Positions 1 through 64,000 of a DNA stretch of 64,000 nt are shown piece after piece. The position numbers and the translations under genes were made by a program. Source of the DNA: Owenia fusiformis (Eukaryota > Annelida > Polychaeta > Sabellida > Oweniidae); NCBI GenBank assembly GCA_903813345.2, contig CAIIXF020000008.1:22864822-22928821 (forward strand), written 5' to 3'. The notes beneath the pieces are model-generated. The model worked only from the letters and a program-made list of their open reading frames with translations, did no database searches and had not been told where the DNA came from. Numbering within the stretch: the stretch's first letter is position 1; the number at the start of each line of letters is the position of its first letter.

Positions 1-295
1 GGACTATTATTGATTTTTGCCTCCGGGGCATCTGCACAATATTTAATATAAAAAGTTAACCTCTGAGGGATTTAGAAGTTGATAATAGAATATTAATGAT
101 ATATGGCTTTGTATGCCAGGATTATGATCCGGCTGTGTTCTTTTAAGATTTAAGTACGGAGGACCAGTTTTAATTGTAATTTTTTTATCTCTTTTTTTAC
201 TGTTGCACCTTGAATAGCGACAAGTCGTTTAGGCCCTTCATGTCACCTTTGCGACCGCGTGCAAGTCAAATAGTACCAATCTATAATGCCCATAG

Positions 296-498
296 TTCAG
301 TTCTTTATTAAACCACAATGCATTCTGACGACGTCACTCTTTTACCAAAAGTGGTACTGCTCAATTCATCATGAAACCAAAGTACACTGTAACATAATGT
401 TTCTGCTCAGTTGACCATACTGGTATACTTTGAATTAATGCATTGACGTATTCGAAGCTGATTGGCTGAGATGCACTTGGCATATTTGAATACAGTTA
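296..498. repeat. Dispersed repeat, copy A (second copy at 6953)
   Basis: About 200 bp, from CAGTTCTTTATTAAACCAC on, recur at 6953-7140 in the same orientation with roughly 80-85% identity by eye. Copy A lies 120 bp before the vWA exon of gene 1. No coding content and no terminal repeats seen. Confidence 0.75.
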
Positions 499-618
499 TT
501 TCTAGCATATTTAGTTCAAAATAATGAGTGATTTGATAAATATGTTTTGTTCGAAAGGGTTTGCTACTCGTGAGGGTATTGTTTTTCTAGCTAAGACAAA
601 GATCTTGTTCTTTTCCAG

Positions 619-836
619 CTGACATAAAAATCCCGATTTGTGGTCTTGATTTCGTATTTGCCGTCGACATTTCATGTAGCATTAATCCAGACGACAAGGA
701 AAAAGTGCGTAGATTTCTGGAGTCTGTTGTAAGACGTATTCCAGTGCGTCCACCGTTCTCACAGGTCGGCATTATTTTGTTCTCGAAGACTGTCTACGAT
801 ATTGCTCAGCTCAACTCCTTCGTTCGTCGTGGACAA
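619..836 (+). CDS. Gene 1, vWA exon (N-terminal half of the vWA domain), gene continues off left edge
   Basis: Internal exon bounded by a pyrimidine-rich acceptor (ttttccag, 611-618) and a consensus donor (gtaagt, 837). It is 218 nt long, starts after one carried-over base and ends on a complete codon. The frame reads IPICGLDFVFAVDISCSIN and onward, the first beta strand of a von Willebrand A domain with the metal-site motif DxSxS (DISCS). It continues as FSQVGIILFSKTVYDIAQLNS and ends RRGQ. vWA domains bind protein partners through a divalent cation, usually outside the cell. No start codon is expected here, because the exon carrying the signal peptide must lie left of the window, as it does upstream of the matching exon of the paralogue at 60973. 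Domain assignment is firm. Joining to 23822 is inferred from phase and domain continuity. Confidence 0.9.
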
Positions 837-1459
837 GTAAGTATATATTCAAAAATATACTGTATATTAAGATGTTTGATTCAAGTAAAACCGTTTATCC
901 CACGAATATCGTTTTATAGCTGTGGAGTTTTAAAAAACGATAAATGTTACAAACTTTAATGTAAAGATATTTATGTTTTTATTGTAATATGTAATTTGTA
1001 ATTATTACATGAGGGGTCCATAACACTCAATGCATACTTAATAATCTTCTAATCTTCATAATATACTAAGTATAGGATAAATTAGTTAATAGGGAGTTTA
1101 AGATTAGCGTAAATAACCCATTTACCTATACCTATACGTTGTTTGTTATTACACAAAGCGGTATTTTACCTAAGTTACAGGGTTTACGATACGTAATTAC
1201 CTATAAATGGCCGAAGATAGGTAATTCGAAAACGTATGTTTTTATCCAACAAATTATGTCATGTCTAAATCAAATATCATCCATTAAACTTTAAAATAGT
1301 AACAACAAACATTTCTCATTCAATCTGCATAGAAATTAAGTGGTCGAACACATTCATTGATGCGATAAACGATGCCATGTGATGATGCATGAAATTGTTG
1401 AGTTTACACATTCTTCATCAGTTTTGCTTATTGTAAATGTATGAAATCAGCCATTTTCT

Positions 1460-3229
1460 CGTTTATTTTTTATTTATTTATTTTATCCACCATATTTGAT
1501 GTGTTTAAATAAATTTTTACATTATTTACTTATAATTATAACATATGTATATGATATACAATTTAATTTTAGTTACAGACCAGATTCTGGTCTATTTATG
1601 TACATTTTATGGATGTAAACAGCAATTTGCTTATATTCCTCGACATCAAATATCTCCCCTGCACCAAAAATTGCTCCAAGAATCATCTCTTTTGGATAAT
1701 TTTGTGCTGGTTTGAAGATATTATATACAATTTCCAAAATATTTGATCTTAAAGCATCATGACCTTCACAGTCCAGTATCATGTGTGATAGTGTTTCTGG
1801 TTCTTTATAGCACATTTTACATAATACAGAAATTTTTCCGTTAGACCACCTATTGACATTAATCATTATGTTTCCTTCTCCCAACAGTAGTTTAACCACC
1901 GTCCTGCAACACTTCAAAATTCTAGGATCTAATTTAGCTACCTTCCACCATATTATAGGCTGGATGTCATGGGTTACAATTCTGAACAATGGCAATTTTC
2001 TTGACAATATACATTCAATTTGCCAGTTACGTAATTCAAATAAATGTACCTTACTCTTCACAATATTTTTCCACTGTAATTTTGAATAGACGCGTCCATT
2101 AAACATTTCATAGACCATTTAAGGATGAATACTAGCTAGTATCATAAAGTTTGTTTAGCGAGCCTGGATATAACCAATGTTCTGTGAGGCAGAGAATATC
2201 AGTTTTATCGAGCAAAGAGTTTAAATAAGGGCTGCTGGCATTAAAACCATTCGCATTCCATGCAGTTATTGTAAGATTATCTGCTGCTTTCATATTTTGG
2301 TAGTTACTATGTTTATTGAAAGTACTGGGTGTTAGGAATAGGGACGATGTAAGCACAATTAATGATAATGTTGTCAGAACCATCATTCCTCATAACATTC
2401 TTCAACGCAGGAATCACGCCAATCAATGTAAGAAGTATACTCCTTTGAAGCATGGTAAATGTTGTCATAATCAATATCATCAAGCCTGGGAGCATTATTA
2501 CGACGGCCTTTTGGCACCCATTCTCTGCATTGCACTGGAGAAGGCCAAGCAGAGGGGGACATTGCACGTTCAACATTGGATTTTGGCACAATAATTTTGC
2601 ATCCAACTCTATACTGGGACACTTTATTATGCACAACATAGCTTTGCATAATACGTATATTTTGATTTTTAGCATATGCTGACACCTGGTGTTTGATATC
2701 TTCATTAGTCTCACCCTCACATATCTCAATGTTCTCCAAGTATAAGGTAATACCAGATTCAGATTTGACACCTCTGAGAAACCGTGTTGAAGAATTAGTT
2801 CCGCTAAGGCCACGAATCGTTGGCTTACTGGCAGTTGACCTTAGATCGAGACGAGGGGGTGGGTTTTTTGGCCTTTTACGTCGTACAACATCTGACCAAG
2901 TTTCTTCATCTGCTACAGGATCAGACACAATGACTTCAATGGGATTCTGCGTTGGGTTTCGTGCGCGCTGCGTAGCATTAGGCTTTTTTGAAGTTTCCTT
3001 TCCTGGTGCACGGGGTTCAGGAGCTGATGCATGGCGACCGCGACCCCTTCCCCTACTAACGCGAGGGGAGATCACAATACCTGAGGGGATATCCTTATGG
3101 CAGATATCATTAGGAGGGACAGCAAGGGAGGGATTAGCCTTGGTAGGAACATCCCTAGCTGGTGGATCCTTTGAACTTGATTTTTCAATAAGCTTTGCAG
3201 GGGCAGGTGGTATTGGGACGTGGTTTTAA
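1460..3229 (-). mobile_element. Internally deleted LINE: ORF1, start of endonuclease, then RT C-terminus
   Basis: Minus-strand element with an (A/T)-rich (AAATA)-like tail at about 1460-1490. ORF1 is open from 3229 to 2383. It starts without a clear ATG and has an Arg/Gly/Pro-rich N-terminus and a C-terminal region (GITLYLENIEICEGETNEDI and onward) that looks RRM-like. ORF2 starts at 2386, overlapping the ORF1 stop as ATGA, and reads ITAWNANGFN and ILCLTEHWL, the first endonuclease motifs. The endonuclease breaks off near 2135. From about 2118 to 1573 the frame is the ORF2 C-terminal region with a CKMC...HMILDC zinc knuckle. Most of the endonuclease and all catalytic RT motifs are missing, so the copy is dead or non-autonomous. 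It lies antisense in the intron of gene 1. Confidence 0.8.
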
Positions 3230-4298
3230 TTGTTTAACTTTACTATTTGGTCACTCTCATTGCTGGATCATGCTAGAAATTTAATATTCGCCTTAAAGTG
3301 TGCGCCCGACCTGGCTACGTATATAACAGAGTTTATACTGGCGTATTAGACTAGTTCATTTTTTATATGTGTGTGAAAGCTTTCTCTTATTTGCGTTTTT
3401 TTCGTTTAGTACGGTTTTGTTATAATAACCGAGGTCATATAACCGGGATAAAACAATGATTATCGTTGACTGCGCACACACAAAACATTTACGTCGAGTG
3501 AACACAACAGTGTTATTAAAAACAACAAGCTTTAGAATACAAAGCCCAGTAGCGTGATAATAAGCTGTACACTACCACTGCTGCATGTACATATTAGGGC
3601 TCATAAAGAGTGGATAGGGAGGTTGTGTTTGTCACTTTTAAATTTTACATTTCAAAATTGCCATTTTACATGTCATAATTTCTTGGTTTCATTCGATTAG
3701 CCGATCAAAACATTGTAAAACAATAAATCGTCTGTTACGTATAATCAATTTTGTTCAGTTTTGATTAGTTGTCAGAATGAAGTTAGTTACGTTCATCTGA
3801 ATCCATGTTTCAAAACAAAAATCATATTTTCTTCACTTCAAAATACTTCAGTGAGATGAATGCTCGGAATTGTCGTTTGCAATAACTTATTGTATTCGTT
3901 CTTTTATCTACTCGATAGAAGCATTTAGTCGTACATTTGATGCCAGGTCACCTTCTCGCGTACCTCTTTGGGAGCCCCACATTTGTCTGTACTCATGGAA
4001 GTAAATTCCCTGGTGTAGCCGAGAGCCACAAACTTTCAACAGGTTCGAAATGGCCAATTTCTCTCATATATACTCATATTTTATTAATTATCACCTACAA
4101 AGTATTGCTAATAACTATATGTAATTTCAATAAGGAAACTTATCTGGCTACATGTAAATTCAATATCAACACTAGATGTTCGCTCAACACGTCCTGGCTT
4201 ACCTTGTGATGACAAACCCTGGGTTTTCGCTATTTATAGTTTATCAACACCTGGACGCATGCGCATTTTATAGTTTATCAGGCACTTTAAATGCTCAA

Positions 4299-4400
4299 TT
4301 TTTGATACAGGGTATATCCCTCGGTAAATACAGTATATCAACCCCCGGTCCCCTCGGGTAGATATATTGTATTTCCCTCAGATATACCCTGTATCAAAAA
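4299..4400. repeat. Small fold-back repeat
   Basis: Two arms of about 40 bp (4299-4340 and 4360-4400), both starting TTTTTGATACAGGGTATAT when read inward, around a GC-richer centre. It resembles a very short MITE or a hairpin. No coding content. Confidence 0.6.
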
Positions 4401-4426
4401 CCTCCCATTTAATAACCTCTACTATT

Positions 4427-4790
4427 TTTTCATGGCCTGAGTTCGTCGCTAACATGCTAAATATAAGAGTTAGCTGACGTCTGGGAGTCTGACTTACCTT
4501 CTAAAGGTTAGAACCCGAATCTTAATGAAACCATATCACCTTTGTTGCGTCGATGATGATGCATAAACACCCTCATCTGGGACTAGCTAACGCTATAAGA
4601 AACTCACAACAAATTAGTGGAATCAATATGCTAAACAATACTGAAGTAAGGCTGACACAATATGCAGATTTATATTCTTTATCCAATACGAGTGACCAGG
4701 TAAATTATTATGCAGAATCATTTTGTGTTGAATTGACTAAGGGTTGATTTGACTTGGGGTTGTATTGACCAGAGACCTTTCTTCAGAGCA
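4427..4790 (+). mobile_element. First copy of a 230-bp repeat ending in a LINE reverse-transcriptase remnant
   Basis: About 220 bp (4427-4650) recur at 4838-5066. The 3' part reads LANAIRNSQQISGI and then TEVRLTQYADLYSLSN, the strand before and the YADD catalytic loop (here YAD-L, with one Asp lost) of an L1/Tx1-type reverse transcriptase, followed by a short degraded stretch to about 4790. The upstream part of the repeat (4427-4570) is not recognisably LINE. Confidence 0.6.
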
Positions 4791-4837
4791 AAATCGTGCC
4801 AGGCATATATTCATGACGCGTGAAATATATACTATTT

Positions 4838-5066
4838 TTTTCATGGCCTGAGTTCGTCGCTAACATGCTAAATATAAGAGTTAGCTGACGTCTGGGAGTC
4901 TGACTTGCCTTCTAAAGGTTAGAACCCGAATCTTAATGAAACCATATCACCTTTGTTGCGTCGATGATGATGCATAAACACCCTCATCCTGTACTAGCTA
5001 ACGCTAACGCTATAAGAAACTCACAACAAATTAGTGGAATCAATATGCCAAACAATACTGAAGTAA
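4838..5066 (+). repeat. Second copy of the 230-bp repeat
   Basis: Near-identical to 4427-4650, except for a 6-bp duplication (gctaac) near 5000. It ends abruptly at GAAGTAA (5060-5066), where the L1/Tx1-like C-terminal frame begins. Confidence 0.8.
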
Positions 5067-6525
5067 CTCTTCAACTTTATCTGGAATGGAAAAAGAGACA
5101 AAATAGCAAGGAAAATACTAATGGCTGAAAAGGAAGATGGGGGACTCAACATGTTACACCTCAGCTCATATGCGAAAAACCTGAACCTAAAATGGATCAA
5201 AAGATTAACAGATGAGGAAAATCAAAGCAAATGGAAAATCCTATGGAACTATTATCTAGAAGATATAGGAGAACTTATATGGAAGTATAATTTGAAAGTA
5301 GGAAACCATGAGATAACCTCAAAACTTAAACTTACATCTATCAAAAAGATATATAAAATTTGGTGTAAACTGAACCATCAAAACATTTCCGAAATTGACA
5401 ACCCATATAATCAAGTAATATGGAACAATGAATGCATAACGTTTCAAGGGAAGAAATTACAAAGACCAGAATGGCAAAACAATGGGTTAATATACTTACA
5501 CCAACTGTATGAAAACAAGATATTCATCCCATTCCAAGACCTGGCTGTAAGATACAACCTCAGAAGAGATAATTTCCTATACTGGTATCATGTCATCAAC
5601 TCCATACCACATGTTTGGAGAAATAAAATGAGTCAAACAAACGAAAATACATCAGATAGCTTCATAGATCAACTAAAGAAGCTAACCAACAAAGATACAT
5701 ATAAAAGGCTGAAGGGAAAACACATTGAGTGTCTCAAAAAACAGCAGAGCAAGTGGACAGAAAAAATAAACCTACAAGATGATATAGAATGGAAAAACAT
5801 CTACCTAACAAATGAAAGGGCAACATCAGACACAAAACTGAAATACTTTCAATACAGACTTTTAATGAGAGCAATTTATTTTAATGAGACATTACACAAA
5901 ATGAAAATTAAGAATACTGAGATATGCCAAATGTGCAATAACGAAACAGACAGTATTGAACATGGACTATATAGATGCAATGTGGTCCAAACGTTTATAC
6001 AAGATGCAATAAATATATGCAGAACTGAGGATGCGACTGAAGCTCAATTCTTCCTTGGAGATACTTCATGTCCCAGCCGAAACCTACTGCTCCTGCTTCT
6101 GAAACACTATATATATATAACAAAGCTAAAAGAGACAAAACCAACAAGACAAGGTTTCACAAACTATTGTACTCTACAAATGAAGACAAACAAAGCAACA
6201 GCATACAGTCTAAGTAACAAGCAAGCTTTTATAAGTAAATGGGAGCTTGTGGAAAAAATAATTTTGCATCCCCCTTAACTCCTCACTTAAAATTAATTTT
6301 GGACAATTCCCCTTACCTGCCCTAGCCTCTGACATTATATTCTTCAATTCTTCAATGCTTTTTTTACTTGCAAAGTTATATTAGTTTCAATTCAATTAAA
6401 TCAAAAGAATGATCACATGATCTAAAGACCATAAATGATGTAAAAGCAACGCATTGTAACTAAATATGATATATATATGTAACTTTAAAATGAAATAAAA
6501 AAAAATAAAATAAAAAAAAGAATAT
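5067..6525 (+). mobile_element. L1/Tx1-like LINE, ORF2 C-terminal part with 3' tail
   Basis: Open frame from 5067 (LFNFIWNGKRDKIARKILMA) to the stop at 6278, about 400 codons. It begins with the FIWNGK motif that follows the RT domain in L1/Tx1 elements, then GGLNMLHL, and carries the C-terminal knuckle CQMCNNETDSIEHGLYRC. A 200-bp 3' UTR ends in an A-rich tail at about 6487-6522. Endonuclease and catalytic RT are absent. Since the preceding repeat ends inside RT sequence just before YADD, the two parts look like one element with an internal deletion. The long clean frame suggests a young insertion. Confidence 0.85.
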
Positions 6526-6952
6526 AAACAAGGGTGACATCTTTATGTCATCTTAATACAGCTATTGATAAACTATACTATTGCAAGCTGTTTATGAGAT
6601 GATTTTCTAAATCATCAATATTTTCAAAAAAGAATGTTTGTACCAAATTGAAGTTTATTGAGGTGCAAGTTACAGATCTTTGTGAATTGAAACCATTTTA
6701 GAGTCATTTAGGAACGTAGAAGGTTTTCTCTACTTGTGAAGGCGGGTGCAAAAAGCATGATTTAAGGAATATAGAATCCTGAATCATTTAGTGCACATAA
6801 TGCACGAGAGAAGACCGCGAGTACATTATCAGGATGGGTTAGTTCATGCATGGATGCTTTTAAATTCAATGGAGAATAATGATGAACAAGGATTCTTTAC
6901 ACGACAATTCAAATACATACTATCACTCCTTTATATGAAAATGACATTGTCC

Positions 6953-7140
6953 AGTTCTTTATTAAACCACAATGCACTCGGCGTCACTCTTTACCAATAG
7001 TGGCACTGCTCAGTTCATTATGAAACCATATTGTACTGTAACATAATGTTTCTTCTCAGTTGACCATATACCTTGAATTATTGAACTAAGATATTTTAAG
7101 CTGATTGCCTGAACCACACTTGACGATATTTGAAAAGATA
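6953..7140. repeat. Dispersed repeat, copy B (first copy at 296)
   Basis: Direct repeat of 296-498 with small deletions. It sits inside gene 1's large intron, between the L1/Tx1-like insertion and the inverted repeat at 7272. Confidence 0.75.
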
Positions 7141-7271
7141 ACTAGAGATCAAAGATTACAAACAATATTAAAGAGGACCCCTAAAGACGAGTGTTGAGAG
7201 CCCGCCGTCGAGGGAAAATAGTCGGCGTTTTAGACGTCGCTTCAAAATGGGGCTGTTTAAATTCGATTTTC

Positions 7272-7648
7272 AAGGAGGATTGGCTCCCAGAGAGCAACAT
7301 CGATATCCTGTCCCATATGGGGGCATGTCGCGATACAAAATTCGAATTCAAACAGCAGCCAATTTGTTCATTTCAACATTTGAATCGTGAATTTTTGTCT
7401 TATTTCCTAACGAAAAATTCCAGAACTCACAAGAAATGATCGAGATAATGGTTCGAATCTTTTGAACTGTTTATTTTGAATTAAAACCTGTTACAATTTC
7501 AGAAAATAACGTCATTTCGACGTTTTCATTGTTGGTAAATATTGAGTTTCGATCCTGGTAGCCAATCCTCCTTGCAAATTTTGTAATTTCGACATGCCCA
7601 TATATAGCAAAAATATCGATGTTGCTCTCTTGGAGCCAATCAATCTTG
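7272..7648. repeat. Inverted repeat with conserved peptide frame
   Basis: Arm 7272-7355 and arm 7552-7648 are inverted copies centred on AGAGAGCAACATCGATAT. Both arms, read outside-in, keep a related peptide: KEDWLPESNIDI...GACRDTKF on plus and KIDWLQESNIDI...GHVEITKF on minus. Arms are imperfect. Possibly the ends of a DNA element with captured or terminal coding sequence; not identified. Confidence 0.55.
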
Positions 7649-8943
7649 GATATACCGTTAGTGATCAGTTTTTGCGCAAATAAAGCACTTCTTCCTCTCC
7701 AGTGTTGACCTTCAGACGCGTACAAGCAGGATTGGAAGCTAGGGTTCCAACTCGATATTCTTTAATCTCCAATCGATGTGGTAGTTTCCGATCCTGCCTG
7801 TATATTTCTACGGCTGCAAGGAGAATTGGAAATATTCTTGATTGAATTTTGTATTCAGAACATAACTGCGTAATACCCATATATGGAACAGAATATGGAA
7901 ACGCGTATAACTCAATAACTAACGGGCTGATTTCAATTTAGTTTACAGTTCTGAAATGCTCAGGAAATCTGCATCTTGTTTACGTCTGAACCTGGTGCTC
8001 TTAGGAGGCTCTAAAGAATAAAACAGTGAAACTATGAAATTCCATTGTTCAGCTTTGAAACTTATCTGACAACAACCCAAATACACATGTGTACGACTTA
8101 TTTGTAGCACTAACCCTAGCTTGAATCCTAAGGCTAGTTTTCATCCTAACCCCGCGTGGTCTCAACCCAAAACATGGATAGCACCCTTGCCCCAGGTCTA
8201 ACACTAACCCAAAACAAGCTCTAACCTTAACCACGAGAGGAAAGTCTACCTGCGTATATATACCGCCTAGTAAAACACGCATATACCGCCAATCCAATGT
8301 TTGGTAAACTACATCTCATAGGAAAATGGACAATAAATGTAATATTGGGCCACTATCAATTCCCTTGGATGGTTAGAATCATTACTCAGATGTTCTAGCA
8401 GGCAGAATTGGCCTAGAATTATAGTTGAAATATATATGATAAGTAAAACGTATAATGGTTTTCTAACAATATAACAACTGTATGACAAACTGCTATATAA
8501 CTCACAAAATCTACATTTAAGTACCATACATAGGCTGAATAAGTCAGAGTTGAACACGAGTCACCCACAATTACGATTGCGACAATAGCTATTGTGACGT
8601 CATACGCTGTTCGTTATTTGTAAATATTTATGCATCAAATTGATGATCCATGATATTGGTATTATCCTAAAAATATTATAAACATTGATGGAACAGTTAA
8701 AAAGATATATACTATTATATACTACATGGCCATTTCGTTTCGTTCCTTATTGAAACGTTGAACACGCCTTTTAGGGTGTTTTTATTCAATTGAGAGCTAT
8801 TTCGAAGGGTTGTGTATTGAATAACCATAGAGGATATTTCAAAAAATTCAGTTCGAATAATTGCCTTATATAATAGCAAGAAGAATATATAAAAATTATT
8901 ATAAATTATGTCGAAATACATGTTAAACGAAGAACGAGATCTT

Positions 8944-10269
8944 TATTCACCTTTCCCCAAAGTCCAAAGTGTACTCATTTGACCGCTGCGCTGATTGGTC
9001 GATGAAAATCAATGACGTCAAAGCAGGGCACATTTCGCGCCAAAACTTAAATTACTATGAGATCGCCGAATGAGTGAAATAGATCTCATTATAAAATGAT
9101 GACAAAACTAAGTGAAATATATTTTTCTGACTATTTTGCCTTAAGCTGTGTCTTAAATACACCATCTGGTAAATCAAACCATAGAAATAATTTTGATACG
9201 AGTGCTAGTCTTTTAACAAAATGAATCCAATTACGCAAACCAAAGATTGACAATCATTCACTATAAGACTGTATATGTATGAATTAGGAATATATTTTTA
9301 TCATGATCATTCAATTAAATGGTTCATTATGTTTCTAATAAAAAATATATGAAGAACAGTTTTGAATGTCAGAGTCAACTTGCATTTTTCTCATCGGATT
9401 GCCCCCTGGCCAGAAATTCTTTCAAAATCATGCAGTTTTTCGCCATTCTGAGCACTTTTCGCATGATTTTTTGCCAAAACTGTCAAAAAGCTCCTCCTTG
9501 GTAAAACCGCTCCCCTAGGTAAATCCTGACTACGGGTTTGAATTCTCGTAGTTTCTCTCTTGTAGGTCTACGTCCAAAAATATCCTGAACGAGTTCTCTA
9601 AAACGTTCGATATTTAAAAGAACGCCTATGGGCTTTTCAAGAGACAAATGTCTTCAAATAGACGATCGTGGGTAAAACAAGCAACTCTTGTACATTGTCT
9701 CAAACCATACATGAAATTAGTTTACACTCACATTTCGGCAGACATAAAAGTAACATTGTCATGTGGTATAATAGGTGGCTGAACGTAAGTGAAAGTAATG
9801 CACCGTTGGGCCAGATTTGAAAGTATAGTACTTTTTCTTCAAGGTTAAGCCATACCCCCTTCTTCGCCCCATGAGAAAATATTACACGAACTTAAGAATA
9901 CCATGGGATGTTGACATTTTGACAGTCAAAAACTAAACATGGGATTTTGTACAGTCGGCGTAATTTGAAAATGTACAGGAAACATTGGACTCTTCACAAA
10001 AATATTTCTCTATTCATTTGATTCCCCAGAACAATATAAATGAGGGGGAATATAGACGTGAGTATAATTATTAAATTCCATGACATTTATCATAAATATT
10101 ATTACTACTCAAGATAATTTGACAATAAAAGTAACCCGTTTCCGTCAAGATTCACATTGACTTCTAATGTGTTAAAGTTTTCCCGCGAAAATCTGCCCTA
10201 CTCTGACGTCAGAGATTTCAGATTTGCTAATTATAATATTCATGAGCTGACTTTGGGGAAAGGTGAATA
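8944..10269. mobile_element. Candidate DNA transposon with 21-bp terminal inverted repeats
   Basis: TATTCACCTTTCCCCAAAGT plus C at 8944-8964 is exactly inverted at 10249-10269. Further in, both ends carry TGACGTCA-AGGGCA-like blocks and a CGCG-containing stretch. The 1.3-kb interior has no recognised transposase. No target duplication could be fixed. Non-autonomous element likely. Confidence 0.55.
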
Positions 10270-11231
10270 GACGTCTTAATTATATTGGCGATTTCAAATG
10301 TGTACCAATAGCGTACTTATAGTATCGTCATATGCAAAATATATTAAGTGTCAAACTATGAGGTCAAAATAGCAGTTTTGAACAGCAAAACCTTCACATA
10401 AACTTTATCCTAAAAGATCCGATGTTATCATACATCGGACCCGATGTGATCGATGAGTAAATATCTTGAGTAAAGGATCTCAGAATCCGAAATTACTTGA
10501 GTAAAATCTGTTGCGATCCGATGACATCGTCGAGTTTATGACGTGCTGATGATGAAAGGGTTACTTTTGGGAGTTTTCTAACCTTGATTTAATTGCCTTT
10601 ATTAGAAGGGTTCCTCGTTAGTAATATTATTGTAACATTTTGACCCAGACTGACACAACAGAAATTAGGCTATCAACACTGGAGCATAGGAATAGCGCGA
10701 TGTTTCAAGTTCTTATCTCTACTGGTCAATCTTTTTCATTTTAGTAGCCGTTCTACTGATATCTTATCTTATTCAAAATTGAGAGCGAATGAGTATAACG
10801 GGTCTTTTAATTTGCACATTTTAGACCATTCAAAATATATAATAACTTTTTTCATAAAATAACACGTACCAAAGTCATTGGATTATGAGCATAGTCAAAT
10901 TGAAGTGATGATATCATCAACAATGAAAATTATGGTGATTCGAGTGAAAGCATGAATTAAATGTTTTCAAGAACTTTGCGAGACACATACGTTGACGTAT
11001 AGTGCTGCGGAAAACATATCATATTAACAGGATTTTTTTGTGATAAACTTAAGGAATAAAAACTGAGATTTTATGATTTATGGCGTAATATATAACCGAA
11101 AATTTTATTCTGTTCATTGTTGAAAACAAGATTTGAGGTCATATGTCATAAATCATAAAACGAGGTCTTTGTTACGATTCCAATAGACAAGAAACATAAC
11201 TATTTGCATTTAAGAATTTTAGTGGTCATAC

Positions 11232-11962
11232 ATACTCCAATATAGACCAATAAATCAATAATAAAAACGCCCCATTTTATTGTACCTGCGAAACAATCTG
11301 AAAAAACTAGACGCGGTACGGTAGTTTCTTCTTTATCTAAATGGGAGAGGGACACATTACCTGATCAACTCAAAACCATTCCAATAAAGCGCACTTTTAA
11401 ATATCATCTTAAAAAACATTTATTTCCAAAGAAGACCCTAATTGACACCGTCCACTCAATGCTTGTGCGGTTTTCGATCTCAGACAACCCAACACCTATT
11501 CTTTTCTTGCCCCCTTTTACTTGATCTTAGGGAACAACTAGCACTCGACCTTGCAGGGATACCCAATTTCAACATTCACCATTATAACAAACTAAATGCA
11601 AAAGAGAAATAGATACATTGTTATATGGTGGCTCAACATATAAAATTGAAACTAACAAGCTTATAGTCACAACAACTGCTAACTTTATTTCTTTAATTGT
11701 AGACTATGTTTAACTTTATATATTTGGTGTGAAATGTCACATGTAACTTACAAGCATTGTCATGCTGAGTGTTCAGCAGCCTAAAATTACTTGATTTTTA
11801 TGTGCCTACTTAACTCTATTTTAGAAATTGTATAAATGTGTATGTGTGAAAATCGACATGGGCCACTAATGACAATGGCCTTGGCCCATTGTCGGACATT
11901 GTAAAATGATAGTATTGATAGATATAACAAAACCTATAAAAAATAAATAAATAAATAAATTG
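11232..11962 (+). mobile_element. LINE 3' end with AAAT tail (CR1/L2/Jockey-like C-terminus)
   Basis: From 11276 the frame reads FIVPAKQSEKTRRGTVVSSL, then SKWERDTLPDQLKTIP and FKYHLKKHLF, ending at about 11523. This is the usual C-terminal end of many LINE ORF2 proteins (W-x-LP ... FK-x-LK-x-FLF pattern). It is followed by about 400 bp of 3' UTR and a tail of AAAT units at 11941-11960. The rest of the element is missing (5' truncated). Confidence 0.7.
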
Positions 11963-12059
11963 TTCTAGCCAATGTGACGTCACGAATCATATTAGAATTA
12001 AGAAATATAGACCGAAGAGCAAGGGTAATATTGTCGAATACACCCCGCAGGGCTAGGCA

Positions 12060-12200
12060 CAAACGTATGACGCGGTATTGCCGCCAGAACCGCGCGAATG
12101 ATTGCGCGACTGTTTCATCAGTCTCTGACGCGGTATCGCCGCCAGAACCGCGTGAATGGTCGCGCGACTATTTCATTAGTCGCGCGACAATTTTACAGTT
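12060..12200. repeat. CG-rich tandem module, copy at 12 kb
   Basis: Two direct units of about 57 bp, each starting TGACGCGGTAT-GCCGCCAG and followed by CGCGCGA-rich sequence, in otherwise AT-rich DNA. The same module occurs in opposite orientation at about 20847-20876 and 22203-22224. Confidence 0.7.
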
Positions 12201-13375
12201 GCGCGATCATAATCAACCAATAGAAAGTGATAATTTATTTCTCAAGTACCAACTTCGCCCGACTTAAATTAACCATTCAAAACCATGTTTTCAAAAGAAT
12301 GCCACCATTTTGATTAGAAGTCCGAAATATTCGATTCAACCACTAAATCTTCTGATTCGTTGGTCTAATTGCTGCTAGGGGTGCCGAATTGAGCAGTTTA
12401 TTAGAGGAGTTCGGCGAACAGTTCATAATGCAGTTAGAACCGTTGAAACGGCAGTTTTGAGATAAATAATGGTATTTACAAGTCTGCCTATTCATAGTAC
12501 CCATCACAAAATTTTTACCTAATAAATACGTAGTTAACCAATATTCATTAGTCGTGTTATTTGATTTTGACTTACTCCATTTGCTCAACTTTTTATTCGG
12601 AAATATTACCAATATTTGAAAATACAATCATGTGGTTTAAAAGTAGTTCGGTGAATTTAGTTTTGTAAATGTTAAACATTGTAATTAATCATACGCATGG
12701 GTTTGCAATCAGGATACCAATATATCCACTGGATATTCCAGGTTTATACAACTTTTGCAGAGAGTATGGACTGGAATTTTAGATTATGGTAGATAACAAT
12801 ATTGAAGACAAATGGCGTAGAATCTATTAAATATGATTTTAATCTCCCTTTATCCCATTTATAACACAACTGAAATAATTGAATAAATTTTCCCAAGCCC
12901 TTGTGCACCGGGTACTAAACTTGAAATTCCTTAGGTTAATTCGAGGAAAGTTTCTAATGATGCATTAATGAACCCCGTTCAAGTCATCCCTTGCAAAAAT
13001 TAAAACCAAAACGACATAAACAGAATTATGTCTAACATTAAAAGAACAATTGACAAAATTGAATAATATCAAATTCTGTCAATTGTTCTTTTATATCTCT
13101 TGAACTGAAAAAAACTTTTAAATGTTTATCTGTACATTAAGTTCCGACTGAGACAAGGCATCATGAGTCGATTTAGAAAAGCGAAAGGGCAAAACCAATT
13201 AAACACTTTGCGTCAGTGTGCGTTCTACTATCTGTTGCCTAAAAATCAGTCCGACGTATTTATATTAAAACATCTAATAGACATGCATTTTAATTTCACA
13301 ATTACTGATTACTGTGATTAGATGTGAAATATAAGTGTAATATAGTATTATATGGCATGCAAAATGAGTTTTATA
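12186..13375. repeat. 1.2-kb duplicated repeat, copy A
   Basis: Aligns with 20885-22050 over its whole length in the same orientation, with indels. Shared landmarks include AACCATTCAAAACCATGTTT, GGTGAATTTAGTTTTGTAAA and GTCGATTTAGAAAAGC. Identity is roughly 80% by eye. No open frame is shared, so this is probably a non-coding transposable element or an old segmental copy. Confidence 0.75.
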
Positions 13376-13571
13376 AAATTCCTGATGATATAATGATTTA
13401 TTTCTCCACGATGAGAAAGAATTCCTATCAAAGGACGGGTGTCATTAAGGGCCCTTTTTAGCCCCCAAGATATCTGATAATAATGCATATCATATTGAAG
13501 AAAAATCATTTGTGCTTTATAAAAAATACAATTTCAGCGAATTTTGACCTTTGATGTTCACACAACAGTCA

Positions 13572-14371
13572 TTTAAAGTCCCCATCTAAAGTTTAAACCA
13601 CTTTGGCTTATGTTGTAGTCTTACCCAATGTTATCAAAGTGTGATATGTGAAACTTTTTTTTTAAATTTCAAAAAGTGGTTTTTGATAGACTTTTTGTTC
13701 CAAAATTTGTGAATTTATTTAAAACTAACTTTTAAAGGTCACACATATCTTTTAATTGGACACAACTCATACCAATGCATAGCATTCATCCTCGCATGTT
13801 TTTTGACGAAAAAATTAAGAAAATTGGTTCATAAATAAGCGAGCAATGAACTTATCAGTGCATGAAAATGGTTCCGAGAAAAATGCATTTAAAAATTCTA
13901 GTTCTCATAGAAACCAATGGTACAATGATATCTAAAACATAATATATTCTTCCTTTTAACCTGGTTAGACAATCAACATTGGTATATTTTTAAAGTCTAG
14001 CATATTAAGAAAAGATTGACATTAGTGACATCACTAATGGTGCAAAATATTTTTGATATGCTAAAACAGTGAAGTGGCCCATTAAATATGGCATTTTATT
14101 ATTGAAATAGTGTGTCCTTTGATCAATCTTAGCATTGGTGTTAAAAAGGTAATCTTTTTCGAAATGCATTAAGAAGTATTTGATGATTAAAAAATTTCAA
14201 CTTTTTTTGAAAAATGGCGGGAAATTTGAATATTTGAGAAATGAAATGCTCACAACTTTTTTTTCCAAAAATTTTTTTCTTTCAAAAATCTCTAGAATAA
14301 CTTTTTAAGTCATGACAAATAGTAAATGAATGATCAAAAAATATTATCAAACTTTAGACGGGGACTTTAAA
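13572..14371. mobile_element. Candidate TIR element, 23-bp ends
   Basis: TTTAAAGTCCCCATCTAAAG plus TTT at 13572-13594 is inverted at 14349-14371 with one mismatch. The 750-bp interior is AT-rich without a recognised frame. Fits a non-autonomous DNA transposon. Confidence 0.6.
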
Positions 14372-14839
14372 GATCATATACCATTTTTGGTGTTTTTACA
14401 AAAAATTCTTTATTTATTGTTGTCTAAGTAAATAGTATATGAAAATTAACCAATTTAAATATATTAAAATATAATATATGAAATACTGAAGAAAATATAC
14501 GATGAAAATTATTTTCATGGAAAAGCACATAGGGCAATATTGACAAAATGCAAATGCTATTTTGGTAGGTTCTGGGCTAGCAATGGGTACATTTCAACTG
14601 TGACTGTAATGGATTACTATTGACTTTTATCAACATCACAGGGCAACATTTAAGCAACTTAAATACAAGGAAAATCAAAGATTTCCTCTGATTTCTAAAA
14701 CGAGGAACAAAAGCATGAATTCAAGGAAAATAAATGATGGCCGGTGCCAAAATATATAACATATGAGAAAGTTGTGGCACAGTAAAGGATATGTATAGGA
14801 TATTATATGATTTTAAATGATTTTATCTTTATCTCCGAG

Positions 14840-14896
14840 TTGATATCAATATCTTGCCAAGTTAGCATAGCGAATTAGCGCAGATATTGATATCAA
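14840..14896. repeat. Perfect 15-bp hairpin
   Basis: TTGATATCAATATCT (14840-14854) is exactly inverted at 14882-14896 around a 27-bp loop. A second hairpin with a GTGATATCTGTG arm lies at about 15078-15120. Both share GATATC cores. Their role is unknown. Confidence 0.6.
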
Positions 14897-16427
14897 TGAG
14901 TTGGATTAACACAATATCACGAAAATTCATAGGATGTTCTATTTTTCCCATAGTTCACCTCTAAAACTAAACAAAGCATATCAAAACAACATCCATTCAT
15001 TCATCCCCGTGATGTCATGAAATCACTATGTAACAAAACACATCATATTGGTGGTAGTTTTCAAATCCCTGCCAAAAGGTGATATCTGTGAAATATTTTC
15101 CGTATTCCACAGATATCACTTTTTCCACGCATTTGCAAAATATCATAAATATGTTTTCATGTTTTTTCATGAGGATCGTTTGATCATTTCTATTCTTTTT
15201 TTTAGTTCTATTCTTATCTTCTTTTTATTATTTCATCAGTATCATTACATATTCATATTACATAATATATATATATATCATAAGTCAATATCAATCATAC
15301 AATCATTATAACAATTTACAATATTATAAGTTTCTTAGTCTCATCTCATGTTCTAACATACATACAACATTGTAACTATATAGACCACATTTGTATTTGC
15401 TTATTACATGTTTTTCAACCATTAACATGAGATTAATTTTCCTTTCAACCCTTTTGTCCTCGTCCTTATATCCAAAAATAATATCGTGCTTAAATTCTAT
15501 CTTTCTTTTCAATTTGAGGAAGCATGTGTTATCTATTATTTCCCAGACTCGTTTTATTTTTCTACATTCTATAAAGAAATGATGCATCCTTTCAGGCACA
15601 GAAATTACAAAGTTCATCATTTTTAATTTTCATTTTGAATAGCAAAACTTAAGTTGGATATATTCTGTGCAATATTTTAAATTGAAGTGACTTTAACATT
15701 GGTTCTTTTATATTTCGAACATTAAGCCAAATGTCTCTCCAACACAACTGATTATATGAATCATTCCAGCCTCTTTCACTGATTGGAGTTTCCGATTTAC
15801 GTTTTAAGAAAGATTTTCTGATCATTTGAGCATTTGCTTTATTTACATCAATTTCATTGAATGTAGTTTTAGTGTTATCATCATCTTGTTTTACAATCAC
15901 TCTTATAAGACTTTGTCGGAGCATATTGTATTCAATGAAAAAGTTAGGGTTTCTCCCAATTTTCTCCTTTAATACATCTGGATTTTTTATTTTTCCTGTA
16001 CTTTTATCAATCACATCTGAGATTAATTTTATTCCAGCATTTTTCCATGATTTAAAGTGTAATTGTTTATTTTGGTAACATATACTCCTGTTATTCCATA
16101 AGTAATCATTAGTACAAATGTTTTTAGTGATATTTACTGTTTTATTGTTCAGCCATGATTTTGATAAGAACGAGTAAAATGTTGGAATATTTTTGTTTAC
16201 TTTTAAGTCTTTATATTCACAATTGTACTTGAACAAGTTTTTAGAATGTCCCATTTTACTCAAATAAAAATTCATAATTGCTTTCCATTTTTGATCATTT
16301 TCATTGTCATATAGTCTTTTATCCAGGTTAAAATAAGTGAAGTTTGATATAAATTGATATCTATCATATTTAAGCCTCCATTTAAAATATCCTGCCTAAT
16401 TACATTTCTTTTTACTTTTTCCACAGC

Positions 16428-17822
16428 CTACCATAAGAATTTATGCAATATATTATTAATTTCATCTAAATATTTCTGTGGAGCTTTAAATACCATTAAC
16501 ATATGAGTGATTTGGGAAGCCATTAAACTTTTAATGACTGTTACTTTTCCAAACAATGATAAATTTCTTTTGTTCCATGATTGAATGAGACACTTGATTT
16601 TTTCAATTTTTGGCTGCCAATTTTCGTCGAGGTCAGAAGATGAACCTGAATTGCTAAAATAAGCTCCTAATATTTTAATTTTTTGATCTTTACCAATTTT
16701 CCAGTTTAGATGAAATGGCTTTTCTGTTTTTGTTTTACTTCTTCCCAACCACATTGCTTGAGTTTTTTCCATGTTTAGTTTAAGGCCTGATACTTTATAA
16801 AATGCAGTTATCTCGTTTAACAAAATTGGAACTGAATCTTTTGTCCTTAAAAATAATGTGGTATCATCTGCATAAGAAGTTAATTTTATTTCTGTTTTTT
16901 GTTTATCCTTTAAACATATACCTTCAATGTCTTTATTTTGCCTTATTTTACAAGAAAATATTTCTGTTGCAATTATAAATAGAAATGCACTGAGAGGGCA
17001 GCCCTGTCTCAGACCTTGTTCTAAAGGTACCCAACTACTGAGGTATCCATTATTTGAAATAGCTGACACTGCATTTTTGTTTAAAACATCAATCCATCTT
17101 ATAAAATCTTCACCAAAATTATATACTTTCAACATTTTCATGACATATTTCTTAGAAATTGAGTCAAAAGCTTTTGCATAGTCTAATGCTATTATAATAC
17201 CCGTTTCATCTTCAAAATCAATATAGTTAATTAGATCATCAATAATTTTCAAGTTAAAATGTGACCCTCTTCCTTTAAGGTATGCTGTTTGATCAGAATT
17301 TATGAGTTTTATAATAACCTTTTGCAACCGTTTGGCAAGTGCTGCTGCCCCAATTTTATAATCAACACAAGTAAGGGCAATTGGTCTATAGTTTTTGACT
17401 TTGGCAGAATTTAACATTTTCCCTTTGAGCAATAGTATTATCATTCCTTTTCGTGGCGAGCTGGACAATTGACCTATTTCAAAACCAAAGTTTAAAGAAT
17501 TAACAACAAGATGTTTTATTTTGATCCAGAACATTTTATAGAAAGCGGCGGTGAGTCCATCTATACCTGGACTTGATGTGTTTTTCATATTCTTAAGGAC
17601 TTCCTTACATTCAATATCATTAATTTTTCCCTCACAATAAGACTTTTCTTCATCATTTAAATGTGGGATTTCAATGTCATGAATAAAATCATCAAGTGAA
17701 TAAGTAACATCATCATTTTCAGCATACAAATTACAATAGTATTCATATAAATTTTGCATTACACAATCAATTGAATCGTTTTTTGTACCATCGTCTTTTT
17801 CGATACAGTCAATTGTCTTCAT
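16428..17822 (-). pseudogene. LINE reverse transcriptase domain
   Basis: A single open frame of 464 codons holds the canonical RT blocks: SPGIDGLTAAFYKMFW, LLLKGKMLNSAKVKNYRPIA, motif A IALDYAKAFDS, motif B GLRQGCPLSAFLFIIATEIF, motif C TSYADDTTLFL (YADD at 16863-16874) and SGLKLNMEKTQAMW. Both catalytic aspartates of YADD and the motif A aspartate are present, so this segment alone would still look active. It is separated from the endonuclease and C-terminal parts by frameshifts, so the copy as a whole is dead. Confidence 0.9.
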
Positions 17823-18019
17823 TTTAGCTCAATTTCTCAAGTGTTAAAAAATATTTAGTATTTTTCTCGCCCTGTTGAATCCAATCAATCTTTGACCTAA
17901 GTTGTGCGCCTTTTGCTTGTGAGACATTTTCAAGATCTAGTTTAATCTGTAGTGATTGAACATGTTTTTGGTTTTCATCATTTGGCACCCTAGCTAGTTT
18001 ACTACATGCAGCTTTAAGT

Positions 18020-18961
18020 TCAATATTCAAATTGTTTGTATTCTGTTTGTGCTTTTCTTTTTGAATAATTAATGGAGATGTTTCGAATTTCACACTTAAT
18101 GGAATCCCACAATATTTGAGGGTTGACAACATGTTGATATTTTTCATTCATTTCTACAATACAGTCATTAATTTTCTGAACATACTCTTGATCATTTAAA
18201 ATATCATTGTTCAATTTCCACACTCCGGGACCGCGTTTGGTTTTATTCAACTTAAAGTCTGTTATCACTGGGCGGTGATCAGATTGTAAGCATTGCCCTA
18301 ATTGAACATTATCTATCTTTCGAGCTAATTTTTCAGTGGAAAAGATATAATCAAGCCTTCTTGCAATAAACGGGTTTTGTTTACACCAAGTGAATTCTTT
18401 TTCATTATCATGTTGTGACCTCCATGTATCAACTATTTTGCATGTATTTATCATTTCATTGAATTTCCTAACAACTACCTCATTATGTTTTTGCCCTGAA
18501 ATAACATCTAATTTGTTGCATACTACACAGTTCATGTCTCCAGAAATAATATATTCATTTTGACCTATATTTTCATGAATTGTTGCTTTTAAATTTTCAA
18601 AGAATACTAGTTTCTCAGCATCTTTGTTAGGTGCATATACATTGACAATAAACATTGTGTTATCATCTATTTTAACCTTTATCATTTGAATTCTGTCACT
18701 ATTTATTAAAATTTCATCTACAACTGTCACTTGGCTGTTTTTATTAATAAGAATGATTTGCCATTTTGATTTAGGGGAGGAACCAGGTACAATATATAAA
18801 TCTCCACCCCATTCTGTATGCCATTTTTCTTTATCTTCATTTAAAACATGTGTTTCTTGTAAACAAATTATATCACAATTGGTCTGTTTAACCCAATCAA
18901 AAACGATTTTTCGGTCACGTTTGTTTCTTAAGCCTCTACAATTTATTGAGCAAACTCTCAT
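18020..18961 (-). pseudogene. LINE apurinic-type endonuclease domain
   Basis: The open frame starts MRVCSINCRGLRNKRD and keeps the exonuclease/endonuclease/phosphatase blocks: CSINCRG, CLQETH, IVNVYAPN, ISGDMNCV, RRLDYIF and SDHRPVI. All expected metal and catalytic residues (N, E, D-x-N, D, S-D-H) are visible. The frame shifts near 18030 into the linker ending RSKIDWIQQGEKNTKYFLTL, the standard GEKNTKYF block of L1 elements. Confidence 0.9.
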
Positions 18962-20540
18962 ACAGACATTGGGTTGGATATTTATGTATTATACTTGTTT
19001 AGATACGAATTTTTGACTTTGAAGATTTTTTCGAGTTTTTTTCTGTGCTTGGGGGTGTAAAGTTTGGCGGTCTTTTTTTCATGTTACCTAACAGAGCGGA
19101 ACAGAGTTCAACTATGGGATAAAGAATAGGTACATAATTGAATTACCACTCCAAAAATATTAAATATGAGGGTTTAAAGAAAGAATATTGAATATGAGAT
19201 TCAAAAAGACAAGTGGCCTCATGTCTCACATTACCCAAACCCCAGATCCTCGATGTCATATATACTTGTATACTGTATATCAGTGTTATTTACTGGGAGG
19301 ATTAAATATGGAGTGTATAGCAATGGTCAATACGATATTTCCAGATGGATATTTTTTCCCTAGAAGCGGAACCCAAACTCAGTCATGACATAGAAGCTAA
19401 CTATTGCAATTAATAGAAATTTGTTGTTTTTTTATTATATTTTTGTGTTCTATATTTGAGATGAAATAATATGAGATTCATTTCTACAAGAGAATGGAAT
19501 GAATGTGAACTTGTTTATTGAACTATACTCCTTTTCTGAATAAATAGAACAACATTTTATCCAAGCCAATTAAGAAAACCAAGGCCAATGAGTGTAATTT
19601 ATGCCCAGTTAAACTAACACAATAACAACTTTTTGTCTAAACTCACTTATTATGTAAGAATGAATTGTATTACTGTTTACTGCATTAAATGTCAAGTATA
19701 CAATCTGTATTTAATTTCAAATGCCTATCTCACTTATCAAAGGTATACAAGAAATGTTATTTTGAAACAAATTCAGCACAACCAAAACCATGTCCACATA
19801 ACATGACAAATCCAAGATGGCTGCCACAATTTTAGATCCATGCACATGTGAAGAAGTTAGAAATACACATGGTCCACAAGTCCCATCCCAAATAAAATGG
19901 AAAGTTTAAGGTTTTCCCACATATCAACTCTATTCCTATATACATTCTATTTGTGGTAAGGCTTGTGATCTAGGTAAACTTAGCATGTTCATGTACCTCC
20001 TATCCTCTGAAGCTAAAAACAGAAATAGTTACTTCAATTGAGAAAAATGAATCTTATGGGCTCCATATACATTTTGAGTGGCTGTCCGGCTCAAGTTAGA
20101 TACTACTGATAATCTGAGATTCAAAATTATGTCAAGTTTAGTCCTCAGCCTCTCATAACGGATAACTTCGAGGTAATTGTCTTGTTACTGCAAAAATCTC
20201 TATTTCTTCATCACAAATCTACCATCTTTTGCATCTGTCAAAACCCTTCATTTCATGTTAATTTTCAGACTTTTGCTTGTGCCATCATTAAATATATATA
20301 TTCAACTTGTTATTCAGAATATTTTAAGAACTTTTCATGAATTTTTTTATTTTCACACTTTTGAAAAAATGACTAAGAGAATGGCCTCTTAATGACATGT
20401 CCCCTTTGTTATCATTAACCCATCTGTTTATTTGCATTGAAAACTTAGTGTATAACTATATAAACCAAAAGGAGGAATAACACTTAACACTTATATATGG
20501 GATAGTATATAATGTGTATAATTATAGAATATAATATAAT
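18962..20540. other. No gene recognised
   Basis: About 1.6 kb of AT-rich intron sequence between the antisense LINE and the CG-rich repeat region. Only short chance frames occur. Any 5' part of the LINE (promoter, ORF1) would lie here but could not be recognised. Confidence 0.5.
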
Positions 20541-22230
20541 TAGTTTTAAACAACATATGACGATATAAACTTCACTTATATGCAAAAATGCAAAAAATGT
20601 CATGTACTTTCTTTGAGGGCTGGAGATAACATGTGGTGAACCTCTTGTCAAGTTGTTACGATGGCTTTCATTTGTTGGTATGACACGGGCGCAATTTTGT
20701 GCTACCTCATTGGTTGGGTATCATCGGGCGACGGTAACACAATTTTCCGGGCGGATACTAATACAGACGCGCGATTTCTATTGGTTAAAATCAATCGCGG
20801 GAACAAAAAACATTCGCGCGGAAAACATGAATTATTCGTGCGATTGTTCGCGCGGTTCTGGCGGCGATACCGCGTCATATCAGTCGATCGACAATTTTAC
20901 AGTTGCGCGATCATAATCAACCAATAGAAAGTGATAGTTTATTCGCGCGATTGTTTCTCAAATCTCAACTTCCCCCGACTTAAATTAACCATTCAAAACC
21001 ATGTTTACAAAACTGTGCCACCATTTTGATTAGAAGTCCGAGATATCTGATTCAATCACTGAATCTTCTTATTCGTTGATCTTATGGCTAGTAGGGGTGC
21101 CTAATTGACGCAATTTATTAGAAGAGTCTTATTCCATTTGTTCAACTATTTATTCTGAAATACTACCAACATTTGAAAATACAATTATGTGGTTTAAAAA
21201 TAGTAGGGTGAATTTAGTTTTGTAAATGTTCAACATTGTATAAATCAAGCATACACAGGGATTTGCAATCTGGATACCAATATCCACTGGATTGTTCAAG
21301 GTTTATAACACTTTTTGCAGAGAGTACTTATGGATGCGAATGTCTACAGAACATTCTCATACTCCAATTCATGTTATCATGTTAATATATGTTATTCATG
21401 TGTGTAATAGCAAACATCAGCAATGAATGTAAAGCAGTTCAAGGAGCTGTAGAAGACTGCTGGGATGATTTAATGGTGTCGAAGATAACAATATCGAAGA
21501 CAGATGGCGTAGAATCTATTAAAGATAATTTTAATCTCCCTTTAATATCCCATTTATAACACAACTGAAATAATTTAATAAATTTTCTTTGGACCTTTTG
21601 TTCGGGGTGCTGAACTTGAAATTCCTTAGGTTAGTTCGAGGAAAGTTTCTAATGATGCATTAATGAACCCCGCTTAAGTCGTCCCTTGCAAAATATCAAA
21701 ACCAAAACAACATAAATAGAATCATGTCTAACATTAAAAGAACAAAATATAAAATCAACATTCTGTCAACTTTTCTTTTAAATCACTTGATTGAAAAAAC
21801 TTTAAATGTTTATCTTTACAATAAGTAACGACTAAGAATTCTGAGCATGAGTCGATTTAGAAAAGCTAAAGGGTAAAACAAATTAAACACTGCGTCAGTA
21901 TGCGTTCTACTATCTGTTGCCTAAAAATTGTTCCGAAGTATTTATAAAACATCAAATACACATGCATTTTAAATTCACAATTACTGTATATACCTCCCGA
22001 AAAAGCGAAAATTAGATGTGAATAACAGACCTGTAATATACTAAGCAATCACTTTTAAACAGCATATGACGATATGGTTGTGTATCATCGGGCGACGGTA
22101 ACACAATTTTCCGTGCGAATACTTATGCAGACGCGCGATTTCTATTGGTTAAAATCAATCGCGGGAATAAAATACATTCGCGCGGAAAACATGAATTCAT
22201 CGGTTCTGGCGGCGATACCGAGTCATACAA
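20541..22230. repeat. 1.5-kb repeat unit, copy B, plus a truncated second unit
   Basis: The unit starts TTTTAAACAACATATGACGA at 20541 and runs to about 22050. A second unit with the same start follows directly at 22051 and is cut at about 22230. The part 20885-22050 matches 12186-13375. Both units carry the CG-rich module CGGTTCTGGCGGCGATACC (about 20851 and 22203), inverted relative to the 12-kb copy. Confidence 0.7.
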
Positions 22231-23204
22231 ACGTTTTCGTGCGCTGAGGTCTATATTACGATTCGAACATGACAACTCACCAAAATGTTTCGAATTTTCA
22301 TTATGGTCTGCAATTACTACGGGTCCTTCAGAATCGTACTCGTGGTTTAATCGAGTCTTTCATTTTCAACTTTCACCGGTGATTTCAATTATATGTAACG
22401 TATAGCAGTGAAACAAATGTGATATATTTGCACCTATTGTATCTTTGAATCAAATGGAGTAAATACAGCCATGGTTCTTCCATATTTAAGATGTAAAACA
22501 TCATTCTAATATTTAGAATGTGAATTTAGCGATTTGATAGTAAATATTGCATTAAGTACTCATTATTCTGCAAACATGAGTGCCTAGAACAACAACTATA
22601 TCGGTTACAAACAATTCTGTGTTTTATCTATGTCTCATATTGAGAAATTCAATACATAAACAGGAATTTATTAACTTATCCCCTACATTCTCAGACATCT
22701 TCGGGTCTTTGCTCGGCGGTAGGTCGCGGGTAGAATTTCCCCTTGTGTTAACCCTCGCTCTGGTAAAAGATCTTCGAAGATAATGAGTACTTAAACATGA
22801 AGAAGCTTAAAATGAATGCTTTCCCCGAATTTCAGGTCCCCAATCTTGAGAAACATAGTCAGGTGCAGTTGCGACCTATATCTAGTGCGGCGACTTCGCC
22901 ATTAATTTTGAAAATCTAACTTTCGCTAACCTTTTAAAACTGTTTTTAAGATATATTTGACCTTAATTCGAATTCCGAAATCGATTTAGAATTTATTTTC
23001 GAAATTCGAAGGCCAATTGAATGCTCGGATCTCAAATCAACTCCTTGCAACTCGAAGATGAGTTTTCGAAATTAGAGCAAAATAATATTACCTGAAATTT
23101 GGCAAACACTATTAGCATTCTTTCAGAAATCTGCATTTTACAGACTTTTTATTAATGACTATTCTATTCTATGCTATTACTATTTATTGAATTTTCACAT
23201 GCCA

Positions 23205-23305
23205 GTGTCTTATAGGTCGATGACGGCCTGGGTTATTGTTGTTTTATGAAATTTTTGTGTATTTATATTAACCACGATACTTAAATAAAATAAATATAAT
23301 TTAAA
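23205..23305 (+). mobile_element. LINE 3' UTR fragment
   Basis: Contains CAGTGTCTTATAGGTCGATG and GACGGCCTGGG, matching the 3' UTR at 25440-25480 of the LINE fragment listed there, and ends in TAAATAAAATAAAT. Only the last 100 bp are present. Confidence 0.6.
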
Positions 23306-23394
23306 AAGATTCAAAAGAAGGGGGTCCTCTAAAGATATTCGATAACACACAACTCACAACACACAACCCAAAGGGAAGGTGCTTGATAATGTCT

Positions 23395-23755
23395 GTGAGC
23401 AAGTTGAGTGAGCGCAGCGAACGAGTCCAAGAATAGGGTTGTCTGTGGGTCCTCCTCCCGGAAAATATCGAAAATTGGACATCATTTGGTGCATTGAGAG
23501 CAATTTCAAAGCAAATAAAGGCATATTTCATGCATATTTCAAAGCAGTGAAATATTCTAATACCGCGTTGAATGAACGCAGCGAACAAGCGCACCAATAG
23601 GGAGGTCTGAGTGGATTCGGCTCCCAATAAATTTTGAAAATTGAGCATCATTTGGTGCATTCTGAAAAATTTTGAGGATATTTTATGTTTCAGAGCAGTT
23701 GGGAGGGGCGCGTCCCAGGCGACCCCTCCCTTTGGATCCGCCACCCGAATTTTTA
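23395..23755. repeat. Tandem-duplicated moderately GC-rich repeat next to gene 1 exon
   Basis: Two related units (about 23395-23560 and 23561-23755) share GAGCGCAGCGAACGAG-type and CATCATTTGGTGCATT blocks. The end reads GGGAGGGGCGCGTCCCAGGC, an unstable palindrome-like motif. It lies only 65 bp before the exon at 23822. Confidence 0.65.
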
Positions 23756-23821
23756 GTTTTAACTTACATTTGATGATCAATTTGAGGTAAACGATATGCC
23801 GTTTTTGTTATCACATTTTAG

Positions 23822-23947
23822 CTTTTAAAAGTAATTAAAGAAATGGAAATGACACCAAAGGAATGTGCCACAGCAACATATCTGGCCCTCAAATACGCAA
23901 GAGAAGTTACCTTCAACGAACAGAACGGTGCTCGCAAAGGCAAGAAG
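23822..23947 (+). CDS. Gene 1, vWA exon 2 (middle of domain)
   Basis: A 126-nt exon (42 codons, phase 0 at both ends) after a ttttag acceptor and before gtaatg. It reads LLKVIKEMEMTPKECATATY and then LALKYAREVTFNEQ. In vWA domains a threonine follows the DxSxS strand by about 70 residues and completes the metal site; the ATATYLAL stretch matches that position and helix. The exon is too short and lacks an ATG suited to stand alone, so it is read as the continuation of the exon at 619. Confidence in the exon is high. Continuity across 23 kb is inferred. Confidence 0.88.
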
Positions 23948-24062
23948 GTAATGGTTTTTAATGGCGTATAACACCCTAGGGAATAAAATATTAACGTTTT
24001 CACGGTTTTGTCTGTGACTTTAAGACTGATTATAAATTGTTAATGTCAATGTTGTATTTTAG

Positions 24063-24353
24063 AAAGTGTTAATTGTCGTTACTGATGGAATGACCTATCC
24101 CGTGGATAAGAAAAATGAAACATTGAATATGGCTAGAGCCAACATAAGAGCGAACATAACATCATATGTAGTTGCATGCCCCAATTTAAAAGCAGGAGGA
24201 TTGATTGGACACGACGAATGGAACAAAATCGCAACTGGCAATGATCCAGATCCAGTAGGCGTCATGGATCCAAATGTATTTGCACTTGATACTTTTGATC
24301 AACTCAGAGAAATCATCAATGAAATCGTCAACAAAGCTTGCATGACGATGTAA
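24063..24353 (+). CDS. Gene 1, terminal vWA exon with stop codon
   Basis: Starts after a ttttag acceptor (intron 23948-24062, 115 bp) in phase 0 and runs 96 codons to TAA. It begins KVLIVVTDGMTYP, the beta strand with the TDG motif that supplies the last vWA metal ligand. It then reads RANIRANITSYVVACPNLKA, HDEWNKIATGNDPDP and DTFDQLREIINEIVNKAC, the usual last strands and C-terminal helix of a vWA domain. The protein ends five residues after that helix, so the vWA is its last module. With the missing N-terminal exons modelled on gene 2, the full protein would be near 340 residues. All expected metal-site residues (DxSxS, T, D) are present across the three exons, which suggests a functional gene. 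Confidence 0.92.
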   Translation, partial: KVLIVVTDGMTYPVDKKNETLNMARANIRANITSYVVACPNLKAGGLIGHDEWNKIATGNDPDPVGVMDPNVFALDTFDQLREIINEIVNKACMTM

Positions 24354-24510
24354 AAATGAAAATGACACTTGTGCAGTTGGATCTGAAGAAAATACGAAAC
24401 TTGTTAACGTAACAAAAATTATTTGATGAAAGACGTTTTTGATGTTTTGTGTATCTCATTACAATATCGGACGTATTATTAAATAAATATTTTTCCGAGA
24501 GTAAACTCAC
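24354..24510 (+). promoter_or_regulatory. Gene 1 3' UTR with polyadenylation signal
   Basis: AATAAA lies at 24482-24487, 129 bases past the stop, in AT-rich sequence. Cleavage would be expected 10-30 bases further on. No competing signal was seen closer to the stop. Confidence 0.65.
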
Positions 24511-25039
24511 ATTTCCGTTTCTACATTGTCATTAACCATAATGGATACGTTACAATGAGTTCACGTATTGACAGTCCATTAGGCCTCTTGGAGCAAACGA
24601 AACATAGCCAACGAAATTTGAATGTTGTGTATCGACTTCATGAACAGGTGGGACTTCCATAATTTCATACCATCAAAAAGCACTTAGACATTTTTCGTAA
24701 TTCTAAATCAAAATATACAATACGATATATAAACGCGTTGTCAAAACAAAACGGACGTTGCGCGCGCGATTGTCAAACATTTGCAGGGGTCAACATTTAT
24801 ATTCCAGATGTCCATTAACAACTAACTAATTACCCAAAGCTCCATGTGCAGTATGGCAAGTGATTTTAGACAGTCATATCTTTCACCATGAGTACTAAAT
24901 CTATTTACTAAAAAGATCTCCTTTTCTGATTTTTATTGCATGAAAAGATTATTCAAAAAGGTATACAAAAGTATACAAACCATTTAGAATGACGGAAACC
25001 GCCCAGCAGGCCAGGGAAATAAGTTAAGAACATAAAGAA
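24511..25039. other. No gene recognised
   Basis: About 530 bp downstream of gene 1's polyadenylation signal. AT-rich with no open frame of interest. One CG-rich patch (GCGCGCGATTGTC) at about 24760. Confidence 0.5.
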
Positions 25040-25600
25040 CTTTCAAGCTGGATTTACAACCGGAATTCTACCTAGCATCTCATATTTCCATACGCGACCG
25101 GAAAGCATTAGCCTCTTTGAGATGTGGTGTTGCTCCGCTACGTTTGGAAACGGGGCGTTACGAACGACTGTCAATTCCAGAGACTGTGTTATTTTTGTGA
25201 TGTTAATGCCATTGAAAATGAACACCATTTCCTGTTAAAATGTCCGTTTTATTCTACTATCAGAAATGATTTATTTTCTAAGGTTCAGAATAAAATTACA
25301 AACTTTCAAAGACTTACTGACGATGAGAAGTTCTATATCTTGATGTCAAGTCATGAGATTGTTGTTGATGTGGCAAAGGCCTGTGGCCAAATGTTTAAAA
25401 AAAGAGAACATAAACTGTACAGTTAATTCTGAGGAATATCATTTTATACATAGTGTCTTATAGGCCGAACACGGCCTGGGGTAAGAATATTGAATGTTTT
25501 TAATACGTTTGAATTTTATTACCTTGTATTTTAGCTACATGTTGTATTAATATTTGCTCAGGACACTTTAATAAATTTAACAAATACAAATACAAATAAT
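25040..25600 (+). mobile_element. LINE 3' end with CxxC...H...C knuckle, one frameshift
   Basis: From about 25049 the frame reads KALASLRCGVAPLRLETGRY, then shifts by one base near 25178 into RLCYFCDVNAIENEHHFLLKC and on to a stop at 25426. The LRLETGRY block followed by CxxC...EHHFLLKC is typical of the ORF2 C-terminus of several LINE families. A short 3' UTR ends in CAAATA-type units at about 25580-25598. Confidence 0.75.
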
Positions 25601-26590
25601 GGTATTGAAAGTCTAGTTTTGAAGATATCAATTTTCGATGACCAAAATTATGCTGAAAACAATGGATATCATGAGTATTCCCAGTGGGAAAATAACATGG
25701 GATATGTGGTTTTTAACATTAACACATTTCAATACCAATCCCCTTTTCAGAAGTTGTTAATATATGTAGTGTAGGAGAAACTTTCGATATGGTTAAATCG
25801 AGAAAAACAAGATCCTCTTAAGCCTAACACGCTAAATAAAACAATGACACCATCGGAAGTATTCTTCTTTGTAATCAGTGCTTTAATAGTCAGTATACCG
25901 AGTTTAATCAATAAAAGATAATACAATGAATCACAAAATTCTGAAACGAGTACTATGGATTTGCTTTCGAAATACTGAACAGATTAACCTAGATAATAGC
26001 GACCCGTCTTCTTTGCCCAGCTGTTTGTGGGTTTTCAACATAACTCTACAATAATATAATAATAGTATAATGTAATTTAAAGATGAGTAATTTCATTCAG
26101 TTGTTGTATCGATGTTGCAGTTTGTAGTGCAGTAGGATTGGCATGAACGTGTTGAAAGTCAAATTGCATTGATTTTTCCAATATCTGTTTTATTAAGATT
26201 AATAAGATTTTTTCTGTGCTCTAGTACGGAAATATAAACGAATGTATCGTTTAAAAAATAGGTGTGAAAATCCCCATGTTAAACTTTGGGGGAAAACAAA
26301 GAAGTATTTTGTTCCTCCGCGAACTGCATCATGGGAAATATTTTGACCTTATAAGGAAAGATTTTCGCGTCTCCTCTTTTGAAGAGGGAACAACGATCTG
26401 CTCAATTGTACCCAAATGAAACAAGAATCACTCTTTTTCTCTTCATCAAATAAAATCTTTTCACATACTGAATTACAAAATTTTTCGTTAAAAACGTAAA
26501 TTAGTATGATGTCTAGATATTCAAGTTTTCGTTAAAATTGTAAAATAATGTTAGAGCACATCGGTATGGCATCATTTATGTCTCAAAACC
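25600..26590. other. No gene recognised
   Basis: About 1 kb of intergenic AT-rich sequence. No conserved frame, terminal repeat or RNA gene seen. Confidence 0.5.
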
Positions 26591-26870
26591 TTTTCGATAC
26601 GATTTTCGAGTCTAAATCGTAAAATCGTATACGATTTTAGAAAAACTTTACTCGTTGTTGATAACGTGACTTTTATAAATCGTATACGACGCTTAAAGAC
26701 GATGTGTATGGAATAAGAATTTATTTCGTGGGAATATTCCCGGTGTAGGTTAACAAATGCATGCATAAAACGCTGTTAATTGACGTGTAGTGTATATCTT
26801 GTATAATTCTAAACGTAGAATATTTTTGAAATTTCTATACGATTATATCGTGTAGATGTAGTACGGCTCA
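26590..26870. repeat. Block rich in ATCGTATACGAT-like palindromes
   Basis: ATCGTATACGATTTTAG and related strings occur several times (for example 26620-26636 and 26678-26690). They share the core of the 77-bp tandem repeat at 28920 and of the block at 38210-38470, so they are probably the same dispersed family. Confidence 0.5.
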
Positions 26871-26954
26871 CTATAGAAAGATGTCACTGTACGTACATAA
26901 TAATTGAATCATTCTTTACAGGCCAGTTAATTATCGCTTTATAAATTAAAGGTA

Positions 26955-27115
26955 CAGGGTGTCCCAGAGCTCATGGAAATTTATGAGAGGTGTAAGTTAA
27001 ACGGTAGATTTACTTGTCAAACTGGTTAAACATGAATTGAGGAAAATGTTTCTAGGTGGTTTTCAGGCATGTATTAAACCTCCCAAAAGATTCTCATGAG
27101 TTCTGGGACACCCTG
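26955..27115. mobile_element. 161-bp MITE, mariner-like ends
   Basis: CAGGGTGTCCCAGAGCTCAT at the left is inverted at the right end (27095-27115) with one mismatch. CAGGGTGTCCCA ends are common in mariner-type elements. TA precedes the left end; the right flank is CA. No coding capacity. Confidence 0.7.
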
Positions 27116-28090
27116 CATAATAGGTAAGATATATAGATAGCTGTGCCAATATATTCAATTTTTAACAATAACAATGTATTTGGAAGTCATGGATATTTTG
27201 ACCAATGTGTTCGTCGGGGAATATATGATTAGTAACACATGACGACGTAACAGACAGAACCAGGTACTAAGAAGAGGCACGTGCATCGAAATAAATAGTC
27301 GAGTTTTCTTGCACCAAGATGAAGAAACATCAAACGCTCTCACTCTCTTTGTCCCAATAATTAGTCAGTGCATACAGAATGGGAGGGGTATTTTCAGACA
27401 GACAACAAGGGCGTTAAATGACACCCCATTGAATAAGAAAGAAATAATATTGGGATCATAATATTGCTTCACTGTGGGATCATAAGACTACATTTTGATG
27501 TGATTGGCCTGGACTGATCAGAAAATGAGCATGGAATGGAACAGTATAATAATGATTTAACACGCAAATCGATCTTAATATCAGAAAATATATATTTTGT
27601 TATATTCTTTAGTTCAACCCACACTTGTGAGTGTAGAATAGTACATATACATACAATAATAACATGGAATTCGAAGATGATCAGACGTTTAATAAATGAC
27701 ATCACAATAAAAGAACAAGGAAATCAATGTTTGAAATGATTCTTTATTTCCTTCAGTTTTGGAGAGAGCCATATTACAAAGAATATAACTACATTACACG
27801 TTGATTTTATGATTCATTGAATATATGACCTTTACTAATGCCCATTACTTCGTGATTTCAGTTATTACTCATCATGAAAAACCATGACATCTCAAATCTT
27901 CTCAGCCCTGAGATGATGTTTCAGGTGAAACAGAAAGATGCTATGAGTATCAGAATGGTTATTTGTGTTACTTCGGTATACCTGCTAGTTGCATAAATAA
28001 TTTACAAAAAGATAATAGATTTATGTTGGCAAGAATAATATTATATGGCCATTTATTTCATTATAAGCTATAAATTGCTTTTCGATCATA
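27116..28090. other. No gene recognised
   Basis: About 1 kb of AT-rich DNA with chance frames on both strands and no supporting motif. Confidence 0.5.
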
Positions 28091-28692
28091 CAGGGCGTTA
28101 AATAAGTCTGTTCTCCCCCTTAACTTTTTAAATTTAGAAATAACACAGGGTTTTTATACACTGCTTTAAAGGGAATTTAATTTGCTGATCACACACCAAA
28201 TTTCAGAGAGATTGGTTAAATTCCAAACTTTTAAGAGCATTTTTAGTGATGTTCCTATTTCACATTCTTAATAGTTAATATGTTTACCCAAAGCAGCTTG
28301 GACAGTCTCGATTCTACAAGGATATGATTCAAAAATGTTCACAAACAGGGGTGTTGCACTTTCAAAGTTTCTAAAAGCTTTCTTGATACATTTGAGCAAT
28401 GTATCATGGCTATGAAGTTTCTCCTCTGGTTTAGCTTTTTCGACCCTGTCCTAAATAATCGCAGTATCAACTTTTCACCATTCGTTCATCATCCTGGTAA
28501 TTTTACTCTTTTTGACGCAATCAATGGTCAACTACATCCTTTCAAGAAACATTGTTCTATTAGGAAGATTTCATTATTAATTTTCTAAGAGTGATCAGCA
28601 GTTTCAATAAGCTTTAAAATGTTATATGGAAAAGTATGATAACTTTAGAAATAAAAGAGTTAAGGGGGAGAACAGAATTATCTGACGCCCTG
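28091..28692 (-). mobile_element. TIR element with possible mariner-like transposase relic
   Basis: CAGGGCGTTAAATAAGTCTG at the left and the inverse of CAGGGCGTCAGATAATTCTG at the right form TIRs of about 40-50 bp, both continuing through TTCTCCCCCTTAACT. The 600-bp interior on the minus strand reads TPLFVNIFESYPCRIETVQ and AALGKHI near 28270-28350, like the last helix region of mariner-family transposases. It is broken by stops. The transposase reading is tentative. Confidence 0.6.
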
Positions 28693-28919
28693 AATCATTA
28701 GATGTTTATCCTGCGTTCTCTATGTACTAGTGGCGACATCCTTTATTGGATCAAATCCCAATTTAAGAACACGACAACGAGTTATGTAATCGTATATATT
28801 GTATATAGAAAACCATCAAGATTATGTAAGCGTATACATAAAATTGGTTAGTCCAGCTACAAGCCCTTTTGACCCCCTAGACACACGAGTAACATAATAG
28901 TATGTGAAAAAATCGTCGA

Positions 28920-29330
28920 CATTTTATAATCCTATACATAAAACTTCGTATAGTACACGATATCGAGTTATGCAATCGTACATAGAAAATCGTCGAAATT
29001 CTATAATCGTATACATAAAACTTCGTATAGTACACGATATCGAGTTATGCAATCGTATATAGAAAATCGTCGAAATTCTATAATCGTATACATAAAACTT
29101 CGTATAGTACACGATATCGAGTTATGCAATCGTATAAGAAAATCGTCGAAATTTTATAATCGTATACATAAAACTTCGAACAGTACACGATAACGAGTTA
29201 CGTAATCGGATGTGGAAAATCGTCGACATTTTATAATATCGTATACATAAAACTTCGTATAGTACACGATATCGAGTTATGTAATCGTATATAGAAAATC
29301 GTCGACATTTTATAATCGTATACTAAAATC
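28920..29330. repeat. 77-bp minisatellite, about five units
   Basis: The string CGTATAGTACACGATATCGA recurs near 28945, 29023, 29101, 29177 (diverged) and 29254, each followed by GAGTTATGCAATCGTATA and GAAAATCGTCGA. Period is 76-78 bp. Units differ by scattered substitutions. No spacer-like unique sequence, so it is not a CRISPR. Confidence 0.85.
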
Positions 29331-29654
29331 GTTGTATGAAATCTAATAGTGGCGACATCTTGTGAAATCGATAACATTGAAATCGATTTTATCCCTTCAA
29401 TGGACATGTCAATCAAAGTTCATCTACATGATATGAGTTGATGATAGATATCGAAAAGTGCACACGATGAAGGACATACGATTTTTTATACTACAATTTC
29501 ATACATTGAATTTCAAGCATAAAAGCTGAATTTAATTTCTCCTGTATATATGTCCGATTTACTTTTGTCTGATTCAAAAATAAGTTACATACAACTGAAG
29601 TACAATACATGAATTACATTCGTAAAATAATCATCCAAGCACTATCCAAGCACT

Positions 29655-29841
29655 ACCCCCCCCTATCCCCACCCTACAAGTGCATCCCCCTTAACTTGTT
29701 GTATAGTGTACTATTATGATTTATTATATGTATTAATATATATTGTTTAAATGTCCATTTTTCCTATAATGCCTTCGGGCGATTGGAATTATGTATTTGC
29801 TTATAAGTTTGAATAAATAAATTCTTATAAAAAAAAAAAAA
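29655..29841 (+). mobile_element. Short retrotransposon 3' end with poly(A) and target-site duplication
   Basis: About 187 bp ending AATAAATAAATTCTTAT and a run of A (29829-29841). ATCCAAGCACT precedes it (29644-29654) and ATCCAAGGACT follows it (29842-29852), fitting an 11-bp target duplication with one change. Too short to carry coding sequence. A LINE 3' end or a SINE. Confidence 0.65.
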
Positions 29842-29842
29842 A

Positions 29843-30370
29843 TCCAAGGACTTAATTTAAGAATTTCACTTTTCATTGTCATTCCTTTTCCAATAGTATT
29901 GTACATTTGTCACGATGCTGCCATAGTAGCGATAAAATGATGATCAATGATACACATGTACGACGTACTATTCCTAAAATCACAGTTCAAATCTGTCACG
30001 CTTTCTAGCGTTGTGGGATTTTTTCCAAAATATAATTGTGGTACGTCTAGGTAATTCGACCCAACATTGAAGTTGATCTTCCATCGAATATGTGATTCTC
30101 AATGTACTTCCTAATCATGATTGGTGAATATCAGTATTTGTAATTACACATCTCTGTTTTTGCTTGTTCCTTCAATGTCCTCATCTGGAAATACAATAAA
30201 GGAAGACGGAGCAAACATTGGTTTATAAAACTTTATAAACCAAAGATTGCCCGTGGTTTAATTTCTAAACATAATATAAAAACAAAATAAGAATGAATTA
30301 ACATTGATGATCAAGCTAGGAACATAAAACAATACACTCAAGACAAATTGAAAGCAAATAATATGCTTTA
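29843..30370. other. No gene recognised
   Basis: About 530 bp of intergenic AT-rich sequence with no repeat or frame of note beyond the flanking elements. Confidence 0.5.
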
Positions 30371-33110
30371 CACTCATAACCGTTTTGGCCTATAAAGGAA
30401 ATGTATGCAGATTAATGTGTTATTATTGTGCGCGTTAATACAAAATCATCAAATATATCTTGCCAAACGTATACTAATTCTTGGTCAAAATTTAATCAAA
30501 ATATTAATTATTAAGATATACGTATTTTTATAGTCTTTTAAGGTAAAACTTTTTCAAAAATGTATTTTGTGCAAATTTTTAAGCAAAGATTGACAAACAA
30601 GACTTATATTAGAATTCAATATACAATATAATAGACTCTAGATAAAATGCAAATCATATTCTATTTCCGATTATATGTTCAGTTCAGTTCAGTTCAATGT
30701 AGTCAACATTAAACACTTTCCACCTTTTTGACCTATAAAAGAAATGTGGGTAAGTTAGTGTGCAATGCCTTATTTACTGAGAAGAATATTAATATAAAAT
30801 TACACAGCATAGTAAATACAACAAAACAAACCTGAAATAACTCTTTATAATTAATCAAATCATTAATTCATATAGACGTACTCTTTAATTAAACATTAAT
30901 TTTAAGTAATACAAAATATATTTTAAAATTGTTGAACAAATAATGACACAAAACTAAAACAATATGATAGCAAAGCATATGCTATCTTAGATTATAGGAA
31001 ATAATAAGTGATGTATTATGTTGTCAACATTATATATATTAAACACCCATCCCCTTTTTGACCTATAAGTAAAAATAAAAATGATATATACGAATTAATC
31101 ATTATTTATATAGGCCATACTTTAATAATATTCCAAAATGTATGTTAACCAAAGACGAATTTGATAAACAAGGTTAGAATACAATAGAATAGACTCTAGA
31201 TAATTTGAAACTAAATTCGATAGCAAATTGATAGATAGAAAATCTTCTTCGGACATGCTGCAGGATCAAAAAACATCGTAATTGAACAATATAGATTTAT
31301 AAGGTAAGGATTTATTAGGTAAGATCAACGTTTTCTTCGCAGGGCTAAATGTACAGTAGTGCAACGATTTACCTGGAAATATTTCCAAAGATACATGTAC
31401 TACGTTACACCAACCTTTATAATATTACGTTTATATTATCATTATGGGGATTTAAATTGTTGGAGAAGAGTGCGTAGTTCGCAAGCTGATGTGAAACAAG
31501 AATTTCGCAAGTTCAAAACCTCGAGAATTCGAACCAAATGAACGAGTGAAGTTAAGAAAGACGAAACATTTATCATAAAAGTTGAATTTATTGATCGAAT
31601 CCACATATAAAGTGTCTGTACGGTTAATTAAGAAATAAGTGTTTTGGAAAATATTGTATGAATATCACACTATATTATAAAACATGCGCCATAAATCTCA
31701 TAAATTGATTATGATTACAAAAGAACATAACAATTCTTATTAAATACTGACAAATATTGGCAGTTAGAATAACTTATATAGGGTGATATCATGACAACGG
31801 AAAGAAATATTACTTCAAAGGTTAGGATTATTGTATGTAGTGCTTTGATGTTAATTACAGATCTAAATTTTTCAGCAGAATAATATGCATGTACCATTAA
31901 TGATTTAGTCTAGGTGAAGTCTGGGTGAAGACAGGAAGGTAGTTAGTAGAGCTGTTAACGAATTAGAATATAGACAAAATATAACCATGCAGACACTTTT
32001 TAAAAGGACCAGAGACAGATAAAACATGTCTCTGAAAGGACGCACGGTTATATACGTTATTACATACGTTTATACATGAAGTACATGAACTGAGACGTTG
32101 TGAATCAAGATGTCCGACGTGGGTAAATAACAATGAAACAACAAATGACAGTTAAACATAACATTACATGAATATATAATATATGTATGTATTCAACTAT
32201 GACACTTATGACACGTGTGACCTACAAGTAGGAAGAAATGTATAAGTTAGTATATATTATACATGTTATATGTACATAAAAATTCTGGATAAAGCTAAGT
32301 TAAGCAAATAAAAAAATAATAGATGTACTTTTAAACTATACTAACGTGTAATTCACGATAAGACTTTTTAATTACTATTAACAAAATATGAAAAATATCT
32401 GTTAGCGTGTATTATGCAAATTAAATGCTTTTACAAAAATCGCGGAATTCACAATAAGGAATTTGTATTATTTCTATCGCCATCATCGTATTTTATAGCC
32501 ATATCGTATGCCCCTGTAAAAGAACTGATTTGGTTAGTGTCCTTGAGAAAATAAAACAAATATACAGAAAGCGTCACAATATATGACTAAAACAGCGAAA
32601 ATGTAGAGATGTAGAAATAAACTAAATTATCATTTTGATTTTACTTTTAAATTATTCTAAATCGATAAAGCTCGGGCAATTTATTCTAATGCTATTTTGA
32701 ATATATAGAAAGTAACATGTGAAACATAATATTTGTATTAATTTAGGTCATCATTATCATAGTATTATTCTCGCTTTTGGACCTATAAAATAAACCTATA
32801 TAAATGACAAAATATACACAACGAGTCACAATTAGAATTAAATCAGCAAAAATTGAACAGATGTTAAAAGTAAACTGAACTATTATTAAAGATGTATACT
32901 GTTCTTAACTTAGGGCACATGAGCTTGAGATAAGATAATTATCATTATTGCATTAAAAATTAATATTTAAAATATCAATATTTATGTAAGATATACATGT
33001 TGACAGAATCGATACACATCCTCGGTACAGGCAACTTTGACCTATAAAAGAAAAATGTTGCTATTAATATTATACCTCTGCTATCAACAGATCGCATGGT
33101 ATGCTATAAG
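30370..33110 (+). repeat. Degenerate repeat block with GACCTATAAAAGAAA-like motif
   Basis: GRCCTATAAA-type strings occur at 30387, 30730, 31060, 32219 (diverged), 32780 and 33039, always on the plus strand. They are often preceded by TTAAACAC(C/T)(C/T)-like sequence and followed by AT-rich DNA with a TACGTATT or ACGTACTC block. The first three are 330-343 bp apart, suggesting an old tandem array of a roughly 330-bp unit broken by insertions. Confidence 0.5.
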
Positions 33111-33149
33111 TGAATAAGTTTGTGTGGATATGTAACGTTTTTTACGTTT

Positions 33150-34143
33150 AAAGTTTTAAACTAAATGAGAATGAATTGAAGTGTTTACCCACCTTAATAC
33201 ACCAAATGATGCATGCTTGGCATTATTGGGGTGGAGAGGAATATTATATAATATTGAGCTATGTAAGCTAATGTTCTGTTTCAACATATTGTCCTTGGGT
33301 GCCAGTAATATTTATAGAAACATTTTTATATTTAGAGTGTTTGAATGTTTAGTGAATCATCAAGCAGGTGGTATTACTAAAGAGTATATTACTATTTTAA
33401 ATAAATATAAATTGTTGGACAATGTTGTGAGCTTCATGTACAATGGTTGTATAAATATGTCAAAGTTTCTTTGGAAAAAAATATGTAAGAACAATGTTAG
33501 GGATTTTGAATTTAATAGTTGGAGACAATCTTTATCAATGAGTATTCAACTTCAAGATTTTAGAACTGTACAGTTGCATGTTGACATTCCTTCTATCTGG
33601 TATTACTTAGGACTTAAACATCCTGAACTTAAGCAAAAATGTAATATGATGATTAAGTTGCTATGTGGTATACATAATTTAGAAATTAACAACCATGGTT
33701 TACCTAGAGAAAATAGGGAATGTAAGAAATGCAATAATAACTCATTAGAGGATCTTTATCATTTTATTATGGGTTGTGATAATTATGTTGATATCAGAAA
33801 GATTATGATTGAAAATTTGATTAAGGAAAATCCTACATTTAAGATACTTTCATGTGAGATATTATATAACATTATTTTAGGCATGGAGTTTCCAATGAAA
33901 AATTGGGATAATGTTTTGATTATTTCATGTAAGAGTGTATCAATTATGTACCACAGAAGATTTTTTAGCTGATTTACCAATGTATCCATTGTTATTTTGG
34001 GTCTAAATTTTGCCCATGTATACATGTATAATTCATGATATTGTAATTGTCTAATTAGCATAAGGTATAGTGTAAGATTGTTTTAATTGTCAAACTATTC
34101 TTCAGTATTGGAGGCTAAATAAATAAATAAATAAATAAATAAA
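33150..34143 (+). mobile_element. LINE 3' end, ORF2 C-terminus with AAAT tail
   Basis: The open frame 33181-33972 (263 codons) begins in the segment after the RT domain (AGGITKEYITILNKYKLLDN) and carries the knuckle CKKCNNNSLEDLYHFIMGC. It ends in a tail of AAAT units at about 34120-34143. The layout matches the C-terminal segment at 2118-1573 (CKMC...HMILDC, similar W/F-rich spacing), so both may come from one LINE family. 5' truncated. Confidence 0.8.
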
Positions 34144-35850
34144 TATGAGACGATACAACTACTGCACTATCCATCGGAGCATAAGGTTATACAGCTTTAA
34201 AGTTTGCTCCTTCTGTGTCTTCTTGTTGAATGTAATTGTAATCTCTTTTGGAATTTACTGTTTCCTCACAAATGGTACCTGCTACGATCCGTTATCTCTT
34301 CGAATTTTGCTCGGTACAGTATAGTCACTCATGAAAATGAATATCAATTGCTCCAAAGAGTTGTTCGTTGATCTAATTTACGCACTTGGTTTTAGTGTTA
34401 CGAGTCCGGAGATCCAGTTTCTACACTGTTTATCAATCATCTAATACCATCGTCTCTTGCTGTACTTTTTAACTTTTAAAAGAAGAGTCTCTGTTCTTAT
34501 TCCAAATATATAAAATGTCTCGTCGATGCGTCTAACCCCGGACGTCTAATACACACACGTGGTTTTACAATGGACGTACTAGACATGGGTCAAGAGTGCA
34601 GTATAATTTTGAGGTTAGCCAGGGATATAATTACATAACTAACAGATGCCTTCAGCTGGACAATTATATCTGGCTCAAAATAGTAGAAACATTTTAGAAT
34701 GGATTTACTAGTATAATTGACGCGTTGAAAGGGCTTCCTCCTTTGATAGTAGAAATATGAATTACAGATCACTCTAAGTTATACATTACAGAATGATCAA
34801 AAGGCAAAGGTAAATACAAATGAAGTAGAAATATTTAATTTTTTAAAGCCCCTCCCCCGTGCAAAGTTAAAAATATAGCTAAATCATTCAAATATTACTT
34901 TTCATGACTTTAAATCATTGAATAGATCACGCAAAAGTCATATTCTTCAACCATTCCATCTATGATTATGCATAATTTTGCATAATTTTATGCATAATTA
35001 TGCATAATTTCGTGATGTCACAGTGAAACGATGTGATGTCACTCGGGTGGCAAAATGTCTTTTCAAATTTTTCTTGCATACATAATTTCTAAGTTTGCCA
35101 AGCTTTCAAAACAAAGCAATAATATTGGCCTATACTATAGACTGTATAGCTTTTATCACGTTTTTAATTACGTTGTACCTTTAGATTCAATGAGAACTAG
35201 AATCTTATTAGAAATAAATTGACAATTTTTCGAACAAAAACGTCATTCAAAATCATTTTTTGAAATTACATACGTTTCACACGGCGCATTTTGATAGCAT
35301 TTGGTATGATCATATTAACATTACTCAAGTTTCTGAGGAAAGTCGAAAGATAGTTTGTCATCCTTGGTCCAAGGTGCCCTTTAGCGTAAAGCTTCGTAGT
35401 TTCTAACTAGACTCTGCACGAAGCGTAGGTTCAATGATATTTCACGTGAACAATCCATAATACTGAATTAAAAAAAAATGAATGAAGCCATTTGAATGAG
35501 GGATGTGCTAACGGATCAGTGAGTTGCCATGTGCAAATATAGAGAGTCGTTATGATCATGATACTCAAGATCAAAGAATCCAGTGTCCAATTTAAAAGTA
35601 CTAATGGATTACAATGAGCATACTCCCTGTGCCAGTCTAACTACATTAAGAGTTTAATTCCGCTGTATTATGCAACATCAAGACTATATTCCGGCTTCTC
35701 TAGTATCTCAGCCAGTTTATTCTGCCCTGCCTTGTGGGGTCATTAGAAGGACAAGCAGATCACACATGCCAAAGGATTAATCATATGGCCTCCCTGGGTA
35801 GAAATAACGCATCAGATGCGTTCTGTTCTATAAGTACAGATCACTATTTT
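34144..35850. other. No gene recognised
   Basis: About 1.7 kb of intergenic DNA. The only structure is a run of ATGCATAAT-like units at 34968-35008 just before GTGATGTCAC. No coding frame. Confidence 0.5.
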
Positions 35851-35859
35851 TATGTAACA

Positions 35860-36440
35860 GAGGCAGGCCCGTCAGATTGGATGGGTGCGACCCTCACCCC
35901 CCCCTCAAAAAATAATATATTTCTATCAATCTTTTTTTATTGATTTATACACTTTGAAAGTGCCCAGAAATCACCAGTTAGCAAAATTGTCTAAAGGGAG
36001 TCTCGCATTTCCTAAAACATTTGAAATAAATTCTGAATTTTATTTATTTTCTCAGACACTGTTAAAGTACCCAGACATCATCAAATACCACATTAATATG
36101 GAAAAATGCTTTGGAGAGAGGGGACTAACCTTTGCTCCCTTTCTGGTACCCCCCCCCCAAAAAAACCCCTCAAACACATTAAAAGTCCCCAGAAATATCC
36201 ATGTAGCATCCTGAACTGATAACATTTCCAGAGGAATGAGGCACTCCTCTCCCCCTGCCCCTCCTCCAAAAGGAAATGTTTTCCCTTTCTCATACAAAAT
36301 ATAAAACCAATTAAAATACAACAGAATAGGCTAATTTGGGCCATTTTAGGGGGTAATCGACCCATATATGCCGCAAAAAGTTGAACAGTTCATTTTAGTA
36401 AAAACCGCACCCCCTCCCTAAGAAGTGTCTGACGGGACTG
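35860..36440. repeat. Homopolymer-rich repeat with weak inverted ends
   Basis: CCCGTCAGA (35868-35876) is inverted as TCTGACGGG (36428-36436). The interior has C-runs (CCCCCCC at 35897, CCCCCCCC at 36151) and three related blocks reading GT(G/A/C)CCCAGAAATC-like. It looks like an old non-coding element; the frames on both strands are chance. Confidence 0.45.
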
Positions 36441-38200
36441 GGAAGGCCAAGGGCATTCTTAGTTTGGCAGCTAGAATATTATAGTACGTGATCCTAGCGT
36501 TAAGTGTCATGCCGCATTATGAGCAACCATGACTTTGTTAGTTCTTTTGCGAAGAACATATTAATGTTAGTTGAAATCAGAATGATGTGATGAGTATCCG
36601 AGTGATTATTCCTTAGTGCATATTTTATGTCTAACAACAAAACAATCAATTAGAAACAATATAAGGTTAAGTAGGCGTGGTTTATTTCGTTATCCATAAA
36701 CCAAACTTATTAAAATAAGTTCAAATTTATCTCTAACAACAAAACAACCAATTAGAAACAAGAAAATATGAATTTTTAATTCTGAATACAAATATTTACA
36801 ATCAACTATTAATTGGCTTTATTCCCTATGCCTCAAAAAATGTACATTGAAAAATGATAGCTAAGGAGACAATCGGTGCTAGAGTTGAGACCATGCGCGG
36901 GGTCCTCCAGCCAGCTCTGCAGAACTGTGGCCCTGCGGGACCGTGATTGTCTTATCAGCTAGATAAGTCGCTTTGCGAACATGAATGTTTGAAATTGAAG
37001 ACAAATATGTACATAGAAAGCGATGTTTATTTACATAATTGACCCGGGATAAATGAACTGGTTTATCTTGAAGCATCTGCAATATCATTAAAATGTAATG
37101 AATTGCAGTTGGGGAAGAATGAGTTGAAATGAATAATTGCCAAACCATGTGCGAAGCAGATATTTCACCGTGAATTTTTTTAGTGAAAACCCCAATTGTA
37201 ATAGAAGTTGATTGATTTTGGGTTTGTAGGTTAGGTGATAAAACATGATACGATCATTGCTACATTCAATTTGGGATTGATCTAACTTTTATTGACATAA
37301 GAATATCAATATTATTCACACTGGTGATCCACACTCTCATGATTTCAGTCAAATGTCAAAAGTGGGTTATTATTATATACAATGCACATTTACAAAGCCT
37401 TGCGTGACTTAGTCAATTCTTTTTGGGCATCTTAGGTAACATTTGCAAGAGTTCGGATGTACCTCCTGTAGCTGTCGGAAGACCACCGACAAAGTGTTTT
37501 TATAAGATGGCCCTCGAGGCGAGCCGATGCGCATTCCGTACTTGTACCGATTCTGAATGAATGACCACTATAATTGTTGAAACATATCACAAATGGGATA
37601 AGGTGGTATATAAAGTATGATATGAAACGATCCCGTGATAAAGGCTGTACTCCTTTTGTAATGTAATAGTGACTTTTTACATTGGGGAAACGGTTCAACC
37701 AAATATAAATAAACAAAGCAACATGTAAGAAGCGTGTTTGACCCTAAACCCGAAGACATTCATATTCATAACTAATAACAAATTTAAGCTTGGAAAAGAA
37801 TGAAAATGATCAAAAAGCAAGCTAAATGTACAATGTGAAAGACCACTCAGGTGTATCTTCATATTTAAAAAAAAAACAGTTCAAATGAGGTCGTGAATAA
37901 GTCTAGCCAAGGAGAAACCGTTTTTAAAACTGAAAAGTAAACTTTACAAAAATTTACGCAATGTGTCATTTTTATAAAGCACCACCCATGTACTTTTTAT
38001 ACCAAAGAAAATCTCAGTTTTCCTTGCCAAAACAATATAGATTTATGGGTTCGATATCTAAAGTTCGAAGGAGAAAGTCAAGATACTAGACTATACTGCG
38101 GACCCTTCGGGATGCAATCGAGGTCTATGAATATTCAACTGAATCGAAGTGACATCTATAATAGATAGATGAATACATACATAAGGACTTGCGGCTGTGT
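36441..38200. other. No gene recognised
   Basis: About 1.8 kb of intergenic sequence. CTCTAACAACAAAACAA-like strings recur at about 36630 and 36730. No other structure seen. Confidence 0.45.
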
Positions 38201-38209
38201 CTAAGTATA

Positions 38210-38470
38210 TCTACGATTATGTAATCGTATACCCCAAAAAAATCCTTAGTGGTTTCGATGTTAACGTAGCAAATATATCCGATACGAACTAGATAAAAAT
38301 ACGTATAGTTAACTAATAAATAGTATACGATATGTCAATGCGTTTAGCATTTTTCTACGATAAACGTCGTTCACGTTCGTATACGATTTTATTGACATGT
38401 TTAGAAATCGTGTACATAATATCAAAATCGTATACACTAATCGTAGTAAATACCATGAAATCGTACGTAG
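38210..38470. repeat. ATCGTATAC-rich block
   Basis: Short palindromic ATCGTATACGAT-type strings (38218, 38325, 38375, 38427) match those at 26590-26870 and in the 77-bp array at 28920. Overlapping open frames on both strands here are explained by this repeat. Confidence 0.45.
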
Positions 38471-38870
38471 GGGTTTTGAGACAGAAAGTAAACCATACAT
38501 CGGAGAAATACAAGAAGTTGAATGGAGAGTACATGCAACTGAAATAGCCTCTGGTAACAAAGGCGAGGAATCAGGGAGGTCACGATACACTTTTTTAAAA
38601 TACTTTGTTTTGATGTCAGAAATAGGATTAAAATATTGCTAATTCTCAAAAACTTCTTTCAATTTTGTTTACAAACATTGCTGACTGTAAAGTTTTACAA
38701 CATAAGTCTAGCCAATATACCCTAGTTTCCTTGGTTCACAAATAGGGGTCGGGATTTATTGGAAAGGTCTATTCTGTCCCTCAAAGTGTGAATTGAGAGC
38801 AGGACGGTAATACCCGGGGATCGAACTATTACACACTGTGTTCCAGTTTAACGTGTAACGTAACCTCCCT

Positions 38871-40135
38871 ATTGATCACTAGTCAGTATCAAGATGCGCC
38901 AACGACCGTTACCTTCTCATCTAAGATGGTGGACGGAAAATGTCGATTTCGATATTTTTGGTTTTCGTCGAATTAAACTTCTTTATAATACTCCAATACG
39001 CGATAACGTTTAGTTTAGTTCAGTTTAGTTACCTCCCGTGTGGCGAGCTCTCATGTATGGTACAACTTCGTCTACATCCGGGTTCTTTCGCATTGGATTA
39101 CACAGGAGTTCTATTTTCAATGCCGCAATGCGACTCTATGAAACATTTATGTAGAGTTGCATTTGCACAAACAATAGATATGTATGTAATTAAGATACAT
39201 AACAAGGCTTTCTGAACTATAATCCCCAAATCCGAAAAAATCTGGAGTTGAAAATGAAATGAAAATGAAAATTTGTCCCTTCTAAAGCGATGCATCATGG
39301 GAGATATTTATGTAAATTACCACCTGAACTCTTATCGCGAATAGGAGTATTGACGTTATGCTTTGATATTTGAACTTGATAAGCTTTATATATCATGCAA
39401 ACTTTGGAGTATGACAACCTGTTCTTAAATCATACGAGGGCACCATAATTCAACTACTAGTATATGTTACACCACTTAAGGGAAGGTAACTGAGATTTTT
39501 GATTTTGCAAATGATACGATAACTGATCTGTGGTGATGCGGAACGTTATGAGAGTTTATAATCGAGGGCCAGATCACATAGCAAAGGTATATTACAAGTG
39601 GGGGCTCATATTATCTCGATTCCCAATTTCAACATCGACACCTGTCCCGACATTTAGTTCCCGTTTTTGATAAAAAAAATGTTGCTATCTGGGACGTCTA
39701 TTGCATGCTATCGTATCGTATGGTTCAGGATAAATGCTCCACTTTCCAACCGTAATGTACAAAATCTGCACATTATAGCGAAGTGCATCATTTTGGTCTG
39801 AAACAAAAAGATCTATATTATTAACTTCATACAGTAACCGCATCATTTTGGAAACAGACGTGTCAGTTATCGTAGCATGCACTTCCAGTAAACTTCCCTT
39901 AAGCGGTGTAACATATAGTTAAATGTTGGCGTCCACTTTTGATTTACGAACGAACGGTCACACTCCAACGTTTCCATGTAAGGCTTATCAAGCTCAAATA
40001 TCAAAACATTACGTCGATTATAATGTAGTTTAATTCGCCGAAAACCAAAATTATCAAAATCGACACTTTCCATCCGCCATCTTAGATGAGAAGGTAACGG
40101 CCGTTACCGCATCTTGATACTAACTAATGATTAAT
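38871..40135 (-). mobile_element. Inverted-repeat element with a frameshifted open frame starting in one arm
   Basis: About 120-bp imperfect inverted arms (38871-38990 and 40020-40135) share AGTATCAAGATGCG, CTTCTCATCTAAGATGG and TTTTGGTTTTCG. On the minus strand a frame starts at 40073 inside the right arm (MESVDFDNFGFRRIKLHYN) and, with one frameshift near 39875, continues to 39685 through MMRLLYEVNNIDLFVSDQND. The left arm keeps the same start peptide (ENVDFDIFGFRRIKL) with some changes. The protein is not recognised. Confidence 0.6.
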
Positions 40136-42517
40136 TAAATTGAGGATTTGGTCTTCTCAGCGAAGTTAATCGTCAACTGGACTTGATATGGCGATGATTC
40201 AGGCTACAGTATATCTCATGAAATCATGAAACAATAGAAATCTCCTCTTGACACGCATATCGAGCTCCTTTGACAGAGTAGGCTGGTCCTACGAATATGA
40301 ATGAACCTCAGTTTTGCACAAAATTTCAATATCAGTATGTGACACTTCAGTTAATATTTGTTGATTGAAATTCAGATTCGTGTTTGACTATTATGATGTT
40401 ATGCATCAGTAATTTTTACCATCAATTGATAATGGAATTCATTACTTTTATGTTTTCTCGAGTAATATTCGTCACACATGATGTATTTGGTAACTCAATT
40501 ATTCCTTTTACGTCAATTTTCCGTGTAACAGATAGTAAATGACGTAGCCAGTCAAATGTTGATATCATTTCAGAAACTTAAGTTCAACCGGGTCAGTGGT
40601 TGGGGTCTCCCATCCGAAAAAAAATCTCTTAAATCTCTAAATCTCGATTTTCTGCCTAATTTTAGATTGTTGCTTTTAAGCAATCTTATGATTGCCCTCG
40701 TTGGAAGACTCCTAGGGAAAATTTTCCGGTTTTGTACCAAATATGCAAGCACCAATTTTGGAATGTACTCTAGCAAGCTGTACTATTAACTTAATCGTCT
40801 TTTAGAATGTAGACCTTGTCGTTGCTGTAGATTAAATCAATGCCCCAACAAGACCACAGTACTCAGGTCCCTCGAAGGACCATTGTAGTAGGTTAATGAA
40901 ACCCTAGAAGAAAATAGCTAAGATCAGAAAGACAAATAAAAATTACAACGACAAATGGAGACTGTGGTACCGCGAGCCTTCAAATGATTAAAAAGTTCAA
41001 AATAAAATCCATATATTACTGATTTAGCTTACTTTCCAAATGTACAATTTTCAATTTGATTTATACATACACCATTTCGCCGTCGGTGTATGAATTTAAG
41101 ATGTTCTGTTGCGATAGTGATATGAGTTCTTCCTGTACTTCATTCTAGTTGTTCATAATAAGAGTTCTATAGCTAGTTCTTTGTTTTAGTTGTTAAACAG
41201 AAAATATATTTGTGCTGAAAATGGGTAGGACTTGATCAGCCGGTCACAAAAACGGAATCGCGTTTCGTAACAAAATGGCTTAGACCGGCAAACACCTTTT
41301 TATTTTCATGATCAACAGATCAATGATTTCACGAAATATAGGGAGAACCTTTACGACCTTTTTGTACATATTTCGGTGCCTTTACCATATTAACACGTTA
41401 CCCGTAAATCAATTATCAAAACACATTGCGTTTATCTCAGTATACTAGAATGTTTTACGTTTCTGCAAGAACACAAGGAGGTCAGTTTCATGTTGCACTG
41501 CTGACACGTCCACCCGCGAAACTAATACTAATGGATCTATTTATCCCCATCATTAAAATGTTTCTAATTAGCTTGTTCTTAGTATGACTATGATAAAACA
41601 ACTGTTTTGTTATTATAACTACAAAGCTAGTGATATATCCTCAAAAAACATAATTTATTAAAAAGAACCTGCCTACCTTCTGAAATATTGTTAATTTCGC
41701 GGACTCATGTGACAGCTTTGACGTATGGGACTAAGTTGTTCTGACGCCGAATTTGAAAGTTATGGTCGCGACCTAAGGTAGAGCTGCATCAAAGACGTAA
41801 AATTTCTGCTATGAAAATGAAATCAGTTTTGTCGCGAAACTGACACGACGTGCTTTATACACCCGATATCATGATAATATGGACTTTTCAAAATGTTAGC
41901 TTTCGTAAAGAGTGGCCAGCCTTCGGTAAGGTAGCGTTAGTATAAGCTAAATCGAGTAAAACGGTTTATACCATCTTTAACCGTTCCGTTTACGTTTACG
42001 TCAGATTTTGGCGTCTGTCGAAGTATTGAGATTCTTTTTATATCTCATGGAAAATGGGGAATATTGGCCGTTGTTAAATTGGTTTGAAATCTCGTTAAAT
42101 CTCGCTGAATCCTCATTGACACAATGATAAAAAAAGTCATTAACTCGTTTAAGGTTCACTATACAGTTAAATATCAATTCAAATTGACATACTTGATATA
42201 TGTTTAGAGTTTTGATAGTTTTCTATATATGTTCTATGTATATCATTCTGGGCCTACCAACACCCCGCGCTGCCATATATTTATCTATTTCTCTTTCTTT
42301 ATCTAGCAAATGTTTAATTTCCCGGTCAAAGACTTCGCCATTTTGTTATACCGAAACGGATCCGTTACCTATACCTGGATAATCACAGCTCAATAATCAT
42401 GAGTAGCCGGAGGTATTAGATATTCAGAAAGAATCATGAATAAATCATAAATTCTGATTTACATTAATTTAGTAGATGAAACAATTATTTTTAGCACTAC
42501 TTTTATAGACTTCTGTA
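40136..42517. other. Upstream region of gene 2, no gene recognised
   Basis: About 2.4 kb before the candidate TATA box. It has chance frames only. Any proximal regulatory sites of gene 2 would be here, but no motif could be defended by eye. Confidence 0.45.
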
Positions 42518-42555
42518 TATATAAATAGCAATGAGTGGACACAGCATCATTACAT
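42518..42555 (+). promoter_or_regulatory. Candidate core promoter of gene 2 (TATA box and initiator)
   Basis: TATATAAA at 42518-42525 is followed 31 bases downstream by TCATTAC (42547-42553), which fits an initiator with the start at A42549. A perfect splice donor lies 35 bases further on. The first coding exon of gene 2 at 53731 begins with an acceptor 10 bases before its ATG, so gene 2 needs a non-coding first exon. This is the best candidate I found. The link across 11 kb is inference. Confidence 0.5.
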
Positions 42556-42583
42556 TTTCGCAACTCAGCTTGGAACTTACAAG
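42549..42583 (+). other. Candidate non-coding first exon of gene 2 (5' UTR)
   Basis: About 35 nt from the proposed start to AAG|gtaagt at 42584, the strongest donor match in the neighbourhood. It has no ATG. Joined to the exon at 53731 it would give a leader of about 45 nt before the initiator ATG at 53741. The spacing TATA, initiator, donor supports it. No transcript evidence is available. Confidence 0.45.
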
Positions 42584-45039
42584 GTAAGTTGATTTTACAT
42601 ATAGTTTTACGCTAACAACTTTATATCACGGTTTATGTTTAAGTATTCAGAATAATGTAGGTATAGTCTATAACACGATTACTTTTATACTTTATTGACT
42701 TTAATCTTTTAAATTCAAGGATCGGGATGGTAATTGATTCAGGTTGCGACTACTTTTTTTATGTTTAAAAGGCGCTCTTATTTCGAAATAGAACTGAAGG
42801 ATTGTAGAGTCTGAAAACATTATTCAAAAATTGTTCCATTATTTCCACATTGTCACAATGGCATTTAGCTGATATTGAGAAATCAGAGGTTGAAGATCTG
42901 GGACTTTAGTAGTTTCAATGTTTTCTCATGGGTAATCATGTGTCATGTAGGCCTTGCAGAGCAAAAATCACTGATGAACAGTAAATAATGACACATCTTT
43001 TTATGGTTTCTTGTTTTTGAAGTATCAAAATAACCATGAAAACTGAATTATTATTCACTTCCATTTGTTATTGTCTCATATGCCACCCTATGATTAGTGA
43101 TCGTACCAGTTTCGAATGGCGCTGGTGACGACGATACACGACGCTTAAAAACCAAAGAATATTAGTACCATACTTTTTGAAATTGTGTTATTATAGCATA
43201 TGATAAGGTGATGATACTGTCAGATTTTATGCTGTTTTAGAAGTGAAAGATGTCGAATTATGCTTGCCGTTTGTTTTCAATCCAATAAAACGCATAATTG
43301 AGATAAAACAGTTGTTTAAAGATACAATTTGAATCAACCGCAATAAATTACGATCAAATGTTATCAAAATTGTCAAAATGTCAATAATTCCTGATCGATG
43401 ACACACAAAGATATATGTACATATATGAAGTTTTTATGTTTTATTCTGGAGACAATTTCCAACATGGAAAAAAAGTATTTTAACGAAATTCCTAATTTTG
43501 ATAGGCTTTTTTCGAAAACACTCCACTGTCAATAAAATACAGGTTTTTGCTTGAAAATTGAACTTTTAACGTCATTTCAGAGATTGTCAGCTTTTGAAAT
43601 TGTTGGCCGCCGAAAGTATTTCCAGATGTATTTGATGCCATATTAATTATGGCTGATGGCTGTTGTTCCTTTTTGTCATATTTAATAATATTATAAAAAC
43701 TTACATTAGCACGCGGTACTAACTCACCGGGGCAAAAAAGAAAAGCTTCCAAATATGACATCAAACTGATGTCATATTTGGAATCTACATGTAGAATTAC
43801 ATCTAGAAATGTGGTATTGAAAATTTAATTTTCTTTGAAAATGTGACTTCTAGGTCGGGGGAATTCCCCATAGAGCCCATGTTGTAAAATCACAAAAAGT
43901 GAAATATCTTTTCTTGTGTTGGACAGATAATATTTTCTTTTACTGGGCATATTTTAATTTGTATAACCATCAGATACAAAAGGGTAGTATGAAAAGTGAA
44001 CCACTAAAACTGATGAATATTCAAGTTAAGGGAATATTGTAATACCCTGCCATGTTATTTCCCCCGACAAGCCACCTGGTGGCGAAACTACTCGCATCTG
44101 AGTAATTGAAGATGTTTTAAATGCATTGATTCGCTTTCTATCGAAACAAGTTTTTAACAGTATGCTGCAAAATGATACCATCGACCACACTCACTTTCCA
44201 GGGGTAGGGTACTATAAAGTCACATTAAAAATCATAAATAGTACATTATCATTATTATAGTTGTATTACAATATCAAACAAAGTTTGAACTAGATTTTAG
44301 AAAACAATTTTGAGCTATTTAAGCTGCCATCTTTTGCTGGAAGCTACAAATATAAAATAGGTGAGACTTAAAAATGACTATTTAATGACACTTTAAAGCC
44401 CATCACCTTATATTTTCTTACACCTACTAGGTTACTCTAACATACCGTATTGCCAAAAGTTACTTTTTGCAACCTTCCGGCAAAAGTGTCTAGTGAAAAC
44501 ATGACTGCATCATTTAACATGTCCGAGGTACTAAATGTGCAACAAAATGATAAAAATACAGGGTGGTCCAAAAAAGTGGCCCCCTGCAACAGGCTATATT
44601 TTCCTTAATACATGCATGAATTTGCTCATATTATCACATCTTGTAGAGAAAGGTCTAACATTTTTGTTGACACCATAATTTAAACTTAAACAAACATGCC
44701 TCAAATAAGATTTTGTGCAAAATTTTACCGATGTGATTGACGGAAATTGTTGATACACATTAGATGATCTTAAAAAACTTTCAGTGAGAGATTATAAGTT
44801 TAAACCCTACCATATGACAAATGGGACACTATTTGAGCAGAAAACACATTTCACACTTCTATTGACCATTTTGAAGCTGTTTTAACCATTCAACATTTTA
44901 GAGGTATGTTATCTACACAAACAGGTAGAGGGGAGCAAAGTTACCCCTTGTGACCCAAAATCTGAGAAGCCCTTCATACAAAATCTTACAAAAATCAAAA
45001 GGAAATTTAATATTCAGTGTTTTGAGCCATATTTCATTA

Positions 45040-47785
45040 GAATTGGAATTTTTAATGTGCATTTTACTACTACAGGGTAACCATAGTTTTGGTAATGGTT
45101 TACTAATTTTAAAAGCATATCTTCTAGCATGTGTATCAAGCGGAAGTAATACAATAAGTGAGTTATCATTAATTGGAATGGTATTATTATATTCCTTATA
45201 AATGATGACAAAAAGGCAAAATCAATCATATCACATACTACTTGTAGTTCTTACCATCAAATCGATCTGTTATAATGCATATTAAACAATATGGCAGTAG
45301 ATCTTCAAATTCAAGAATTGAGCTGAATTGTAAGATAATAGATAAATTGCTAATCCCTTATAACTGTATAATCCCTTTCTCTGAATCATACTAAATTATA
45401 ATATTTCGGTATGCTTATTTTAGCTGCTGTAGTTTAGGTCACTTGATGAGATATTCAGTAACATGCTGTCACTAGAGACAAAGCTTGACACTAAATAATC
45501 ACTCGAAATAAACGATATGAATTCTTCATATTTTCTTATTTTGTAATACATCCATTCTTGAAAATTAGCATTCAAAGCTTTTCAATGCAATCATGAATTT
45601 AGTGATCTGACCCTTAAAATACTTTTCAGGGGGAATAGTTTGTCCACATGTAGCCCTTAGGTGTAGCATCTTTTTCAAGCCATATTTTCCTAGGCCTGCT
45701 GGAATACCTATTTCAGTGTGCAAGTTTAGCATTGTTTTCCCATTGATCATTTGAGTTCTCATGTCAATAACATATGGAAATAAAAATGATAGAGTAGTTT
45801 ATTTTATTGTAAAAAATCAAAAATAAAACAAGGTTTGGTCAGGAAGGGAACAGGTGAAATCCTTGGGATATATGAGTTAATTAATTATAAGTTAGAAACA
45901 TATTCATGTTTCTACAATTTAGGGTAACCCTGTGTATTATTCTACTGTGCATGGTTATACCCATGCAAAATATTACAAAATGTTATTTACTTGTTATCAT
46001 CTTTCAATGTGACAACATCAGTCTTATCTTCAAATTTGTATATAATAGTTTGCCTGTAAGGTTGGACAAGCTGTCTATTACGTTGATAGTATAATATGTT
46101 GATTTTGCAAAGCTCTTATGGGCTAATTCTACAATATGTACAGTAACATATATGTAAGGGTACCAGTATGTAGTCCAGTATGTAGTAAACAAAGAAGTAT
46201 TTTGGTCAACTCAATACATCTGATAAACACTACATGAAGTGTTTTCTATGCAATGATTATATACAGGCTGCTTATTCATTGTAACTGCGAATTTCAAAAG
46301 CTTCCAAATTGTGTGGAATAGAGCATGCAATGTTTTTCAGTTTCAAGCAGGTTTTAGTACATTCTGACCAATTGTATTTTCAGACTTATTCATTTCATGA
46401 TTATGTAATAATGACCTGCTTATCTGTTTAAAGATATGCTAGGCAGATAAGTAGGTCAGTATTACATAATCATGAAATGAATAAGTCTGAAAATACAATT
46501 GGTCAGAATGTACTAAAACCTGCTTGAAACTGAAAAACATTGCATGCTCTATTCCACACAATTTGGAGGCTTTTGAAATTCGCAGTAACAATGAATTAGT
46601 GCCTGTTTATAATCATTGCATAGAAAACACTTCATGTAGTGTTTATCAGATGTATTGAGTTGACCAAAATACTCCTCCTTTGTTTACTATATACTGGACT
46701 ACATACTGGCACCCTTACATATATGTTACTGTACATATTGTAGAATTAGCCCATAAGAGCTTTGCAAAATCAACATCTTATACAAGCAACGTAAAAGACG
46801 GCTTGCCCAACCTTAAAGGCAAACTATTATAGACAAATTTGAAGATAAGACTGATATTGTCATATCGAATTATGATAATAAGTAAATAATATTTTTGTAA
46901 TATTTTTGTAATATTTTGCACCGGTATAACCAGTCCCAGTAGAATAAAACACAGGTTACCCTAAATTGTAGAAACATGAATATGTTTCTAACTTATAATT
47001 AATTAATTCATGGAATCCAAGGATTTCACCTGTTCCCTTCCTGCCCAAACCTTATTTTATTTGTGATTTCTTACAATAAAGTAAACTACTCTTTTTGACA
47101 TCTTATCATTTTTATTTCCACATAATATTGACGTGAGAACTCAAATGATCAATGGGAAAACAATGCTAAACTTGCACACTGAAATAGGTATTCCAGCAGG
47201 CCTAGGAAAATATGGCTAGAAAAAGATGCTACACGTCTACAGGTGAACAAACTATTCCCCCTGAAAAGTATTTTAAGGGTCAGATCACTAAATTCATGAT
47301 TGTGTTGAAAAGCTGTTGAAAATAATTGTGTTGAAGAATTAATATTTAGCATGTTACTGAATATCTCATCAAGTGACCTAAACTACAGCAGCTAAATTAG
47401 AATAATTATATAAGCATATCGAAATATTATAATTCAGTATGATTCGGAGAAGGGGATTATAGAGTTATAAGGGATTAGTAATTTATTTATTATCTCACAA
47501 TTTAGCTCAATTCTTGAATTTGAAGATCTATTGCCATATTGTTTAAAATGCATTATAATCGATCGATCCGATGGTAAGAACTAGTATGTGATATGATCGA
47601 TTTTACCTTTTTGTCGTCATTGCTGAGGAATACAATAATACCATTCCAATGCATTAATGATAACTCACTTCTTGTATTACTTGTGCTTGATACACATGCT
47701 GGAAGATATGCTTTTAAAATTAGTAAACCATTACCAAAACTATGGTTACCCTGTAGTAGTGAGAGGCACATTAAAAATGAATATC
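45040..47785. repeat. 2.7-kb near-palindrome (inverted repeat with 17-bp loop)
   Basis: Two arms of about 1.35 kb face each other around a short loop at 46427-46443. Innermost, GACCTGCTTATCTG (46413-46426) pairs with CAGATAAGTAGGTC (46444-46457). Outermost, ACTACTACAGGGTAACC (about 45066) pairs with GGTTACCCTGTAGTAGT (47744-47760). A sampled 64-bp stretch near the centre differs at four or five positions, so identity is roughly 93%. Frames within the arms are short and broken. Confidence 0.85.
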
Positions 47786-48166
47786 ACCCCATTCAATCTA
47801 TTTTTACAGGTTTTTATGATTATTTCACATTTTTCTATATTTTGCGTAACCAGGATGGTGAGTTTTCTTCATTTTTCTTCAAACATTTCGCCTTACCAAT
47901 ATTTATTATAACTGTCAATTTCAAGAAAATCGCACCGTTACGTTTGAAAATAATTCAAATTGTGTCGTTTTTCCCATCGAGCTCCATTATAAAAATGGAA
48001 TTTTCAAACTTAATATTTTAAAATTCTACGTGGTGAAAAGTTGCGTATTGAGTAGTTGGTTAATGTTATGGTGTTAAAAATTCAAAACAAAAAGGAATAA
48101 AGAAAAAATGCCACAGAGAAGTCTCAATAGAGTCTCTTTAACATGTCTTTAAAATACATGTGTATG

Positions 48167-48847
48167 CACCCTTGGTATACGCAGCTAACGAAAATTGACC
48201 GGTACGGGTCAAAAGCTGGACCGGTACGGGTTAACGGTTTAGCCATAACTTGCTCAATATTGACTTCCTCGTGTCTAATTTGAAATATATGATTCCTCCC
48301 GATGCTTTCAAGTACCCCAATTTTTTACAGATTTTTAAACGGACCAAAACTCTCTAAATGCACATTTATGCTCTTTTCTCTCGAGAACGACTGTCTCATT
48401 TTCACGATAACTTTTATTTAGTACTTCTAACATATAAGATCTATTTTTCCCCATCAAGGTATGATGTAAATGACATGCTATTTACATCTTGTGAGTTTCA
48501 ATGACGCGCGTTTGACTTTATAAAAAATGCCAAACTATGTGACAAAGAATTTCCTCCTGCTTGCAGGGAGAAGACGGACTGGTTCGGGGCAATAGAAAAT
48601 GAGTCAGTCGTTCTCGAGAGAAAAGAGCATAAATGCGCATTTAGAGAGTTTTGGTCCGTTTAAAAATCTGTAAAAAATTGCGGTACTTAAAAGCATCGGG
48701 AGGCATCATATATTTCAAATTAGACACGAGGAAGTCAATATTAATCAAGTTATGGCTGTTTTAAATTCAAATAAAACCGTTAACCCGTACCGGTCCAGCT
48801 TTTGACCTGTACCGGTCAATTTTCGTTAGCTGGGTATACCAAGGGTG
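48167..48847. mobile_element. Long-TIR fold-back element with 5-bp target duplication
   Basis: Left arm 48167-48400 and right arm about 48596-48847 are inverted copies that start CACCCTTGGTATAC and carry ACCGGTACGGGT motifs and CTCGAGAACGACTG. The flanks are GTATG (48162-48166) and GTATG (48848-48852). The 195-bp centre has no open frame. Non-autonomous DNA element; superfamily unknown. Confidence 0.8.
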
Positions 48848-49444
48848 GTATGCTTATAAAACAAATTCATTTCTTCTTCAGCCTGTCCATTATATGGCTC
48901 AATAGGCCCACCTTCTGATCGGATTATCCGCTTAAGATTTGAAAGCCATTGGCATAATTGATGGATATCTGTGGAAGTACTATCCAACTCCAAATTATTC
49001 GTTCCTTCAGTTTGTCTACATCCCTAATGGGCTAGGGATCTCCATAGACCAACTGTTCTAAATGCGCCCAAGTATATACTACATGTAATCAACAGGATAG
49101 ACTCTATATATCAGTAAGCAAGAAGAATGACATTTGCGATAAAGGGCTACTCAAATCGAGATGACATTTTTCTGACCGACCCTGTTTTTGTTGAACGAGG
49201 AATAAAAATATACTCTGAATATTACTGAAATGAGGTGATAAAAAGGACTCCTCAAGGATATAAAAACATGTGAAAGAAATCTCATTTTCTGATAGGACAG
49301 TGCTCCATCACACAGGTCCAATGCTACCCTAGCTTTTTGGAGATTCGAAATGTCACCATCTCTAGCCCAGACAAATGGCTTACCACTGGCCGTCCAGATG
49401 CCAATACTGTACCATACTTGGGGGCATCTAGAACAGATGGTCTA

Positions 49445-50443
49445 CAGTGCGTATCGAAAAAACGCAACAGATTGTTATCTTGGAAAAGCACAAAACCAGT
49501 GATAACAGCATTGATTTCATTCAATGTACCATAAAGCCATGTGTCTCCTCTTTCTAATGGTATATCATTCGTTGATATTGGGTCATGGTTGGACGAGTAA
49601 TCATTCTTTAAACAAACTGGGCCAAAATTACCTTGGGGCCAAGTTATAAACATCGCAAAAGTCAGTGCACGGGGCCCAATGCAATATTGGAAGAAAACAT
49701 AAAACCAATAATGACTGCATCCTTTTCATTCAATGTACCAAAAACCCAAATTACTCCTCTTTACAATGGAATGTCATTCATTCACAGGGAGTCATGGTTG
49801 TCCGAATAATCATTATTTTGTAAAGTGGGGCAAAATTCAGCTCAGACCCAAGTTTTAAACATTGCAAAAGTCAGTGCATGGGGCATAGAGGATATTGAAA
49901 GAAGGTATGGGATGTGTGGCATAGACTGTAAGTGTTTATACTCATACTTTTGCAAGAATACATCCCACACCCCTTTAAATTGCCACCACTTCTTACACTT
50001 AGCACACAAAGATGCCCTCATCTCTCCATGCCATTCATGGCTCAGCTCTGAGTCATCTGTGGATTAAGGCGGAGAAAAGCAGCCCATTGGCAATTCTTTC
50101 TCGAAGTTTTGCAATATCTAGTGAAGGAATGGTGAGCACAGATGCTCCTGAGATAGCTCCAAAAGAAAAAGTCACAACAAATAAAGTCAGGAGAACTTCC
50201 ATTGGCACTTAGCTCTTGCACTGATTTTTGCAATATCTGAAACTTGGTCCAGAGCCGATTTTGACCCACTGTGTAAATGAAAGTATTTCTCACCCAACCA
50301 TGACTACATGTGAATGAATGATATATGATTGCAAAGATGAGGGGCATGGCTTTATAGTACATTGAATGAAATTGACGTAGTGATCACAAGTTTTGTGATT
50401 TTACGAGATAACTGTTTGTTGCGTTTTTTTTTGATACGCCCTG
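49445..50443. mobile_element. 999-bp Tc1/mariner-like non-autonomous element, TA-flanked
   Basis: Left end CAGTGCGTATCGAAAAAACG and right end (inverted) CAGGGCGTATCAAAAAAAAA form TIRs of about 55-60 bp, matching on through TTATCT-G-AAAA-CACAAAAC and GTGAT. TA stands on both sides (49443-49444 and 50444-50445). A 190-bp segment is directly duplicated inside or across it (49490-49680 and 49680-49870). No transposase recognised. Confidence 0.75.
49490..49875 (-). repeat. Direct duplication of about 190 bp
   Basis: Both units contain TTCATTCAATGTACCA, ACTCCTCTTT-like sequence, TCATGGTTG and CGCAAAAGTCAGTGCA-like ends. Read on minus they give related peptides (TWLYGTLNEINAVITGF and a stop-broken IWVFGTLNEKDAVIIGF), so an ancestral coding stretch was duplicated and then decayed. 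Not identified. Confidence 0.6.
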
Positions 50444-50944
50444 TATAAAGATACCCAGCCTATCAGGGATGTAGAGGAACTAAAAGAAAGAATAGACACG
50501 TCGCAAAAATATCGCGCCCGTGTGTTAAATAGGGTGTTGCATGAATGTAACTTTAATTCTTCGTAATAAAAGATAATATTCTAATTAGCTAAAGTAATTT
50601 ATCATTTAAAAGCTACTTCATAAAGTTTTCAAATTAGGTATACTCCTTTCACAATTCTTGCTCGTTTTTCTTAAAAAAAGTTCTTTACCCCAAAATTAGG
50701 CATATATCCGCTGTGGACACGTTACATTTTGAATAATTTTTCATCTTTAAAAGCTCATAACTCGGACAATATTTGACTATTATAATTTTTTTAGTCTAGA
50801 TAAAGGTAGATGCTGGAAGTATTTTTTCAAAGGATGAATTCTAGTAAGCGTCCCAAATTGTGACGTCATGGATTTTGAAAAATAGAACCTGTGGACAGCG
50901 ATCTTTTTTGCTAATTTTTTGTTACCTTCAATTTTTCAGATGTA

Positions 50945-52042
50945 CGAGGGGTGATCAATAAGTAATGGACGCTTTTTTACACAGATACTTTTTATAGACC
51001 AATCCCTTTGATTTTCCTACCAGTGATACATCATTCAATTATCTATCAATTCTGAAGATTTGAAGACAAAATATATAATACATATTGATATATCCTTATT
51101 TCCGTGAAGGAGGTACAGGTACCCCGGGACCGACATTTACGTCACATATTCAGTTTTTAGCCAGTTTGGTAAATTTCAGTTAGATTGGAACTTTTTATAT
51201 GCAACAAGTGTTGTGTTGTTTGAATTTTTTGCTGACTGGTAACACATAAACAGAAAGTATTGTGATGTCATAGTGTTGTATGGAAGGGGTTTGCAGGTCA
51301 ATTTGAGAAAGCATTGTGGAAGAAAGGGGTGGTGAGAGAAGGGAACACCCTTCTCCATATGGACAATGCACCTGCCCACAGATCTCAAAATGTTCAGAAA
51401 ACAATATCCCTGGACCTCAAAATTGACCCCTTGGCCAATGCACCATATAGTCCAGATCTGCTCACATGTGACTTGTTTATTTCTATACTACTTATTTCTA
51501 TAGAGAAAGGACGCAGGTTTATTGACATTGATGAATTAAACATGATAAATTAAACAACCCGTGCAACTGCATCTTGCTACCATGTCAGAGAATGGATTCA
51601 GCCTTGTCTCACAATCTTGAGTTAAGAGGATGAGGAATTATGTACATGTAGTACTTGATGGAACTTATTTAGAGGGCCCTGTGGAATGAATGTGGCATGA
51701 ATACCACATAGTGATGATAAAATATTCCAAATTAACTATGGCAAAACAAAATGGGGTAATTCACGACCATAATGGTTTGTTTTGTTCAGCCTGCATTTAA
51801 CTGCATTGCATGTTAAACAAGCTAAAATAGCTTCAGAATATGTGACGTAAATGTCGGTCCCGGGGTACCTGTACCTCCTTCACAGAAATAAGGATATATC
51901 AACATGTATTATATATTTTGTCTTCAAATCTTCAGAGTTGATAGATAATTGAATGATGTATTACTGGTAAGAAAATCGAAGGGATTGGTCTATAAAAAGC
52001 ATCTGTGTAAAAAAGCGTCCATTACTTATTGATCACCCCTCG
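50945..52042 (+). mobile_element. Mariner-like element with 207-bp TIRs and transposase relic
   Basis: Arms 50945-51151 and 51836-52042 are inverted copies of equal length starting CGAGGGGTGATCAATAAGTA. TA flanks both ends. Between them, a plus frame (51314-51553) reads LLHMDNAPAHRSQNV and APYSPDLLTCDLF, the second and third catalytic aspartate blocks of mariner transposases with about 35 residues between them. The N-terminal DNA-binding part and first aspartate are missing. The copy is dead, but its ends are well kept. Confidence 0.85.
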
Positions 52043-52980
52043 TACATTAGCCTAAACAAAAAATACGATACCAATTTTTAATAAATCATGTATGATTATT
52101 TTGCTCATAAACTTTAGTTTATTAATTATTAGTACAATAACGTCATTTCTGCGGGCAATATATTGAACTATTGGACCAAGGGCCGCAGGCCCAAGGTCCA
52201 ATATTTCACTATTTTGCCCGCAGAAATGACGTTATTACTATTATTACCACCGTTAATGCCCAGGGCTGAAATAGCAAATTTGAAATAGAAAATCTTACGC
52301 ACTGAACGATATCACTTTTCCCGGGAAACATGGCCGGGCGGATAATGTCATTATTGCCCGACTAAAGTCATTAACGCCCGACACAATATTGCTCACGTCA
52401 ATATAGCAATTTAAATGCCTTCTCAACTAGTACTAAAACCCCTAGAACAGGCCCTGCAAGGTGGTAATAATAGCTGATTTTGTTTCCAAGAAATGTATGT
52501 GCTTTCTGTTGTATGCGGAAAAGTGGAGGACGAAAGGTTTTCAAAATTCATTAAAATAGGGCGAATTTACGCCATTCACCTATTTTCAAACACAGCAACA
52601 CATATATTTATTTTACCTAAAATATCGTGTTTTATGATGCTCATAACCCATTTTTAATATATATACGATATCAGAGTTATTCGTCTTGAATATTTTTAGA
52701 TATAGAGGCAAATGTGGAGGTCGAAAGGATTTCCATATGTGTAGGCCTATGTTTTTCTCAATAACGTCACATTCTGTCGTGTTAAAAAGCAAAAATGTGT
52801 AACAATACGTGCGCGAACATTTTGCGACGTGTCATAACTATTAGCTGAATGGTAGCTTCCGCATACATCCATCAATATGTCATCAACCAAATGGTTTCCA
52901 CGTCTTAAGCGAATAATCCAATCAGAGGGTGTGTCTACTGAGCCATATTTGGACAGACTGAGGAAGAAATGAATTTGTTT
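52043..52980. other. No gene recognised
   Basis: About 940 bp of intron. Near 52190-52245 a small inverted pair surrounds GGCCGCAGGCCC (CGTCATTTCTGCGGGCAATA against TTGCCCGCAGAAATGACG, 52141-52230). No frame of note. Confidence 0.5.
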
Positions 52981-52982
52981 TA

Positions 52983-53610
52983 CGAGGGGTGATCAGGAAT
53001 TTCTGGACCGATGGCTCTATTTGTGCCATTTTTATCCTTTCTTACTGATTTTTTCACATAATATAACCCAAATAGTATATAGGATCACACCATGAAGATT
53101 ACATTGTTCTATGACATCATTATTCTATTATTTTTGTTACCATGGTAACTGGTGATGCGACAAGGTGAAGCTCAAAAAAATACAAAAATTGAAAAACAAC
53201 AGTTATTTTATATTATGTTTGTGTACTGTATATGTAATAGGTTGTATTATGTATGTTACATACTGTAATATTTCTCATATCATTAAGTATATTCATTAAT
53301 GTTCATACTAACTGTAATTATTCTTCCATCAATTCTAATCCTTTAAAGTAGTTACCAGCATTTTGTAAGCATTTGTTATGTCTTTTCACTCAGTCCTGAA
53401 GACGTGACGCAGACCGTCTTTGCCTACATTGTAACATTGGTGTGTGAATTCCCGAATGATCTCATTACTGTCCTCAAAGTGGATACCTCATAATTTGTTC
53501 TTCACTGTTGGAAAAAGATAGAAATCACACCCAGCTAATTCTGGTGGATACTGTGCGTGGTGTACAAGGCCACAACTGATGGAAACAATCACATTTTGTA
53601 GGCAAAGACG
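52983..53610 (-). mobile_element. Second mariner-like relic, 3' half with one terminal repeat
   Basis: The plus-strand left edge CGAGGGGTGATCAGGAATTT follows TA (52981-52982) and resembles the end of the element at 50945. On minus, about 53576-53400 reads LVHHAQYPPELAGCDFYLF, then PTVKNKL, a stop, and GIHFEDSNEIIREFTHQ. This is the third-aspartate block (CDFYLFPxxKNKL) and C-terminus of a mariner transposase with stops. The 5' part is missing; the element is cut at about 53600, just before gene 2's exon. Confidence 0.75.
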
Positions 53611-53730
53611 GTTTGTATCACGTCTTTCATTAGGGGATATGTACGCATCAAAATAATCATATGACATATATCATAAAATATGATACTCCAAGTAGGTTTC
53701 TTTATTTTATATTATATTTTACGTTTTTAG

Positions 53731-53876
53731 CATCCAAAATATGCAGCTCCCGCTCTTATTCGCTGTATTGGTCGGACTCTGTGTGGTGATCCCAAGTGCA
53801 GCAGATCTGAGCGCCCTTTTCAAGGAAGCGCACGAGGCCAACAAAAAGGAAGCTGCCGCTGAATCAAATTTTCAAG
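53731..53876 (+). CDS. Gene 2, first coding exon: signal peptide and start of the mature chain
   Basis: The acceptor acgtttttag ends at 53730 and ATG is at 53741, with context AAAATATG. The exon ends at 53876 before gtaaaa, leaving one base of the next codon. It reads MQLPLLFAVLVGLCVVIPSA and then ADLSALFKEAHEANKKEAAA. The first 20 residues are a clear secretory signal: short n-region, leucine/valine core, and small residues at the likely cleavage point (PSA|A or SAA|D). After it comes a charged, probably helical stretch. The carried-over G joins AT of the exon at 54457 to make an Asp codon. This is the true start of the gene; the equivalent exon of gene 1 lies outside the window. Confidence 0.85.
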
Positions 53877-54456
53877 GTAAAACACAAAGGTCGTGTTGTA
53901 ATCTTCAATTCGAGTTCTACAATAAAAAATATAACGTCTAAATATCTCGCTCGTTGCAAGGGAAATGTCTTTTGTTGATCAATGTTCAATAAAGTTAAGT
54001 AAAACGATAAAAATATAGTTAATAACTACAGTGAAAATTAGAAAAAAATACTATTCTTTTGTTGTACTTTGAATAATAGCATTGGTAACATGTGCACCGC
54101 AATAAGTGTAAAATGCCATTAGTGCACAAATGTATTATGAGATGCTAACAGTGAGTCGTCAATGTACCATGGTAATTTTATCAGTGTGCATATCTACACT
54201 AAAATGACACCCTTGTATTATTGTTTTGTTATCAATATTAGTGTACAAATTAAAACAGTGTAACGTGGTATTTCGTTTCTTGTAGAAGTATAACATAAAC
54301 ACACGAGTACAATAAAATGCTAACAGTGTACAGTGTACCAAACTATGCTATATTATTCTTAAGGTTATATGGAAATTATGACATCATATTCACATTTAAA
54401 CTTTAAGACTTTACTTTTATATCTATCATATCTATATTCATGCTTTATTATTGTAG

Positions 54457-54702
54457 ATGAATGCAACCCGAACAACGTGAAATACCAATTCGATCATGAC
54501 AAAAGTGATTTCGAACAAAGTGATTGCAACTATTACGAATGCACATCAGCGAAGAAGTTTGAGAGGAAAAGTTGCCCCGATGGCAAAGGTGTCAGCGATT
54601 TCTTCAAATTAAAGTACAAGATGTATGGTAAAGGACAGGCATACCCTCCTTGTACAAGGGATGTACCTGCGTGTGAGAGATCTTTGGCTGACAAAGGAAT
54701 CA
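54457..54702 (+). CDS. Gene 2, chitin-binding-like (peritrophin/CBM14-type) exon
   Basis: A 246-nt exon between attgtag and gtatgt, entered and left in phase 1. The product holds six cysteines spaced C-x20-C-x4-C-x10-C-x25-C-x6-C. Around the second to fourth are CNYYEC and SCPDGKG, which match the aromatic residue between C2 and C3 and the CPDG turn of CBM14 peritrophin domains. The family usually has x5-6 between C2 and C3 and a shorter C4-C5 loop, so this is a divergent member. Such domains bind chitin in cuticle, gut lining or shell matrix. With the signal peptide before it and vWA after it, an extracellular matrix role is likely. The fold is supported by cysteine pattern only. Confidence 0.75.
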
Positions 54703-57344
54703 GTATGTGCTCACTTTTCTCATCTTAATATTATAAATCGAGGTTGTCTATTTTCTAAAATCAAAAGGTACACATCTTCAGTGAAATATAAATATTTAAA
54801 CACTAAGTAAGTTTCTTTAACGTATACATAAAAATATTGGGTGAGACTTGAGATAATGTATGCGGCGCCAGTCAAAATTGAAACTTCTGATTGGGTTCGA
54901 AGCCGAGATGCCCGGATATGTCCCAGCAAAAGCCGGAATTCACGTGATTTTTCACGAAGAAGGGGCGGAGTTTAAGCGAGATTCATCGAGACTTCTTCGT
55001 GTCAATCGTGTCAATCCCTGCATTGCTTATTGTTAACTCCACCTTTTTGCCCATATATGGAGATGGAGATGCCACTTGCGAGCGTGAACAGTTCAGTCTA
55101 GAAATAGAAATTTCTTAAGCGATGTCTTTCTTCAATTTTTCTACACGATATCTCGATAAATAGTGGACATATTTGTACCATTCTTTCGTCAAAATGAGGG
55201 TATCGCTGGAATACATATTTCCAATCTGTTGGTCAATAGATTTATTCATTGATACTGGCAGGAATTAGATCGTAATAAACATGCTAAAATTGTAAAACTT
55301 GGAACGTTTGACAGTAATCTCCGAGTAATGTATGAATTGCATCGGGAGAAAGCAGGAGAAAAGCTGGGACTGAGTCTGTTGTGTGGAGTTTGCAAAGCAA
55401 TCCCGGATATAAATGACGTCATCTTAGCAGTTTACCATGGTTTCGAAAGTGATATATTTTTGTGTCGTAGATGAGTTTGAATTATGTCGATTATTCGATT
55501 GTTATATATAAATAAACATCGATCTTCGGCGAAGATAAAGTAAGAACAACATATATATCCGAGAAACATGTTGGTAAGTACAGTATTTCATTTATAATGG
55601 CAGAAAATCAAATTGAATCGAAATCGAATTTTCAACTTTTTCAATTTTTTTCGTTCGATTATTTTGATTTTCAATTTGACGTTTTTACATTCTATCTTCT
55701 TCGTCCTGCGGGACTATACTAGGCATAGGCCCGGAACATGTATAGCATTGAGTCATATTCACTTATAGAACATGCTGTAAGCTTTATTTCTTTACATTTT
55801 TACGGGCCTATGCCTGGGCTATGACTCTAGGCCTAGACTACTAGATCTATAGGACTTAGACTAGCCTAAAGCTAGAGCCTTAGATCTAGCTCTTTCAGAG
55901 TCTGTGACTGATATGTTAGAAGAGCCTTTAGAGCCCCCTATCAACCGCTTCAAAGTTGTGTTAGTGTCCTCCTTGCGAAAATCGAAAAAAATTAAAAGGT
56001 GCTTCTGTGCCGAACAGCAAATTCTCATTATACATTGGGAAGCTACTCTTTACCAAGAAACCAAAAATGGAATTTTTGACGGAAAGACATGACGTACAAG
56101 TCAAAATCTCTGAATCTTGCTAGGTACATGACAGATAAAGAGAATTTAAATCCTGATCGGCAAAAAAGCGGCTAATAACTAACATATTTTCTCAACAAAA
56201 AGCACTGATGTAGCTCACATTGGGAGATAGTAGTAAGCACTTGAAGTTGATTTCAGTAGATCAGTTACACCTGTCATGATTTCAAGGAAAGACACAAAGT
56301 ATCCGTCAAAAGAGAAAAGCTTACATAAATGCGAGCAAAATCTGCAGATTTATTATAGCTATTGACTTCTCGAATATGTTGAACGCACAACTCTAAACAA
56401 TACTTGAAATTGAATAAAATTGACAAAATATGAGAAGACACAGTCTAAAACCTAACTGGGAGAGCTGCCATTGTTTGCCCGGAAATCTTCAGAGATTTTG
56501 ACTGGTAGGCTACTTTGTGTCTTTCCATCAAAATTGCCATTTTGGTTTCTCGCTGGGTAATTCACAGATGAAGAGAAATCTTGATTGACAAAAATACAGC
56601 TGATAGCTAACAGCTTTTCTTAAACAGAAGATAAAGGAAGATATAAAGGAACCTGTTATGATTTTGAAGCGGGTGATAGCCGATAGGGGGCATGTTAAGG
56701 CTGTAAGTAGAGGGTGTAGCCGAATAAATCTAACCCAAATAGAGTTTAACACATCTCAGTATAGGCAAAATTAAAATTCATTAAAGTTTCATTACTTTAG
56801 CATGGGTACATTTGCTGGCCTTCTAATATTTTGCCAATAGATTTGTTAGGCTTGATTGCAAATTCTTATGAAATATAAGAGTGTATGGTTTCAATGTTCT
56901 GTACTCCCGATATTTTTCGCGTGCAATTTAGTTTCGTGCTTTTCGCGATTGTGTAAAAATCACGAAAATTAATAGTCGCGAATATCGCCAATTAAAGGCT
57001 GAGGTGCAACATGCCATTGACTAAGATCTAGAGATTGTAAATCTAATCCAAAGTATATGATATTGGGTAGGTGTAATTACTGTAGATAAGATAAATTAAT
57101 TTTGAGGATTCAGAGAATAATGGAAGTTAAACCTTTGATATCCGCAAAATTTAATGGCCGCAAAATTGGTATTTCTCAAAATTCATAAAATTTAAACTCG
57201 CAAATTAACCAGTAGTACAGTATTTGCATGTGGAATAATTATGATATTGAGAGCATTGATGAAACAAATGCAATGAACTGATTTGATTGGCCAAGGGAGC
57301 ATTGGAATTTTGACCTGAAGTTCACATGATTGTTGCTATAGGCC

Positions 57345-57780
57345 TTATGATTTTTTGGAATTCCAGTAATACTATTAATGTCTATTATACTTATACAGTA
57401 AAACCTGTCTTATCCAAATGCCACCGCTACAAATTAAAAACATTCAGATTTAAACGTCTGATGACTTCGAGGTTTTTGCATCCGAAAGATTCTTGATTTT
57501 GAAAAAATATTATGCATTTTCACTTAATATTACTAGCATTGTAGGCGTTATGATTTTTTGGAATTCCAGTAATACTATTATACTTATACAGTAATATCTG
57601 TCTAATACTTATACAGTAATATCTGTCTAATCCAAATGCCACCATGACCAGTTAAAACACCATGACCAGTTAAAAAAAACATTCAGATGTGGAGGTGATC
57701 GGATTTCGAGGATTTTGCATTCGCAAGATTCTGCATTTTAAAAATATAAATGCATTTTCACTAAAAAGTATTAAGATTAC
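57345..57780. repeat. Tandem duplication of about 200 bp
   Basis: Units at 57345-57547 and 57548-57780 both start TTATGATTTTTTGGAATTCC and contain ATACAGTAA-A-CTGTCT and TCCAAATGCCACC. A third, diverged copy lies at about 59290-59400. The CAGTAAAACCTGTCTAATCC string resembles the end of a pogo/Tigger-type element, but no paired end was found. Confidence 0.65.
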
Positions 57781-59873
57781 TTTTGACCGCATAGCTTTAT
57801 GACATTCCAAAATCCAAATCGAATGCTTGAAAGGTAAAACAGAAGTGTGCAATCAGAGATGATAGATACTATTGCATGAGTATATGAAGGCCATGTGTCA
57901 ACTCTTCGATTGATAATACGCCTCGAAATAAACACCCACTGGCTTGGGAAAGCTATTTTCCCTCTTAATAAATGCCTGTCCCCTTGGAAAAATGTTTTCA
58001 ATTTCCCTCTTAGTCTTAATAAAAGCCAATGGCATTTATTTTGAGTTCTTTCTAATAAAGGCCCTGTGCAAAATAAATGCTCAGTGGGCCTATATGTTCG
58101 TTGAATTTAAAATTTCCCCTTCTACTCAATTTTTATAAATGTTTTATGCATCAGTATGTTGCATTTGGAGACACAAATAAACTCTTAAAAGGAAAATATT
58201 TTCTCTTTAGTATGTTAACTTTGTCTACAAATGCAACATATTAATGTGAAAACATTATAAAAAAAATGGAAGGAACTGAAAATCAGGAAAACATTTTTGA
58301 AAAAAAATGTTGATGGGGTCTTTGCACCTTCCCTGTCTCAATCTCCAATTTTTTTATCATCTGTATGAGTACTTTTCCTTTAGATAATGCATTGGCCTAA
58401 CATACACACCTTACATTTTCAGAAAATTTCTGCAATTCAACATATGACCGTCTAAATTCTGTTGCGAAACCTTTAGTATTCTTTCAAGAAATTTCCTGCT
58501 TACATGAAAGTCTTTTACATTCTGTTTTTTTTAATGTAACATAATGGCTGATACCAATATTGTTCAAAGTTGTATATGTTTACACTATGGAACTAATCAT
58601 TCTTTGAATTGAGTTCGATTCCTGAACAACTGGATATTTGACTAAACATTCCTTGGATTTGATTTGGTTTGATGAAGAGAAATCTTGACTGACAAAAATG
58701 CAGCTGATAACTAACACATTTTCCCAAACAGAAAATATAAAAAAAATTTAAAGTGAGCACTTGATTTCAATAGTTTAGTTTCACCTATGCTTTTGAAGCA
58801 GGTGATAGCTGATAGGTGTCATGTAAAGGCTTTAAGTACATGGTATAGCAATAATTAAAGGTAAGAAGGTACTGTTTCATTCATATTTCTTGGTTTTAAA
58901 AACATTTAATCAAATAAGCTGGAAATTTTTTTGAGAAATGATATGATGGTGAAAGAAATAGATACAAAATTATAAAAAAATTATAATTAGCGAAAATTGA
59001 TATCCGCAAAATTTCAAAATTGCAAAATTGTGAAAGATAACAGCATCAAATATTAGTGGCAGTACAGTATTTGCATGTGAAATAATTATGATATATTAAT
59101 ATAATAATATAATAATTGATGAAACAATTGCAATGAACTGTTTTGATTAGCCAAGGCCAGAGCATTGGAATTTGAACTAAAGTTGAGTATAATGTTATTG
59201 TATAAATTAAAAAAATAATTATAGAGACTTCTTACAAAGTTGATCTTCATTTCAAATAGCTGAGAATATTTCCCAAAATAGATTGACTAGGCCTTCAGAT
59301 TTTTTTGAATTTCAGTATTACTATTACTCATACAGTAAAACCTGTCTAATCCAAATGCCACCGTGCAGTTAAAAACATTCAGATTGGGAGGTGTTCGTTA
59401 TCACAATAGATTATAATTATATCATTGATAATTTAGAGTTTATTCAAAGATGGCAGCAGCATTCTCAGAACCTAACAATCAGAATCTCATTAATCTTTTG
59501 TTCACGTTAGTTATTTAAACTTTATATTCATATATAGATGGCAGTTCTTAAATATATGATAGACACCAATAATTCAACATCATAATTTAACCTTTTCCAT
59601 TAAATATACCCTGTATCAAGCACAGAAACGTATTTACACCCTTTACTAAAATGGCAACCCCTGTATCACGCACTTGTTGTAAATATAAATATTTATCTTA
59701 TTTTTTGAAGGAATCAATTATGACATGTACGAGAGTTGATCAAAGGGTTCTGTTCTGTATTTGTGGTAGTTTCATTTTGTATAAAAATAATAAATAGATT
59801 TGACAAGTAAAATAAGATTAGCAAAGAAAGAAACATTGGAAGTGATTTAGTTAGCATATTCACTGCAGATCCA

Positions 59874-60356
59874 CTCGATTACGCTGGAACCGTTTCGGTA
59901 ACAAAATGTCGGAACGTCGAAGGCACGATTTTTCACACGTTGTGGGCAGAATTCCAACGACATTTTTATCACAAACTTGTATCAGTATCATATGATTAAG
60001 AAAATGTACACATTTGCGAACAAATAGTTCAGAAGACAACGAAATCGTCGATTTAATCCCCCACTAAAGTTACCGAAATGGTAAATCGAAAAACAGTTAA
60101 GATCTGCACTTTTAACCCTTACCGTTTATGTAACTTAAGTGAGGAATTAAATCGACGATTCTGTTGTCTTCTGAGCTATTTTTTCGCAAACATGTACCTT
60201 TTACAAAGCATATGATACCGATACACGTTTGTGAGAAAAATGTCGTGGGGATTCTGCCTACAACGAGCGAAATAAGCAAAAAAGAAAAATCGTACCTTCA
60301 ACGTTCCGACATTTTTGTCACCGAAACGAACCGTTTTGATAACCAGCGTAATCGAG
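59874..60356. mobile_element. Fold-back element with arms of about 200-225 bp
   Basis: Left arm starts CTCGATTACGCTGG (59874) and right arm ends CCAGCGTAATCGAG (60343-60356). Both carry AAATGTCGGAACGT, CAGAAGACAACG/AGACAACAGAATCGTCGAT-type and TTACCGAAA-like blocks. A spacer of about 60 bp separates them. No coding frame. Confidence 0.75.
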
Positions 60357-60972
60357 CGTATCACCAGTGATATTGAGACAACACAAAATTGAATGTTGCT
60401 CCTTATTTGTAGGTTAAATCATCCATTTTTTATACTTTTAGCTCAAAATATGACTGAAAGTGATCGCATGATCAAGCAAGTGGTTTAACATGCTCTGTGA
60501 CCTCATATTATCTTTATAATAACATTACAAAACTTGTTTCATTAGATATGTATACCGGTGGCTGACCATGATAAACAATTTCAAGGTTTTTGGATCACCT
60601 GTCCCTGGCCGAAACGTTTCTTACTTATTTATGCAAAAGGCGCATTTTATTCATCTTGGATTTCCGAGGTATGATGTGTTCAAATCAAACTGGGAAACGA
60701 GTATGCATTTTATTTGGACAGTGGCAAGCTGGGGCAAAGTCGATAAAAGCACACATTGTGGAACATAACGGATACCAGGGAATATACCCCATTTTGTCAT
60801 CGTCCAAAAAGTCTTTCCTCCCTAACACTCCCAAGCTAGGTTATTGAGACACAGACTGAGGTCCATTTGAGATAAAAAGCATTGTTATTCACCCTTAAAT
60901 CTGCTCCATGCGTTTACCAGATTTATAGATATCCAGTTCTGCAAAATGCGACTATTTTTTAAATCTTTCTAG

Positions 60973-61190
60973 CTGACATCCGAATCCCGATCTGTGGTCT
61001 TGACTTCGTATTCGCCATCGACATTTCATGCAGCATTAATCCACAAGACAAGGAAAAGATTCGAAAATTCCTCATGTCTGTAATCAGGCGTATTCCCGTG
61101 CGTCCACCTTTCTCACAGGTCGGCATTGTTTTGTTCTCTAAGTCTGTCTACGATATTGCTCAGCTCAACTCCTACATACGCCGTGGACAA
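60973..61190 (+). CDS. Gene 2, vWA exon (N-terminal half), gene continues off right edge
   Basis: Paralogue of the exon at 619-836, with the same length (218 nt), the same phase-1 entry, the same phase-0 exit and the same gtaagtat donor. The frame reads IPICGLDFVFAIDISCSINP, with the DxSxS metal motif, then FSQVGIVLFSKSVYDIAQLN and ends RRGQ. Sixty-one of 72 residues match gene 1, and most of the changes are conservative (V/I, K/R, T/S, F/Y). The carried A from the exon at 54457 plus CT makes a Thr codon, so the chitin-binding-like and vWA modules join in frame. The two later vWA exons (equivalents of 23822 and 24063) must lie beyond position 64000. Confidence 0.92.
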
Positions 61191-61316
61191 GTAAGTATGA
61201 TCCTGCAACATAGTAATCCATTATTATCCAATGGTTGCAAGGATAAAGATCGAATATCACATGAAGATATATTTGATATGTGGATCAAGATATCATATTT
61301 GAGCAAAAAAATCACA

Positions 61317-61379
61317 AACCATCGAATATCACTTTTAAACTATCGAATATCACGTCTTAAAAAGTGATATTCGATGGTT
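61317..61379. repeat. Perfect 20-bp hairpin just after the gene 2 vWA exon
   Basis: AACCATCGAATATCACTTTT (61317-61336) is exactly inverted at 61360-61379 across a 23-bp loop. It lies about 130 bp past the donor at 61191. A second, looser inverted pair built on TATCCACTCATGGATA lies at 61545-61625. Confidence 0.7.
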
Positions 61380-61639
61380 TCGATTTTTTACCAAAAAAAT
61401 TCTTTTTACATTTTTTAATCATTTTCAAAAATATTTTTAAAAAATCTCAAAATTTCAAAAAGAAAATTCAATTTTTTTTCAATTTCTTCTCAAACTATAT
61501 TTTTCAACTTTAACGGACAATACTATGCTTTTTCAAAAATATCAATTATATCCACTCATGGATACAAATATCTTCACTTATTCGCTGCGCTCACTCATGA
61601 AGATATCAATATCCACTCATGGATATAAATGATATTTTT

Positions 61640-61905
61640 GTGACGGACATGCCAGGCTTTGCAATACACATTGTCACGGTTATAGCAGTCCTAATCATAA
61701 ATTTCTGTACTCTTACACCAGGCCTTGCAATACTACATTACATTATCACGGTCATGCCAGGCCTTGCAATACTATATTACATTGTCACGGTCATGCCAGG
61801 CCTTGCAATACTATATTACATTGTCACGGTCATGCCAGTCCTTGCAATACTGTACTAGTATTACATTCTCACGGTCATGCCAGGCTTTGCAATACACGAT
61901 TATAA
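61640..61905. repeat. 39-bp minisatellite, left part
   Basis: Units built on CACGGTCATGCCAGGCCTTG and CAATACTATATTACATT repeat at 39-bp spacing (clearest at 61757-61850). Related, decayed units resume at 62770-62890, on the far side of the MITE at 61924. Two frames happen to be open in the core. Confidence 0.8.
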
Positions 61906-61923
61906 TCGTGAATTTCTACATTA

Positions 61924-62751
61924 CCCTACTATCACACCAAACTAGTTCTCACTACGTTCTCGAAAACGAGCTTCAACTGTGTACGAACGGACTGGACCTA
62001 CTAAGAACCGTTTGGGATCTATTTACAAATTCATCGAACGTAATCGAACGGGTAGGTTCTCTAGAACTTAGACAATGCTCAAAATATTCTCGTGGTCGTC
62101 ACGTTCTACAATTAGAACGAGTGACAACGTACTAACGACGAGCTGGACGTACTACGAACGGAACCGTCGTACTTCAATCCTACTCGGGACGTTTTAACAA
62201 CGAGTTGAACTGTCTAAGGACTTGTTGAGAACGAGGTAGAACTAATTGCAAACGGGTTTAAACTGATTAAGAACGTATTTAACACTGCTTATGAACGAGT
62301 TAGCAAAAATATAGCTATCACACCAAACAAGTTGCCACTGCGTTCTTCAAAACTGGTTTGAAACTGTGTGCGAACGGAATGAACGTAGCTGCAACTTTCT
62401 AAGGTCTATTTACGAACTTTATGAACGTTCTCAGACGGGAATGTGATTTTAGAATTTTGAATCGATTCAAAATTCGATGGCGACCATACCGTTCTGTAAT
62501 AAGGTCATGTTGACCTTCTAGACTAAGGGACGCGTTCTACGACGTTGCACACCGACGTGGTGCGACCTGAACGAACTGCGAACGAGATTGAAGACGAACT
62601 GCGAACTGCGGACGTATTGAAGACTGTTTAAGAACGAAGAAGCTAATTATTTCAGACATATTTCCCGACCACAGCCAGATTGAGCCCGTTTTACGACGTT
62701 TTCGTAGGACTGGCAAGAACGGGTAAGAACTAGTTTGGTGTGATACGGGGG
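61924..62751. mobile_element. TA-flanked MITE rich in GAACG/CGTTC, inserted in the minisatellite
   Basis: Left end CCCTACTATCACACCAAACT and right end (inverted) CCCCCGTATCACACCAAACT continue through AGTTCT. TA stands on both sides (61922-61923 and 62752-62753). The interior is dense in GAACG, GTACGAACG and CGTTCT strings, in marked contrast to the AT-rich surroundings. A partial copy begins at 62918. Confidence 0.75.
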
Positions 62752-62917
62752 TAACCAATCTCATACCTGAACATGCAATTCTATATTACATTGTCACGGT
62801 CATGTCAGTCGTTGCAATCTTTATGTCAACATTACCACGGTCATGTCATTCCTCATTGCAATACATCATCAAGTTCATTTCATGCCGCATTGCAATGCAT
62901 TATCACTGATTGATTAA

Positions 62918-63006
62918 CCCTACTATCACACCAAACTAGTTATCACTACGTTCTCGAAAAAGGGCTTCAACTGTGTATGAGCGGACTGGACGTACTTAAA
63001 ACCATA
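62918..63006. mobile_element. Partial copy of the TATCACACCAAACTAG MITE
   Basis: Matches the first 85 bp of the element at 61924 (CCCTACTATCACACCAAACT to GGACTGGACGTACT) and then ends. Only one terminus is present. Confidence 0.7.
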
Positions 63007-63182
63007 GGATATTCCTATAGTATCCAATTGACAAACAAAAGCTAGTAATACAAACTAATCACTTTTTTATTTATTTTTACACATGCAATTTTGAAGGATT
63101 ACAAGCAACTTTAACATTTAAAATTGCACCTAGCCTAACACAGATCAACGTGCAGGTATACTAAGAGATTTTATTTTCACGA

Positions 63183-64000
63183 ATGAAGGACAGTGTAAAA
63201 AGAAGATTCGCACTAATAGATTATGATAATGGAAGCCTGCACACTGATCTATCATACCCATATCAGATCAACATAATCATTAGAATAGTAATGCCTTTGT
63301 ACCCACAATCGCAACTCCAGATGAACTCATATCAGATCAACATAATCATTAGAATAGTAATGCTTTTGTACACACAATCGCAACTCCAGATGAACTCATA
63401 TCAGATCAACATAATCATTACAATATTAATGCCTTTGTACACACAATCGCAACTCCAGATGAACTCATATCAGATCGACATAATCATTAGAATAGTAATG
63501 CCTTTGTACACACAATCGCAACTCCAGATGAACTCATATCAGATCAACATAATCATTAGAATAGTAATGCCTTTGTACACACAATCGCAACTCCAGATGG
63601 ACTCATATCAGATCAACATAATCATTACAATATTAATGTCTTTGTACACACAATCGCAACTCCACATGAACTCATATCAGATCAACATAATCATTACAAT
63701 ATTAATGTCTTTGTACACACAATCGCAACTCCACATGAACTCATATCAGATCAACATAATCATTACAATATTAATGTCTTTGTACACACAATCGCAACTC
63801 CAGATAAACCCATATCAGATCAACATAATCATTAGAATAGTAATGCCTTTGTACACACAATCGCAACTCCAGATGAACTCATATCAGATCAACATAATCA
63901 TTAGAATAGTAATGCCTTTGTACACACAATCGCAACTCCAGATGAACTCATATCAGATCAACATAATCATAACAATATTAATGTCTTTGTACACACAATC
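63183..64000 (+). other. Open reading frame of 23-residue tandem repeats, runs off right edge
   Basis: ATG at 63183 starts MKDSVKRRFALIDYDNGSLH, then from 63261 a 23-codon unit (YQINIIIRIVMPLYTQSQLQ plus MNS) repeats without a stop to the end of the window, about 272 codons. It rests on the 69-bp tandem DNA repeat. The other five frames have stops in every unit. There is no evidence of expression, and it lies where an intron of gene 2 is expected, so a non-coding minisatellite whose unit is a multiple of three is the simpler reading. Confidence 0.35.
63259..64000. repeat. 69-bp tandem repeat array, more than ten units
   Basis: Unit start CATATCAGATCAACATAATC falls at 63259, 63328, 63397, 63466, 63535, 63604, 63673, 63742, 63811, 63880 and 63949, exactly 69 bp apart. 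Two subtypes alternate in blocks: one with TTAGAATAGTAATGCC and one with TTACAATATTAATG. The exact spacing and few changes point to a young array. Confidence 0.95.

Follow-up and report, generated by a model that had tools for sequence, protein, structure and literature searches.

The two vWA genes of the window (a stretch of 64,000 nucleotides on contig C8 of Owenia fusiformis) appear, judging from sequence comparison, to belong to a large annelid family whose members are small, secreted and built of two domains, a six-cysteine module being followed by a vWA domain. New here is the observation that the cysteines of loops 1 and 2 of the vWA metal site (MIDAS) occur together in this family. We place the probability of the whole explanation, i.e., an annelid family of secreted six-cysteine/vWA proteins serving as putative extracellular adaptors with a putatively disulfide-tied metal site, at about 50%. 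A search of open-licence papers found no description of either the architecture or the cysteine pair.

Two genes and their kin

Gene 2 lies on the forward strand and begins with a signal peptide and short linker (exon 1, 53741-53876; ATG, hydrophobic core, phase 1 donor), followed by a six-cysteine, CBM14-like module (exon 2, 54457-54702; phase 1-1, with splice borders) and vWA exon A (60973-61190; AG/GT borders, 218 bp, VWA score 44.6 bits). Its vWA exons B and C, recognized with our own vWA profile and by their borders, are found 0.5-1 kb past the right edge of the window (C8:22929310-22929435 and C8:22929547-22929837). Once spliced, these exons yield a predicted product of 338 amino acids (signal peptide, six-cysteine module and vWA, the latter forming the C-terminal end), in line with the compact architecture of about 340 residues, with signal and six-cysteine exons ahead of the second vWA exon, that had been anticipated. 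This product matches Pfam VWA (PF00092) at 97.7 bits (E 1.2e-27, positions 1-172 of 174), and its only Pfam matches at E values up to 0.1 are VWA, VWA_2 and Sec23_trunk, with no laminin G.

Gene 1, on the same strand, has its vWA exon A at 619-836 (MIDAS loop 1, DISCS; phase 1 in and 0 out, AG/GT borders, 218 bp, 43.7 bits), exon B at 23822-23947 (MIDAS loop 2, ECATAT; phase 0 in and out) and exon C at 24063-24353 (third MIDAS residue in VTDG, and closing cysteine), the last two supported by our vWA profile and splice borders. The stop codon is a TAA at 24351-24353, and an AATAAA at 24482-24487 (forward strand), as read from the sequence, is its likely poly(A) signal. The original prediction was silent on exons B and C of gene 1 and on the exons of gene 2 past the right edge. 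As for the N-terminal modules expected of gene 1, a six-cysteine exon 67% identical to that of gene 2 was found at C8:22839035, ~25.5 kb left of the window, but no signal exon came to light in a hydrophobic-ORF scan, with tblastn or in a whole-genome search with the signal exon of gene 2. The latter exon has no second genome match in that search (E up to 1), and a convincing signal exon was seen in only three of 15 genes scanned (gene 2, gene 3 and the C11 gene).

The vWA exons A of the two genes do have, as predicted, the same length (218 bp) and phases (1 at the start, 0 at the end) and share 61 of 72 residues, and each of these half-domains alone reaches 43.7-44.6 bits (Pfam VWA cut-off 23.8 bits). 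A whole-genome search with the gene 2 exon returned itself at E 1.2e-43 and the gene 1 exon at E 2.1e-39, and a comparison of their vWA domains over 210 codons yields a dN/dS of 0.33, which shows purifying selection between these genes. Taken together, the E values and this dN/dS indicate that the likeness is not due to chance. The pair sits within a six-gene cluster of ~160 kb (C8:22.839-23.000 Mb), so the proposed cluster past both window edges does exist. The local duplication proposed for the pair fares less well: the nearest kin of gene 1 are two genes on contig C7 (tree of 76 columns), with dS values of 0.26 and 0.34 to these vs. 0.37 to gene 2, so that local duplication alone does not account for the window pair. 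Genome-wide, the six-cysteine module occurs at 47 or more places (at least), the six-cysteine/vWA family forms tandem clusters on several chromosomes, and all nine assembled family members match Pfam VWA.

Paired cysteines in the vWA metal site

The MIDAS (DxSxS, T, D) is complete in genes 1 and 2 (DISCS, ECGT/ECAT and VTDG), and the closest solved sequences to the vWA domain are those of collagen VI alpha 3, the mussel byssal protein PTMP1 (4cn8) and integrin I domains, all extracellular. We scored the cysteines of MIDAS loops 1 and 2 in 44 family domains, i.e., in those vWA matches of the genome whose DNA was read: 38 hold both, three hold neither and none holds one only, while two more hold both with the loop-1 cysteine shifted by one, and the remaining domain (C5:1.922 Mb), with loop 2 across a splice site, was left unscored. 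Cluster gene 5 is outside this count because its loop-2 exon was not found in the DNA read. Among 11 ordinary vWA domains used as controls none had the pair, one having an adjacent cysteine (DCSGS). Since the query of the genome search holds DISCS, the loop-1 cysteine is partly selected for in most members; the loop-2 cysteine is absent from the query exon. The three genes without loop cysteines keep both terminal cysteines and form one clade (97/84), so that the joint loss represents a single event, not repeated losses.

This joint presence or absence suggests that the two cysteines form a disulfide spanning the metal site. It is tempting to speculate, although we hold this more tentatively than the explanation as a whole, that these domains represent a vWA class in which a loop 1-loop 2 disulfide locks the MIDAS in one affinity state, within clade-specific six-cysteine/vWA adaptors, as an intrinsic substitute for the conformational switching that integrin I domains undergo. 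In such an extracellular adaptor, the CBM14-like end would hold chitin or a related polysaccharide, be it in a cuticle, chaeta, tube or gut lining; the metal site of the vWA end would bind a matrix protein. Of two putative disulfides, one would join both termini of the vWA domain and the other would tie MIDAS loops 1 and 2, so that the site may be held in one affinity state.

A different role, which we consider unlikely, would be recognition (immune or at the gamete surface) by a family expanded in this lineage, instead of a structural part in the matrix; the module would then bind a protein or a glycan of microbes, and the binding would diversify among the tandem copies. The size of the family and its tandem clusters would fit such a role, as would the weaker constraint between the two C7 copies (dN/dS = 0.64), the absence of the CBM14 spacing from the six-cysteine module (see below) and the broken MIDAS of two genes at C8:21.34 Mb. 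However, for the six gene pairs that gave a finite dN/dS (four pairs involving gene 3 being saturated) it ranges from 0.23 to 0.64, so that positive selection is seen in no pair average, and strong conservation of the MIDAS and of the cysteines is found across nine aligned domains and in most of the 44.

The six-cysteine module and its junction with the vWA domain

All six cysteines are invariant in 18 aligned module sequences, which share the C-YY-x-C and CPxG core of CBM_14 (peritrophin-A). The CBM14 identity originally proposed for this exon is nonetheless only partly upheld: the gene 2 exon does not match Pfam CBM_14 (PF01607), and two of the 18 members match it weakly (E up to 10, best E 0.17), below the Pfam cut-off, but an HHalign comparison of the module with a profile of the genome's own CBM14 units gave 88% over 28 columns, centered on the C-YY-C hairpin. 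Two sets of 40 shuffled controls reached at most 6.7% and 7.5%, and random halves of the alignment gave 78.6-90.4% (20 of 20). Kinship with CBM14 thus appears to hold at the profile-profile level only. The module differs from CBM14 in its C2-C3 spacing (four in 18 of 18 members vs. five in 20 of 20 CBM14 units of the same genome) and in a mostly longer C4-C5 loop; given this spacing, chitin binding by the module is only a guess. Single-sequence AlphaFold2 gave no usable structure for the module (pLDDT 46.6), a PDB profile search with the six-cysteine alignment gave no match at E values up to 10, and NCBIfam gave one weak match (14.3 bits vs. a cut-off of 81.25).

The module could instead be a single-domain VWC unit (SVWC, PF15430), since the gene 2 exon matches SVWC along positions 1-63 of 66 (13.1 bits) and its sole other Pfam match is CTD6, a bacterial-type domain. 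Yet this score is under the cut-off of 27 bits, SVWC is matched by one of the 18 members and nowhere in a search of the genome (in which controls also gave no match), and HHalign against the genome's VWC profile gave 0.09%, as opposed to 88% for CBM14. An SVWC or VWC identity of the module was therefore rejected, and we regard it as quite improbable.

The predicted splicing of the six-cysteine exon to the vWA exon gains support from its recurrence in the genome. An own downstream vWA exon on the same strand accompanies 37 of 47 six-cysteine places, 32 of them within 3 kb and eight within 255 bp (a one-to-one count that drew on the 52 of 96 vWA matches near six-cysteine places). C3:13741519 and C3:13750501 fall outside the 37, their assigned vWA exon being nearer another six-cysteine place. 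Reading the DNA revealed four further downstream vWA exons (C12:4.97 Mb, two at C8:21.34 Mb, and C3:13.741 Mb), so that C3:13741519 has a vWA exon of its own. At six of the 47 places a vWA exon was not seen, the downstream DNA having been read at two of the six; no vWA was seen in ~11 kb downstream of the place at C11:16.21 Mb, nor in the ~1.4 kb read at C12:10.68 Mb. That the two exons belong to separate neighboring genes is a reading that their knowledge from genomic DNA and the gaps of 6.3 kb (gene 2) and 26 kb (gene 1, read in part) might invite, but we deem it highly improbable given the 37 of 47 places, the eight cases within 255 bp, splice phases that fit by eye (of the borders examined, 10 of 13 donors that follow the module are in phase 1, and 8 of 8 acceptors ahead of the vWA exon are compatible with phase 1) and a gene 2 six-cysteine exon free of stop codons between its borders.

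Relation to known matrix proteins

Secreted proteins combining vWA and chitin-binding domains are best known from mineralised shells. The likeness to molluscan Pif/BMSP suggested earlier holds for the combination of a vWA domain with CBM14 or CBM14-like modules, in proteins that are likewise extracellular, lophotrochozoan and divided into many subfamilies (PMC11291548). The domain order, in contrast, is reversed: CBM14 or CBM14-like units are downstream of vWA in 38 of 50 Pif/BMSPs, some of which bear a partial laminin G further on, whereas the Owenia module is upstream of a vWA domain that ends the protein, and the 338-residue product of gene 2 has no laminin G match. The tube proteome of a tubeworm is described in PMC8476170 as enriched in VWA, ChtBD2 and LamG domains, with several chitin-binding families expanded by tandem duplication. 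Vestimentiferan tube LamG proteins with VWA or ChtBD2 resemble the Owenia family (annelid, extracellular, with vWA or chitin-binding modules and tandem expansion) but are built on laminin G. Finally, PTMP1 is also an invertebrate vWA matrix protein, but has two vWA stretches and, in our alignment, no cysteine at either MIDAS loop position.

A large family in a soft-bodied annelid, with reversed domain order and a divergent module, would bear on whether shell matrix proteins arose from an older chitin-matrix toolkit, and the paired MIDAS cysteines offer a simple, testable claim on a possible covalent fixing of a vWA metal site.

Two tandem genes within a larger cluster

The original prediction of a tandem pair of vWA exons of equal length and phase, the second preceded by a signal peptide and a six-cysteine peritrophin-like exon, was correct, and the compact architecture proposed from it is largely right. 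The first vWA exons (exons A) of gene 1 (window 619-836) and gene 2 (60973-61190) are each 218 bp long with AG/GT borders, enter in phase 1, leave in phase 0 and are identical at 61 of 72 residues; upstream of the latter lie a signal exon (53741-53876) and then the six-cysteine exon (54457-54702). The remaining vWA exons had been absent from that account, namely exons B (23822-23947) and C (24063-24353, terminating in a stop, with an AATAAA downstream at 24482) of gene 1, and the last two of gene 2, which lie outside the window on contig C8 of assembly G000 (22929310-22929435 and 22929547-22929837). The spliced gene 2 product is 338 aa long and matches Pfam VWA with 97.7 bits (positions 1-172 of 174). 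Between the two vWA domains (210 codons), dN/dS is 0.33 (dN 0.12, dS 0.37), as expected of constrained coding sequence.

The assembly spans 498 Mb, of which twelve contigs of 32-62 Mb total 477 Mb, and the window corresponds to C8:22864822-22928821. A cluster extending beyond both window edges had been suspected, and six-cysteine and vWA exons indeed form six genes at C8 22.839-23.000 Mb, three on the forward strand followed by three on the reverse. The gene 1 six-cysteine exon (67% identical to that of gene 2) was located at C8:22839035, 26 kb upstream of its vWA exon, with the intervening DNA read outside C8:22840501-22854999. The nearest kin of gene 1 are two genes on contig C7, whose vWA exons lie at 39.28 and 39.31 Mb, rather than gene 2: in a tree of 76 columns only, these four genes form a group (96/86) within which gene 1 joins the two C7 copies (100/74), and dS between gene 1 and those copies is 0.26 and 0.34, against 0.37 for gene 2. 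The C7:39.28 Mb copy is possibly in decay, with a dN/dS of 0.64 against its neighbor. Its six-cysteine exon lacks the usual end and donor, running into a stop instead, and its vWA exon A is missing the first residues.

The gene 1 A-B intron also holds endonuclease and reverse transcriptase reading frames (15649-18988, reverse strand) of what we take, from their motifs, to be an L1-like non-LTR retrotransposon, and shorter fragments of like kind occur at 1573-3225 (reverse), 5067-6278 and 33175-33972 (both forward). An element with inverted ends at 50940-52045, read by eye, includes a remnant presumably resembling a mariner transposase end. Tandem repeats comprise a 69-bp unit (10.8 copies, 63259-64000, in the gene 2 A-B intron up to the right edge), a 77-bp unit (5.5 copies, 28909-29328) and a 39-bp unit (4.4 copies, 61718-61895).

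Paired cysteines at the vWA metal site

The fresh point of this analysis is a pair of cysteines at the vWA metal site (MIDAS), a site whose full set of residues is present in both gene 1 and gene 2. Nine assembled vWA domains have four invariant cysteines in common: one near each end, one within the DxSxS motif of loop 1 (DISCS) and one that precedes the MIDAS threonine of loop 2 by two residues (ECGT). Both loops could be located in 44 vWA domains. Of these, 38 carry both loop cysteines; in two more both are present, with the first displaced by one residue and the MIDAS broken; three carry neither, one is unresolved, and none carries one only. Two adjoining six-cysteine/vWA genes at C8:21.34 Mb have a broken MIDAS (DVCTL, DTCTL) and keep a loop-1 and a loop-2 cysteine.

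Loop cysteines at these positions were found in 0 of 11 ordinary vWA domains taken from this genome, one of which has a cysteine at an adjacent position (DCSGS), and in neither PTMP1 nor the displayed portion of collagen VI alpha 3 when aligned. The three genes without loop cysteines retain both terminal ones, so that the cysteines behave as loop-loop and end-end pairs; these genes form one clade (97/84) and hence represent one joint loss. For the C12:4.97 Mb gene, absence of the loop-2 cysteine was forecast before its letters were read. Most of the 44 members were found with a query containing DISCS, so the loop-1 cysteine was partly selected for, and the loop-2 cysteine was not. From this co-occurrence and the controls, and with these caveats in mind, we reasonably infer, rather than demonstrate, a disulfide across MIDAS loops 1 and 2.

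A divergent module in a large family

The six cysteines are invariant in 18 aligned six-cysteine sequences (consensus C..C-YY-E-C...Y...CPDG-GV...PCT...C), of which two matched Pfam CBM_14 weakly (best E 0.17) and one SVWC weakly. At least 147 places in the genome are recognized as CBM_14 (150 of 337 candidates scored), none overlapping a six-cysteine place when compared by eye, and the C2-C3 spacing is 4 in 18/18 six-cysteine members vs. 5 in 20/20 CBM_14 units read from the genome. In profile-profile comparison, the family scored 88% over 28 columns against the genome's own CBM14 (78.6-90.4% for 20 random halves of the family), compared with up to 6.7% for forty shuffles keeping cysteines, up to 7.5% for forty full shuffles, and 0.09% for the genome's VWC profile. 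By this likeness of profile, we read the module as a divergent CBM14-like one.

The gene pair belongs to a large family. Three six-cysteine queries located at least 47 distinct places, 37 of which, paired one-to-one, are followed on the same strand by a vWA match of their own at a distance of at most 70 kb (in 32 cases at most 3 kb, in 8 at most 255 bp; a looser earlier count gave 39), against a chance expectation of ~0.3 of 47 that ignores clustering. Reading the DNA added four vWA exons (two at C8:21.34 Mb, and C12:4.97 and C3:13.741 Mb), bringing the total to 41 of 47; the other six are C11:16.21 and C12:10.68 Mb, where none was seen in the ~11 kb and ~1.4 kb read downstream, respectively, and C1:44.18, C1:45.94 and C3:13.7505 Mb and contig C364, which enter the count from the searches alone. 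A phase 1 donor closes the six-cysteine exon in 10 of 13 cases examined, the exceptions being the C7:39.28 Mb copy, C11 and C3:4.66 Mb (where the end is possibly misplaced). An array of vWA domains with ~1.9-kb spacing and equal or near-equal scores occupies C1:37.84-37.86 Mb. The family is probably annelid; linker-haemoglobin PF16915, which we take to be an annelid domain, has three matches above cut-off in the genome.

Precedents and a proposed role

Gene 2 has a secreted-type anatomy, and the family is two-domain, conserved and expanded. Its nearest precedents are molluscan Pif/BMSP, with CBM14 downstream of VWA and partial laminin G in some (PMC11291548), and tubeworm tube proteins with VWA, ChtBD2 and LamG (PMC8476170); the most abundant Lingula shell matrix proteins carry vWA and EGF domains (PMC4595640). 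Here the six-cysteine module precedes vWA, the opposite order to Pif/BMSP, and laminin G has no match, so the family is not classed as Pif/BMSP; the lack of a laminin G match also sets it apart from the tube proteins. The products would be extracellular adaptors of the cuticle, chaetae, tube or gut lining, whose CBM14-like end would hold a polysaccharide and whose vWA end would bind a protein via its metal. By analogy, the family may work like Pif/BMSP and the tubeworm tube proteins.
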